DNA of 64,000 nucleotides, from the NCBI GenBank assembly GCA_029721435.1, contig CM056582.1:36042611-36106610 (forward strand), in the 5' to 3' direction. A program made the translations under genes and the position numbers. Under the pieces are notes generated by a model, which was given only the letters and a program-made list of their open reading frames with translations, was not told where the DNA came from and did not search any database. This document shows positions 1-64,000 of the stretch, piece after piece. The first letter of the stretch is position 1. Every line of letters starts with the position of its first letter. The DNA is from Gymnothorax reevesii. Its lineage: Eukaryota > Chordata > Actinopteri > Anguilliformes > Muraenidae.

Positions 1-386
1 TTTATGACGCAGTACCGCCTGAGGGATCGAAGGTCACAGGCATTCAATGTTGGTTTTCAGCCTTGTCGCTTACGTGCAGTGATTTCTCCAGATTCTCTGA
101 ACCTTTTGACGATATTACGGACCGCAGATGATGAAATCCCTAAATTTCTTTCAATAGCTCGCTGAGGAATATTGTTTTTAAACTGTTCAACAATCAGCTC
201 ACGCATTTGTTCATTAAGTGGTGACCCTCGCCCCATCCTTGTTTGTGAATGACTGAGCATTTCAAGGAAGCTACTTTTATACTTAATCATGGCACCCACC
301 TGTTCCCAATTAGCCCGTTCACCTGTGGGATGTTCCAAATAAGTGTTTGATGAGCATTCCTCAACTCTCTCAGTCCTTTTTGCCAC
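1..386 (-). pseudogene. Tc1-A transposase, N-terminal part, broken
   Basis: Encodes the paired-like helix-turn-helix DNA-binding region of a Tc1 transposase, with residues such as RAIERNLGISSSAVRNIVKR near codons 75-95. In the intact family the protein binds the terminal repeats and excises and reinserts the element at TA. Reading stops at a TGA after KRQG, where the other copies read CGA, so this is a C-to-T change at a CpG. The same frame continues beyond the stop to position 1. The DDE domain is outside the window. Confidence 0.85.
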
Positions 387-599
387 TTGTGCCAGCTTTT
401 TTGAAACATGTTGCAGGCATCAAATTCCAAATGAGCTAATATTTGCAAAAAATTACAAAGTTTACCTGTTCGAACATTAAGTAACTTGTCTTTGCAGACT
501 ATTCAATTGAATATAGGTTGAAAAGGATTAGCAAAACATTGTATTCTGTTTTTATTTACAATTTACAAGACGTGCCAACTTCACTGGTTTTGAGTTTTG
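1..599 (-). mobile_element. Tc1/mariner element, family Tc1-A, copy 1 (cut by window edge)
   Basis: The 5' part of a Tc1-like DNA transposon; the rest lies left of the window. Its outer end at 599 reads as the terminal repeat CTGGTTTTGAGTTTTG next to TA (600-601), and the same terminal repeat occurs at 18161, 19764 and 46199. Terminal repeats in this family are about 215 bp. Two further copies lie in the window (18161-19764 and 46199-47402). Confidence 0.9.
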
Positions 600-601
600 T
601 A

Positions 602-832
602 CACAAATCAGATTATTAATCAGAAATTGTTCATCCTATCACCACAAAACTCGTAGGTTATGTCCACATAAATACCTGAAACATACCTGAACAGTTTCAT
701 AGCAGTCGACCACAAGGGGAAGCTACAAATGCACAAAATAGCCTTACATAACACAAATCAGACTATACATAATTTGTTGGTCCAATCATTACACTGGCGA
801 AACAGGTCCACATAAATACCTGCAACATACTC
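602..832. repeat. Degenerate tandem duplication, about 152-bp period
   Basis: ACACAAATCAGA and GTCCACATAAATACCTG each occur twice about 150 bp apart (about 601 and 752; 661 and 808). The two copies are diverged. I see no coding sequence. The stretch 833-974 holds nothing I recognise. Confidence 0.55.
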
Positions 833-974
833 TTAATTAAGTTTTTAATTAAGCTGTTCAAGCTTCCGACTACTAATGGTCTTTCTTGGCTTGAACCCCG
901 GAATTTCCCCTTGCTGCTATATTTACTTTTATATTTCAGCTTCTGTTTTTTCACCGGCGCCTCACTCTCTCGCT

Positions 975-1249
975 TTATTTTTCAGCTTTCATTTCGCCAT
1001 CTGAAGATTGATTCACTCTTACCCAAACTCTTGTGATGTCGTGTGACAGCCTTCAGCATGCCTGTGTCTCGTTGTCCAATCACGTTTCCTCATCTGGAAT
1101 CGGCTGTGGTATTTTCATTCATTACTTCCACCTATGCTTAATTCTGGGTCTTGCTAAACTCTGAGTGAATGCGTTTTCTGATAGGATAATTATTAACCCG
1201 TACTAACCAGCATTTATTTGGGGGTGTTTGTATATATTTTGTCACGTAG
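975..1249 (+). repeat. LTR fragment (family LTR-B), cut by a Tc1 insertion
   Basis: Matches 2790-3085 of the solo LTR at 2744-3768 in the same orientation. Shared landmarks are ATTCTGGGTCT, AACTCTGAGTGAATGCG and GTCACGTAGTA. The match ends at the TA where Tc1-B begins, so Tc1-B inserted into this LTR and the downstream half is missing. Confidence 0.75.
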
Positions 1250-1251
1250 TA

Positions 1252-2085
1252 CAACCCCAATTCCGAAAAAGCCGGGACAAAATGTAAATTGTTAATAAAA
1301 TCAAAATTCAATTACTTTCAGATCACATTAGCCAATGTTATTTACAAAAGAACACATTTCAAATGTTGAAACTGAGACATTTTACATTTTTGTCCACAAA
1401 ATGAGCTTTTTTCAAATTTTCTGGCTGCAACAGGTCTAAAAAAAAGTTGGGACACAGGCTACAAAGGGGCTGAAAAAGCAATTCTAAGAGAATCAGCAGA
1501 AAGAACATTTAGCGATTTAACTGGTATCAGGTAAGTAACATGATTGGATATACAAGGGATGCCTTAGAGAGGCTGAGTCTCTCAGAAGTGAAGATGGCCA
1601 GAGGCTCTCTAAGGCTTGCGTAAAAAATAGTGGCATAATTTAAACACAATGTTCCTCAATGTCAAATTGCAAAGGCTTTGAAGGTCTCATCATCAAAAGT
1701 GCATAACATCATCAGAAGATTCAGAGAAACTGGAAAAATCTCTGTGCCTCAGGGACAAGGCCGAAGACCTTTACTGGATGCACGTGATCTTTGGTCACTC
1801 AGACGCCACTGCATCACTCACCGTCATGATTCTGTCACTGAAATTACTAAGTGGGCCCAGGAATACTTCAAGAAATTACTGTCTGTAAACACAGTCTGCC
1901 GTGCCATTCACAGATGCCACCTCAAACTCTATTATACAAAAAGGAAGCCATTGTTGAGCATGATCCAGAAGCGCCACCGTGTTCTGTAGGCCAAGGCTCA
2001 TTTAAAATGGACTGTAGCAAAGTGGCAAAGTGTCCTGTAGTCAGACGAGTCCAAATTGGACATTTTTGTCGGAAGGCGTCGTGTG
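1252..2085 (+). mobile_element. Tc1/mariner fragment, family Tc1-B, with broken transposase
   Basis: The left terminal repeat starts CAACCCCAATTCCG directly after TA (1250-1251). Coding sequence at 1678-1989 gives an N-terminal HTH region of a Tc1 transposase (VHNIIRRFRETGKIS, then WAQEYFKKLLSVNTVCRAIH). A stop at 1987-1989 interrupts it. Similarity continues to the first catalytic region (WSDES-like, about 2035-2055) and then ends near 2085. The catalytic core and right terminal repeat are absent. A related fragment lies at 20576-21040. Confidence 0.85.
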
Positions 2086-2743
2086 CTCCCCTGTCTGAGT
2101 CTGCTGGTGTTTTTAGGCTGGGCTGCGTTTAACGGCCAGGCCCCTATCAATGCAAATGTCACTGAGTGAGTGAGTGACTGTTTGATTAGTTGCCTGAGTG
2201 ATCAAGTTTAACAATTGGCTGGCCAACGGGGAAGAAGTTCATCAATTGGTCAGCCAGCAGGGAAGAACTTAAACAATTGGTTGGCCAACGATTGGCTGGC
2301 TGGCTGGCAGGCCGGGTGTTGACGTCATTGTATTAAATATGTTTAAGTGTACAAGGGTGCCCCCCATCAATTGTGCAAGCGAAATAGATTCAAAGACAGA
2401 AAGGATTAAAATGGTTGTGCATGCAGCCAGGAATTTCTTGGGGTAACTGATGTGAAGGGATTAGAAATTAAGGAGATGCTAGAAAAAGAATTTGGTGGGA
2501 GAGGGAGCCAGATACCAAATTAAGTTTTGATTATTTATCATTAATTGAAAATTGCAGATTGGGATTTTTTTTTTTTTTTTTTTAATTCAAGTCAATACAT
2601 AAACCTTGAGATGTTTGAATACTCCAGTACAGTCGGTGGCGGTATGCACCCTCTAAACTAAATGTGCAATCCGCCAATAAACTAGAAGGGAGGCACCCCC
2701 TTCTTGCAGCACTTCCCAGCGGCAGCTGGCGACTTACATTCTC
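2086..2743. other. Unassigned stretch with a short tandem repeat and poly-T
   Basis: No gene seen. At about 2210-2300 a unit of roughly 52 bp built on CAATTGGCTGGCCAACG and GGAAGAACTT is repeated about twice, followed by GGCTGGCTGGC. A run of about 20 T lies near 2567. Confidence 0.5.
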
Positions 2744-3768
2744 TGTTATGATTCTGCCCTTTCGTGTGTTGTCCCGTGCTTATTTGTGCTTGTGATTTAC
2801 TTTCGTTTCTTTTATTTCCAGCTCTCAGTTCGGCTGTCTGACAGTCACTCCCAATCTGTTTCCAGTGGTGTCGCGTGACTGCCTTCAGCTTGCCTGCGTG
2901 TCGTCATCCAATCACGTTTCTCTTTCAGTTTGGCTTTGGTATTTCATTCATTGCTTCCAGCTGTGTTTAATTCTGGGTCTCGCGAAACTCTGAGTGAATG
3001 CGCTCTCTTATAGGACATTACTAACACGTACTAACCAGCACTTATTTAAGGGCGATTGTAAATAATTTGTCACGTAGTATTAACATTGATTAACTCATTT
3101 AGCGAGTGTGTGCGCGATTCTGGCTCCTCTGAATTCAGTCTGAGCTTTCTGATTAACTGCATTTAAAACCCTGTGCTTTCCTTTCGCTTTTCTTGTGATG
3201 CTTTTTACTTGTCACGTTTAGATTGCCTTAATCTAAACCGTCTAGCTTGATTGCTCGTCTCAGTATCTTGTCTCAAGCCATTATTGTTAACCCGGTCCTC
3301 GTGTGATTGTTTATTAATCCCATGCGTTTCTGTTTCAGTGTGATTGCATTCCGAGTCCCCGCCTCCTCTCGTGATTATATAAGCTCCAGTTTTCCACGCG
3401 ATTGTCAGACGGATCCTCTGTATTGCTACATGGTGAAGTCTCAGCTCCTCGTGCCTTCGGAGTGTCTCCCGTATATGGTTCCCGAGTTTCTGTTTGCTGC
3501 GCTTTAGTCTTGTCTGCCCCGTGTATAAGTCTCCCAGTGTGTCCGTCAATTTAGCTAGGTTCAGTTTTTGTTTTCTTAGAAATACACTTTCCACGAGAGG
3601 ATAAACTGTCTCCCCCTGCCTTTGGCAGAGTACCTTAGTTCGCCCATTTTTCATGGTTTTTTGTGTTTTGTTTCTGGCGTGTCTGCCATTTCTCCCTTAG
3701 TGTTTTGTGTTTCAATAAACACTTCTGCACCTGGTGTTCCTCTGGCCTCTTACATTCTCAATGTAACA
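2744..3768 (+). repeat. Solo LTR, family LTR-B
   Basis: Starts TGTTATGATTCTGCC and ends AATGTAACA, the TG..CA ends of an LTR with a short terminal inverted repeat. A polyadenylation signal AATAAA lies at 3714-3719, about 50 bp from the 3' end, as expected for the R region. No internal retrotransposon sequence adjoins it. The stretch 3769-3943 shows nothing recognisable. Confidence 0.7.
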
Positions 3769-3948
3769 ATTTTTACTGTTTAAAGTTACCAAGACAGAAA
3801 ACTAAACTTGAATTGGGTAAAAACTTTGTACAATCTATGTCTGAAACCTCTCTAAAACAAATCTGGGTTTTTTTTTCTTAACATTTTAAATTATGTACTG
3901 AGGGAACCCCGACACCAACGCAGTGGGAAGAAAAAACGGCGACCAGCA

Positions 3949-5095
3949 TGTGAGGTTTTACAAAATTAACCAAGTGCAAACACCAGTAAAATGCAAAAAG
4001 GAGGCTTTATTTCTGAAGGGGGAAACTCCCCAAAAGAGCGACAGTACAAAGTCTACAATCCAAAATCAGAATCCAGGGGGCAAAATCCAGAACCGTAAAC
4101 AGGGCACCAATCACAAAAATCGTAGTCAGACAAAAATGGGTCAATAAACAAGACTGCGACAAAGTGCAGGGAGAAGGCAAAGCTTGAGGTCTAAGACAGT
4201 CCAGTCAGAAAGATAATCACAATGCTACAAGGCGAGAGAAGCATGGCACAGGTAGCAAGGAAGTCACGATCTGACGAAGTGTAACAAACAGACATCTAAT
4301 ATACATTTCCGGGTGACCACATGAAAAGGGAACACAGGTGCAATCAATGGGAAGATAATCATGGAGACACATTGGGAAAAAACTAATTACATGAAATTGG
4401 CCGTAGCCAAACACAGAGCGGGTTCACAAGACAAACCTCTAGACAGATAAACAGCTCCAGTCAAGGAGTACTAAAGTGCATAGATAATGAGAGAGAGAAC
4501 AGCACAAAGTAATTGTGGAGACCCACAGAAACGCTGCAGAGAATTAGGGAGAGACAAGAGGCAGAGACTAGAATAGGCCGAATGCTGAGAGATCGTTAGT
4601 CAATTAGTAAGTGCAGCTATACAATCCCGAGCGCCCGTTAGTACGTTAGTCAAAATATACAAGGTTAGTGTTGGTTAGTAATTATCAAAAATTACAAACT
4701 GTTAGTGGGTGTTAGTAAAATATTAAAAGTAAGAGGAAGGAAGAACACGAGACAATGAAAGAAGATTGAAACCCAGAAACCAATAAGTCACCCGAAGGAG
4801 TGGCACGCTATACAAGGGACCGTGAGCAAATACACTCAAGACAAGACGGGGGAGACGAAGTGCAATGCATGGAACTGAAACATGATATGGATAACTATGA
4901 ATAAACTAAAACATGGAAAATAATAAAACATGGAATCTAAATTACCAAGACACAATCTAAAGGATGGTCAGACATAAGCAGAAGTCAAGAAACACATAGG
5001 TCAGTCAAACATGGCACTAGGCCAGGCACAGAACTTGAAACATGAGCATGGGCATAAAACATGGGACATGATATGGCAGAGGCAGAATCACAACA
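3949..5095 (-). repeat. Solo LTR of the Gypsy-2 family with 5-bp target duplication
   Basis: On the plus strand it runs TGTGAGG..CACAACA and is flanked by CAGCA at 3944-3948 and 5096-5100. The minus strand is the sense strand, with the polyadenylation signal near the left end. It aligns along its length with 22787-23838 and with the 3' LTR of Gypsy-2 (28437-30803), which identifies the family. Solo LTRs arise by recombination between the two LTRs of one element. Confidence 0.85.
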
Positions 5096-5100
5096 CAGCA

Positions 5101-5914
5101 AGCAGAGAGGGATATGTTTTTCCACTCCAAACAATATTTAAAAGAAAACTAAAGTAACTTATACAAATAAACACTTACGTTACTCCTGGACGCAAGGACA
5201 GTGATAAAAATAACATTACAGCTGACAGGGTTAAGCAACAATTCTCACTGCAATGGCTTCCACCGAGCACCAGTTAGCTTGTCGCTCCGGTAAAGAGCAT
5301 CAGCAGTGGACCATTAACTTTAGCACTGTCATGCACTTGGGATCCTTCCAACCAAGCATTGCATTTCCTGGAAGAAAATTCAGCATGGTGTGATTTGACA
5401 GATCCTTTCAATGAGGTTTGCTTGAAGAAAGGCAAAAAGTTGCACTGAGTTAAGGAAACCGACGGCATTCTTTGATTTATCTGCACGACGCTATCCTTCA
5501 GGAGCCACATCAAAAAAAATATTGAATATCAAAAAATTTAATAAGAGTAATTTAAAACAGATAAGGACATCTTTAAATGACAGTGCCGCCATAATGTTCC
5601 TTCACACAATGATATTCTCACATATAAAGTAATCTATGACTAGTTGGTCCTTTACTGGAGCCCTTGCACTCAAACCAATTGAATCTTTGTATAAAAAAAG
5701 CGATTAATATCCTAGACAAAAAAAAAAAAAAAAAATTCTCATACATTCCTGTAGCATTCTCCCTAAGTACAAGTTGCTAAGTTTTGAAAATTAAGAATTT
5801 TAAATTAGCTTGTCTGATGTTCCTTACATGGGCTTGCACCGGCGACACTTAAAGACGTCATTAAAACAGAGGGCAGTCAGCCACTCCATCACTAGAGCCA
5901 CTAATAGAGATGAC
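5101..5914. other. Unassigned stretch
   Basis: AT-rich DNA with an A-run near 5720. I recognise no coding exon, RNA gene or repeat end here. Confidence 0.5.
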
Positions 5915-6735
5915 TGTCAAGTACCTGTTAGACAAACTGAAAGGAGCGTGCTTAGACTCCAAATGCAGTTCAGTATCGGCAGGGCGTTTATTGGGATTAA
6001 CAAAGCTCATGGTCAAGGCAGAAAAGGGATCAATAGCCAGGCAAACAGAGTAATGCAGGACAGGCAGAATCGAAGTCAGGGGACAAGCAAAATAATCCAG
6101 TAACCAGAGAATCAGTCCACACAAAGACAGTAATAAAGGGGGCTGAGCTAAGGGAATGGAGGGGGAAGGAAAAAGGGAGTTGGATGGGATAAGGGAGAAC
6201 ACAGGAGAAACTAAACAGATAGGTACAAAATGGAAATAAGGGAGAACGAAGTACTAATCAATCAATCTGCAATCACACAACGTAATGCAAACAATCAATC
6301 ACGAGACTTACGGGAGAATCACGAGAAATGAGCTTTCAACAATCACAAACGAGAAATAGCGCAGAAACGAGACTGACCAAGACCAGCTGTGGTAGAAACG
6401 AGTCGACAAGAAGCTGAGGAAAAGTGGGTCCTTTTATTCACAAATAAATTAAGTGGAATCCCAGCTAAACACAGGACAGCTGTAGAGAGAGGTGGAACTT
6501 CGAAAAGCAAGGACGGTGATAGGAGAGAGGGGAAACGGGTGGAGTTCTAACTCTAATGCAACTAAACACCCGTGCCTCACTAAACTATTCTCAGGTGCGG
6601 ATAGTCAATGAGAACAGCGAGAGAGAAGGAAGTGGAAATACCTAACCGAAATTACAGGGAAGAGAGTGTGATGAAAAAGACAAGACGCCACGAGACAGAA
6701 ACGGGAGGCAGACACTGAAGACCAAAGACAGCGCA
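5915..6735 (-). repeat. LTR-like sequence next to Gypsy-1
   Basis: On the minus strand it has pyrimidine-rich LTR-like composition and an AATAAA (plus strand TTTATT at 5988-5993) about 70 bp before a possible CA end near 5915. It lies where the 3' LTR of Gypsy-1 would be. However, I see no polypurine tract at its upstream edge, and the Gypsy-1 coding sequence is cut short, so it may be a separate LTR. Confidence 0.4.
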
Positions 6736-6789
6736 ATCTTTCAGAAACATACATACTCTAAACAAATAAATATGATAAATATATAAATA

Positions 6790-8110
6790 GCAAACATGAG
6801 CGTTCTTCTGGGGCATATCCTTCCCAGTCCACCAAGTACCGTAGGCCTCTCCTCGCCGACGTCCAGCAACTTGTGCACTGTAAAAGTTTCTCCTCCATCG
6901 AAGAGCCTAGGGGGAGGAGGATTAGTGGGGTGTGGACGGAACACAGTACAGGTTTAATACAAGACACATGAAGGACTGAGTGGATACGGCTAATAGAGGC
7001 TTGTAGCTTGAGTTTTACCGAGGCAGGGTTAATGATCTTCTTAATCACAAAAGGTCCAATGAAGTGGGGGGCCAGCTTGTGACTTTCAGTCCTTAGTGCA
7101 ATGTCCTTGGAAGAAAGCCAAACTTTTTGTCCTACTTAATTTTGTGGTGGAATAGAGCGACGACGGTTGGCCTGGCGACTCATCTCGTCAGCAGCTTTCA
7201 GGAGAGCGGAACGGGTTTCCTCCCACGTCCTTCGGCACCTCTGTAGAAATTCCTGGATGTTGGGAACATTAACTTCGACCTCCTGTGAGGGGAACAGAGG
7301 TTGTTGGTAACCGTGACAAGCTTGGAAGGGGGACACACCTGAGGCAGCCGTGGGAAGGCTGTTGATGGAATATTCGATCCAGGGTAGTTGTTCGCTCCAG
7401 TCCCCCTGATCATGGGAAGTGAGGCACTGAAAGACACTCTCCATCTGCTGGTTGACCCTCTCTGTCTGCCCATTGCTCTGTGGGTGACATCCAGAGGTTA
7501 GACTGACTTTTACTTCCAGGGCTTGACAAAAGGCTTTCCGGACTTGTGAGATGAATTGAGGGCCACAGTCGGAGACAATGTCAGAAGGGATGCCGTTTTG
7601 TATTCTGATTACGTGTTGGATGAGTAAGTCCGCTGTTTCTCTGGCAGAGGGACGAGATGTACTGCCTTGGAGAAGCGATCAACAATGGTCAGGATGACGG
7701 TGTTACCTCTGGAGGGCGGAAGACCAGTCACAAAATCCAATGCGATATTAGCCTATGGTCTGGAAGGTACCGGCTGCAGGAGACCAGCTGGTGCAGTGTG
7801 GGTGGCCTTGTTTTGGGCGCAGACTGGACAAGCAGTCGTAAGATTCTTTACATTTCTCCGGACCATTGGCCACCAAAACCTGCGAGTTAGCATGGCCAAG
7901 GTCCGGTTAGCACCAGGATGGCAGGCGAGACGGGAAGAATGGGCCCACTGGAGAACTTTGGCTCGGAGGCAGTCTGGAACAAAGAGGCAGTTCTTAGGAC
8001 AGTTAGTAGGTGGCCCCCCAGAAGGTTGTGACCTTCTGACTCGATCCTCTAATTCCCAAACTAATGATATCACAACAACACGACTGGGTAAGACCGTCTG
8101 AGGCTCCTTG
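6790..8110 (-). pseudogene. Gypsy-1 integrase and C-terminal chromodomain
   Basis: A zinc-binding HHCC region (WAHSSRLACHPG with two His, then CPVCAQNK) lies at about 7790-7970. The DDE core follows in shifting frames: [16 protein letters not shown] and NGQTERVNQ carry the three acidic residues at about 7420-7750. A GPFVI-type C-terminal domain comes next. A chromodomain start, RYLVDWEGYAPEE, at about 6800-6850 would in working elements guide integration to chromatin. The chromodomain is cut off near 6790. Confidence 0.88.
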
Positions 8111-8191
8111 GGAGGGGCATCTGGTGAGAATTTGCGTGACAGGGCATCAGGTTTCTTGTTCTGGGAGCCTGGGCAATAAGCTAAGGTGAAA

Positions 8192-8660
8192 TTAAATCTC
8201 TCGAAGAACAGTGACTAATGAGAGGCAGGAATTGAACTTCTTAGCTGTACGGAGATATTCCAGATTCTTGTGGTCGGTCCAGACCTGGAATGGAACCTTA
8301 GCCCCCTCTAACCAATTATGCCACTCTTCTAATGCCATCTTCACCGCCAGTAACTCCCGATTTCTGATGTCGTAATTACGCTCGGCTGGACTAAGCCTGC
8401 GGGAGGAGAAGGCGCAAGGGCGTACCTTGTTATCCTTGCCATTGCGCTGCGACAGGACTGCCCCCACGCCGGTGTTATAGGCGTCTACCTTGAAGATGAA
8501 CTGCTTTTCAGGATCTGGCTGTTGGAGAACAGGAGCAGTGGTGAATCTCTGCTTCCAGAAAAGCCTTCTCCGCCGAAGGGGTCCACACAAAAGAAACTTT
8601 GGGGGAAGTCAGAGAAGTAGCAACGGTACTGTAATTGCGAATGAATCGACGGTAAAAGTT
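8192..8660 (-). pseudogene. Gypsy-1 RNase H domain
   Basis: Shows [38 protein letters not shown] and [11 protein letters not shown], the conserved blocks of Ty3/gypsy RNase H. These include the DxS/T-type first acidic residue (here D-A), the catalytic Glu in NRELLAV and the Asp in WTDH. The C-terminal end loses frame after [13 protein letters not shown]. Confidence 0.85.
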
Positions 8661-9572
8661 AGCAAACCCTAGGAAACACTAGTTCCTTGCGTGTAGAAGG
8701 GGTAGCCCAATTCTCTACCGCCTTCACCTTCTCTTAGTCCATTTGGATGCCTTCTACAGTGACCACAAATCCGAGGAAAAGGACTGTGTCCAAGTGGAGT
8801 TCTCATTTCTCTGCCTTAGCGTAGAGTTGGTTCTCCAACTCTTGGTGTTCTTCCTTGGAACGAGAAAATATTAATATTTTGTCAAGGTAAACAAAATCAA
8901 TTTTACTAATCATGTCATTCAGGATGTCGTTAACGAGGCCAGACCAAAGGCATGACCAGATACTCGTAGTTCCCCCCAGGGGTGTTGAAAGCTGTCTTCC
9001 ATTCATCCCCTTCCTTAATCCTGACGAGGTGGTAAGCGTTGCGTAGGTCAAGTTTGATGAAGATAGTGGCCCCCTGCAACAGCTCAAAAGCAGAATTCAT
9101 TAGAGGAAGGGGATATCGATTCTTAATAGTAAAGTTATTGAGCCCCCTGTAGTCGATATATGGCCTGAGATATCTGTCCTTCCTGCTAGCGAAGATGAAG
9201 CCAGCGCCAGCAGGAGAGGAAGAGGGATGGATGATTACAGCAGCCAGTGACTCCTTCACATCTTTCTCCATGGCCTTCTGCTCTGGACGAGACAGAGAAT
9301 AGAGACCCCCCGCTGTGCCAGGTTGGAGTTTGATTGGCACAGTTATACGGTCTGTGAGGGGGCATAGACAAGGCACGAGACTTAGAGAAGACCTCAGCTA
9401 GGTCGTGGTACTCACTGGGGATCATTGACAAGTCTGGAGCGAATAAAGGCTCACTGGATCCTCCCTTGGCCTGCTTGACGGGTGCCTTGCGGAGGCAGGA
9501 ACGCAGGCAATGACTACTCATCTCAGCCACCTGCCCAGCCCTCCAGTTGATGGTGGGGTTGCGTTGTTTCAA
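8660..9572 (-). pseudogene. Gypsy-1 reverse transcriptase, broken
   Basis: The linker [13 protein letters not shown] is followed by RT fingers and palm ([16 protein letters not shown], then [14 protein letters not shown] with the first catalytic Asp). A frameshift near 9370 splits the linker from the palm. The catalytic YxDD box reads YLDK at about 8885-8905, so the second Asp is lost. A further frame change precedes the thumb. Confidence 0.88.
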
Positions 9573-9721
9573 CCAAGGGAGGCCCAGGACGATGGGAGCA
9601 GAGGAGGAGGTGATGACATGGAGCTGGATTTGTTACAGATGGTTGCCGGAGACAATGAGTGTGAGTGGGGGCGTAACCTGGGTTGCCCACAAAGGCCAAG
9701 TGCTTAGAATGGCGTAGGTAG

Positions 9722-10262
9722 CTACTGGGGCTGGAGCTGGATCTGGTTGCACAGGTTGGTATCGATCAGGTTGATGTCTGAGCCTGAATCAAACAAGACA
9801 TCAGTAATCAATGATCGCTTGCCAACAAGTAGAGTAACAGTAACCAGCTTATGTGGATTATTGTTCTCTTGAGCCAGTTGTCCAATCCTCCCACTCACCC
9901 TTTCCTTCTTGAGTAGGGGACAGCACTGGATACGATGGCCCCCCTGACCACAGTACAGGCATGCCCCCGTGCGCAGTCTCCTAGCCCACTCTTGTGGCGA
10001 TAACCGGCATCGGTCGACCTGCATGGGTTCCCCCGACTCCCGGGGCTTGACGGTCTCCTGGATAGGAGAGTCGCCCCGAGGAGATTGAAAGTTACCCCGC
10101 TGGCCTGACTGCTGGCCCCTGTAGATCAGATGGGAGTTCGCGGGACGCCAACTCATCTTTTATGTTTTCTGCCAACCCCCGATAGAACACATCAAACTGG
10201 GCGTCTTCACTCCAGTATATAGAGGCGGCCAAGGAACGGAATTGGATGGCGTAACCGGAGAC
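9722..10262 (-). pseudogene. Gypsy-1 gag C-terminus and aspartic protease
   Basis: The gag capsid end is visible around 10160-10260. It is followed by a CCHC zinc knuckle of the form CX2CX4HX4C (CLYCGQGGHRIQCC), which packages RNA in working elements. Downstream, LFDSGSDINLID carries the D-S-G active site of the retropepsin-like protease. Gag is truncated at its 5' end and a frame change separates the capsid end from the zinc-knuckle frame. Confidence 0.85.
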
Positions 10263-10289
10263 ACTGCAGCCGGCTTTTTAAAAACATTT

Positions 10290-10957
10290 TAAAAACAACA
10301 TACAAATCACCAATCTCTAACACAAACTGCATTTGGCCTAAATGTTCTATCGTATAAAGGCAGTACATTATGGAACAGTCTACCTCCCTCAGCTTTTTAA
10401 CATTCAAGGGACATTTAAAGGTGTGGCTTTGAACAAACCAGATCTGTGATCATGGTTAATCAATATGTGATCAGACCATGGGTCAATATGTAACAATGAA
10501 TGATTTTCAAATTATTATTTATCATGGGTTTATGTGCAATTACCATGGGCAGTGTGCAATTTATAGCAAATATACGATTTCTATCAGAGCAATGTGCAAT
10601 CCTCACTGTATTCCAGTTTTATATGGAATTACAATGCAATCTATTCTGGGTTTATGTGCAATTATCATTGTCAATGTGCAATTTATAGTAATTATGAAAT
10701 TAATGTTAATGTGCAATCCTGACTATATTATTTTGTGTTAATGTGCAATTACCATACATGTGCAATTACAATACTATTTGTTTCGGGTTTATGTGCAATT
10801 TCCATAGGCAATGTGCAATCTTAAGCAATTATATTAGAGCAATGTGCAATCCTTACTATATTCTGGGTTTATGTGTAATTCCCAGACATGATTACTATTT
10901 GTTCCGGGTTTATGTGCAATTACCATGGGCAATGTGCAATCTTTAGCAATTATATCA
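10290..10957 (+). mobile_element. 3' end of an L2-like (CR1/Jockey-group) LINE
   Basis: At about 10317-10401 one frame reads AFGLNVLSYKGSTLWNSLPP then a stop. This matches the conserved C-terminus (YxGxxLWNSLP) of CR1/L2-type LINE ORF2. It is followed by a TGTGCAAT-rich 3'UTR. The 5' part is missing where Gypsy-1 begins. The 3'UTR resumes at 16135 after the inserted LTR. Confidence 0.65.
10478..10957 (+). repeat. Tandem repeat in LINE 3'UTR, about 120-137-bp units
   Basis: GGGTTTATGTGCAAT recurs at about 10528, 10650, 10787 and 10908, with half-unit copies of AATGTGCAATCCTTACTATATTCT between them. There are roughly four units. The same motif (AATGTGCAATCCTTAC) reappears at 16136-16151, just past the LTR, which shows that the LTR landed inside this array. 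Confidence 0.8.
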
Positions 10958-11613
10958 TGTGTCATGGTTCTGGTTTTTTGGTCATGTTTATGTTCTGGTT
11001 TTGTGGTCATGAGTATTGTCTTTTATTCATTCTTTTTGGTTTTTGTAACTTTCAGGTTTTAGGTTCTTTCCATGTTTCAGCTCCATTGCACTTGTCTCCC
11101 CTGTCTTGTGATCTAGTTGGTTCAGTCCGTCCTCCCTGTCTGTGTGCTCACTGACTTCAGGTGATTTAAATTAAGTCTGGTGTTTAAAACATTCCTTCGT
11201 ATCTCGTTTTCTCCCTTCACCCTTCTGCTCTGATTACTCACAAGACTAATATTTTTATTTTGTATTATAGTCTACTAACACAACTAACCATGTCATACAT
11301 CTCCGATTAGTAATTGCTAATGAGCATTCTAGTTCAAGTTGTAAAACCGCACCGCTACTAATAGACTAATTACCTCTTCGCAATCGCTCTGTTCTATTCT
11401 CCGCCCTTTGCTTTTCGCCATCCTCTCCCTAAGTTTCAGCGAGAATCTCTTGCACGTGCTTAAAGCGGACATGAAACAGCCCAGTTTTTGCGAGTTTTGT
11501 AAAGACTTAAGTGTGTTGGAACTTATTTGAGAAAAAATTTGACAAAAAAACGATTACACGTTAAAATAAAATAGATTTATGTTTGGTACAGATGTAAACT
11601 TTCGTTCTGGCTC

Positions 11614-11661
11614 GCCGCCATATTGCTGTCGCACCTCTGGTGACGTCACGAGGTTGGTTGG
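11614..11661 (+). promoter_or_regulatory. YY1 + CRE promoter module, left side of Kolobok-like element
   Basis: A YY1-type site (GCCGCCATATT, reverse of AATATGGCGGC) at 11614-11624 is followed by a CRE (TGACGTCA) at 11641-11648 and GGTTGGTTGG at 11652-11661. It lies about 50 bp upstream of the ballast-like start codon (11708). The same sites in mirror order are at 13998-14044. Function as a promoter is inferred. Confidence 0.6.
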
Positions 11662-11707
11662 TTGGAGAATCAAGATAGTCACAGGCGTACGTTTCACCAA
11701 GTTAAAC

Positions 11708-12203
11708 ATGTCAGAAGACGAGGCTGAGCGGTATTTTGAGGGGATCCAAAGAAACCCAATGGCTTATGCCTTCGAGCCAGTGAGGAGGAGAGAAAGCATA
11801 GACAATATTTCATCAGAGGAGCAGCCGTCGGTTCCTTCTGGTGTGGAGAGGGTGGGTAACACAACCTGGGGCGCGTTTCCCAAAAGCATAGTTGCTAACT
11901 ATGTGAGCAACTTACATAGTTCCTCCATTCACAGTCAATGGGCCCAACTATGTATGTTAGCATCTGTGATTTCGGGAAACGCACCCCTGGTGTCTGTGTG
12001 GTTGCTGCACTGAAATGCCGACCGCAAGCGAGTCCATCTGCTGTCGGGAGGTGAACGTGGATCACTTGTTCGGGGATATGCAGTGCATAACCCTGTCCCG
12101 CACCTACCAGATGCTCTGCTGTGAGAGGGAGGTATTGGAAATTCCCATGCGCTCCCTCCGTGAAGATCGTGCGGACACTTTGGAGCGGCCCTTAAGGCAG
12201 CAG
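11708..12203 (+). pseudogene. P2X7 ballast-like domain gene, exon split by a MITE
   Basis: From ATG 11708 the frame reads MSEDEAERYFEGIQ and an acidic stretch to NTTW at 11879. After the MITE it resumes as CLCGCCTEMPTASESICCRE and continues to RPLRQQ at 12203, where a GT splice donor follows. The CxCGxC..CC cysteine pattern resembles the zinc-binding ballast region of P2X7 receptors, which is also found in proteins without a channel domain. No channel part is visible. A later exon was not convincingly found. A polyadenylation signal AATAAA occurs near 12627. The MITE shifts the frame, so the gene is dead. Confidence 0.6.
11880..11985. mobile_element. 106-bp MITE (GGYGCGTTTCCC ends), copy 1
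   Basis: Terminal inverted repeats of about 12 bp (GGCGCGTTTCCC / GGGAAACGCACC) are flanked by CCTGG at 11875-11879 and 11986-11990. The interior is nearly palindromic (AGTTGCTAACTATG.. ). It interrupts the ballast-like exon, and removing the element plus one CCTGG restores the reading frame. A second copy lies at 51710-51825. Confidence 0.85.
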
Positions 12204-13541
12204 GTATTTTAACCTTACCTAACGATAGCTACTTAGCATGTAGGCTAAAACGAGGCAGACTAAGGTCTGAAACTTCGGTATGGATGAAAAAGTCTACTTT
12301 CGTTTAGTCACTAATACAAGTAGCTGTTAGGCTGATAAAAGCACTTAATCAGTTTGGAAGTTAGTGCATAAAGTATATAAAGTTGACTTTGACTAGTCCG
12401 GCTAGTCAGCATGCTTATGATATCGTCAATTTGTTAGCTAGCTGTAGCAGGCTGAGAGGGGCACTATTTTGAGTTGCAACTTGCCAGTTAGTTTTAGAGA
12501 AAGGATGTACGCATATTAATACAATGTTTTCTTTTCACAAGAATGTTCCCAGGACAAGCCCTGACTGCTTTCCTTCCTCATGGACCACAGTGAAGCCGTA
12601 TAGTTTTATAAAAATATTTTGGCATAATAAAAGTTTTTACAAATGAAGGTGTTGTGGATATTGTGAAAACCTTTTGCACTTAAGATGCTGAATTTTATTT
12701 TTCTTTGTGCAACATCACTGCCAGACTTTAGTGATAACTGTTATAGTTTGTATGAATCATGCGCAGCTTGCGTTATTGACAGCAAACTGTTAACAGTAAT
12801 GAAAGATATGTGAGGTGTAGCGCACCTTATTAAAGCTGATGGATATTTCGGTCAAAATAAGACCGCTAGCTAACATTAGAACAAAAGGGTGTACCGTAAT
12901 CTTAAATCGACTGACTGAAAATATGTTGGACAGTAGCTATCATTACGATAATGACCTGGTGCAAAAATAATTAAGGCCTGCAGCGAATAGCCGCCTGGTT
13001 CTTTTAAACGCCCGGGGTCCAAGTCGATTTTGCATATTAAATGTCCGGGCGATGAATTGGTGAAATAGGGTAGCTGTGATTTTTTTTTTTCTTTTCTTTA
13101 ATTTAACCACATTATTTGAACGGAGCTCCAATACCAGTTACTGCTATGAGTGGATTATCACTTCCTACTTGAGGGGGAAAAGCCCAAATGAAAATGGACG
13201 GAGACTGTAAGGTGAAGAAAATGTTTGATTTCTACAGAGATGCCGGTAAATATTAGAGTCTCTGTGCTGCCAAGGTAAGAAAGCTGAGCTGTTGAACTTG
13301 TTTATGGTTGTAGAGGGGTGCACATATTGCGATGAACGGATACGGATGTGATGAGATTATTTTGTTGCTAGGTTATTTACGACTAGATTGCTGAGCTTTG
13401 ACTGGAAAGCAGTACCACAGCCCTGATGTTATAAAGACGTTTATATTCTCGAAGATAGTGCTTATTTTATTTTCTGGTCATCTCAACCTTGCAGATCGTA
13501 CCTCTCTCTACTTGGCCAGATGGGCGCGCCGTTGCGCCCTT
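12204..13541. other. Interior of Kolobok-like element without recognisable gene
   Basis: Between the two convergent genes I see only AT-rich, non-coding sequence with short open stretches. No DDE transposase domain is recognisable on either strand. This fits an internally deleted or heavily decayed element. Confidence 0.5.
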
Positions 13542-13911
13542 TCATGACGGAGCACAGCTACTTTTTTTTAGTTGACTGGGTCGGACGGTCTGTACACCCG
13601 ACCTCATAAGAGGAAAAGTCGAACACAGAGGGAGCAGCTTCGGACTTGAGTTTGTTGGATCATCGAACCACCAGGTTGCTGGACTCAAAAAACCTCTCCT
13701 CCACATAGTCCTCTTCAACAAAATGCTCACTACAAACCCTAGCTTCACGGCTAACTGGAGGATTCTCTTGTTTCAGTGCAGCTAGCCAACGACGAAGAAC
13801 CACTTGCCTCAGAAGAGGCAAAGCATGAAAGTGGACAATCTTTCCTTGATTTTTAGCCGTATAAAATTCGTTGCTGCATCCAGGGGCGATGCAAAAGTGA
13901 CCCCCTTGCAT
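13542..13911 (-). pseudogene. THAP-domain protein, broken by one stop
   Basis: From ATG at 13911 the protein shows the C2CH zinc finger of the THAP domain: C7 and C12 (CIAPGC), W42, then C60 and H63 (CSEHF). THAP domains bind DNA in P-type and Kolobok transposases and in some host factors. Codon 84 is TGA. Beyond it the frame continues with AAPSVF, matching the AVPTIF box that closes a THAP domain, so the stop is a late mutation in an otherwise complete domain. No catalytic domain follows. The gene faces the ballast-like gene. Confidence 0.8.
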
Positions 13912-13997
13912 CGTTTTTTAGTTTGAGGTTCCTTATTCTCCATCGAGTCAGTGCTGTCATAAGTTTCTCCAATGCAAGCTAATAAAGGAGTTCCAAG

Positions 13998-14044
13998 CCA
14001 ACCAACCACGTGACGTCATATTCTATGCGCCACAAGATGGCGCC
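13998..14044 (-). promoter_or_regulatory. YY1 + CRE promoter module, right side of Kolobok-like element
   Basis: Mirror image of 11614-11661: a YY1 site AAGATGGCGCC at 14034-14044, a CRE at 14011-14018 and CCAACCAACC in 13998-14008. Spacing between the YY1 site and the CRE is 15-16 bp in both modules. It lies about 90 bp upstream of the THAP start codon. Promoter function is inferred. Confidence 0.6.
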
Positions 14045-14533
14045 ACACTGGTTTGTAAACTGTAATTTAGATAGCTTTTTATTTTAATCCAGGTTCACTG
14101 ACAGTGTGGGAACCCAACTTGTAAAATATGTTAACTGCTTCTGGTGTTTCATGTCCGCTTTAATTACTCTCCTGCTCTTGTTATTCTGTGCACGTAGAAC
14201 TCCTGGACCGGAGCTGTTTAAATGTCATAGGCTGTCTCTGTGATTCCCCTTCGTATTTTGTCTCTCGCCAATTTTCGTGGTAAGGGTTTCCCTCATGTGA
14301 TTCTCCCAATGTAATTAGCCTCATTTCCCACAGCTGATCTCTGTATAGCATGTGACCATACCTGTGTGTATATTAGGAGTCTTTTCACTCACAGCTCTTG
14401 TCAGAACGTTGATCAATATTTCTTTGTGCAGAGCTCCTCGTATGCCTAAGATTATTGTTTTGCTTCAACTGGATAGTCCGACTTTGATTCTTGCCATTGC
14501 CCTTTTTGTACTGTTTTTGCCTTTCTGGATTTT

Positions 14534-15862
14534 GACTTCAACTTCAACTTCAAAGAACTTTATTTATCCGTTAGGAACTTCATTTGTGCAGAGCATCAGT
14601 GCGTGTACAGTTCACATAACCAGGAAACACAACACAATTTACCACAAGCAATCAACAAATAAACAGTGAAATTGGAGAGAAGAAAGAAGAAAGCCTGTCA
14701 GCATGATAAACACGGGTGGGATAAAAACAATTGTTAAAATATAGTCAATCAATCAATAAATAAGTAAATAAATAAAAGCAGCAATCCCTGGTCGGGTTAA
14801 AGGATTCACATGTACACATACTTACACAAGTACACACATACTGTAAGTCAGGCATTCATGAGCCGGATGGATGTGGGCACAAAGCTTGACATGGCTCTCT
14901 TAGTCCTGAATGAGAGTGATCTGTATCTCAGACCTGAGGGTAGCAGACTGTAATGGCTGTGCAGTGTGTGAGTGATGTCTGAGGCTATGTGTGTACCTTT
15001 TAATTTATCCCTTCTGTTGTAAATGTGGATAAGTGGTTCCTGCCCCAGACCAATTATTTTACTGCTCGTCGTTATGATTTTGTTTAGTGGGTTGCGATGG
15101 ATGTTAGATAGTGAACCAAACCAGGCTGATATGTTGAAGGTGATTACGGATTCAATGAAACATTTGTAAAAAGCTATCAGGACTGACTGATGAACCTGGA
15201 GTCTGCGGAGCTTTCTCAAGAAGAAGAGACGCTGCTGACATTTGGAGAAGATGGTTTCAGTGTTTGATTGGAAAGTGAGTCTGTGATCAATTATTGTCCC
15301 AAGGTATCTGTATGACTCAACCCTCTCTACCAGCTGGTTGTTGAGTGACAGAGTGGAGATGATGGTGGGGTTCTTGCGGAAGTCGACAACCACTTCCTTA
15401 GTTTTTGAAGGGTTGAGATCGAGGCAGTTCCTCCTGCACCACTCTGCAAAAATATCCATCTCAGACTGTAGCAGTCCTGGCGTGTTTGTAGTGTCCATGA
15501 TCACAGTGTCATCAGAGTATTTAATATATGTTATACCTGGATTAGTGCTCCTGCAGTCATCGGTGTACAGAGTGTACAAAACAGGTGAGATTACAGAGCC
15601 CTGTGGGGCTCCCGTGGAAACCGACCTGGATGAGCTGAGGTGACCATTGACTCTGACCCTCTGTTGCCTGTCAGTCAGGAAGGAGAGGATCCAGAGGATC
15701 AGGTGCGTATTGACATCCATCTGAAGTAGCTTATGTCCCATCAGGTGAGGTTGCACAGTGTTAAAGGCGCTCGAGAAGTCCACAAACACCAGTCTGATGA
15801 ATGACTTGGGCTTCTCGAGATGAGTGTAAGCACTATGGAGCAGCGTCAGCACAGCGTCATCC
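14534..15862 (-). mobile_element. 5'-truncated LINE of the CR1/L2/Rex1 group
   Basis: On the minus strand this is an ORF2 3' half, a 3'UTR and a short repeated tail (ACTTCA units at about 14531-14549). It is inserted in LTR-C, whose sequence resumes on both sides. The 5' end is cut inside the reverse transcriptase domain near 15862, typical of incomplete target-primed reverse transcription. Confidence 0.85.
14848..15852 (-). CDS. LINE ORF2 reverse transcriptase, C-terminal 334 residues, open
   Basis: An uninterrupted frame begins within the RT domain. Motif A is VFVDFSSAFNTVQP, motif B GAPQGSVISPVLY and motif C YSDDTVIM, so both catalytic Asp of the YxDD box remain. A C-terminal region with LPSGLRYRSLSFRTKR follows and ends at a natural stop. 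The open frame suggests a fairly young insertion compared with its surroundings. The fragment lacks the endonuclease and cannot act on its own. Rex1 versus another CR1-group family cannot be settled by eye. Confidence 0.85.
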   Translation of the reverse strand: MLTLLHSAYTHLEKPKSFIRLVFVDFSSAFNTVQPHLMGHKLLQMDVNTHLILWILSFLTDRQQRVRVNGHLSSSRSVSTGAPQGSVISPVLYTLYTDDCRSTNPGITYIKYSDDTVIMDTTNTPGLLQSEMDIFAEWCRRNCLDLNPSKTKEVVVDFRKNPTIISTLSLNNQLVERVESYRYLGTIIDHRLTFQSNTETIFSKCQQRLFFLRKLRRLQVHQSVLIAFYKCFIESVITFNISAWFGSLSNIHRNPLNKIITTSSKIIGLGQEPLIHIYNRRDKLKGTHIASDITHTLHSHYSLLPSGLRYRSLSFRTKRAMSSFVPTSIRLMNA

Positions 15863-16370
15863 TATTTTTGTATGACCACGAGTTCTGTGTTTGGATGCCC
15901 TGTGTATGACCATTGGCTTTGCCCATCGACTACGACTTTTTGCCTATCGTTTTTGTACCTCTGCCCATCTGTCTTACTGGTTCTGACCCCTGCCTGTCTA
16001 GCCGATACTGTTTTTGGATTTTGTATTGTGGCTTGGCAATTCCTGTGTATTTTGGCTTTGACCTGGACTCCATTAAAGGCATACATATTTTGGATTTCCT
16101 CCTCTTGCGTGTGGTTCCTGAACGCACCGTCACACAATGTGCAATCCTTACCCACTATATCTGTGTTATCTATTAGTAATTTCCTGGGCATTGTGTACAT
16201 GCATATAGCACGTTGCCTTATCAAGATGCATTCTGCTCTTTGTCGTTATGCAGTACATTCTTTTCGCACTTCTGCCTCTGCACTGTTGAACATAAACCAA
16301 TATAGTTTCAGTCTAATTGTATAAACTTGTCCTTGTCGGATGCATTTTTTGTTTTGTATTTTGTGTTTAT

Positions 16371-16832
16371 TATCCCACCGGTATGGAATACCATGAGATA
16401 TAGTCATCGCCCCGTTCGTCCGTCCGTCCATCCGTAATCATTCTCATTTCCGGAGCAGAACTCAAAAACTATGCCACTTAGACACCTCAAATTTGGTATG
16501 GAGCTTACCCTTATGGTGTAGTTGTGCCATTTGAGGGTTTCAGTTCCATGCTACCCATAATTTTGGAAATTTTCAGCAAAAACAGCCATAAAATTGGCCT
16601 TTGTCTCCTTTCCGGGACAGAACTCAAAAACTATGCCACTTACAAACTTCAAATTTGGTATGGAAGTTACCCTTATGGTGTAGTTGTGCCTTTTGGGGGT
16701 TTCAGTTCCATTCTGCCCAAAATCTTTGATTTCTATACCAAAAACAGCCCCAAAATTGGACGTTGTCCCTTCTCTACAGCAGAATTCAAAAACTCTGCCA
16801 GAAATCACGAATTATGCGGAACCGGTGGGATA
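16371..16832. repeat. Short TIR element with tandem units of about 163 bp
   Basis: The ends are TATCCCACCGGT (16371-16382) and its inverse ACCGGTGGGATA (16821-16832). Near the left end is a CCGTCCGTCC run. The interior repeats ACTCAAAAACTATGCCACTTA..GTGTAGTTGTGCC about 2.3 times with a period of about 163 bp. No transposase gene is present. The stretch 16833-17037 holds nothing I recognise. Confidence 0.75.
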
Positions 16833-17037
16833 TGTCATCTTCTGATGACTCTTGTACATCAACCTGCCAAGGGACTACGGTCCCTTGTGTAATGTGTAAT
16901 GTTCATTAATATGCACTGTCCCTTTGTAAATAAATATATATTATATATAATCTTTTCATGTAGAACCAGTCAGTGGATTTTAGCATTATTGGAGTCTAAA
17001 TGCATTTACATACAACTCCAATGTTAGGACAAAGTGT

Positions 17038-17958
17038 TAACTCTTAACTATCGTTTCGAGATATTTGGCTTCATAAAAAATAAATGCCCGATAACTGTTG
17101 CTTGCCGTTGCAGCAGTAGACTACCAAATCAATGCTTGTGATAAGGCACACTGTGCAGTGTGTGGCCGTTAAACACGTGTAATCCTGGGATTCATCACTT
17201 GTTATTAGTGTCATTATGATCGGAAATTATCGTATATTTGACCATATAAATCCCAATTTCATACTCTTGATACTTTTTCATCAACACCCATTAGAGTGAC
17301 TGCTTGTGATTTGACTAGTTCCGCAAACGCCGTTTTGTAGGTTTTCAATCTTGTAATTTCTGAGACATGTTTATTCTTGTTTATTTTTTCTGAAAGAATT
17401 TTATGAAAATTTATTGTAGTCAGTGTGAAATAAACCATTTTTCCCCCGCCATAACTGTTTTTCTGTGGCTCAACAGGCTGATCATGACTCATGTCCTGAG
17501 TTAATCTGATCTTGTAGTCTCATCCTGATAATTTTAATTTATACTTGGCTTTTACTAGGCCTACTTGAATTGGAAAGAGTAGAAAGAATCATCCGTAGTC
17601 GCTGATAGCAGTTGAATATCGATGGATGTACAAATCATCACTGAGGCCAGCACACGTGGATTCCAGCTAACTCAATGTCGACACACGGAACAGTTAAATA
17701 AATAAATTTATCCAAGCCATAAATTTGACCAATTATTGTGATATCCCCTATAGAGTAATGCTGGCCAAAATTGGTGGAAAATAAATGTGTCTGTTTTGTT
17801 GTGGGCAGGGGCACGCAATAATGCCAATAAACAAAGAAAATCAAACGTGTGGCCTGACTAAGGGCGCTGTTTGCGAAACTGGAAATTCTTTGTGGAACCA
17901 GTCAAAGGACGTGCCACTGAAAAATGACTGTGCAAGGCTTCATTCCTAATGACTGAAG
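17038..17958 (+). repeat. Repeat R1, copy a (about 0.9 kb)
   Basis: Matches 52449-53337 along its length in the same orientation, from CTTAACTATCGTTTCGAGATA to AATGACTGAAGAA. Differences are mostly substitutions and short indels. No coding sequence or terminal repeat was recognised, so the class is unknown. It is probably a non-autonomous mobile element. Confidence 0.8.
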
Positions 17959-18160
17959 AATACTAACTGAAACTAACTAACTTGCAACAGAAAAAATGAA
18001 ATATTACGGCACTTGAGTGTGAAATAGGCCTAATAGTACATAAAAGCATGCATTATCTTTGAACATAAAATGCAGAAATGATACTTGACAAACAAAATCC
18101 ACACCAAAAATAGCATGATATTTAATACACCAATTGCGTATTATACCACACTAAAGTTTT

Positions 18161-19764
18161 AAACCCAAAACCCAAAACCAGTGAAGTTGGCACGTTGTGT
18201 AAATCGTAAATAAATACAGAATGCAATGATTTGCAAATCCTTTTCAACCTATATTCAATTGAATACACTGCAAAGACAAGTAACTTAATGTTCGAACAGG
18301 TAAACTTTGTAATTTTTTGCAAATATTAGCTCATTTGGAATTTGATGCCTGCAACATGTTTCAAAAAAGCTGGCACAAGTGGCAAAAAAGACTGAGAGAG
18401 TTGAGGAATGCTCATCAAACACTTATTTGGAACATCCAACAGGTGAACGGGCTAATTGGGAACAGGTGGGTGCCATGATTGGGTATGAAAGCAGCTTCCC
18501 TAAAATGCTCAGTCATTCACAAACAAGGATGGGGCGAGGGTCACCACTTAGTGAACAAATGCGTGAGCTGATTGTCGAACAGTTTAAAAACAACATTCCT
18601 CAATGAGCTATTGCAAGAAATTTAGGGATTTCATCCTCTACGGTCCGTAATATCGTCAAAAGGTTCAGAGAATCTGGAGAAATCACTGCACGTAAGCGAC
18701 AAGGCCAAAAACCAACATTGAATGCCCATGACCTTCGATCTCTCAGGCAGTACTGCATCAAAAACCGAAATCAGTGTGTAAAGGACATCACTACATGGGC
18801 TCAGGAACACTTCAGAAAACCACTGTCATTAACTACAGTTTGTCGCTACATCTGCAAGTGCAAGTTAAAACTCTACAATGCAAAGCGAAGCCATTTATCA
18901 ACAGCGCTCAGAAACGCCGCCGGCTTCGCTGGGCCCAAGCTCATCTAAGATGGACTGATGCAAAATGGAAAAGTGTTCTGTGGTCTGAGGAGTCCACATT
19001 TGAAATTGTTTTTGGAAACTGTGGACGTCGTGTCCTCCAGACCAAAGAGGAAAAGAACCATCCGGACTGTTATAGGCGCAAAGTTCAAAAGCCAGCATCT
19101 GTGATGGTATGGGGGTGTATTAGTGCCCAAGGCATGGGCAACTTACACATTTGTGAAGGCACCATTAATGCTGAAAGGTACATACAGGTTTCGGAGCAAC
19201 ATATGTTGCCACCCAAGCAACGTCTTTTTCATGGACGCCCCTGCTTATTTCAGCAAGACAATGCCAAGCCACATTCTGCACGTGTTACAACAGCATGGTT
19301 CCGTAGTGCGGGTACTAGACTGGCCTGCCTCTAGTCCAGACCTGTCTCCCATTGAAAATGTGTGGCGCATTGTGAAGCGTAAAATACGACAACGGAGAAC
19401 CCGGACTGTTGAACAACTTAAGCTGTACATCAAGCAAGAATGGGAAAGAGCTCCACCTGATAAGCTTCAAAAATTGGTCTCCTCAGTTCCCAAACGTTTA
19501 CTGAGTGTCGTTAAAAGGAAAGGCGATGTAACACAGTGGTAAAAAGGCCCCTGTGCCAACTTTTTTGAAAATGTGTTGCTGCCTTGAAATTCTAAGTTAA
19601 TGATTATTTGTACAAAAAAAAATGTTTCTCAGTTTGAACATTAAACATCTTGTCTTTGCAGTGTATTCAATTGAATGTAAGTTGAAAAGGATTTGCAAAT
19701 CATTGTATTCTGTTTTTATCTACAGTTTACATAACGTGCCAACTTCACTGGTTTTGGGTTTTGT
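18161..19764 (+). mobile_element. Tc1/mariner element, family Tc1-A, copy 2 (both ends present)
   Basis: Terminal inverted repeats of about 215 bp: the left begins near 18161 with CCCAAAACCAGTGAAGTTGG and the right ends CTTCACTGGTTTTGGGTTTTG at 19763, followed by TA (19764-19765). The transposase region between them is complete in length but broken. This is the only Tc1-A copy here with both ends. Confidence 0.92.
18379..19541 (+). pseudogene. Tc1-A transposase, full length but broken
   Basis: HTH DNA-binding region first, then the catalytic domain. The breaks are: TGA at 18604-18606 where the other copies have CGA; a 1-bp loss near 18888 in the NAKRK region; and an 8-bp loss near 19306 compared with the copy at 46199-47402. 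The first catalytic box reads WSEEST where the sister copy reads WSDEST. QQDNAKPH and SPDLSPIENVW carry the second and third acidic residues. Confidence 0.9.
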
Positions 19765-19765
19765 A

Positions 19766-20575
19766 GTAGCACAGGTTGAGCAAACTGTATCATGAAATAT
19801 AAAAAGGTTTGCAGAAAAAAAAAGTTTTTCCGGCAACATCACCCCTGCCAATGCAAATAAATATTTTATATAGGCTAACGTTACTTTTACATTCATATAT
19901 GGAATTAAATCCCAACGAGCTGTGCCATTATGTACATGCACGGACTACTGTCAAAACGACCGGCCCAACCGCCCTGGTGGCTCAGTTATGATTAAACAAA
20001 CACCTGGCCCTGTGCGCGGTAGGCGGCGGGTGGTCGTCTTTCATCTTCATGCGCGTCAATACGCCGGTCCTACTGCACAGCTCACGACGAGATTTCCCGG
20101 TCCTACTGAGAGCCGAACGCCCTCTTACTGGCGGATTAACAACTTTTTCTTTGGTTTTAACGGCGACTGTACTGTACCACAATCCCACCCACCCCCTTTA
20201 TTCTGCTTTTCGGATGCTGCCATCAGGGTGTAGACAGACAGACCCACTGGCCAGGAAAAAGGGCCACAAAATGTCCTTTATCCCGTTAGCTGTGGCCTGC
20301 TCTCAACAAGGAACTGTTTAAATAGGTTCTGCGGACCTGCCCCCAGCACACAGAAATGCCTTTTACTTTTTGCATTTATTATCATTATTTTTGCCCAACT
20401 GCATTAATCCCCTCTTCATTTTTTAGGTGACTGTTATCTGCTCATTAAGCACTATATTTTAGAACATAATTGGACTTCAGTGGGATGTGCTGCGTCACTG
20501 TTATATTATTTGTCTTATTAATTTATTTATTGTGATGTTTTAAAATGTCTTGTGTTATATGTTGTCTTGCTGTCT
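19766..20575. other. Unassigned stretch
   Basis: Partly GC-richer (about 19990-20280) with several CpGs, but I see no exon, promoter set or repeat end that I can name. Confidence 0.45.
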
Positions 20576-21040
20576 TCATGCCAGAGTCAAAGACAGATTT
20601 CCATTTTTATGCATTTTACATGGACGATAAAGTAGTCTGTTTTGAACTGTACGCTGATAACGGGAGTGGTGGTCTTTCTCCTCTTTGGCCCAGAGGACAC
20701 GACGCACATGATTTCCAACAAGAATGTCAAATTTGGACTTGTCTGACCACAGGACACTTTGCCACTTTGCTACAGTCCATTTTAAATGAGCCTTGGCCAA
20801 CAGAACATGGCGGGGCTTCTGGATCATGCTCAACAATGGCTTCCTTTTTTGCAATATATTTTTAGGTGGCATCTGATGATGACACGACGGACTGTGTTTA
20901 CAGACAGTGGTTTCTTGAAGTAATCCTGAGCTCATTTAGTAATGTCAATAAAAGAATCATGCCAGTGAGTGATTGAGTGGCGTCAGAGGGCCTGAAGATC
21001 ATGGCCATCCAGTAAAGGCCAAAAAACAGTAAAAACAGTG
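20576..21040 (-). mobile_element. Tc1-B transposase fragment
   Basis: On the minus strand this resembles the central transposase of the Tc1-B copy at 1252-2085: [34 protein letters not shown], then KEEKDHH. The first catalytic region is present with WSDKS. Neither terminal repeat is seen and frames shift, so it is a dead internal fragment. Confidence 0.8.
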
Positions 21041-22195
21041 AGGTTACACTTACACGCCCCTCTGAGAACCATACCCCAGGACCCAGGTTACACTTACACA
21101 CACCCCTGTGGAAGAACAGGCTGCACTAGCAGTGATTATTATTGTGGTTGGTTGCGATTGGAGGGGGTGGATGGATTACTGATGGCTGCCTGCCCATTGT
21201 TATACCTCCACTTCTGACTGAATAAATTCTCACGGTTGCCACGGTTACACACCACTCTGGATCTTGTTAATCTTGTTTGTTTGCGTCTATTAATCCTGCT
21301 CAGTTGTCGTCATGCAGGGTCCCTTTCATGGGTGGACTGACAGCCGCCGCGAGAGACAGCCATTAGAAGGTAAATTAAACTGTAAATAATCAATGAGCCT
21401 CGATTCCCTCCAGTGCTACAGAGGTGCATTGTGGGTAATTTGGTCTGAAAAGGGATTCATCACTTCTTCCTTCCATATGTGCCTGCCTTTTCTTCTCATT
21501 CCTCCTTACTGTTGCTGCCTGAGTTCTACTTTCTGCATTTCTGACATCCCCAGCTTTTCTGTCCTCCATTACATTTCCGACCTGCTCTTTCCACAGTCAT
21601 GCCCATGCCCAGTGCTGTAAGTGACTTGGAAGAGGCCAACACTTACGAATGTACCTCCTGTTGCAAGCTGCAATTGAGCTGAAATCTACAAATTCAGCTT
21701 ACATTTGCAAGCATCATGCCTAGCAGTTTGATATGTACTCCCTGGATATTTTATTAGACCTGTCAAATAGTGGGTAGAACCTTATTTACCCTGCAGCACA
21801 TGCTGGAGACACGTTTGGGCTGTGCTGATTGGATTGCATTGCACAGGTTTCAGCCACTCACTAACACTCCAAAGCTCCCATTCTACTTCATCCCAAAGCT
21901 GCTCTTTGGGACAGAATTCTGGCTGTAGTGAACTGCAGTCATCCTTAGGAATGTGGAATGATTAGGTGTGCATGGGGTGTGATGAAACTGCCATATGAGC
22001 AAAATATTTGGTTGTTCGATAAAACTAACCAATACCATGCATGATCGATGATCCTGTCCCTCGAGATAGGGGCTGTATGCCAATGAATTGAATTTTATCC
22101 CACTTCAGACAAGAATTCCTGGATGGCATTAGTCGAAAGCTGATGGGATTCTGCTGTCTGCCATGTTCTGCCCTGCCTTGCCATGCCTTGTATTC
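21041..22195. other. Unassigned stretch
   Basis: No gene recognised. CACTTACACxCxCCCCTxTG occurs twice at about 21047 and 21090 as a short direct repeat. The rest has no clear repeat structure visible by eye. Confidence 0.4.
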
Positions 22196-22786
22196 CGATA
22201 ATGTCCCGAACGCCGTTCGGGGATATAATGTTTTTGGTCCGGCCGGCTGCCGCGGCGCCCTACGTGTAAACGCGATAACTTCAGTAATTTTTCAATTAGA
22301 AATTAAAATTTTTGCATATAAGTATCATAAAGAGGAAGAACTGATTCGATTTTGGAAAATTTAGGATTTCAAAATTGGCCACCAGGGGCCAAAAACGGAA
22401 AAAATCACATCTCTGGAAATACTTGTCTGATTGACCTCAAATCAAGTGCAAATGAAAAGTCATGACCTGAGGATGTGTCCCACGATGACATTATACCTGC
22501 TTGGTTCAAAATTTTGAGACAAGGTCGAGCTTTGTCACATAAAATTCACTATATTTGCCTTTAGAACTATTTGTCCAATTGACATGAAACTATGTGCAAC
22601 TGCAAAGTCATGACCTCACAACATGTCAAATGATGACATCACACCTGTATGGTTCAATATTTTGCCACCAGGTGGCGCTTTGTGATGGAAAATGACCATT
22701 TGGGCCATATCTTCAGAACCATTTGTCCGATTGACCTGAAATTAAGTTCAAATGTCATGACCTGAGGGGCTTCATATTGTATTGGG
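22196..22786. repeat. Element with CCGAACGCCGTTCGG head and about 150-bp tandem units
   Basis: The left part holds a palindrome CCGAACGCCGTTCGG and a CG-rich patch. About three imperfect units follow, built on TTGTCCGATTGACCTGAAAT, AAAGTCATGACCT and CCACCAGGTGGCG. The right end is cut by the LTR at 22787. Its layout resembles the elements at 16371, 26102 and 43525. Confidence 0.6.
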
Positions 22787-23838
22787 AGTGAGGTTTTACA
22801 AAATGAGCCAATGGCGAAAACCAGTAAAATACAAAAAGGAGGCTTTATTTCTGAAGGGGGAAACCCCCCAACAGAGCGGGCGACAGCACAAAGTCCACAA
22901 CCCAAAGTCAGAATCCAAAGGGAGTAATCCAGAGTTGTAAACAGGGCACCAATAACAAAAATCGTAGTCAGACAAAAATGGGTCAATACACAAGAAAGCA
23001 GTAAAGTACAGGGAGAATGCAAAGCTCATGGTCTAGGACGGTCCAGTCAGAAAGATAATCACAATGATACAAGGCGAGAGAAGCGTGGCACAGGTAAGCG
23101 ATGGAGAAACGATCTGACGAGGAAGTGCTACAAACAGACATCTAATATACATTTCCGGGAGATCACATGGCAATGGAACACAGGTGCAATCAATGGGAAT
23201 GACAACAAGGGAGAAACACATTGGGAGGAAACTAATTACATGAAATTGGCCGTAACCAAAACACAGACAAGGATCACAGGACAGACCTATAGACAGATAA
23301 AACAGCTCCAGTCAAGGAGTTATAAAGTGCATAGATAATGAGAGAGAAAAGACAGCACGGAGCAGCTATGGAAGACCCACAGAAATGCAGCAGAGATAAT
23401 AGGGAAAGACAATTAGTAAGTGCAGCTATACAATCCCGAGCGCTCGTTAGTAAGTTAGTCAAAAATACAATGTTAGTGCTGGTTAGTAATTATCCAAAAT
23501 AACAAATGGCTAGTATATGTTAGTAAAATAGCAAAACCAGGAGGAAGGAAGAACACAAGATAATGACGGAAGATTGAAACCCAGAAACCAATAAATCACC
23601 CGAAGGAGTGGCACGCTATACAAGAGACTGTGAGCAAAGACAACACTCATGACAAGACAGGGGAGACGAAGTGCAATGCTTGGCAACTCAAAAAATGGCA
23701 TGGTCTAAAACATGGAATCTAATTACCAAAACACAATACATGATCCAAGAATAGTCAGACATAAGCAGAATATCAAGAACATGGTACATGGCCAGGCAGA
23801 AACTTGATACATGGCATAACAAATGCAGAATGTCAACA
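22787..23838 (-). repeat. Solo LTR of the Gypsy-2 family, copy 2
   Basis: Aligns with 3949-5095 from GTGAGGTTTTACAAAAT to GCAGAATGTCAACA. The TTTATTTCTGAAGGGGG block carries the antisense polyadenylation signal. It lacks a convincing target duplication and has lost some internal blocks. Confidence 0.78.
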
Positions 23839-26101
23839 ATAAGCCTAGTTTTGCCATGCCTTATGATCATGATTCTGCCTTGCCATGTTCTGACTGATCT
23901 TTGTGTATTTAGATCATTTGCTGATCTGTTCATTTATTGTTGTAGGGGTGTAAGGGAGCACAGAACTACATTTCCCATGCAGTCAACTGGAAACAGAAAC
24001 ATCCTATACAGCACCACCCGCTTCCTTTACATTTCCTCCAATAGACTGCGTCTATAAAAGCAATAAAACGCGCAACAGAACTTTTAGGACTAGGGACCGC
24101 ACCCAGTTCATGTTCTCTCTTTTTGGCACACTTCCAACGGAGGAGGTCACGCTCTCTCTTAGCGCATCTTCTCTCAAGGGAAGATACACTCGCTTTTGGG
24201 CCATCCCCCCCCCCCCCCCCTTGGGGAAAGCCAGACTCTTTTCAAGCGAAAAGAGGGCATTCTCCTTGGAATTCATGCATTCTGCGAAATTTCATTTGGT
24301 CTATCTGCAGAGTGCTCACATCTCTGTTAATCTCCATTTAAGTTTGGACTGCAAATCTCATTAAACTAGCTTATGGCCGGTGCTACTGCTAGTTGGACAC
24401 TGAACAACTCCAAAAATAACTTTTCCGAATGGGCAAGGACATTCCGACAGAGCGGAGCTGCACGCATTCCTCAAGTGGACACAGGACTTCAGATCTGCGC
24501 ACCCTGCAGGACTTCCTCGCCAGAACTGCGATGCTCAACGGACCCAGAGAGGAATTCCAAGCTAGGAACTTCAGTAAGACTAACTGAACATTCCAGGCAG
24601 TAATGCAATTTTAGCGATTTTCAACTTAAACTGTGCCACATTTAAGTTGTATATTACTGATGAAATTGTATAATCGCATTGTGTCCGATTTTATGTACGC
24701 TTCGGTGTTAATGTCTATGTAATAGTGCTGTGAAGACAAGCTGACAAGTGAGCTTGTATTTACGTTGCTTTGTTAGTAACTTAGTGTTGTTGATGATAAC
24801 TTTCAAATTTTGTATTTGTGTTTGTTTCTGAAACACTGGCCATATCTTGATCCTATTCACCGGGGACTACTCGGACTTCGGTACAGCACATATCTGAAAG
24901 CGAAACCCAAATATAAACACCAGCGACCGGTCTATGGGAGTATGAAGTTGCCGTACAGTTGCTTACGAGGTACGAAGTCCAAAATTAGCACTCATTTTGT
25001 GCAGTATACAATGCAGGAACACGTAAAACGACTGTAAACGCGTTTACAACCAATGCAAACTTTTCGTTTTGCAATCCCAGATGAGATCAGACCACAAAAT
25101 GTAGACAGTTTGTGTCAAATCATTTCATAGGGTATGTAGAAAATGTACCGATAAGAATATTCCTCCCAAATAAAGTGGGAGTGAAACAAGTCATTTTCTG
25201 CCCTAGCTCTGAAGCAATTTTCTTCTCATACGTGGCAGCCAATTAGCCAATCGCTCGCGAGTTTTAAGGAGAGGGCTCAAAGTGTCTAGTTTCTTCATTT
25301 TTTTGCCAATATGACATACAATTACGAAAGTTAAATGCTGGATGCATGAATTACAGGCAATAATACGTGTCTACAGCATTTTTTTTTCTAACTTAGTAGA
25401 CCTTGAAATATCTGTCTTATATGAATACTTTACTGAGAAAAAAATGCTTCAAATATAAATAGTCTCCTTGCATTTTGTTGTCTGAAGGCAGATTACTGAC
25501 TATCACAGTTCCCCTTCAATATAATGTAAATGGGTAAGTTACACGGTGGAAAAAATTAGCCATAGAGACCAAAATAGTTTTTTGAACCGTGCTGTAGACA
25601 TATTTATTTCTGCTATAAATTTGGGCTTGCCTGCCCTGCCTCATGTGGCTATTCAAAGAACTGCAGCTTTTTGCTCTTCGATGTTGGTCGCACTTTTCTG
25701 CCCTAGAGGTTGGTTGCACATTATCATGTTTATGCATCCAAAGTATTATGCTGCTTCGTCATGTTTGCCTGCTTTAGAATTTGCTGTAACATAATTAATT
25801 GTTTAGATGTGAATACGATTGGCATTTTTGTGGGTGTACCTCAGTGGCAGCTGGTGAACTGGTGATAGGGAAAGCTCAAAACTAACCCTTAAAAATAGTG
25901 ATGGTCATGACCTGTTTTCAGTCATACATTTAAATTGTGATGCGCCACAGCTAATCCAGGAATAAGTCAGCGAGGCTGAAGTTGCGTAAATGGGGGGGGG
26001 GTTATTTTTGTGATTTTCGTTTTTTTTTTTTTTTTTTAAATATGATAGTTGAAATCATGAAGAAGCCACTCAATGTTTCAAATAATAGAATTATGTGTTT
26101 T
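23839..26101. other. Unassigned stretch with a TATA-like box and homopolymer runs
   Basis: A TATAAAAG lies near 24053, with a CpG-richer region after it to about 24600, which could be a decayed promoter or LTR. A run of about 18 C lies near 24187, about 10 G near 25992 and a T-run near 26020. Short open frames (for example 24373-24603) match nothing I know. Confidence 0.35.
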
Positions 26102-26815
26102 TAGCTGCGACCAAGCAGCTCAATGAACGCTTCTGTCTGTCTGTCCGTCTGTCTGTCCGTGCCACCTTTTTCACCATGTTCCTCTCGTTGTATCATCATA
26201 AAATTTTCTGGAGTTATTGACCTTCACCAAAGTGATGTCCATGCACAAGTTCGAGGTCAAAGGTCAAAGATCAAGTTCACAGAGGTCACGACCTTGTTTT
26301 CGGGTTTTCGCGCTGTAACTCCAGTTAGACTTCATGGATCGCTATGAAATTTTGGAAATAGGTTCTAGGCATACAGGAGGTGTTCCTTATTGTTTTTCAA
26401 GGTCATCCGTCAATTCCAAAGGTCTGATAAGGCAAAAAAAGTGTAAATTTTGCCCGATTTGACGGTTTTCGCACCGTAACTCAAGTTTAATTCAATGAAT
26501 GGCTATGAATTCTTAGAACAAGCTTTTTGGTATAGAGGATGGGTTCCCCATTGATTTTCAAGGTCATCTGCTGAATCCCAAGGTCACACCGGTCCAAAAA
26601 GCGTCGATTTTGCCCCGATTTCACAGTTTTCGTACCGTAACTCCACTTTAACTTCATGGATGGCTACTACATCTTACAGCAAGCTTCTTGGTACAGAGGA
26701 AGGGTCCCCTATTGATTTTCAAGGTCATTTGCCAATTTCAAGATCATACTTGTCCAAGAAACCACCAGTCATGGACACTAGGCCACGTGACGGATGCTAG
26801 GCGAGGTCGCAGCTA
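26102..26815. repeat. Short TIR element with three tandem units of about 165 bp
   Basis: The ends are TAGCTGCGACC (26102-26112) and GGTCGCAGCTA (26805-26815). Close to the left end is a TCTGTCTGTCCGTCTGTC run. Units built on TTTTCGCACCGTAACTC, AACTTCATGGATGGCTA and GATTTTCAAGGTCAT occur three times from about 26300 to 26750. There is no transposase gene. The layout matches 16371-16832, with different sequence. Confidence 0.75.
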
Positions 26816-27073
26816 TTAGATCCTTCAGATCTACTTGTTAATACATAAACTTTGTTTTTGAGTTTTCGTTGTTTTAGAGGATCTTGCTGCTTCCTAGATG
26901 GGGCGGGCTGATACCAAAAGCTAATTTAAATACCAGGTTTTGTTGGCAGTTCAAAGGCCTTTGTCGTTTTTTGTGGCCAATCAGCAGCATGTTAAAGTGC
27001 GACGGCATGGCTACTTATGCTGCAATTCCAGGTCTAGCCTTGTTGTTTTCAGTACAACTTTGGGTAGAGATGT

Positions 27074-28436
27074 GTGTTGAATTGCGAAGAGAAGATGGAC
27101 CTGGAAGAACACAGTGCCAGAGAAATCAACAGAGGATCTTTCTGCAAAAATCTTTGGAGATATTTCTGCGAGCCTGACGCTGGTGATCAAGTTGACGCTC
27201 TCTCTACTGATTCTGAACTAGAAGATGTAGAAATAGATGAGAGCACCTGTATCACACTGAAGGACATTCCTTACCTGGAATCTCTTGGCCTTGCGGCAGA
27301 AAAGCTCAAGCGTAAGATATCAGTGGCTATTTCTGTTGCAACGTTTGAAGAGGACAAAGATTTAGAGATGGAGAAGATTTGGGAATTTGATTATAAATGC
27401 TGTGGAAGGAGGAAAGAGAATAATCAGCTGGGGACACAGTTGTGTAGCCACAAAGTTTCTCCTGAGCTGATGTACAACATTCAGATGGATTCATTAGCAA
27501 CCAAAAAATAGTGACAGGAAATGAGAATTATTGGACATCTTGAAACCAACAGGCGCACAGTTGTTACTACCAAGAGCACAACGTCTACCAAAAAGCCCCC
27601 GAAGAAAAGAAAGGCGGCCAGAAGCTTATTTCATCGAAGGCACTAAAATCTGTTGGAACACTTTTTCTCATTGGGTGAGTATCAGAACATACACGTTATT
27701 TACTTCATGTTGCATAGTTACAGTACTTTGTTCGCTTAGACTAAGGATTGTAAGTTGCTTTGGCTAGACAGTTTACACAGAGTATGCTATCATTCATCAA
27801 TCCACCGTGATTTACAGTGTCCAAGTTATTTACTTGGTACTGTATGATTATACAAGGGTCATTGTTAGCTCAATCTTAGCTTTGTAAACAACTTACACAT
27901 GCATAATGTTTAGCAAACAGTTGTTTTGCGTTAAACGCTATTTTTTGTTAATCCTCATTGAGTTTCAGAATTCAGGTGACAGATGTATGACGATACTCTG
28001 TTATTGTAGTTCAGTCTTACTTCGAACAAAGTCTGCAACGTGTAGAATTACAAACAGTTTTATTTTTAGAAGCTATTTTCTAGCAACACTCTAAGGTAGA
28101 AAAGGTAGAGGTAAAAAAAAGAGTGATACACTTGTTAATGGTGAGGAGAGGCTATTCAAAATAGATCTGTATGAACACAATGATATATGCAAATTATGCA
28201 CACATTGAAACTGGGTGAAGTTTAGGTGTGGAAGCAATTGCTATCCATTTGAATAACACACAAGACTATGATGTTTCTATACTACTTTTATAAAATACAT
28301 TAACCACATCTTTTCTTCATTCATATTTTTTAGAATTAGGAAAGTAACTCTCTCTGATATCAGACACTTTGATGAGAATGAGGCAAGGCCACACCTCAGG
28401 AAGAAAGACCCACGGCCTCAGCATCGCAAGTTCATC
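27074..28436 (+). pseudogene. Multi-exon gene remnant, possibly transposon-derived, cut by an LTR
   Basis: Block 1 (about 27074-27509) is acidic: SARRINRG-like start region, TDSELEDVEIDEST, a cysteine pair in FDYKCCGRR, then SPELMYNIQMDSLA. In-frame TAG and TGA at 27508-27514 are followed in the same frame by EMRIIGHLETNRR and a Lys/Arg-rich patch, with a shift to YFIEGTKICWNTF and a GT donor near 27676. A second block after an AG at about 28333 reads VTLSDIRHFDENEARPHLRK. The order (QM.SL..M.I.G.L, basic patch, G..IC..TF, HF.EN) recalls fish DDE-type transposon-derived proteins. I cannot name it. The LTR at 28437 ends it. Confidence 0.4.
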
Positions 28437-30803
28437 TGTGAGGATTTATGAAATGAACCGATAGTGACAACCAGTAAAAAACAAAAAAGGAGGATTTATT
28501 TCTGAGGGGGGAAACCCCCCAACAGAGCTGGCAACAGTACAAAGTCCACAATCCAAGGTCAGAATCCAAAGGACGTAATCCAGGTTTGTAAACAGGGCAC
28601 CAATCACAAAAATTGTAGTCAGACAAAAATGGGTCAATAAACAAGAATGCGGCAAAGTACAGGGAAAACGCAAAGCTCGATGTCGAGGACGGTCCAGTCA
28701 GAAAGATAAATCACAATGATACAAGGCGAGAGAAGCGTGGCACAGGTAAGCAATGGAAGAACAATCTGACAGGGAAGTGCTACAAACAGACATCTAATAT
28801 ACATATCCGGGTAACCACATGACTAGGGAACACAGGTGCAATCAATGGAGAAAATTATCATGGAGAGACACATTAGGAACAAACTAATTACATGAAGTTG
28901 GCCGTAGGCAAAACGCAGACAGGGATCACAAGACAAACCTATGGACAGACTAACAGCTCCAGTCACGGAGTACCAAAAGTGTATAGATTAGTTAAAGGAA
29001 AGCACAAGCAGTTAGTGGAAGACCCACAGAAAGTGCAGCAGAGATAATTAGGGAAAGGCAAGAGGCAGAGACTAGAATCGGGCGAATGCTGAGAGATCGT
29101 TAGTCAATTAGTAAGTGCAGCTATACAATCCCGAGTGCTTGTTAGTACAAGTGCTGGTCAACGAATTAGAATAATTTGAAATAGCACAATCGTTAAATTT
29201 TCTTGATGCATTTTTTGTGCAGAAAGCAATTCAGGTGTTCACCGCGCCCGCCTACTTGTTTGAGTAATCACAGAACTCGCTACCTGTAAAAAATTTGCTC
29301 AGCTGAGCTTTCCAAAAGGCCCATTTAGGCCATTTAACTGTGACAATGTTGTTTTATTGAATTAGAATAATTGAGAAACCGTTTCACTGAATTAGAATAA
29401 TTTTTATTATAATTAGAATCATCACTTTCTCAGTATTTTGTGGCTGCCCGAAGTCTCCGTGGCATCGATTTGACCAGCTTGTCACAAGTTTCCGCACTCA
29501 CAGCTTTCCCGGGCAGTGGCGATGTTCTGCTTCAGTTGGTCCAGCGTAGTCGGCTTTCTGTCGCAAATTTTCCGCTTGACGATGGCCCAAAGGTTTTCAA
29601 TAACATTGAGGTCAGGCTAGTTGGCCGGCCATGCCAAAACTTCAAGCTGTTTTTCGGCAAACCAATCTTTGGTCAACTTTGGCGCATGAGCCTGTGCAAG
29701 ATCCTGTTGAAATATGAGGTCTTCTTCGCCAAACTGTCCCTCAACAGTCGGAATCAGGAACGTGTCCAGAACATGTTGGTATACAGCAGCCTTGACAGTC
29801 TTCTTGAGGAAGCAGAGTTTCCCTACACCCCAAGCGGACATGCATCCCTAGACCATAACGCTCTGGGGAGACTTGACGCATCTTTTTACGCACTCGTGAT
29901 TGTAGGTTTCGCCACCATAACGCTAGACACGAGGACCTTGGTCACCGAAGGAGATGCAAAAGCGTGATTCGTCACTGAAGACCACTTTCTGCCAGTCTTC
30001 AGCAGTCCACTCGCCGTGTTCTTTGGCCCACTTCAGGCGTTTCTCCATTTGTTTCTTGTTCAGCATCGGTTTTTCCTGCTGGAACGCGAGATTTGAAGCC
30101 AAGTTCGCGCAGACGACGGTTAGTGGTTGATCTCGAGACGTTAGCGCCGGTCTGCTCGTTCCACAAGTCGCTGAGCTCAGAAGTGGACTTGAACCAGTTG
30201 CTGACTGCGATATATCTGTCTTAGCTGCTTGTTGTCAAGCGCTGAAGTTTTTCGGATGCCGGAACAGTTGGTGCGCTTGCTGCAGTCTTTCTTTAGAGCT
30301 TTGCAGATGGAAGACTGGCTGATGCCGAGCTGCTCAGCAATTTTAGTTTGGGTCAAGCCTTGTTAGTGAAGGGCTTGAATTTGAGTCAATATTCCCGTTG
30401 AGAGGTCGCGCTGCTTATAACAAAATAACAAACTGTTAGTATGTGTTAGTAAGATTGCAAAAGTTAGAGGAAGATACAAGATAATGAAAGAAGATTGAAA
30501 CCCAGAAACCAATAAATCACCCGAATGAGTGGCACGGTAAACAAGGGACCGTGAGCAAATACAACACTCAAGACAAGACGGGGGAGACGAAGTGCAATGC
30601 ATGGAAAAGGAAACATGGCTATGAATAAACAGAACTAAAACATGGAAATCTGAAGATCAGAACACAATGTATAATCAAAGGATGGTCAGACATAAGCAGA
30701 GGTCACTAAACACATGGGTTAGTCAAAAACATGGCACTAGGCCAGGCACAGAACTTAAACATGAGCATGAAACATGGAGCATGGCAAAGACAGAATCACA
30801 GCA
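28437..30803 (-). repeat. 3' LTR of Gypsy-2, carrying a Tc1
   Basis: The plus strand begins TGTGAGG at 28437 and ends ATCACAGCA at 30803, like the solo LTR 3949-5095. Without the Tc1 (29157-30415) it is about 1.1 kb, equal to that solo LTR. Roughly 40 bp of LTR is missing at the Tc1 site. The adjoining polypurine tract marks it as a 3' LTR. Confidence 0.85.
29157..30415 (-). mobile_element. Tc1/mariner element (family Tc1-C), 5' end missing, transposase broken
   Basis: The 3' end (left) carries GAATTAGAATAATT at about 29163, 29358 and 29388, likely transposase-binding direct repeats. The transposase on the minus strand starts near 30420 in the HTH region (TKIAEQLGISQSS). A readable piece at 29617-29841 has FQQDLAQAHAP and KDWFAEKQLEVLAWPAN, followed past a stop by PDLNVIE, giving 34 residues between Asp and Glu (DD34E). 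Many stops and frameshifts are present. The 5' terminal repeat is gone. Confidence 0.8.
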
Positions 30804-30816
30804 GTACCCCCTTCCC
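30804..30816 (-). other. Polypurine tract of Gypsy-2
   Basis: On the minus strand GGGAAGGGGGTAC directly precedes the LTR start TGCTGTGATT. This is the expected primer site for plus-strand DNA synthesis and confirms the LTR boundary. Confidence 0.75.
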
Positions 30817-31152
30817 TACGAATCAATTCAACCTGATGGTCTGGGATGGTTGACATGAAAGTCTCTGATCAAGTCCTTGTCCAAGATGTGACGTGAGTGG
30901 ACCCAACTGCCAGTGTTATGTTAGTTCACGATTAATATGAACTAGTTCAGTTCATATTTCTTTTAAAAAATGAAAAAAAGTTTACAGTCTAGTTCTTTTT
31001 TAAGTTAATTTTTAACGCAGTCATCCAAGCATTTTTTTTCTGCATTAGAGTCTCTTATCTATTCATCCCCAGCTCCCAATCACTGCCACAATGTCCAAAA
31101 ATGAAATCATAGTTTTTATTTAACAAGTTATAGTCCTGAAAAAACGTCAGTA

Positions 31153-33968
31153 GATTCAAACTACCCCTCCTTGAATCGCCACCTTATCGTGCTGGAGGGG
31201 TTTGAGCACCTGGATGATCCTAGGAGCTATGTTGTCTGGGGCTTATTTGCCCCTGGTAGGGTCTCCCAGGGCAAACAGGTCCTAGGTGACTGGTCAGGAG
31301 GATGCTTACGTTGCCCGGATTGGCGTTAGTCGGGCTCACCTCCACGCACAGTCTGGGCTCTGGAACCCAACTCCTTGAGAGAGGCTGGACTCTCCTCTAC
31401 TCTGGAGTTACCCGCGGTGAGAGGCGGCGGGCTGGTGTGGGTTTGCTTATAGCCCCCCAGCTTAGCCGTCAGGTGTTGGAGTTTTCCCCGGTGAACGAGA
31501 GGGTCGCTGCCCTGCGCCTTCAGGTCGGGGACAGGTGCCTCACTGTCATTTCGGCTTATGGGCCGAATGGCTGTGCAGAGTACACGACCTTCTTGGAGTC
31601 CGTAGGAAGGGTACTGGAAAGTGCTCCGACTGGGGACTCCATCGTTCTACTGGGGGACTTCAATGCCCACGTGGGTAGCGACAGTGTTATCTGGAGGGGC
31701 GTGATTGGGAGGAACGGCCTCCCCGATCTGAACCCGAGCGGAGCTCTGTTGTTGGACTTCTGTGCTAGTCACGGTTTGTCCATAACGAACACCATGTTCA
31801 AGCATAAGGGTGTCCATCAGTGCACATAGCACGAGGACACCCGAGGTCGGAGGTCAATGATTGACTTTGTGGTCGTGTCATCTGACCTTCGGCCGTATGT
31901 CTTGGACACTCGGGTGAAGAGAGGGGCTGAGCTATCCACTGATCACCACCTGGTGGTGAGTTGGATCCGCTGGCGGAGAAGGAAGCTGGACAGACTTGGC
32001 AGACCCAAACGTGTTGTGAGGGTTTGTTTGGAACGTCTAGCGGAACCCTCTGTCAGAGGGGTTTTCAAATCTCACCTCCGAGATAGCTTTGACCGGATTC
32101 CAAGGGAGGCTGGAGACATTGAGTCTGAATGGACCATGTTCTCCACCTCCATTGTTGATGCGGCTGTTCGGAGCTGTGGCCGTAAGGTTTCCGGTGCCTG
32201 TCGTGGCGGCAATCCCCGAACCCGGTGGTGGACACCGGAAGTAAGGGATGCCGTCAAGCTGAAGAAGGAGTCTTACCGAGCTTGGCTAGCTCGCGGGACG
32301 CCTGAGGCAGCTGACCGGTACCGGCAGGCTAAGCGTGCTGCGGCCCGGGTGGTGTAAACTCTGTTTACAGTGGAGGTGGGGAGCTGTTGACTTCGACTGG
32401 GGATATTGTCGGCCGGTGGAAGGAATACTTCGAGGACCTCCTCAATCCCGCTGTTACGCCTTCCGTAGAGGAAGCAGAGGCTGGGGACTTAGAGGCTGAC
32501 TCATCCATCACTCGGGCTGAAGTCACTGAGGTAGTTCGGCAGCTCCTCGGTGGCAAGGCACCGGGGGTGGATGAGATCCGCCCTGAGTACCTCAAGTCTC
32601 TGGATGTAGTAGGGCTGTCTTAGTTGACACGCCTCTGCAGCATCGCGTGGCAGTCGGGGACGGTGCCTCTGGATTGGCAGACCGGGGTGGTGGTTCCTCT
32701 ATGTAAGAAGGGTAACTGGAGGGTGTGCTCCAACTATAGGGGGATCACACTTCTCAGCCTCCCGGGTAAAGTCTATTCCAGGGTGCTGGAGAGGAGAATC
32801 CGGCCGATAGTCGAACCTCAGATTCAGGAGGAACAATGTGGTTTTCGTCCTGGTTGTGGAACACTGGACCAGCTCTATACCCTCCGCAGGGTGCTTGAGG
32901 GTGCATGGGAGTTTGCCCAACCTGTTCACATGTGTTTTGTGGACTTGGAGAAGGCATTCGACCGTGTCCATCGTGGCATTCTGTGGGAGGTGCTTCGGGA
33001 GTATGGAGTCCGGGGCCCTCTACTAAGGGCCGTGCGGTCTCTGTATGACCGGAGCAGGAGCTTGGTTCGCATTGCCGGCAGTAAGTCAGACCTGTTCCCG
33101 GTGCATGTTGGACTCAGGCAGGGCTGTCCTTTGTCACCGGTTCTGTTCATTATTTTTATGGACAGAATTTCTAGGCGCAGCCAGGGGGCGGAGGGAGTCC
33201 GGTTTGGGGACCACAGGATCTCATCTCTGCTTTTTGCGGATGATGTTGTCCTGTTGGCTCCTTCGAACCAGGACCTTCAGCATGCACTGGGGCGGTTTGC
33301 AGCCGAGTGTGAAGCGGCTGGGATGAGAATCAGCACCTCCAAGTCTGAGGCCATGGTTCTCGAGGAGTTCAAGTATCTTGGGGTCTTATTCACGAGTGAG
33401 GGAAGGATGGAGCGTGAGATTTACAGATGGATCGGTGCAGCGGCAGCAGTAATGCGGTCATTGTACCGATCTGTCGTGGTGAAGAAGGAGCTGAGCCGAA
33501 AGGCAAAGCTCTCGATTTACCAGTCAGTCTACGTTCCTACCCTCACCTGTGGCTATGAACTCTGCGTCATGACCGAAAGAACGAGATCTCGGGTACAAGC
33601 GGCTGAAATGGGTTTCCTCCGCAGGGTGGCGGGCCGCTCCCTTAGAGATAGGGTGAGGAGCTCTGTCACCCGGGAGGAGCTCAGAGTAGAGCCGCTGCTC
33701 CTCCACGTCGAGAGGGGCCAGCTGGGGTGGCTTGGGCATCTTTATCGGATGCCCCCTGGACGCCTTCCGGGAGGAGGCCTCGGGGAAGACCCAGGACACG
33801 CTGGAGGGACTATGTCTCTCGGCTGGCCTGGGAACGCCTCGGGATACCCCCGGAAGAACTGGAGGAAGTGTCCGGGGAGAGGGAAGTCTGGGCATCCCTG
33901 CTTAGACTGCTGCCCCCGCGACCCGGCCCCGGATAAGCGGTAGAAAATGGATGGATGGATTCAAACTA
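31153..33968 (+). mobile_element. Rex3 (RTE-type) LINE with 11-bp target duplication
   Basis: GATTCAAACTA occurs at 31153-31163 and again at 33958-33968. The 3' end is the GATG repeat tail (ATGGATGGATGGAT at about 33947-33960) known for Rex3. The first three bases of the right duplication could also belong to the tail. It is nearly full length relative to known Rex3 coding sequence, in the plus direction, and lies inside the hAT element. Confidence 0.92.
31302..33943 (+). pseudogene. Rex3 ORF: AP-type endonuclease and reverse transcriptase, broken
   Basis: The endonuclease part (31302-32356) has LGDFNAHVG and STDHHLVV, the latter with the catalytic His. The RT part (32387-33943) has VDLEKAFDRVH (motif A), LRQGCPLSPVLF (motif B) and LFADDVVLL (motif C, both Asp intact). 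The breaks are: TAG at 31827-31829; a frame change with missing sequence around 32354-32386; TAG at 32621-32623 within LS-TRLCSIAWQSG; and a short in-frame gap at about 33355-33365 before EEFKYLGVLF, where related copies carry extra residues. Confidence 0.9.
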
Positions 33969-34608
33969 CTTGCTGAAAGTAATGTCCAGCAAAGTTTCTG
34001 TATATGCCATTGTCCTGCATTACAACTGCATGAATCACATTCCAAAGTAGTTCAAAAACATAAGCCAAGACCAACAATGTTACAGTAAGCGAGAACACTG
34101 AGTAAAGGTGTCTAGTGCACCGGACCTCTGAATTTCCAATTGACTATAAGGGAAAAACTCCTGCTATTATTTTGTTATTTAAAAGGTATACAATCGTGAA
34201 TCTTTCCTGCGTAGGACTGGATTACATAATAAAAAAAAGAATCAAGGTGCATTTTTGCTTGACGCTTTACGAGAATGAAGTTATAAGAGCTTGTTTTAGT
34301 CAACAGTTAATCCATTGGTAGGTCAATATGACTCACATCTGACTACGATTGGTCACTCGCATAGCATTAGTTAATAGTCTGCAAGAACATTGCTGTAGGT
34401 AGCAGTTTGAACTCCCATGGATACTGAGCTAAGTTATGTTTTCATTTCACGGAACCCACAGCCGAGCAGTATGCTGAAACGCTATCATCGGTGGCAATCA
34501 TAGAAGGCAGAAGCTTGATAAGGGTGCTGCTATTTTCACAATCCATCCAGAATGAACACATTACACTAACGTTTCTGCCAGGTCATTTGCTATATCTAAT
34601 TCTATGTA

Positions 34609-36161
34609 CACTCCTGATCAAAATCTTAAAACCAGTTAAAAAATTGCAAGAATTTACGTTTTGCACTGTTGTAGCATAAGAAGGTTCTAAGTAGAGTTTC
34701 AAAATGCAAAAAGAAGAAATGTGAGCAAGAGACTAAATGTTTTGAGCAGGCAATTTATTGAAAAGAACAATTTAACTAAAATAGGCTGTTCATCAGCTGA
34801 TCAAAAGTTTAAGACCATAGCTCAAAAAAACCCCTAAAACAGAAATTAAAGTCTCAAAAACAGACTCAGTAATGAGTAGCTCCACCATTATTGTTGATCA
34901 CTTCAAAAATTCGTGTTGGCATGCTTGATGCGAGTGTTTCCAAAAGGCTTGTAGGAATGTTGCTCCAAGTGGTGAAGATGGCTTCACGAAGGGCATCCAC
35001 TGTCTGGAACTGATGTCCATTTTTGTAAACTTCCCTTGCCATCCATCCCCAAATGTTCTCAATTGGATTTAGATCAGGGGAACATGCAGGATGATCCAAA
35101 AGAGTGATGTTATTCTCCTGAAAAAAATCCTTTGTCAGACGGGCATTGTGAATTGCAGCATTGTCCTACTGAAAGACCCAGTCATCACCACACAGACGAG
35201 GGCCCTCAGTCATGAGGGATGCCCGCTGCAACATCTCCACGTAGCCAGCTGCTGTTTGACGCCCCTGCACAACCTGGAGCTCCATTGTTCCATTGAAGGA
35301 AAAAGCACCCCAGATCATGATGGCGCCCCCTCCGCTGTGCCGTGTTGAAAAAATCTCAGGTGGCATCTCCTTGTCATGCCAGTAGCGTTGGAAGCCATCA
35401 GGACCATCAAGGTTAAATTTTTTCTCATCAGAGAATAAACCTTTCTTCCAACTTTGAACGTCCCATGTTTGGTGCTCCCTTGCAAAGGCCAAACGGGCAA
35501 TTTTGTGGCGTTGAAGGAGACGTGGCCTTTGAAGACGTTTTTTGTTTTTGAAGCCGTTCCTTTGCAGATGCTTGTCTGATGGTTATTGGGTTGCAGTCAG
35601 CACCAGTAATGGCCTTAATTTGGGATGAGGATCGTCCCGTGTCTTGACGGACAGCCATTCGGATCCTCCGGCTCAGAGCCGGTGAGATTTTTTTGGGGCT
35701 ACCACTTGATTTTTTTGTTCCATAAACCTCAGGATCTTTTAAGAAATGCAAAATGACTGTCTTACTGCGTCCAACCCCAGCAGCGATGGCACGCTGTGAG
35801 AGGCCTTGTCTATGCAGCTCAACAATCCTGCCACGTTCGAAGGCAGTGAGTTTTTTTGCTTTTCCCATCAAGAGGTCTTGACAGTGTGATTACTTGACAG
35901 AAAATGACATGGAATCCAAATTTTTTCCTCAGATTTGGGCTATTAAAGGATGTGGTCTTAAACTTTTGATCAGCTGATGAACAGCCTATTTCAGTTAAAT
36001 TGTTCTTTTCAATAAATTGCCTGCTCAAAACATTTGGTCTCTTGTTCCCATTTCTTCTTTTTGCATTTTGAAACTCTACTTAGAACCTTCTGAAGATACA
36101 ACAGTGCAAAATGCAAATTCTAGCAATTTTTTAACTGGTCTTAAGATTTTGATCAGGAGTG
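34609..36161 (-). mobile_element. Tc1/mariner element (family Tc1-D), complete length
   Basis: 1553 bp between TA dinucleotides (34607-34608 and 36162-36163). Terminal inverted repeats of about 210 bp start CACTCCTGATCAAAATC on both sides and are highly similar. The second inner block TGATCAAAAGTTTAAGACCA near 34800 and 35965 is the probable inner transposase-binding site. It is inserted in the hAT element. Confidence 0.95.
34866..35871 (-). pseudogene. Tc1-D transposase, two lesions
   Basis: Starts MMGKAKKLTAFERGRIVELH at 35871. HTH elements follow (LSQRAIAAGVGRSKTVI). The catalytic boxes are FSDEKKF, QQD-type (here Q, TAG, D) and SPDLNPIENIW with 34 residues between Asp and Glu (DD34E). 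It ends GGATHY at 34866. One 1-bp insertion near 35585 shifts the frame and one CAG-to-TAG change at about 35168 interrupts just before the second Asp. Otherwise it is well kept, so this is a fairly young copy. Confidence 0.92.
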
Positions 36162-36848
36162 TATATATGCAACTTGGCTAACATTACATGGGCATTAGAG
36201 CTAGCTGGCCATCACCCTTCGTAAGCAACCTGGGTTTATTGTGCCAACTAAGTTTATCTAGCTAGCTAAATTACAGATAAAGTTTGCGATCACAGCCGTC
36301 TACGGCGACCCGATTACCTAACACGCCAGCTAGACAAGTGGCTAGGTAGTGTTGCACTTCCTATGATTAACACGTGTTATATGCTCGGGGTCTTGAGCAG
36401 TCTCATGTAAAATTGCGCATTAATTTTTATTCCCATATGTTTTTCGATCACAAATACGTTGAAACTGTTTCGGAAGACCCCTTAGTTTGGCGGAAAATAG
36501 AAGGAATTTCTCCATTATAGTCTCCATGGGAAATTTAGAAGTGAGGTGCACTTCAAGCCATACTGGTTTCTTCAACTGCGCTCGTAGAAGGAAGCGGCAG
36601 CAGCCTCTCCAGTTCTACATACATTCATTGGCAGAGACAGAGCAGCGGCGGCGTCAGTTGATGATGTCATCACAAGGCTACTGGGAGAAGTATTTTTGGC
36701 AACAATTTTGAACGCCCGTTATTCCTTACCAAAATGAACTTGTTCGTTTTCGGCAGGTGCGTGCATTCAGTTCATCGTTCGTCAAAATAATGTACGAGTT
36801 CATGAACGTCGTTCTTTTATCCCATTCATGCACAACACTGCCAACTGC

Positions 36849-37600
36849 AGTGCTCCAGTCCGTAACCCTACCAGTCGACGAGGTACTGAAGTCCCCGGCC
36901 TCGCCGACGACAATTCAGGAGGGCACGGACCATGTAGGCTGCGCCTCCGTCGATGATCCGAGCGGGTAGTGGGGGATCAGGTCCAGAGGACAGAGGGTGG
37001 GTTACTGCTGGCTTAATGTGGGACATTTGAAAGGTGGGATGTATGCGTTGCATGGTTAGCTCGGTAATCTGGCCATTGGTTTGGGGATGGAAACCTGATG
37101 ATAAACTAACTGAGGTGCTAAGTGCTTTACAAAATGATTTCCAGAAAAGGGCAGTGAATTGGGGGCCGCGATCAGAAGTGATGTCAGTTGGTATTCCATG
37201 AAGCCTAATAACGTGTTAAATGACAAGGTTGGCGCTGTCTTGAGTGGAAGGGAGTTTACTGAGGGGGACTAGGTGAACTGCTTTGGAAAATCTATTTACT
37301 ATGGTGAGAATGGTGCTGTGGTGATTGGAAGGGGGAAGGCCTGTGATGACATCCAGTGCTATGTGGGACCAGGGACGATGTGGTGTGGGAAGGGGCTGAA
37401 GCAAGCCTTGAGGGGGCTGGTGTGAAGCTTTAGCCTGGGCGCAGACCGAGCAAGCAGCTACAAAACCTTGAACATCTTGGGCAATTTCTGGCCACCAAAA
37501 TCTTTGGAGAAAGAAGTCTTTGGTTCGGTGTACCCCTGGATGGCAGGACAGCATGGAGGAGTGCCCCCATTCCAGGACCTTAGGGTGCAAGGCAGCTGAA
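36849..37600 (-). pseudogene. Gypsy-2 integrase N-terminal part and chromodomain
   Basis: HHCC zinc region ([12 protein letters not shown], then CSVCAQAK) at about 37430-37570, then the core start [13 protein letters not shown] with the first Asp. The middle of the core lies at 37060-37250 with frame damage. The chromodomain part reads [13 protein letters not shown] then TAG at about 36868. After the hAT is removed, it rejoins sequence at 30903-30817 reading SRHILDKDLIRDFH. Confidence 0.82.
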
Positions 37601-37869
37601 CATATAAACAGTTAGTGGGGCAAGCACTAGGGGTAGCAGCATTAGCTTAGGCTTCCTTGACCTCCTTCTCAATGTTCAAACTTAGTGCATTAATAAATAC
37701 TTCCTTAGGTAGATTGGTGTCATGGCATGGTTCTTCTTCTTAAATCTCGAAACAACGTGAGAGAGCATCAGGTTTTACATTTTTACTTCCTGGTCTATAG
37801 GCAATGTGAAAATTGAAACGAGAGAAGAATAATGCCCACCTGGCTTGTCGTGGGTTTAATCTCTTTGCT

Positions 37870-38450
37870 GTTTGAAGGTACTCCAAATTCTTATGCTCTG
37901 TCCAGACAATAAAAGGCACCTTGGATCCTTTCGGTCACTGCCAACAGCTCCCGGTTGCCGATGTCATAGTTCCTTTCTGCTGAGCTGAGGCGGCGAGAGA
38001 AGAAGGCACATGGATGGAACTTCCCATCCTCCGTGGACCTCTGGGACAGGATGGCTCCAGCTCCAATATTGGAGGTGTCCACTTTGACGATGAACTGGAG
38101 CACTGAGTTAGGAATAATGAGGATGAGTGCAGACGTGAATCGGGTCTTTAACTCGCTGAAGGCATTCTCTGCTTTCTCGGACCAAAGAAATCTAGACTTG
38201 GAGGAGGTGAGGGCAGTGAGAGGAGTAACAACAGAGCTATAGTTCCTGATGAACCGGCGATAAAAGTTGGCAAAGCCCAAAAAATCCTGAAGAGACTTAC
38301 GATCCTCTGGTCGGGGCTAATTAGTGACAGCCTCCACTTTAACTGGGTCCATGCGAATGGTGCCTGGAGAAATAATATAACCCAGAAAATTTGTGGTTTC
38401 GACAAAAAACTCACATTTTTCAGCCTTCACAAAGAGGTGGTTCTCCAGGA
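37870..38450 (-). pseudogene. Gypsy-2 RT thumb and RNase H
   Basis: [10 protein letters not shown] and [15 protein letters not shown] are the end of the RT domain, and [14 protein letters not shown] is the connection. RNase H blocks follow: [33 protein letters not shown]. One stop interrupts near 38316. The RT palm with the YxDD box is absent. Confidence 0.85.
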
Positions 38451-39190
38451 GGCGACGATGGACTGGCCGACTGCGAGGAACGGACCGTCTGCATTCTTCT
38501 AAACGAGCATCCACTCGTATAGCTAAGTCGACCAAATCATCCAATCCCTCCGGTAGTTCACGGGGAACTAGCTCATCTTTTATAGCTTCAAAGAGCCCTT
38601 TAAAAAAGGCGTCCTACAAAGCTCTTCGCCCACACCTGCTGTTGGTAGCCAGGGTCTGGAAATCGATCGCGTAGTTGGCCACAGAACGACTACCTTGGCG
38701 AATGCGTAGAATTTCTCGACCTGCTTTATGACCCAACTTTGTGTGGTCGAAAATCCGTCTCATTTCCCCTCCCAGTAGACAAGATGACTGTACACTGGGT
38801 AGATCTGCTTCCCATGCAGCCATAGCCCACTGCTTGGCTCTTCCCGTGAGTTGCGTGATGATGAAGGCGATCCAAGCTCTTTCAGTGGGGAATGAGGAGG
38901 GCTGTAGGCTGAATATGAGGTCACACTGGGTTAGGAACGCGCGACATGAACCAGGGTTGCCGTCGTACCTTTCTGGAGGAGGCAGGCATGGCTCGCAGAC
39001 AGGCAGTGGTGGAGCGAAAGCAGGCACAGGCATGGTGTGGACAGCTGGCTTGGGAGCACGCAGCAGCTGAGAATCTTGCACCGAGCGAGTGAGGTCCGCC
39101 ATATGGAGACTGATAGTTGGTATGTGTTGCATGAGAGCGCGAAGCTGCCACTCCTGAAACTCGAGCTGGACTCCCTGTTCTTTTTTTATC
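38450..39190 (-). pseudogene. Gypsy-2 gag, joined to RT by an internal deletion
   Basis: A gag capsid region with PPPERYDGNPGSCRAFLTQC, FPTERAWIAFIITQLTGRAK and SVANYAIDFQTLA, running on to [15 protein letters not shown] near 38470-38540. Immediately after, the frame reads [16 protein letters not shown], which is RT sequence. The zinc knuckle, protease and most of RT between them are missing. That is more than 1 kb, judging by Gypsy-1. The 5' end abuts an L1 tail at about 39190. Confidence 0.85.
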
Positions 39191-40300
39191 CAACCTTCTT
39201 TATTGGATTTTGCATAGAACAAGCAGGAGCTTAGTACTTATAGCAAACAGTAATTCTGCAACAAGTTAATAGAGCCAGTTCTCTTTTACAAATCCAAACC
39301 CAAAATAACCCATCAACCCCCATACCCACCCACCCAGACTATACGCAATCAATCCATTCACACTCACGCCAGAAGTAGTACAAGACTCAAATTGTAAACA
39401 GGTTAACAAAAGATAAATAAACATAGTGCTGAGGAAAAATATAATTACGTATTCATTGCAATTATATCATCAATTATATAAATATATATTCAACTATATT
39501 AATAATAGCAGTGTAAAAAAAAGGGGGGGGGCTCAATTGGTTTCTGCTATTATAGTCAGAGAATCAATGTATGTGAGGAATGGTTGCCATATGTTATAGA
39601 AACTGCTTGAGGAACCTTTCAGGGAGAACCTGATCTTCTCCAGTGTGATACATTGCAGTACGTCCTGAATCCATTTATTATGAGTTGGGGGGGAGGCGTG
39701 GGACCACTTTAGAAGAATGAGTCTTCGAGCAAGTAATGTGGTGAATGCTATGACTTTTCGTGTGGATTCAGGCACGCTGTGTGAGGAGTACAATCCAAAG
39801 ACGGCAGTAAGGGGTTTAAGTGGTATGGTTCGGCCTATTGCTTTACTAAGTGCTTCAAATATTGCCGTCCAAAATTCAGATAATTTAGGGCAAGATAAAA
39901 ACATGTGAACAAAGTCAGCAGGAGCCTGCCCACATCTGTTGCACGAGTCTGCTCTGTCAGGGTAGATTTTAGCCAGCTTGGCATCAGTAAGATAGGTTCT
40001 ATGCAAGATTTTGCATTGGAGAAGGCCATGCCTCGCACAAATAGAGGATGAGTGAACATTATTAATATCTCCTCCCATTGCTCATCGTCTAAGGGAATTC
40101 CAAGGTCCTGACCCCAAGTAGCTCTCAGAGAGACCAGATGATTTGGAGACTATGTATAAATTTGTTTATAAGTGATCCCTATGAGTCATTTCTTCCTGGG
40201 ATTGAAAGTTAAAAATTGGTCAATAAGAGAGTTCGTAAACACTGAAACACGGTGGTCAGTTAGTGAGTTACCGGCATCGTTATCATCATTATAGTTAAAA
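39191..40300 (-). mobile_element. 3' end of an L1/Tx1-type LINE (copy b)
   Basis: Minus-strand ORF2 C-terminus at 39533-40300. It includes SLRATWGQDLG, the CCHC-type motif SCNRCGQAPADFVHMFLSC and TLLARRLILLKWSHASPP, followed by a 3'UTR and A-rich tail near 39190. It is 5' truncated and lies upstream (in sense) of Gypsy-2. Its ARRLILLKW block was the key to recognising the split in L1 copy a. Confidence 0.85.
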
Positions 40301-41387
40301 TTTGCTTAGTTGCGACTGCGTCGAGCTCGTGGCTGTAAATGACCCAGAGTTTCCAATGTTTGTAACCACCTGAAAGCCATGACAACAAAATACCAGTGCA
40401 AGTTAGTGCGGCTCAAGGGAGGTGTTCCCTGCACTCAACCTTCACTCAGAAAGAGACGCTATTTTCAGTGTGAGTGAGGTCTCTGAAAGCGAATGAGTGT
40501 TGGGGCAACCCATTGGAACATTGATATCTTGAATATATTTTGCAGTTGTTCTGTGGGGGGCGCAATTATGACTCCCTATCTTGGGGGGTAACCATTTTCA
40601 TCCTGTTTTTTTCTCAATGGGAGTATCCTCTGATTTTTATGGGACTTACGTCATGAGAAAGGTCTTCGGCTGTACTTTTACTACAAACAAGTTTTAAAGT
40701 GGTCTCTCAATTGTCTCATTGTAGAAATTGATTCCAAAAGTTGCACTTTTTATGGTTTTCATGCACAGTTTGTACCGTTTTCATACATATCGTGCACAAA
40801 ATCAGCACATTTAAGGAGACATTGCAATCTCAACTGAAAATTTTAGGTTTTTGTGTCACTCATAAGATGGCACCACGACCCATGAAAATGGCTAAAATTA
40901 ATTTTGCCGCATCTGAGGGTGCCACGCCCACTTTTTTGACCCCCCCCCCCAGAAAATGAAAACCGCTGGTGGTATTAAGCTAAAACTTGGTATTTCTTGA
41001 ATTGGCCCCATATACAACATTCTATTAAAATTTAAAAGAAACCAATGACCATGATACTGGGAAATTCCTGGAATTTGATTGATTTCATTTGGAATGACCC
41101 TTCAACATCATGCTTGCTACAACCATATTGACACAGACTGAGATGTCTGAGTGACACAGGTCAAATTGTAAATCTGTCATGGCTAGAGTGTGTTGAAATC
41201 ACTGTTTCTAACACCCAAACTACCGTAAGAGTTCAGGAGTTCATTTTTCAATGACTAAATTACACTATGTTCAAATTTACTCCAAAGAGGATTTTAGTCC
41301 CATAAATATGCTTTCCTGTTTTTCCAACAAAACCCTTGCCTTGGGTCTTATCGGTTAATATCACTGATATTATTATTTTTTTCTTAA
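40301..41387. other. Unassigned stretch
   Basis: Contains a C-run near 40940 and AT-rich sequence. No gene or known repeat end was recognised. The right side (about 41380-41400) is T-rich, corresponding to the A-rich tail of L1 copy a. Confidence 0.45.
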
Positions 41388-41968
41388 CTTTGTTTATTTT
41401 TTTTTCCAAAGCAAACAGTGTGTACAAAAAATAGAAATACAGTTATTGTACGGCTCATACAAAAACAGTTAATAATCAATTGTGCAGGAACAATAACTCC
41501 CTAACCCCACCGACACATGTATACACACCTACAAAATAGAAAACAGACAAGATACCATGACACCAAAACAATATATATATGTAATACAAAATAAACAAAG
41601 AACACCAGACAAAAAACAACATAAATTAAAAATAACTAATACAGCGTAAAACTGACCTAGAGTGAAGACCATACTATAACCTGCTGAGCAGACAGACACC
41701 CCCACTCAGAACAGCACATCCTGATTGTTCTCCACCAAACCCCACAGTGCCTCAATCAGGGATAAAGGGGAAGTCTGTCCTTTGTATAAATTTTAAAAAA
41801 GGGCCCCATATCTTCCCAAATTTTTTGGCTGAGCCATTCAAGGTCAGTCAAATTTTTTCAAGTTTAAGAAAAAAGAGAAGTTCTCTAAGCCAATGTGTAT
41901 GCGATGGAGGGGTCTTTGATTTCCAATTGGTAAGAATAAGTCTCCTCGCCACAAAGGTGGCAAAAGCC
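41388..41968 (-). mobile_element. L1/Tx1-type LINE copy a, 3' part (split by element X)
   Basis: The minus strand reads AFATFVARRLIL then LRELLFFLKLEK, the same C-terminal region as TTLLARRLILLKW of copy b. An A-rich tail ends near 41388. The sequence starts abruptly at the AAAGCC duplication (41963-41968). The 5' continuation is at 60559, where the frame ends KKGSLAF. Open frames on the plus strand here are antisense shadows. Confidence 0.85.
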
Positions 41969-42893
41969 TATGGAGTTAGACCAGTCTCATAATTAATAAA
42001 TGCACACAGAAGGATTCACAAATGTATATTGGGATTTATATATAAATGTCTCTCAACACACAAATATCTTTCAATGCACACACAAATATGTCTCATTCTA
42101 TATAAATGTAAAAATAATCCACATATAAATGAATAAAGTTCACAAATGTGTTTTTGATGCACACACAAATATAACTTGTGTTAAATATACATCACGGAAA
42201 TCCACAAATATCTTTATTTAAAAATATTTGCAATTTTCATCTAAATCATATATGTATATTGTGACATTTATTCACAAACTGTCGAATCTGCATTTGCAAA
42301 CCGCTTGCCATTTGTGAACTTTACTGCATTTGTGCGTGAATCTTTTTGAGACTCCCCTGCCGTGTCTCGATCCACGAATGCATTTTTTTTAACAGGGAAG
42401 GATGTGTACCCAATCAGATGTCTTCCTCCTTTCAGCCAATTACAAGAACGTCCCCCACGTGGGGGTGGGATTTACTCTTCAGCCAATCATATAAACGCGT
42501 CCACACAGCTTTGTTAATGCCTGCCACAACCAAGGACAGGCTGTCGTTCGACATGAACGTGGCGTCCGGCGATGGTAATGCGGAAAGTGTAAGTGAAACA
42601 TTATACAGGTTTACTTAGTTTTCCCAAGTTGTGAGGTTTGCCCATATAGTTAGAAAATAGTATGAAATATGTAGTTACGCGGTTTAAGTGTGTATCTAGC
42701 TTCATGAGCTAGCAAGCTATCATAGCATCAGCTAGCAGCGTATGCTAGCATTCCCGCATACTAAAAAGGTTAAGTTAACATCTTGCAATTAAATTGAAGT
42801 TACAGTAAATATAATGACTTTTTGTCAGGGTCTGTCGCCTCAAGTTGAGGTAGCAGCCTGGACTTTTGTCCAGTTATTGGCCCGGGAGCTGTC
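41969..42893 (+). repeat. Element X left terminal inverted repeat
   Basis: Starts TATGGAGTTAGACCAGTCTC. It contains CACAAATAT-rich subterminal sequence (42040-42250), a promoter, exon 1 (42553-42588), intron 1 and the start of exon 2. It aligns with the reverse complement of 59652-60558; identity looks near 90% by eye and was not computed. The 6-bp duplication AAAGCC precedes it. Confidence 0.9.
42436..42552 (+). promoter_or_regulatory. Promoter in left TIR of element X
   Basis: Two CCAAT boxes (about 42436 and 42484), a perfect 14-bp palindrome CCCCCACGTGGGGG with an E-box core at 42452-42465, and a TATA-like ATATAAA near 42489, about 60 bp before ATG 42553. The same order occurs in the right repeat. 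Promoter activity is inferred from site arrangement. Confidence 0.6.
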
Positions 42894-43524
42894 TGCCCCA
42901 ACCACATCTCCACAGAGCAGCACATCAGTCAAGGCTGGAGGCAGTGCTACAGGGCCTGTAAATGATGGTAGGGTGAGACAGGCCATGAAAAGGTGATTAA
43001 TTGAATTTATGCTGCTATAAGAACTTACGGGGTCCCATACTCTTGTTAGCATTTAAAATTGGTCTCTGTAACACTGCAATCATTGTGGTTATATCTGTAC
43101 TGAATCATTTTGGTGTATTTTATACTTGTCTCAAATAATTTTTATTTAAAATGAAGTAAACAAAACAATAACAAAAACTTTCTGGTTTCCATTACCAATG
43201 TTTGTGTCATTCCCATATCAGGCAGTTTCCCAGTATGTTTGCCAATGACCAGCCAAGAGGGAAAAGAAGGTTCTTGACCCCCCCACCTTGCATCGTGAAA
43301 ACGACAGACTTTCAAATGTATGTCCTTCCAGAACCCAATCAATTAACACCGAAAGGCTCAGAACTTGCTCATGCTGGCCTCAGGAAGAAGTTGGTAACTC
43401 TTCCAGACAACCTGAAACACAACGAGGTAAGCATATGGTGTACAATATTGTACAAGGCATAACTATAAAGAAAGATGTCAGACACTTGCTGAATGCTAAT
43501 TTTTATTTATTTATTTCATTTTTA

Positions 43525-43988
43525 TACGCCCGTCTTAAGACGGGACGTATTATGTCCTCACCCCCGTCTGTCTGTCTGTTGTCTGTTAGCAATTTCTTGT
43601 CCGGGGCATAACTCCTGAGCCGCTTGAGCTACATTCGTGACACTTCACATACACGTGCACCATCACCAGGCGCTGTGTCGCACACCATGATTTTGTTCAC
43701 CTGCTCAAGGTCACTGGCAAAGGTCAAAGGTCACATGGGGCCCAGATGGGGCTTGTCCGGAGCATAACTTCTCAACCGCCTCAGATACATCCATGATATT
43801 TCACACACACGTGTACCATCACTGAGCGGAGTGTTGCGTACCATGTTTACGGCCCTCCTTCCAAGGTCAAGGTCACGGACAAAGGTCACATGGGGCTGTT
43901 GTCTGTTGGATATTGGTATCATGTTGTCTGTCCACTTCCTCATCCATGTTCATGACGGGCATATTATGCACCGTTGGCCGTGCTCTTC

Positions 43989-44029
<41 letters not shown>

Positions 44030-44538
44030 CGCCCGTCTTAAGACAGGACGTATTATGTCATCACCCCCGTCCATCCGACCGTCCGTCCGTCCGTCCGTCC
44101 GTCCGTCTGTTGTCTGTTAGCAATTTCTTGTCCGGGGCATAACTCCTGAGCCGCTTGAGCTACATTCGTGATACTTCACATACACGTGCACCATCACCAG
44201 GCGCTGTGTCGCGCACCATGATTTCGTTCACCCGGTCAAGGTCAAGGTCACTGGCAAAGGTCAAAGGTCACATGGGGCTCAGATGGGGCTTGTCCGGAGC
44301 ATAACTTCTCAACCGCTTCAGATACATCCATGATATTTCACACACACGTGAACTATCACTGAGCGGAGTGTCGCGTACCATGTTTACGGCCCTCCCTCTA
44401 AGGTCACGGTCACGGACAAAGGTCAAAGCTCACATGGGGCTGTTGTCTGTTGGATATTGGTATCATGTCGTCTGTCCACTTCCTGATCCATGCTCATGAT
44501 GGGCGTATTAAGCACCCTTGGCGGTGCTCTTCTTGTTT
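43525..44538. repeat. Two tandem copies of a CGCCCGTCTTAAGAC element
   Basis: Copy 1 is about 43525-43992 and copy 2 about 44028-44536, both from ATACGCCCGTCTTAAGAC to GGCxGTGCTCTTCTTG. They are joined by an (ATT)n microsatellite at 43993-44028. Each starts with GTCCGTCCGT-type runs and has two inner units (GGGGCATAACTCCTGAGCCGC / GGAGCATAACTTCTCAACCGC). Copy 2 ends directly at the polypyrimidine/AG acceptor of the next exon (44542). Confidence 0.75.
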
Positions 44539-45464
44539 AAGATTGTGGCTCTACTTGAAGAACAATATCCAAAATTGAAGACCTTAAAAGGAGGTTGGAT
44601 GTTTTTCAAGTCAACAGGTAGAATTTTTCCTTTATCCCAATTACGAAAAATATTGATGTTAATATAAGAATATTATTAATGTTTGTCACATTCCAAACCC
44701 CAGAGGTGTGGTGTCATGTGACAACTTTGAATTACCATTCACGTCACTACTCAAGTGGTAGGCAACTGTATTTAAGTCCTCTACAACGTGTTTTCCTGAC
44801 AAATTCTAACTTTTGTTTGATGTTAATGAATACAAAATTGCAAGGTTTTAAAGAATTCTCACTTCTTTCAATTTTAAAACAGGTGGTAGCGGACATCGCA
44901 AGCACTCAGTAATTCCAACTGACTCAGAGGGTTACTCCACAGTGCTGCTCAAATCAGCATCTAACAATGGGAAAAATAGTGTTTGCATTTTCACTTCAGG
45001 AGACGCTTTCCACTGAACCACTTCCCTATGATCCAGTAAAGTTTGCCAAAATGCCACATGCATTATGTGTTGCAGTCAAATGCCATTGCAGCTGTTGCCG
45101 CTACATGTGGAGGGATGCCGTGGCACATTGCCTGTAAGCTGTTTCATTTATCTCATTTCTCAAATGTTTTTTAGCGCGTACAAATTACTGTTTCAAAGTC
45201 AATAGTCCTTTTTTTTCAATTTATTTTAGGAGAGCGAATCTGGGCCATGCCTTGATGAAGACTGTTTAGTCATTGAGCAGCCAGTCCCATGTACCACAGG
45301 CATGGAAGAATCTTTGGAGGTAATAGATGTTATTTACTATTGGTGTTTCCCGTTATTTGCATTTCAGTAAGGAAGCCTTAGCATTTATTCACCACGTACA
45401 GTAAGTTAGTCGATGTTTCAGAACATAATGATGTGAAGCTTGGAGGTATATAAATGGGCTTAAT

Positions 45465-45669
45465 GCACAGCCTCACTGCTTCCTGAACTTAAACCAGCTC
45501 TTTTATTTCTTGTCTTTCATTATTGGACACACTGATTAGTCCAGTTGTGTCTGATACTTCTTGTTGTGATTACTGTGGTCAGGCACACCTTGATTAATCA
45601 GTGTGTCCAGTAATGAAAGAAAGGAAATAAAGGAGCTGGTTTAACTTCAGGAAGTAGTGGAGCTGCGCA
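45465..45669. repeat. Foldback element, arms of about 75 nt
   Basis: The arm 45465-45538 is the inverse of 45595-45669 with few differences (for example GGACACACTGATTA / TAATCAGTGTGTCC), and the loop is about 56 nt. It lies in an intron region of the HECT-like gene between exons ending 45319 and starting 45812. Likely a foldback MITE. Confidence 0.8.
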
Positions 45670-46198
45670 TAAACTGCATTGGTGGGGCCATAACAAATAG
45701 AATATTTCCTGTAGCTAATGAATATCACAGCTCTGAAAGAGGTGTGTGAAACATAACACTTTTCTTACAATAATTTGATCTGTTTGAAAAGAAATGATAT
45801 TTTGTTTACAGGTTTGCCCAATCTGTCTCATCATACCCAGCTTATGTCCTCCCATCTCATGCAACCACGTGGTGATGGGTGAGAGGTTAATGATGAATTG
45901 TTTCAGATAAAAGATAGAAGGTAATAACATGTCCCAGGTGAGAGGAAGAACTTGTGTAAAGAGGATCATGTTTAATTTTAGTATCACCATAAGCTTTTAA
46001 TGTGCTTCTCTCTTTTCTGTGTTTTTTGGGTTCAGAGTTTACATCAGGGCTTGTCAACCTTTTGTAACTTAATGCACACCTCTTATTGCTAAAAAATGTC
46101 AGAGGAACACCTCTCCTCATAAATAAGAAAAAAACAACAAATAATATGACACGTGCTTCAGTTTATTTGAAATCTCTGGTTTTAGTGGCTCATTTCTA

Positions 46199-47402
46199 CA
46201 AAACCCAAAACCAGTGAAGTTGGCACGTTATGTAAATCGTAGATAAAAACAGAATGCAATGATTTGCAAATCCTTTTCGACTTATATTCAATTGAATACA
46301 CTGCAAAGACAAGATGTTTAATGTTCAAACTTTTTTATTTAGAATTCTAAGGCAGCAACACATTGCAAAAAAGTTGGCACAGGGGCCTTTTTACCACTGT
46401 GTTACATTGCCATTCCTTTCAACGACACTCAGTAAATGTTTGGGAACTGAGTAGACAATTTTTTGAAGCTTTTCAGGTGGAAAAGCTCTTTCCCATTCTT
46501 GCTTGATGTACTGCTTAAATTGTTCAACAGTCTGGGGTCTCTGTTGTCGTATTTTACGCTTCATTATGCGCCACACATTTTCAATGGGAGAAAGGCCTGG
46601 ACTACAGGCAGGCCAGACTAGTACCCACACTCTTTTACTACGGAGCCATGCTGTTGCAAACACAAGCAGAATGTGGCTTGGCATTGTCTTGCTGAAATAA
46701 GCAGGGGCATCCATGAAAAAGACGTTGCTTGGATGGCAACATATGTTGCTCCAAAACCTGTATGTACCTTTCAGCATTAGTGGTGCCTTCACATATGTGT
46801 AAGTTGCCCATGCCTTGGGCACTAATACACCCCCATACCATCACAGATGCTGGCTTTTGAACTTTGCGCCCATAACAGTCCGGATGGTTCTTTTCCTCTT
46901 TGGTACGGAGGACAGGACGTCCACAGTTTCCAAAAACAATTTGAAATGTGGACTCGTCAGACCACAGAACACTTTTCCACTTTGCATCAGTCCATCTGAG
47001 ATGAGCTTGGGCCCAGTGAAGCCGGCGGCGTTTCTGGGTTCTGTTGATAAATGGCTTTCGCTTTGCATTGTAGGGTTTTAACTTGCACTTGCAGATGTAG
47101 CGACGAACTGTAGTTACTGACAGTGGTTTTCTGAAGTGTTCCTGAGCCCATGTGGTGATGTCCTTTACAAACTGATGTCGGTTTTTGATGCAGTACCGCC
47201 TGAGCGATCGAAGGTCACGGGCTTTCAATGTTGGTTTTCGGCCTTGTCGCTTACGTGCAGTGATTTCTCCAGATTCTCTGAACCTTTTGACGATATTACG
47301 GACCGTAGATGATGAAATCCCTAAATTTCTGGCAATAGCTCGTTGAGGAATGTTGTTTTTAAACTGTTCGACAATCAGCTCACGCATTTGTTCAGTAAGG
47401 GG
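46199..47402 (-). mobile_element. Tc1-A copy 3, 5' truncated, transposase nearly readable
   Basis: The 3' terminal repeat starts CAAAACCCAAAACCAGTG at 46199 after TA. The transposase runs from MRELIVEQFKNN (47387) through RNIVKRFRESGEITARK, WSDEST, QQDNAKPH and PIENVW to a natural stop at 46391. One 1-bp insertion near 46665 shifts the frame just after the second Asp. The N-terminus and 5' terminal repeat are lost where the Harbinger-like element begins. All three acidic residues are kept. Confidence 0.9.
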
Positions 47403-47941
47403 TCTACTCTCCCATTAGCGCGTAAGTCCTTTTTTAGGCGCTTCGAGGTAAGCGCTTTTGAGTTACGCGTATTCTCCCCTACGCGCTTCGATCACGCCCA
47501 CAGCGCTTAACTTCAGAATGTAGGCGGCCTTATGAATGAGGTGTGACTGATCCAAAAGAGAGGCAGACTCTGTACAAAGCTCATTGATTATGGCAATCGG
47601 GAAAACATGGAAAAAGGATTTTCTGATTAACCATGAAAACGCATTTGTGGTCCATGGAAAACGCAAACCAGACTTTAAATTTGAATATCGTCGGCCTGCT
47701 GATAAAACCTTGTATCTCCAGACTGATAAGAAACGAAAACTCGTATGTCCACTATTCTTACATGCAAAATAAAATTTTTTTTTATTTTAAACTATATTTA
47801 TCCATTTATATTATCATTATTTTTTTTTTTTTTTCCTGTGAAGTTTGTCATTGTGAGCATACAAGGTTTTATATGGCGCTGTAATAGTAGGCCTATGTAT
47901 GTCCTACCAATTACAAGACGTAATTCAGACATCTCTTTTTT

Positions 47942-48030
47942 TATCCCCCGACGCGCGATTAGCGCGAAGCGGGGTATATAGCATTGGGCTCCGTCCGTAC
48001 GGACGCATAAAATTGCGGCGGCGGGGGATA
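47942..48030. repeat. 89-bp TIR element with CCGTCCGTACGG
   Basis: The ends are TATCCCCCG (47942-47950) and CGGGGGATA (48022-48030). The interior has palindromes CGCGCGATTAGCGCG and CCGTCCGTACGGACG. It looks like the smallest member of the TATCCC-type short TIR elements (compare 16371-16832). The rest of 48031-48820 shows no recognisable gene. Confidence 0.6.
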
Positions 48031-48875
48031 TGTTAGTGACAAACACTTGTTATTTCTTACTCTAGCCACCATAGCATTAAAGCTATGCAAACAAACAAAT
48101 TGCCGCTATAATGAAATAATAAATAAAGAATTTAGCGCTTCTCAATCAGCGCAATCAGATCATTGAAAATGTGCCCCTCCTACACCAGCCTGTTTGTTCC
48201 GTGGAAGACAGGGAAGAAGACAAAGGGAACATTCTAGTCACACAAAGACAATCAAAGACAGTTTATATGATCTCATTTAGAAATTGCGCACTTGAAAACT
48301 ACTCCGATGTCAGGTTTGCAACTAAAGGACATGGAAACGCTTTAACAAGGATTCTTTCCCCGCCCCGAAACCGCCTCAGCAATGACGGAATTCCATATCC
48401 ATAGCCTATCATCCTATTTGATTTGAGCGACACATTCACTTGAACTTGTGCCTAATACTTTATTATAATCAATTATCCCATTTACTGATAATGATTCTTC
48501 CCATGTCAGCTATTCTTTAAAGGCTAAAATTGATTAACAAATGGATAGCGCTCTGGTATTTGCCAGGGTAGGGCTCAATCTAGAGTAGCCTATTTAATAA
48601 TATCTTTATTCACACATTAAATTACACAGTATTACCAATGGTAAAACATTACTAGGACTCGAGTTAGTTAATTCAGATATCCTCAATTAGAAAATCGATC
48701 CCCTCACTCGTGAGAATATCACAACTTTTTAGATTATCACGAACATACAGGGCAGTCGCATTTGTTAATAGAACATGGAAGACAATGATGGTGACGTCGA
48801 GCCGAAAACCAAATTTCACAGATGTTGGTGTTGTATGGCAAGCAAGCAATGAGGCTGAGCCGAGGAATTAAGCTG

Positions 48876-49130
48876 CGAATCGTTCTGGATGTGGCGTCGG
48901 TGGGGAGATGTAAGCGCAGTATCCCCGATTTAAAGCATAAATGGAGAGATCTGCGGAGCGCTGTAAAAGCCAGGTTCTCTGCACACCGGAGAAGTGTACA
49001 TGCAGCAGGTGGTGGGCAACCATCATCCCCTGTGCATTTCACTGCACAGGAGGAGGGGATGGCATCCATTCTTTCTGCAGTGGAAGTGCATGGAGAAGAA
49101 CTTGAAGTGCCAACGAACTGCGTCAGACAC
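48876..49130 (+). pseudogene. Harbinger Myb/SANT-like DNA-binding protein, fragment
   Basis: Reads RCKRSIPDLKHKWRDLRSAV then KARFSAHRRS and FTAQEEGMASIL. The KxKW(R/K)DL helix is typical of the Myb/SANT-like partner protein of Harbinger transposases, which binds the ends and helps import the transposase. Only part of the protein remains, and the frame runs into the transposase remnant lying on the other strand. Confidence 0.7.
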
Positions 49131-49490
49131 CTTGACACAGACGCCTGTGATATGTGTATGACATCACCAGCCACTCTCTGAAACAACCCAGATGCCAGGA
49201 CCGACAGCGCAGTTCTGAAGTTGATGACCACGGGTATGTTTTGTGGATAATTGCTGCGGCTAGATAGTTGTTCATCCAGAAGTCGGCAAAGATAGATGAT
49301 TGCCTCATGCACGGTCCAGGCGAAAGCGCTGGATGCCCTCGATTTTTGTTAGTCCCAGGATGTCCAAGCGAATATATGCGTGTTCGTCTTCGAGCTCCGC
49401 GCGCTCCTCTTACTCTTTCCCAATAACGCAAGAGTGCAAGCAAATGCAGGACTGGCATTTCGGTTTTAGATTTTGAGGGCATGGTAGAAT
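49131..49490 (-). pseudogene. Harbinger (HARBI1-like) transposase, N-terminal fragment
   Basis: VLASGLFQRVAGDVIHISQA then SVSRCLTQFV matches the HTH-containing N-terminus of HARBI1-like transposases (ASGSFQ..G..gISQ.tvSR). It joins sequence coding on the other strand for the Myb-like protein at about 49130, so the DDE domain and spacer were deleted together. A frameshift lies near 49312. Confidence 0.72.
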
Positions 49491-50531
49491 GATGGTCTTA
49501 TGTATACTCGTATTAATTGTTTTGCGCTTGTAATTGGATTGGAGAGTTGGCTTATGCGTAATATCATGTAACGATTTCGTTTAACAAATTATAATGGCTT
49601 TGAGAAATGTAGTTTAGAAATAAGGAAGAACAATCGAATATTTAATGTCTCAGCCTTTACCATGTTAAATAAAATAAAATTAATGATAAAATTCGGCCGA
49701 TAACCGACATCAAACGCAATATTCCATTTCGCCTAATGTTGGCGCTTGACCTTAATACAGTCCTCAAAAGCGCTTAACAGAAAAAGCGCGTAAGCCAGGG
49801 GGAGAATACGCTTAAGTGTTACTTGCATGAGAAACCAAGAATGGACAGCGCTCAACCTAGCGTAGCAGCCAGTTTACCATGGGGAGGGGAAATAGCAGGA
49901 CCCTCAGTTCCACACTTAGCTGCAGGTAATTGCCCCACAACAATTACAAATATGGTATATATATTGTTACAAAACAATGCTTTTAAAAGAACTTTGATCC
50001 AGCATATTCAAAAATGAATATTGATCTCAAATACCTACGCATTAAACTGCAGAGCAATTTGAAAGGCCCTTTGCATCAGTCACTTTTTTTTTTTTTTTTT
50101 TCTCTTTTCATAAATTACAGTTTCAGCCTGGGAGAATGAAGCCGACCCCCAAAAGACTTGCAAGTTGTTCAGAGAAGAACTACTTGACCATTGCTCTGAA
50201 TGTCCACGCCTCTCTGTGTCACTTAACATGTTTGACACAGAAGAAGATAAGGACAGTGCATTCATTCTGTTTTACAAGCAGACTAATGTTAACTGGGCAG
50301 CTCCATTCATGTGCAGGCTGAGAGGTATTAATGAACGGTTTATCTGAATATAAGCAGTTATCTGAATTAAATTTTGCCTGTAGTTGAGTGCATGTTCCGA
50401 TAGCGTCACCTTTTTATTTGAAGTGGTTGTTTTTTTTCTTTAAGGAGATGCAGCAGTCGGTGAAGGTGTCACTCGCCATGTTTTGTCCATGGCCATGCAA
50501 AAATTGAAGACGGGCTTCAGACTAAATTTAG

Positions 50532-51709
50532 GTTTGTATATACATGAGTGAGAGTGAGAGTGTATCATCTGTCATCTTTTCATGTTAAAATGATTAATTG
50601 TAACCTGTTCCTTGGACACTAAGGTGAAATGAGGGATTGGCATTGACGTAAACACTGATTTGAAATAAACCAGATGTTCCTGCTTAAAGGGAAGGTTTGG
50701 GGGTTGTATGAGATATTTATCATTACTAGTCAGGGTGTTACCTGCCATAGTTCATAATAAGCTCATCCTATGGGAAAGCAGCGTGATGCACCGTTTTAAA
50801 GACCTGTTGCTTGTGGTCCTGTTTATAGCAGCACAATGCTCCCCTTTATTTTATCTCAAAGAAGCCCCACCTGAAATACAGTACAGCTGCCGTTAAAACC
50901 AAAGAGACGGCGTTGGTTCACGCCACGTTATCTCGAACATTTCCTCCTTCTTACCCATTTCTAACCATGATCTAACCAATGAGCCGTATCACAGGACAAT
51001 TTAACGCCAGTAATAACCACATGTGACTCCACGGAACTGAATGTAGTACCGCGTGTAAGGTATAGAATAGAGGGAATTTTGACTGTTAGAATTACTTGTA
51101 TTTGCTGTTATGTATTTTAACATCTTTTTATTTTCTCTTGCAGCGAAAGTGCAAGTGAGATCTTATGCGACCTCTGGAAAGCGCGTGGCTGATCCTCTGT
51201 TTAAAAAGCCAAGCATGAACAAGAAAAAAATGGCCTATTATGAAATATTCGACAGCGAAATATATGAAATTGTGTTCTTGAAAGAAATTTTTTTGGTATT
51301 TTAAATATGTCTTTTTATTGCAGAATCTTCAGCGAAGTTTGCCGCAATTGATTTATTGGTTTTGAAAAGCCAACCGCAATATAGGCCTAAATAAACAAAT
51401 TGGCAATATACAACTTAATCGCCTGTGAGCTTATGCTTACGTTATTCTCCGAAATTATGCGTTTTCGGACCTGCAGAGGCGTGAGGTTGTCTCTCGCCAA
51501 GGAGTCAATCTTTGTCTTAAACTTTGGGGAAATGCGTCGTATCGTGACAGGTTCCATAGTTGTGAATGTGATGTCAGTTTATGGTTGGGCATTTTATTGA
51601 AAATTTCTGCCACGCGCTGATCAGGTCATTAATTCTTTAATAGGCAACAATGAGCTTAAAGGGAATATTAGGGTGACAATGAGTGATAAACAGACATAAC
51701 ACGAACAGG
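50532..51709. other. Element X interior, no clear exon
   Basis: A possible acceptor (CTCTTGCAG at about 51134-51142) precedes an open stretch to 51304 with KKPSMNKKKMAYYEIF, unlike any domain I know. No HECT C-lobe motif was found here on the plus strand. Confidence 0.35.
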
Positions 51710-51825
51710 GGTGCGTTTCCCAAAATCACAGATGCTAACTTACGTAGTTGGGCTCATTGACTGTGAATGGACGAACTATGTAAGTTGCTAACTTAGTTAG
51801 CAACTATGCTTTTGGGAAACACACT
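51710..51825. mobile_element. GGYGCGTTTCCC MITE, copy 2
   Basis: Same family as 11880-11985, in opposite relative order: GGTGCGTTTCCCAAAA at left, TTTTGGGAAACACAC at right, with GTTAGCAACTATG inside. The target duplication is not clear. It lies inside element X. The stretch 51826-52448 shows no recognisable feature. Confidence 0.8.
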
Positions 51826-52448
51826 CCAGAGCTGTATTGAATCAGTGCCAAGTGTATCCGCTTTTAATTCCGTGAATTCAGTTTACGAAAGAGCCATTCA
51901 GTTTTAAGTGACAATGTCCTTTAGAGAAAAGATATTGAGCAGATCTTTTTTTAAATTCCGTTTCCTTATTGATAGATACTATAGAATAAGCTTACTAAAC
52001 ATCCTGTGTAAGGTTCCGCAAATAGTTTATTTTGCTTTTTTTTGTGCATTCAGGAGTCGTTATGGTCGAACTAAATTCATATTGTACGCAATTATTTTAT
52101 AGTTGCAAGCTTTGCGAACATTATGTTTGAACATCTGAATGGTTATGAGAAGTCATTAAAACAAATACAGACGATGCAATACGTTTCGAAAAATTGGTTA
52201 AAAATGGCCAATTAGCATTTTAAAACGAAACGGTATATAGGCCTAATTCTAAAAACATTCAAGTTCTTTCCCTAAATGAATTTTACTGAGACAGGGTGTG
52301 AGGAATCTTCGATTGCAGCTGGGTTGACCGGTTCCGCAATTTGACAGATTCCGCAATTTGCAGAAATCAAACTTTTTTTTGCGGGAAAACGACCTTGCTG
52401 TCAGCCTTGAGTTTGACACCGCTAGAACGGTAAATTATTGTGGATTTA

Positions 52449-53337
52449 AGTCTTAACTATCGTTTCGAGATATTTGGCTTCATAGAGAAATAAATGCCCA
52501 ATAACTGTTGCTTGCCGCTGCAGCAGTAGGCTACCAAATCAACGCTTGTGATGGGGCGCACTGTGCAGTGTGTGGCTGTTAAATATGTGCATTCCTGGGA
52601 TTCATCACGTTGTGTCATTATGATCGGAAATTATCGTATAATTGACCTTGTAAATCCCAATGTCGTACTAGTGATACTTTTTCATCAACACCCATTGGGA
52701 GTGACTGCTTGTCATTTGACTAGTTCCGCAAACGCCATTTTGTAGGTTTTCAAACTTGTTTATTTTTTCTGAAATAATTTTATGAAAGTTTATTGTAGTC
52801 AGTGTGAAATAAAACATTTTCCCTCCCTCCAGAACTATAGCTACTGTTTTTCTGTGGCTCAACGGGCTGATCATGACTCATGTCCTGTGTTATTCTGAAC
52901 AGTCTCATCCTGATCATTTTAACGTATTGGCATTTTACTTGAATTGGAAAGAGTAGAGAGAATCATCCGTAGTCGCTGAAAGCAGTTGAATATCGATGGA
53001 TGCACAAATCATCATGAACTGAGGCCAGTGCACGTGGATTCCAGCTGACACAATGTCGACACACGGAACAGTTAGCCATAAATTTGACCAATTATTGTGA
53101 TATCCCCTATAGAGTAATGCTGGCTAAAATTGGTGGAAAATACATGTGTCTGTTTCGTTGTGGCCAGGGGCACGCAATAATGCCAATAAACAAAGAATAG
53201 GCTATAATAAGTTCGGCCCGACAAAGGGCGCCGTTTGCGAAACTGGAAATTATTTGCGGAACCAATCAAAGGACGTGCCACTGAAAAATGACTGTGCAAG
53301 GCTTTAATCCTAATGACTGAAGAAAACTAACTGATCC
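52449..53337 (+). repeat. Repeat R1, copy b
   Basis: Direct counterpart of 17038-17958. Both copies share CTTAACTATCGTTTCGAGATA, CACTGTGCAGTGTGTGGC and CACTGAAAAATGACTGTGCA. Class unknown. It lies between the two convergent genes of element X. Confidence 0.8.
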
Positions 53338-53350
53338 ACAAAAATCAATA

Positions 53351-53454
53351 CTGAGCAGCACTGGAGACCCCAGGTAACTCTTCCCTAAACGTACCTCTTC
53401 ACAGATTTTGGTACGTTTAGGGAGGAGTTACCTGGGATCTCCAGTGCTGCTCAG
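53351..53454. repeat. Near-perfect 45-nt hairpin with 14-nt loop
   Basis: The arm 53351-53395 (CTGAGCAGCACTGGAGA..) is inverted at 53410-53454 with 43 of 45 positions matching. It lies between the 3' ends of the two convergent genes of element X. It could be a tiny foldback MITE or a precursor-like hairpin RNA. The sequence alone does not decide. Confidence 0.85.
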
Positions 53455-54201
53455 TTAACCAGTTTAACCCCACAGTCATTTTGTTGTTTCAAATCCAGTA
53501 TATATAATATTCTTAAGATTCTTAAAACACAAAATGTAGAACTCTGGACTGAAATGAACATATAAATTATCCTGAAAATGTCATTAATTCCCATAATGTA
53601 GTAAGGTATAACATTCAGTAAAAATGTAATTACAGTATCAGATTATTTTAGATTATTCAGGACATTACATTATAGGGTGCTACAGACCTTTACAATGATT
53701 GGTCCCCTACACAGTAGTAAAGCAACATATGTTTTTTTTGTAAAGGAGTTTTTATTTTACACAAATTTCATGCATGAGAAGCACAAACATTTTCTTGTTA
53801 AGACCCCCCCCCCAATACAAAAACACATTTGAAAAAACTCTACATCAATCTCCGTCCAGAATTCATGATCTGTTCACTAAATATAATCCACAGACATAGT
53901 GGTGAGCAGTTTTAACTGGGAACTATTTTTTTTATCAAACTACATGCTCCTGAGTCTTTTCTTTCAAAATTAAAGCCCCCATCACTAACTGTATCTCAAC
54001 ATGGAACTCAGATTACTCTTCAAAAGTGAGATGCCCAGACAAAGGTAGTATCAATCAATTCACATTCACTGTGTTTTGTTGGGACAATGTTATAGGGATC
54101 CTGTGAGCCAAGCATCAGGCTCGCTCAAAGTGCTTTCCATTAACTTTTTAGTCAAAGACACAAGGAGCCACTAGAAAGAGGCAAGAAAGCTGTATGATCT
54201 C
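53455..54201. other. Element X interior, 3' side of integrase-like gene
   Basis: AT-rich with T- and C-runs (about 53730 and 53807). No exon recognised. It probably includes the 3'UTR of the minus-strand gene that ends at 54202. Confidence 0.4.
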
Positions 54202-55947
54202 TTATCTTGCTTCAAGTAAGTTCTCAATGTATTGGATGGTGCTGAGATATATGTCCACTCCGAAACAGTCGGACTGCTGCAATGGATTGATGTTGTCTTG
54301 AAGTGCCATCATTTCAGGATCCGAGAGAGGACTGTCCAGTGCAGGGACACTGACACCCTGATGAGGCTCAGTTGCGTATCCACTCTCCTCCCATTGAATC
54401 TCTGGGATGACGATACCCTGACAAAGAAATTTGTATGTATAAACATTACTCACATTAAATGCACTGTACCCACTGGCTTTTATATCGATTCAGGATCAAG
54501 AGAAGATTTTGACATGACCTTTCAACAAGACTTACCACAGGATTAGGATCTGCAACGGGGTTGAGGGCCTGGCCCGCCTGCCACAACTGATTTGGTGTCA
54601 GGTTTTGCTCTGTCCTGATTGGATGGTTGTCCCATGCATCAATGAAGACATCCAGGCTGGCCTGAATGCGTGGTAGGAAAACACAGTGGCAGCACAATAT
54701 GTGCAGGACATTGTTGATGTCGAGCAGGTGTTCGTCCTCAAGAGAGTGCAGGATGTTGTAGTATACACCAGTAACACTCATGAACACATCACGCCACAGA
54801 CGTTCGATTCTGTATTTGGAAAAAAAATTAAGAAAGGAGACATTTTTCAAAATGGTTGTACCTTAAAAACCTTGAAATAATTGTTCACTTCGCTGCAGCC
54901 ATTAAATTAATAGCAATGTTTCTAACTGATTATTGTATACATTTTTAAAACTGATTATTGTATACATTTTTAAAAGAATCAGCTGATTGGAGTGAGTACC
55001 ATATATTATAAATAGAATTTTAAGTTAATTTTTCTTTTAAAAACTTTGATCATGGCCAGTAGATTTTTTGGTGAAAAAATTGTCTAGTCTTACAATGGCT
55101 TATTGAGGGAATGCATAATACCTTAAAACTTCCAAAAAGAAGTTGAACTCACCGCTGATTGTGTACACTTTTCCCTGCAATGAACCTGTTAATGTCAGTT
55201 TCACGAACTGTGAACATTAATTCTGCTATTCCCACATTTTCTCCTCCGTGATCTCCTCTCACTCTGAAAATAAAACATGAATTATACTCTATATCTCAAG
55301 GATATAATTATGCAGCATTAAAAAACTGTCAAGTTCAAATGTCACAAACACATTTAAGGTTCCATTTAAAAAAAAAAAAAGATCTTCACACATTAACTAC
55401 TTAATCATATTTTTCAGCAGTGACCTCAGCCAAATTAATTAATAAACTTAACATTAATACATCTCTTAAGTTCCATCTAAAATTCCTATAAAATAAACAT
55501 GATCAAACATTTACTTTTTAAAAATCTAAAATGATAAATGAAAGGAGTTAATTCAGGTGTTATTCTTAATTTATGTCAGGGGAAAGGCTTTATCTTAGTG
55601 TAAACTTAGACAACAATTTCGAGTGGAAGATTTCAGAATTTTAAATTGGGCCGCCACATTTTTAAGTTTGGGAGTGGCTGCAGTATTAAATTCTGTGTTA
55701 TCATCTTTAACACATGTACATGCGTCAGTACAGCTAAGTCCAGTTTCAGAGCATAATGTAGTGGCATGGAAGGGTTTTTGAGGGCTAATAACGTGTAGGT
55801 TCAAGCATATGTTCAGACTAAGCTACTTTGATCTAACTACAAAAGCACTATTACAGTGAAAGCACTGCTTTATTTGCAATTAAAAAGTTGTCTCAATAGT
55901 AAGTGTTCTAATAATAATTATAATTAAATAAAATTAATACCTCAGAG

Positions 55948-57867
55948 CAGTGGTTCTCAACAGGTCTGGCTTCAGGACCCACCATCACCCCTTAATGATA
56001 AGCCGTGAGCCAAATAAAAAAAAGTCAACTTTTCAAATTGATTTAATGTAACATTCAGACACACTTCAGAAACTGTACTCTTAAAGTTTATTCAGTCACT
56101 TATTCTGGCAAAAAAAATTAAATTAAAAATAAAATTAAAAGTGCAAATATGACAACAGTGCACTATGGAATAAATTCAGTTTCTTCAGTTTTTATCCACA
56201 AACTCAAAATAAATTAAACAAAAAGTGCCATTCAAAAAGATTCAAGTATACAAAATTAACTTTTCTTCTTATTGGCTCAGTTGGTAAATAGTGAAAAACA
56301 TTGTGCTTTGAAGAATATTAAGCAGCAGTAACTTCAGCCTTACTGACATCATAGATCTGTGTCTGGAAGACTTAATGGGAGAGCTGGGGAGCGGCATCAG
56401 GCAGCGGTATATTATGCTTGCGTTCTATGCTCGGTAATGCCGCTTGCACACTGGACGCGAAACAAATTTTTCGCAGGACTGATTACAGTCAAAGTCAATG
56501 CAAAGAGCTATCGACTTTACTTGGTCTTTTTATTCGTCTGTTTTCTTCCTTTGAAGATAGACAACAGTCTTTATTCGGTCTTTCTTTTGAAAATTACTCA
56601 GATGGATCGAACAGATTCACGCTTTATTTCCACAGCAGAGATAAAATAGTGCTTGCAATCAGAGAGCAAATCAATTCCATGACCATTGACAGTGTGAATA
56701 TATTATCGCATGCACGATCAAGACTGTCCGACGCGAAATGCAAAATACTCCATGTCCGGCACCCAGCAAAAATTAAAGTAGCCGAATGATATGAGAACAG
56801 ATTTACAACGGAATAAAGAATAAAAATACATATACATCACCAACCAACAGAACATCCAAAACATTACCCGCAAATAAATTAATCGCAGTGTTCGTTGGAT
56901 TTTCTGTTGTTAAAATGTTTCTTTTCATTCTTTATTTCGTTATCAATCTGTTCTAATCGTCCTCTTTTTTTTTTGGCTGTCAGACACGGAGGCATTGTAC
57001 ATTGTCCCGTGCCAATGTCGACTCGCTTTACTGAGCAGAGCTTAAACAGAAACATTGATTGAAATTCTCGATGCTCATCTTGAAGAACTGAGCCCTCTTA
57101 TCAAAACATTCACGTTTAATATCTAAAAGAGTCAGTAGATTTGAAGAAATAAAAAAAAACAATAGTAGACTGTCGGACACGGAGATATATTAAAACCCTG
57201 TCAGACTTTCTGACACAAGACACTGCTTTCAACGCAATCTGTCGAGCGAAAATTCGTTTCGCGTCCAGTGTGCAAGCAGCTTAATACTAGGCTACTATAA
57301 CTGTCACTTAGGTTTTATCGTTTATAGTGGGGGAAAGGAATACAGCGTGATTGCTTTGATCTCGTACTGAGTTAAGATCACATGTTGAGAATAAATGTGT
57401 AACGTATCTTGCATTGTTGTCCATGCATGTTAATCCCAAAATTTTAAACAGCAACAGGCTGTAATAATAGGAACACGCTATCCATCGTTTCTCTTGCCAA
57501 TGAGCAATATTTGACTCGGCTGTGTTATACCCAAACACGCCTTTGCCAACTTGCGCTGGAAGGAGGGGCAGAGGCGGGACAGACGAGTACTTGCGCCAGG
57601 CTACGCCGGGCACGAAATTGCAGCATACGCCTGGACACACCCCGTTGGCGCGGCGCACCCCCCATTCGCCGCGCCTGCGCCTGGTCTACGAAATTAGAGC
57701 CCCTAGTGTTAAGGAGTGCGAATAGACGGCACTCCGCAGCATAAAAAAAAATCCTCTTCAAAATAAAAGCACAGATTTTTTTATTTGACCCGGCAAAGGC
57801 CTGCAACCCAATGAAAATGGGTCCACGACCCACTTTTGGGTCGCGACCCACCAGTTGAGAATCACTG
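55948..57867. mobile_element. hAT-like element (CAGTGGTTCTCAAC ends)
   Basis: The left end is CAGTGGTTCTCAACAGG, and the right end read inward is CAGTGATTCTCAACTGGTGGG, typical hAT terminal repeats. The GGGTCGCGACCC block is near the right end. No transposase domain and no matching 8-bp duplication were found. It ends the exon of the integrase-like gene at 57868. Confidence 0.7.
56439..57280. mobile_element. 842-bp TIR element nested in the hAT
   Basis: Arms of about 35 nt, GCYGCTTGCACACTGGACGC onward at 56439-56474 and inverted at 57246-57280, with very few differences. The interior has short open frames without a recognised domain. The flanks (TAAT at left, TTAA at right) do not give a clear duplication. 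Confidence 0.75.
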
Positions 57868-58117
57868 GTCTACATCCACGTTGTCAACCAGAGCACGCAA
57901 TAAAACTAAATTCTGATGGCAAACAAACTGCAACCCTTCTAGGTCAAGAGGCTGCATCTCCAAGATGTGTAGCAGTCGGTCATGCAATCTCTGAAGGATG
58001 TCATGCTTCAGTGATTCCTAGGGGAAAAAATAAATAAATAACTATTTCATTGCAAATAAGGATTGCACAATGACTTTTTGTTAGCTGCCAGTAAAGAAGG
58101 CAATTTTAATTACTAAC

Positions 58118-59072
58118 TAGAAAAGCACTCGGAGAGCGCAGACCTCCGCCAAGCACAACATTTCCCTCCATATTGCGACTTCCACCATAGATATTAGTCT
58201 TACATTTATTTTATCTTCATTTTTAGATTCCTTGACCATGAAAACATGGCAATTTGATTCATAATGCTATATGAATATTAGTTCCACAGCGTCTTGGCTG
58301 TTTGAAGATGCCTGTTGCATGTTTCTAGCTTCTTTTTTTTTTTCTTATGATGCAAGTTTCAAAGATCTATTTTTTCATATTCTGGATCATACAATCCAGA
58401 TTTATACATTATCTGGCTCAATCTTTGATATCTTTGTGCAGATGTGTCCGCCAGTGGACGTGGAGCTGCCGTTTATGCACGCAGTTACAATATTCTATCA
58501 CTAGATGGCAAACCAGGATCAGTTATTGAATATTCACCAGTATCAGTTATCGAATATTCACACAACTACCAGTAAAGTGAAATAAGAAGTGACTCTTCAT
58601 TCCCCCAATATCTGTGCTTTTTTAATTTCATTGGGAGTCCCCGGTATAATAAACTCTAAAGGAAATAATTCTTTTGCGTATTTGTATCGTTTTGTCAGTC
58701 ACAAACAAGAGATGTTGCGGTACCACCTCTGACACCGGATCGGAGCAGATTGCAGAACATGTTTGAAACTTACTCTGTATTTTTTTTCCTCCAAGTGCCC
58801 TGACCATTTTTGGTGGAGTTATATGCATAAATGTTGAAAATGGCCCCATCTCCCGATGTTACAGAATTCTTTAAAAAATTCCTGGATCCAGACGGAGATA
58901 CGAATAACTTCCAAAATCTAATCATTTCTTCCTTATACCAATCTGTACAATCCCCGATAATTTCATCAAAATCCGTCCATAAATTTTTGAGTTATTTTGG
59001 AAACCAACAGACAAACAAACAAACAAACAAACCCAGGCAAAAACATAACCTCCTTGGCGGAGGTAATTAATG
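58118..59072. repeat. Non-autonomous repeat with ACCTCCGCCAAG inverted ends
   Basis: Starts CTAGAAAAGCACTCGGAGAG with GACCTCCGCCAAG, and ends CCTCCTTGGCGGAGGTAATT, so a 12-nt block is inverted at the two ends. An (ACAA)n run lies near 59010. No coding domain. The stretch 59073-59651 holds no recognised exon. Confidence 0.65.
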
Positions 59073-59651
59073 CTAAGTTTACACTCATCTGCTATTCCTG
59101 AATATTTCCGCTGCTGATGTGGCATAAGTATATTGGCCAGGTAAGTTGCTATGTTTATTTACTAAAGCGCTAACCTCTAATCTCTCCATGTGGTATTTTT
59201 GTGTGTATGGTTTTACTGGTGCAAGGAAATAAAAATAACAGTCTGTCTTATTTCCGCCTAAATTCATGTATTCTCATCATGTATGTCTCATAAAGCATTT
59301 AATGAGTGTACATGTTTTCAATACCATTTACATAAAAACCAACATATGATTTATGAATCATGGTAAAAATGATGAAGAACATTCATTTTGGCTATCTCAT
59401 CATTTATAGATACAGGCTATTGGGAAACACTTCACAATGATTTGCCATTTTTAAAAGGTGGGTCCCCAGAAAAATAATTTGGGTAATACTGGTCTAATGT
59501 TACATGGATCATATACTGGCTGATGTTAGGCAGTTAATGATCCTTGGTTGACTGGAAGCATTGTATAGCTTACTTGTCAGCTAGCCATGATGTCACATCT
59601 ATAATGTCTCAAGTATTCATTACCAAAACATACTTAATTATGCATGCCAAG

Positions 59652-60558
59652 GCCAGGCCAACAGCTGGACAAATGTCCGAGCTGCTGCCTGACAGACCCT
59701 GTCAAACAATCATTATATTTACTGTAACTTCAATTTAATTGCAAGATGTTAACTTAACCTTTTTAGTATGCAGGAACGCTAGCATACGCTGCTAGCTGAT
59801 GCTATCATATCTCGCTAGCTCATGAAGCTGGATACACACATAAACCGCGTAACTATTTATTTCATACTATTTTCTAACTATATGGGCAAACCTCACAACT
59901 TGGGAAAACTAAGTAAACCTGTATAATGTTTCACTTCCACTTTCCGCATTACCACCGCCAGACGCCATGTTCATGTCCAATGACAGCCTGTCCTTGGCTG
60001 TGGCAGGCATTAACAATACTGTGCGGACCCGTTTATATGATTGGCTGAAGAGTACATCCCACCCCCACGTGGGGGACGTTCTTGTGATTGGCTGAAAAGA
60101 AGGAAGACATCTGATTGGCTACACATCCTTCCCTGTTAAAAATAATGAATTCGTGGATCAAGACACAGCAGGGGAGTCTCAAAAAGATTCTGCACAAATG
60201 CAGCGAAGTTCACAAATGGCGAGCAGTTCGCAAATGCAGATAAGACAGTTTGTGAATAAATGTCACAATATACATATATGATTTAGATGAAAATTGCAAA
60301 TTTTTTAAAATAAAGATATTTGTGGATTTCCGTGATATTTATTTAACACAAGTTATATTTGTGTGTGCATCAAAAACACATTTGTGTACTTTATTCATTT
60401 ATATGCGGATTATTTTTACATGTATATAGAATGAGAAATATTTGTGTGTGCATTGAAAAATATTTGTTTGGTGAGAGACATTTGTATATCAATCTCAATA
60501 TACATTTGTGAATCCTTCTGTGTGCATTTATTCATTATGAGACTGATATAACTCCATA
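59652..60558 (-). repeat. Element X right terminal inverted repeat
   Basis: Read on the minus strand it begins TATGGAGTTATATCAGTCTC and follows the left repeat through the CACAAATAT block, promoter, exon 1, intron and start of exon 2. Exon 1 here has MNMASGGGNAES where the left has MNVASGDGNAES. The splice donor after exon 1 is GGAAGT instead of GTAAGT. AAAGCC (60559-60564) follows on the plus strand. Confidence 0.9.
59975..60095 (-). promoter_or_regulatory. Promoter in right TIR of element X
   Basis: Same order as the left promoter: a CCAAT box, the palindrome CCCCCACGTGGGGG at 60062-60075, a second CCAAT box and ATATAAA (plus TTTATAT near 60032), before the ATG whose complement is at 59972-59974. 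It would drive the minus-strand integrase-like gene. Inferred from site arrangement. Confidence 0.6.
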
Positions 60559-63500
60559 AAAGCCAAGCTACCTTTTTTGTCTTTCGAAAGTGAAAATGGA
60601 GATGGACAAACCCTAAACAATGCGCCAAGGGCACATGGCTCTATATTTTCCTCTAAAAATTCTGACAAAGTCCTAAATATATCTGTCCAATAATTATGAA
60701 GGGAGGGATAAAGCCAAAACACATGCATTTAGTCTGCAGTAGACTGTTGACATCTATCACAAGCTGGAGACACATTATCAGAGATCTTGGACAGTCAAGC
60801 TTTAGTCTGATGAGCGCGATGCACCACTTTAAGTTGAATGAGGGCTTGCCTTGCTCATATAGAAGACTGATTAACACGTTCTAAAATTTCTTTCCAATCC
60901 TCTTCGGAGATTGTCGCTCTTAAGTCATCCTCCCAGCAGGTTTTCAGTGAGATCAATGAGCTGGAGCGAACTGCACAGATCAGGTCATAAATATATGAGA
61001 TTGCTCCCTTCAAGGTTGGAATTGGGGTGAAAAAATTGTCCAAGGCTGAGGTATCAGGTAAATTAGGAAACATGGTAAAAGTTCTACGAGCAAAGTCTCG
61101 GACCTGTAAATATCTAAAAAAAAAGATGTGTGGGAAGTGAATATTTGGCTGACAGCTGCCTGAAATGAGACAAAAACACTGTCAAGGGTCCTTAAATGTA
61201 TGAATCCCAAGGTTTAGCCAAGTTAAGAATGTACTATCTAACAAAGAAGTAGGGAACAAATGGTTAGATGCAAGGGGGGCGTGAAGGGAGAAAGACTGAA
61301 AGCCAAAATATCGCTTAAACTGGACCCATATGTTCAGGGAGGCTTAAACAATGACATTCTTAGTATACGGAGAAGTGGAAGACAGAATAGGAGAATGGAA
61401 CAGGGCTGTTAAAGAAATGGGTTTGACAGAGTTGAATTCAATAGCGAGCCACATGGGGGGGGGGTGTATCAAAAGCCTCAAGTTGAAACCAGTAATTGAG
61501 GATCCTGATATTAGCTGACCAGTAGTAGAACCTAAAATTGGGCAGGATTTAGGTTTCTGTAAGTACTGCTTGCGAATCCTAGGAGCCTTTTTATTTCATA
61601 TGAATTCACTAATACTAATATCTACATTAGTAAAGAAGGTTCGGGAAAGGAAAAAAGGAATACATTGAAATAAATAGGAAAACCGCGGGAGGACATTCAT
61701 TTTAACGGCATTAATCCGTGCAGCCAAAGACAAATTAAGCTGAGACCAGTGCTCAAAATCTGCCTGGACTCGTGACAGCAAGGGGGCAAAATTTGCTTCA
61801 TAGAGGTCTCCAAATCTACGCATGACATGAACTCCAAGATATGTAAATGTAAGATCAGCAATTTTAAAGGGAAAGTTGTGCAAAGGGAAGCTCCTAGCAG
61901 ATGGGTTGATGGGGAAAATCTCACTCTTGTTCAGATTCAGTTTATGAGCAGAAATCTGACTGAATGACTCTAAAGTAGAAAGGGCAGCAGGTATAGAACT
62001 GGCCAAGTCGGAAACATACAGAAGAAGATCATCTGCATACAAAGAAACTTTTAGTTCCAGATTGTTCGTTAGAATGCCAGAAATCTGAGGGTTAGATCAT
62101 AAAGCAACCTAAAGAGGTTCGATTGCAACCGCAAACAGTAGGGGAGTTAAAGGACAGCCCTGTCTGGTGGAGCGATGGAGATGGAAATACTCAGACTGGG
62201 TGTTGTTGGTCTTGACTGAGGCCATCGGTGACGAGTAGAGCAGTTTAACCCAGGCAACAAAATTCTCACCAAAACCAAAATTTTTCAAAGTATAATCTAG
62301 ATAGTTCCACTCCACTCTATCGAACGCCTTTTCCGCATCAAGTGATATCAACGCCTCTTGAGTGTTAAGGGAGGAGTCACAGGAGATGGTATTGAACAGC
62401 CGTCTAAGGTTAGAAAAGAAATATCTATTCTGGATGAATCCGGGGTTTGATCTGGAGAGATAATAGTAGGGAGAATAGAATCCAGGCGTGATGCCAGCAA
62501 CTTTGAGAGCAACTTAAAGTCCACATTTAATAAGCTTATTGGGCGATAGGAGGAGCATTCGCAAGGGTCCTTCCCTTTCTTTAAAGGCAAAGAAATAGAA
62601 GCCTGATTAAGGGTCTGGGGAGGCAACCAAGATCGAAGGATTCCTTAAAGATGTTCAACAGAAGAGGAGCTAATTCGTGAGAAATCTTCTTATAAAAATC
62701 AGATGGAAATCCATCAGGACCCAGACACTTCCCGCTTTGCAAAGAAGATATTGCCGTCTGAAGTTCTGCCAAAGTAACTGGTACTTCCAGCTCCTTTACG
62801 GTAGTTTGCTCAATTGAGAGAATATTCAAACAGCCAAAAAAATTTTCGAAATTTGGAATAAAATTCTGAGTAAAGGGACATATAAAAATCTTTAAAGGTG
62901 TTATTAATTTTAGGAAGGTCAGTAGTTAGTCCAGAGTTTGAACGGATTTGGGGGATTAAATTAGATGTTGAAGTCTGGCGTAACTGGTGTGCCAGCAGCT
63001 TGCAGGCCCTCTCTCCCTGTCGTAAAATGTTGATTTTTTTTGAAGTAAAAGCTCAGTAGTTCGGTTTGAAGTGAGAACATTATATTGAGCCAGTAAAGTT
63101 ATTCGCTCTTTGTATAAGTCAGGGACAGGAGAAGTAGAATACAAGGCATCAATTTGGAATATACGATGTGGAATCTCAGCCAGTTTATCCTTCCTACATT
63201 TCTCCTAAATTTTGAGTAAGAAATGCTCTCCCCCCTTAGATAGGCCTTCAAGGTCTCCCACAGGACAGAGGCAGAAACCTCTGGTACTTTTTTACAACTT
63301 AAAAAAAACGAAGATAAGTCTTTTAACGAAGATAACAAAGTCCTCACTGAGGAGCAGGCTTGCATTCAGGTGCCATGGCGCACATGTGGTGAAAAATTTC
63401 CTAAAATAAATGTTCATTGAAACAGGGAAATGGTCAGAGATAATAATAGTCTTGTATTTACAAGCAGAAACGGATGAGAGCAGTCTATTATCAACTAAAA

Positions 63501-64000
63501 AAAGATCAATTCGGGTGTATGTGTGGTGGACATGGGGAAAAAAAGGAGTATTCCCTTTTGGAGGGGTTGAAAAAGCGCCAGACATCAGAGATTACAAACT
63601 CATCCATAATAGATTGGATTAACTTGGAAGACCTTGAAGGCATGGACACACTGGAAGAAAAACTATCTAATTGGCTAATCCAGCAGTTAATTGCTCCGCC
63701 CATTATCAAGTCCTCATGAATCATAAATATTAACTAAGGCGACACTAGTATCATGAATATAGCCCCCCCAATTTAAGGAGTTGAATGAGATGCATTTCAT
63801 ATCCACTATATTTCAAGAAAACATAGTTTCTGTTCCCCAGCAATAATTTGCCCTGAACCAGCGTTATCTCTTGACGTGTATTTAGAATCATCTCTCCCCC
63901 TTTACAAGAAGTGCTTTGCAGCGCCCCCCCCCCATGTTTTCTTATTTCCTCCGGGGGGGGAGTCTAAATTCCGATTTGGGCCATCTGTGCGGCCTGATCA
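60559..64000 (-). pseudogene. L1/Tx1-type LINE copy a, ORF2 5' part (endonuclease to near C-terminus), runs off window
   Basis: Minus strand. The endonuclease end at 63292-63724 includes GGAINCWI and IISDHFPVS. RT at 61596-62829 has GKCLGPDGFPSDFYK, MISLDAEKAFDRVEW (motif A), TRQGCPLTPLLF (motif B) and LYADDLLLY (motif C, both Asp intact). The C-terminal region continues through many frameshifts and stops to KKGSLAF at 60565. The reading then continues at 41968 beyond element X. The 5' end lies beyond the window. It is an old, inactive copy. Confidence 0.88.

Follow-up and report, generated by a model that had tools for sequence, protein, structure and literature searches.

The MuDR element of maize carries a transposase gene and a helper gene, which are convergent and transcribed inward from near-identical inverted-repeat promoters, and some transposons carry ULP1 or OTU proteases, element-encoded enzymes of the ubiquitin/SUMO pathway. 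Ginger1 and Ginger2 have TG..CA ends and 4-bp duplications; Polinton/Maverick elements carry genes for PolB, a packaging ATPase, and capsid proteins. The IS3EU/GingerRoot group, in the passages of its account that deal with structure, has TA..TA ends, usually 6-bp duplications, and an integrase-type DDE transposase; no HHCC zinc motif precedes the IS3EU core (PMC10045372). TET+ IS3EU elements of fungi are presented, in the passages concerning them, as multi-gene elements with TAYGG..CCRTA ends and 6-bp duplications, in which the transposase gene and an enzyme gene lie in opposite orientations, the cargo being a TET/JBP dioxygenase and an alpha-kinase (PMC12730594). The IS3EU passages of a killifish paper (PMC12763893) are silent on gene content. 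Literature searches found no paper with both HECT and IS3EU, none joining a DNA transposon, a ubiquitin ligase passenger, and teleosts, and none for a transposon with a HECT domain and an integrase core domain in zebrafish. The single match for a fish transposon with inverted repeats, HECT, and an integrase does not mention HECT in its main text, and that for a transposable G2/M ligase in fish concerns the silkworm. In the papers searched, a HECT-bearing variant of IS3EU is apparently undescribed.

The locus described here lies in a 64-kb window (the whole stretch of DNA analysed). Taken as a whole, it is very probably a dead fish DNA transposon of the IS3EU superfamily, with convergent genes for a HECT E3 ubiquitin ligase and a DDE transposase, putative promoters in its arms, and an E3 that most likely acts as a helper. 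Its ends, duplications, and transposase type are those of IS3EU/GingerRoot; it adds a HECT gene in convergent order, and the arms, 0.87-1.45 kb long across this copy and its apparently complete relative, seemingly hold a promoter and a start-codon exon, features absent from the structural passages of PMC10045372. With the fungal TET+ elements, as portrayed in those passages of PMC12730594, it has in common the ends, the 6-bp duplications, and the oppositely oriented transposase and enzyme genes, whereas the enzyme that it encodes is a HECT ligase.

One insertion in an L1

Bases 41969-60558 of the window form one insertion in an L1, with AAAGCC on either side. Its features are as follows.

41963-41968, no strand: target-site duplication AAAGCC, left copy (seen once in insert-free L1 copies)
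41969-42836, + strand: left terminal inverted repeat, starting TATGGAGTTAG, delimited by arm alignment
42517-42588, + strand: putative HECT gene exon 1, within the left arm, ..MNVASGDGNAES, followed by GTAAGT
42829-42993, + strand: putative HECT gene exon 2, GLSPQVEVAAWTFVQLLARELS..RVRQAMKR
43220-43429, + strand: HECT gene exon, QFPSMFANDQPRGKRRF..; 89.7% identity to P0214
44539-45322, + strand: HECT gene exons, disrupted by stops and frame breaks, that cover a cysteine/histidine-rich region
46196-47403, - strand: nested Tc1/mariner-type transposon, a later arrival foreign to the original element
49838-50533, + strand: HECT gene middle exons, RMDSAQP.., ENEADPQKTC.., GDAAVGEGV..
50878-53348, no strand: stretch absent from the C9 copy, replacing the catalytic HECT exons
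54205-54811, - strand: transposase exons (PF24764) reaching the C-terminus; RIERLWRDV holds the presumed catalytic Glu
55152-55274, - strand: transposase exon carrying what is presumably the second catalytic Asp
55948-57867, no strand: stretch absent from the C9 copy, replacing the HTH-like and first-Asp transposase exons
57865-58017, - strand: transposase exon 2, ESLKHDILQRLHDR.., truncated at about 57868
59691-60558, - strand: right terminal inverted repeat, aligned to the left arm
59939-60010, - strand: putative transposase exon 1, within the right arm, ..MNMASGGGNAES
60559-60564, no strand: target-site duplication AAAGCC, right copy (seen once in insert-free L1 copies)

The preliminary description had read the locus as a single large two-gene DNA transposon that interrupts an L1 frame, which resumes beyond it, between two copies of AAAGCC, and this reading is borne out. 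Fusing the L1 flanks with a single AAAGCC gives a 94-amino-acid frame that is unbroken across the junction (..KKGSLAFATFVARRL..). The joined flanks, used as a genome query, found eight places: the two flanks of the window itself, three that end before the junction, and three that cross it. The last three are insert-free L1 copies that span the junction at 85-90% identity (C18:919134-919469, C10:38393114-38393403, and C17:15360946-15361270), each with the hexamer once, in one of them as the variant AAAGCA. The arms, described as terminal inverted repeats of about 0.9 kb, align in opposite orientation with 811 identities in 869 columns (93%, E = 0.0) and are thus slightly shorter than claimed; inward of them the similarity is only patchy (e.g., a 38-bp match at 82%). 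The chance that unrelated repeats or an assembly artefact imitate one 18.6-kb insertion is next to negligible, for although several nested repeats do sit within the interval, it has matching arms, a duplication, a restored L1 frame, and three uninterrupted L1 counterparts, and a second copy has six collinear segments in common with it at 95-96%.

The length of 18.6 kb holds as the span of one insertion, but not as the native size of the element, since nested repeats have been gained and coding exons lost, and the apparently complete relative measures 14.8 kb. About half of the span is absent from the sole other close copy found (C9:74392142 onward), which is itself without its outer right arm. 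The Tc1/mariner-type transposon has another copy in the window (18543-19766, 91%), and 52446-53334, within the first stretch missing from C9, matches window positions 17037-17970 at 84.5%. Only N-terminal and middle parts of the HECT gene remain: the catalytic exons, present in the C9 copy, which retains the TCF of the HECT domain, are gone downstream of 50533. The transposase gene has neither its HTH-like exon nor the exon of the first Asp (D224), and the donor of its putative exon 1 is mutated (GGAAGT in place of GTAAGT). Having lost both the exons for HECT catalysis and the part that encodes the transposase's N-terminal half, this old copy is dead.

A convergent HECT and transposase gene pair

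Two convergent genes run inward, one for a HECT E3 from the left and one for a DDE transposase from the right. In profile searches, the fish transposase P0062 matches PF24764 with E = 1.9e-72, and the ORF at 54455-54862 of the window matches it with E = 2.1e-28. Across 20 aligned fish transposases D224 and D281 are invariant and E316 is conserved in at least 90%. Upstream of the core only weak HTH-type matches occur, all under Pfam cut-offs, and profile searches of P0062 and P0063 found no zinc-binding integrase family at E up to 0.05. For the ligase, PF00632 is matched over the Pfam cut-off by P0184 (E = 4.7e-13), P0182 (E = 2.1e-11), and P0187 (E = 4.1e-11), whereas P0202 and P0190 score below the cut-off of the HECT profile. 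The catalytic Cys618 is invariant in 15 of 15 aligned HECT proteins, as are positions of the HECT core, and several of these proteins are just 35-45% identical to the first. A structure model of P0062 (pLDDT 76, pTM 0.53) matched TnsB, MuA, and retroviral integrases in Foldseek (E down to 5.6e-06) and that of P0184 (pLDDT 67, pTM 0.50) matched UBR5, Smurf2, and NEDD4 (E down to 5.6e-13), with low full-length TM-scores for both (0.2-0.4 by query).

The pair of HECT-ligase-like and integrase-like genes first noticed in the window is thus upheld by profile matches and exon mapping, and it recurs at further loci. A relative at C2:45246632-45261445 (14,814 bp) has 1,446-bp arms of 100% identity, TATGGAG..CTCCATA termini, TCTCAG on both sides, and both genes between the arms, and is apparently complete. 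Among the matches listed, 32 of 48 HECT loci have a transposase match within 30 kb, with convergent orientation in 31 of the 32 (the remaining one is a merging artefact); such 30-kb intervals make up 0.4% of the genome. Viewed from the transposase, again among the matches listed, HECT lies within 35 kb of at least 28 of 39 split-exon loci versus none of 30 continuous-frame loci. The HECT gene might instead lie outside the transposon, either adjacent by coincidence or belonging to the host and set beside scattered repeats, as host names given in some sources (e.g., G2/M phase-specific E3 ubiquitin-protein ligase-like for P0210 and P0219) and the 16 of 48 HECT loci without a transposase match within 30 kb among the matches listed would suggest; the near-uniform convergence within so small a part of the genome, and the identical C2 arms that enclose both genes within one TCTCAG duplication, make this extremely unlikely.

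Termini and superfamily

The termini of the window element, like those of C2, are TATGGAG..CTCCATA. Besides the C2 element, 13 short copies share its ends, and 10 of these have exact 6-bp duplications; the other three have TCACTG/TCACCG, a 5-bp GTGAG, and none. All 13 have TATGGAG..CTCCATA, the copies having been selected by their match to the first bases of C2. These short copies, too small for either gene, have spread. Among the further HECT/transposase loci read (C2, C11, C10b, and C8), ends and duplication were established only at C2: C10b has 973-bp arms at 97%, a TATGG end and an exact duplication being sought there and not found, and no exact duplication was found at C8. At C11, a 13-kb TATATC pair looks like chance, and the far end may fall beyond the stretch read. 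Two short relatives (L017 and L018) have paired ends, 75% similar, and no exact duplication; among relatives L012-L028 paired ends are rare, and an exact duplication was not found in any.

Ends of the form TATGG..CCATA, together with a duplication of 6 bp, have been published as characteristic of IS3EU. The termini, the length of the duplication, and the type of transposase, rather than phylogeny, therefore support assigning the element to this known superfamily, and the earlier view that no classical cut-and-paste superfamily could be named with certainty gives way to that assignment. The catalytic domain resembles retroviral integrases, as it does in Ginger1/Ginger2 and Polinton-type elements, but the TA..TA termini and 6-bp duplications make membership in those groups very unlikely; moreover, in C2 stop-to-stop frames of at least 90 amino acids, inspected by eye, only the two genes were recognised, with no PolB, packaging ATPase, or capsid gene among them.

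Arm contents and the role of the ligase

The outer 400 bp of the left and right arms contain six and seven ACAAATRT motifs (0.23 and 0.22 expected, respectively); the transposase may bind these repeated CAAAT-type motifs and would attach the TA ends at target positions staggered by 6 bp. The inner part of the left arm has CCAAT boxes, a TATA-like box, and the putative HECT exon 1. Comparison proteins for the two first exons are the predicted cod proteins P0221, P0235, and P0238, which start with MASGNGNHDPSGLSPQAEVAAR, for the HECT gene, and P0062, which starts with MASSTSESVKREILQ, for the transposase gene. Judged from sequence, a start-codon exon inside the arm appears in two families, which points to a promoter and a first exon common to both genes. 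One promoter, present in two arm copies with its CCAAT boxes and TATA-like box, would then drive both genes, and the start-codon exon would be spliced in phase 0 to each; the twin promoters and first exons would place related N-terminal peptides on a transposase and an E3 that are made together. The TATA-like box lies just 27 bp upstream of the first ATG, which counts against the putative promoter and exon 1; the HECT gene may in fact start at a second in-frame ATG, at 42553.

Most likely the E3 aids the element, its target being either a host factor for defence or repair, which it would modify, or the transposase, which it would remove from the new insertion. We regard as unlikely, but worth weighing, the alternative that it is a mere passenger with no part in the element's life cycle. 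This would accommodate both the spread of short copies with no room for either gene and the 11 of 39 split-exon transposase loci without HECT within 35 kb (among the matches listed), but it sits poorly with the invariant catalytic Cys and HECT core in proteins so divergent and with the recurrence of the pair at many loci that differ in sequence. A helper E3 also fits a broader reading, which we put forward tentatively as a possibility: each arm of these IS3EU elements would supply the whole front of a gene, from repeats that bind the transposase through promoter and start codon to the first exon; homogenisation of the arms would keep the two genes expressed together and their N-terminal peptide the same; and the partner would be a dedicated transposon E3 that targets host silencing or the complex of transposase and DNA, as part of a transposon-borne ubiquitin system found widely among teleosts.

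Such an element would resemble MuDR in having two convergent genes, a transposase and a helper, expressed from inverted-repeat promoters, although MuDR has an unrelated transposase, a 9-bp duplication, arms of about 220 bp, and a helper that is not an E3 ligase. ULP1 and OTU proteases take modifiers off, whereas the fish HECT enzyme adds ubiquitin. The locus links a ubiquitin ligase with a DNA transposon in a recurrent, ordered gene pair, and because many short relatives are at hand, along with an apparently complete copy whose arms are identical, both the movement of an animal IS3EU and the role of its ligase become testable. The pairing suggests that transposon genes are among the fish genes labelled uncharacterized, G2/M phase-specific E3 ligase-like, or integrase core proteins. 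In Dissostichus mawsoni, a transposase fragment (F7725_017169) and a HECT gene (F7725_017170) bear consecutive locus tags.

The window element and its relative on C9

The preliminary description proposed a single insertion in an L1, with inverted ends and an AAAGCC duplication, carrying a HECT-ligase-like and an integrase-like gene, and both parts of this reading held.

Features of the window element (window positions)
41969–60558: element, ends TATGGAGTTAGACC.. and ..CTCCATA
41963–41968 and 60559–60564: AAAGCC target duplication
Left side, forward: HECT (E3 ubiquitin-ligase) gene; counterparts of its exons among fish HECT-gene proteins include P0214 (90% over the first exon with a match) and P0182
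Right side, reverse: DDE transposase gene; exons match fish transposases of 475–477 amino acids, P0062 and P0063

The two terminal inverted repeats (arms) align head-to-head with 811 identities in 869 columns (93%, E=0.0), and removal of the element and one AAAGCC restores an L1 frame of 94 amino acids across the junction. A 400-base query joining the two L1 flanks returned eight places: three are L1 copies spanning the junction uninterrupted (query 1–336, 1–302, and 1–315 at 90%, 87%, and 85%), each with a single hexamer (AAAGCA in one); two are the window's own flanks, and three stop short of the junction. The L1 halves were once adjacent and paired arms exist elsewhere, so neither of two initial doubts, that the arms might nowhere else form a pair or the halves never have adjoined, was borne out.

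In the 2.17-Gb assembly, where the window is C10:36042611–36106610, a left-arm query found at least 48 matches (best 40 of 230 candidates scored). Besides the two window arms, they comprise one close copy at C9:74392142 (95%), what is left of its right arm (83%), and many distant matches (69–85%). The window and C9 copies share six collinear segments at 95.2–96.2%, and only these loci exceeded 64% identity to P0062, a full-length fish transposase, among the best 90 of 515 candidates. Identity between the left arms of the window and C9 copies (95.4%) exceeds that between the window copy's own two arms (93.1%), which suggests that arm divergence preceded the split of the copies. The C9 copy has tandem-array-like sequence in place of its outer right arm. 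It also contains an LTR retrotransposon (joined positions 6738–12753 of stretches L009–L011) with a long open frame and two identical 509-bp LTRs, and hence probably a young insertion. Two direct repeats of ~440 bp within the window element (43564–44537; 92%, ~100 bp apart) are absent from the C9 copy; a further repeat (47527–48186) matches sequence just left of that copy (81–90%), placing the same repeat family at both sites.

The two genes and their pairing

The window HECT gene ends after the GDAAVGEGV exon (50533), its exons near 45000 contain stops and frame breaks, and the transposase is missing its HTH-like and first-Asp exons; with these losses, the window copy should make neither enzyme. 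The C9 copy retains the parts that these two window genes have lost. The window copy is a fossil; its value is that it pointed the way to a relative that is apparently complete and to a pattern seen across the genome.

Among related HECT proteins, PF00632 scored above cut-off in P0182, P0184, and P0187 and below it in P0202, with no match in P0190. Two Cys/His patterns (C..C..H..C) that precede the HECT domain resemble zinc fingers; a profile search of the relatives' proteins reported no zinc-finger family. By analogy with other DDE enzymes, the catalytic triad of the transposase (PF24764) would be D224, D281, and E316 (P0062 numbering); in an alignment of 20 proteins the aspartates are invariant and E316 at least 90% conserved, with 34 residues between D281 and E316. 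AlphaFold2 models of two relatives, P0062 (pLDDT 76, pTM 0.53) and P0184 (pLDDT 67, pTM 0.50), matched in Foldseek TnsB, MuA, and retroviral integrases (E from 5.6e-06) and the HECT domains of UBR5, Smurf2, and NEDD4 (E from 5.6e-13), respectively, with low TM-scores by query length for both (0.2 to 0.4). The relatives listed are nearly all from ray-finned fish where named; many entries are nameless, and cluster P0135 has a ferret name as well. The source names of P0094, P0197 (Labeo rohita), P0210, and P0219 seem mistaken for genes of a transposon: neurotoxin is given for a transposase, and UPL1 or G2/M phase-specific E3 ligase-like for HECT proteins.

Pairing of HECT and transposase is a rule in this genome. 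The HECT protein P0187 gave at least 79 matches (best 75 of 188 candidates scored), merged at 12 kb into 48 loci; a transposase match lies within 30 kb at 32 of them (such intervals make up 0.4% of the genome) and at that distance is absent from 16. Orientation is convergent at 31 of the 32, including the window and C9 copies, and the odd locus arises from the merging of three units in tandem (C8:91.23–91.25 Mb), each convergent when read singly. These transposase(+)/HECT(−) units (C8:91227872–91247592), ~6.7–6.8 kb apart, suggest that an entire element or block was duplicated. When P0062-query matches were classed by hand from alignment shape, a HECT match lay within 35 kb at 28 of 39 split-exon loci versus 0 of 30 continuous-frame loci, although at a few split-exon loci (e.g., C10:45566107) it may belong to an adjacent element. 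Consecutive locus tags belong to a transposase fragment (F7725_017169) and a HECT protein (F7725_017170) of Dissostichus mawsoni.

Long continuous PF24764 frames occur at C1:88699109, C19:33522548, C11:2361694, C9:61872811, C5:38594076, and C19:21048014; several such loci have near-equal scores and no HECT match within 35 kb, and they are possibly a young HECT-free group. The contig that holds the window also has a further transposase/HECT pair, ~0.26 Mb away (C10:36362352–36373485).

An apparently complete element on C2

Ends and duplication were established at one of four further pairs read, on C2, and not obtained at the C11, C10b, and C8 pairs.

Features of the C2 element
C2:45246632–45261445: element, 14,814 bp, ends TATGGAGTTAAAT../..ATTTAACTCCATA
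Stretch L050, 1927–7103, forward: HECT exons
Joined positions 12905–9062, reverse: transposase exons

This element is apparently complete. Its 1,446-bp arms are 100% identical, with TCTCAG on either side; stops are confined to stretches where HECT alignments cross presumed introns, and many exon edges show GT and AG, with one apparent GC donor. The identical arms suggest recent movement, but arm homogenisation could also account for them. The terminal 554 bp of the arm recur at 94–96% (each row against the C2 arm, some rows being both arms of one short element) in at least 38 of 43 listed rows (1,212 first-look candidates, best 40 scored). Thirteen short copies were read at both ends, four with both ends listed and nine on the plus strand with the far end predicted ~2.75 kb away. 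Ten of the 13 have exact 6-bp duplications, which strongly supports a 6-bp stagger at insertion for this family; the others show a single-base mismatch (TCACTG/TCACCG), 5 bp (GTGAG), and none.

Probable shared first exon, possible mechanism, and affiliation

Both window arms contain an ATG (42517; reversed, 60010) downstream of three CCAAT boxes and TATAAA at −27; since TATAAA lies so close, translation may really begin at a second in-frame ATG (42553, left arm). In the left arm, ..MNVASGDGNAES is followed by GTAAGT, and the frame resumes at the next acceptor with GLSPQVEVAAWTFVQLLARELS; the predicted cod proteins P0221, P0235, and P0238 start MASGNGNHDPSGLSPQAEVAARAFVQLLARELS, or with one change, as this splice would yield. 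The right arm, its donor lost (GGAAGT), reads ..MNMASGGGNAES, the next acceptor continues ESLKHDILQRLHDR, and P0062 starts MASSTSESVKREILQRLQDR. The C2-family arm has MSSQQ, then GTGGGT; HECT exon 2 starts KPEYAHIE, and Astyanax P0227 starts MSSQQKPEYAHIE. P0227 and the three cod proteins, for which the listing gives no Pfam domain, match the N-terminal part of the HECT gene. In another lineage, P0197, a HECT protein of Labeo, starts MANEERD, and the transposases P0071 (Umbra) and P0075 (Leuciscus) start MANEERN and MANEERD; an exact MSSQQ start occurs in 0 of 120 transposases. Taken with these protein starts, which are all gene predictions, the arm sequences probably contain a first exon common to both genes.

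The features seen are insertion with a 6-bp duplication, TA ends, and the transposase type. ACAAATRT occurs 6 and 7 times in the outer 400 bp of the window arms versus ~0.2 expected, and TTTGCAAATA 5 times in the C2 arm versus 0.01 expected; the transposase may bind CAAAT-type repeats in these outer 400 bp. The element may leave its site either by excision or by copying out, the route that bacterial IS3 elements take.

Described IS3EU elements carry TA..TA ends and usually 6-bp duplications (PMC10045372), and TET-carrying fungal IS3EU elements have ends TAYGG..CCRTA, 6-bp duplications, and TET/JBP and alpha-kinase genes (PMC12730594). The window element has the ends and duplication length common to these. 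It differs in its HECT partner, convergent gene order, and apparently exon-bearing arms, which are absent from the available portions of both descriptions. HECT together with IS3EU was not found in the literature searched, and Repbase entries may contain such elements; judged by its ends, duplication, and transposase, the element is a two-gene form, apparently undescribed so far, of a known superfamily. We consider the HECT E3 likely to act as a helper of the element, and it is improbable that it is a passenger. The nearest functional parallel is MuDR of maize.
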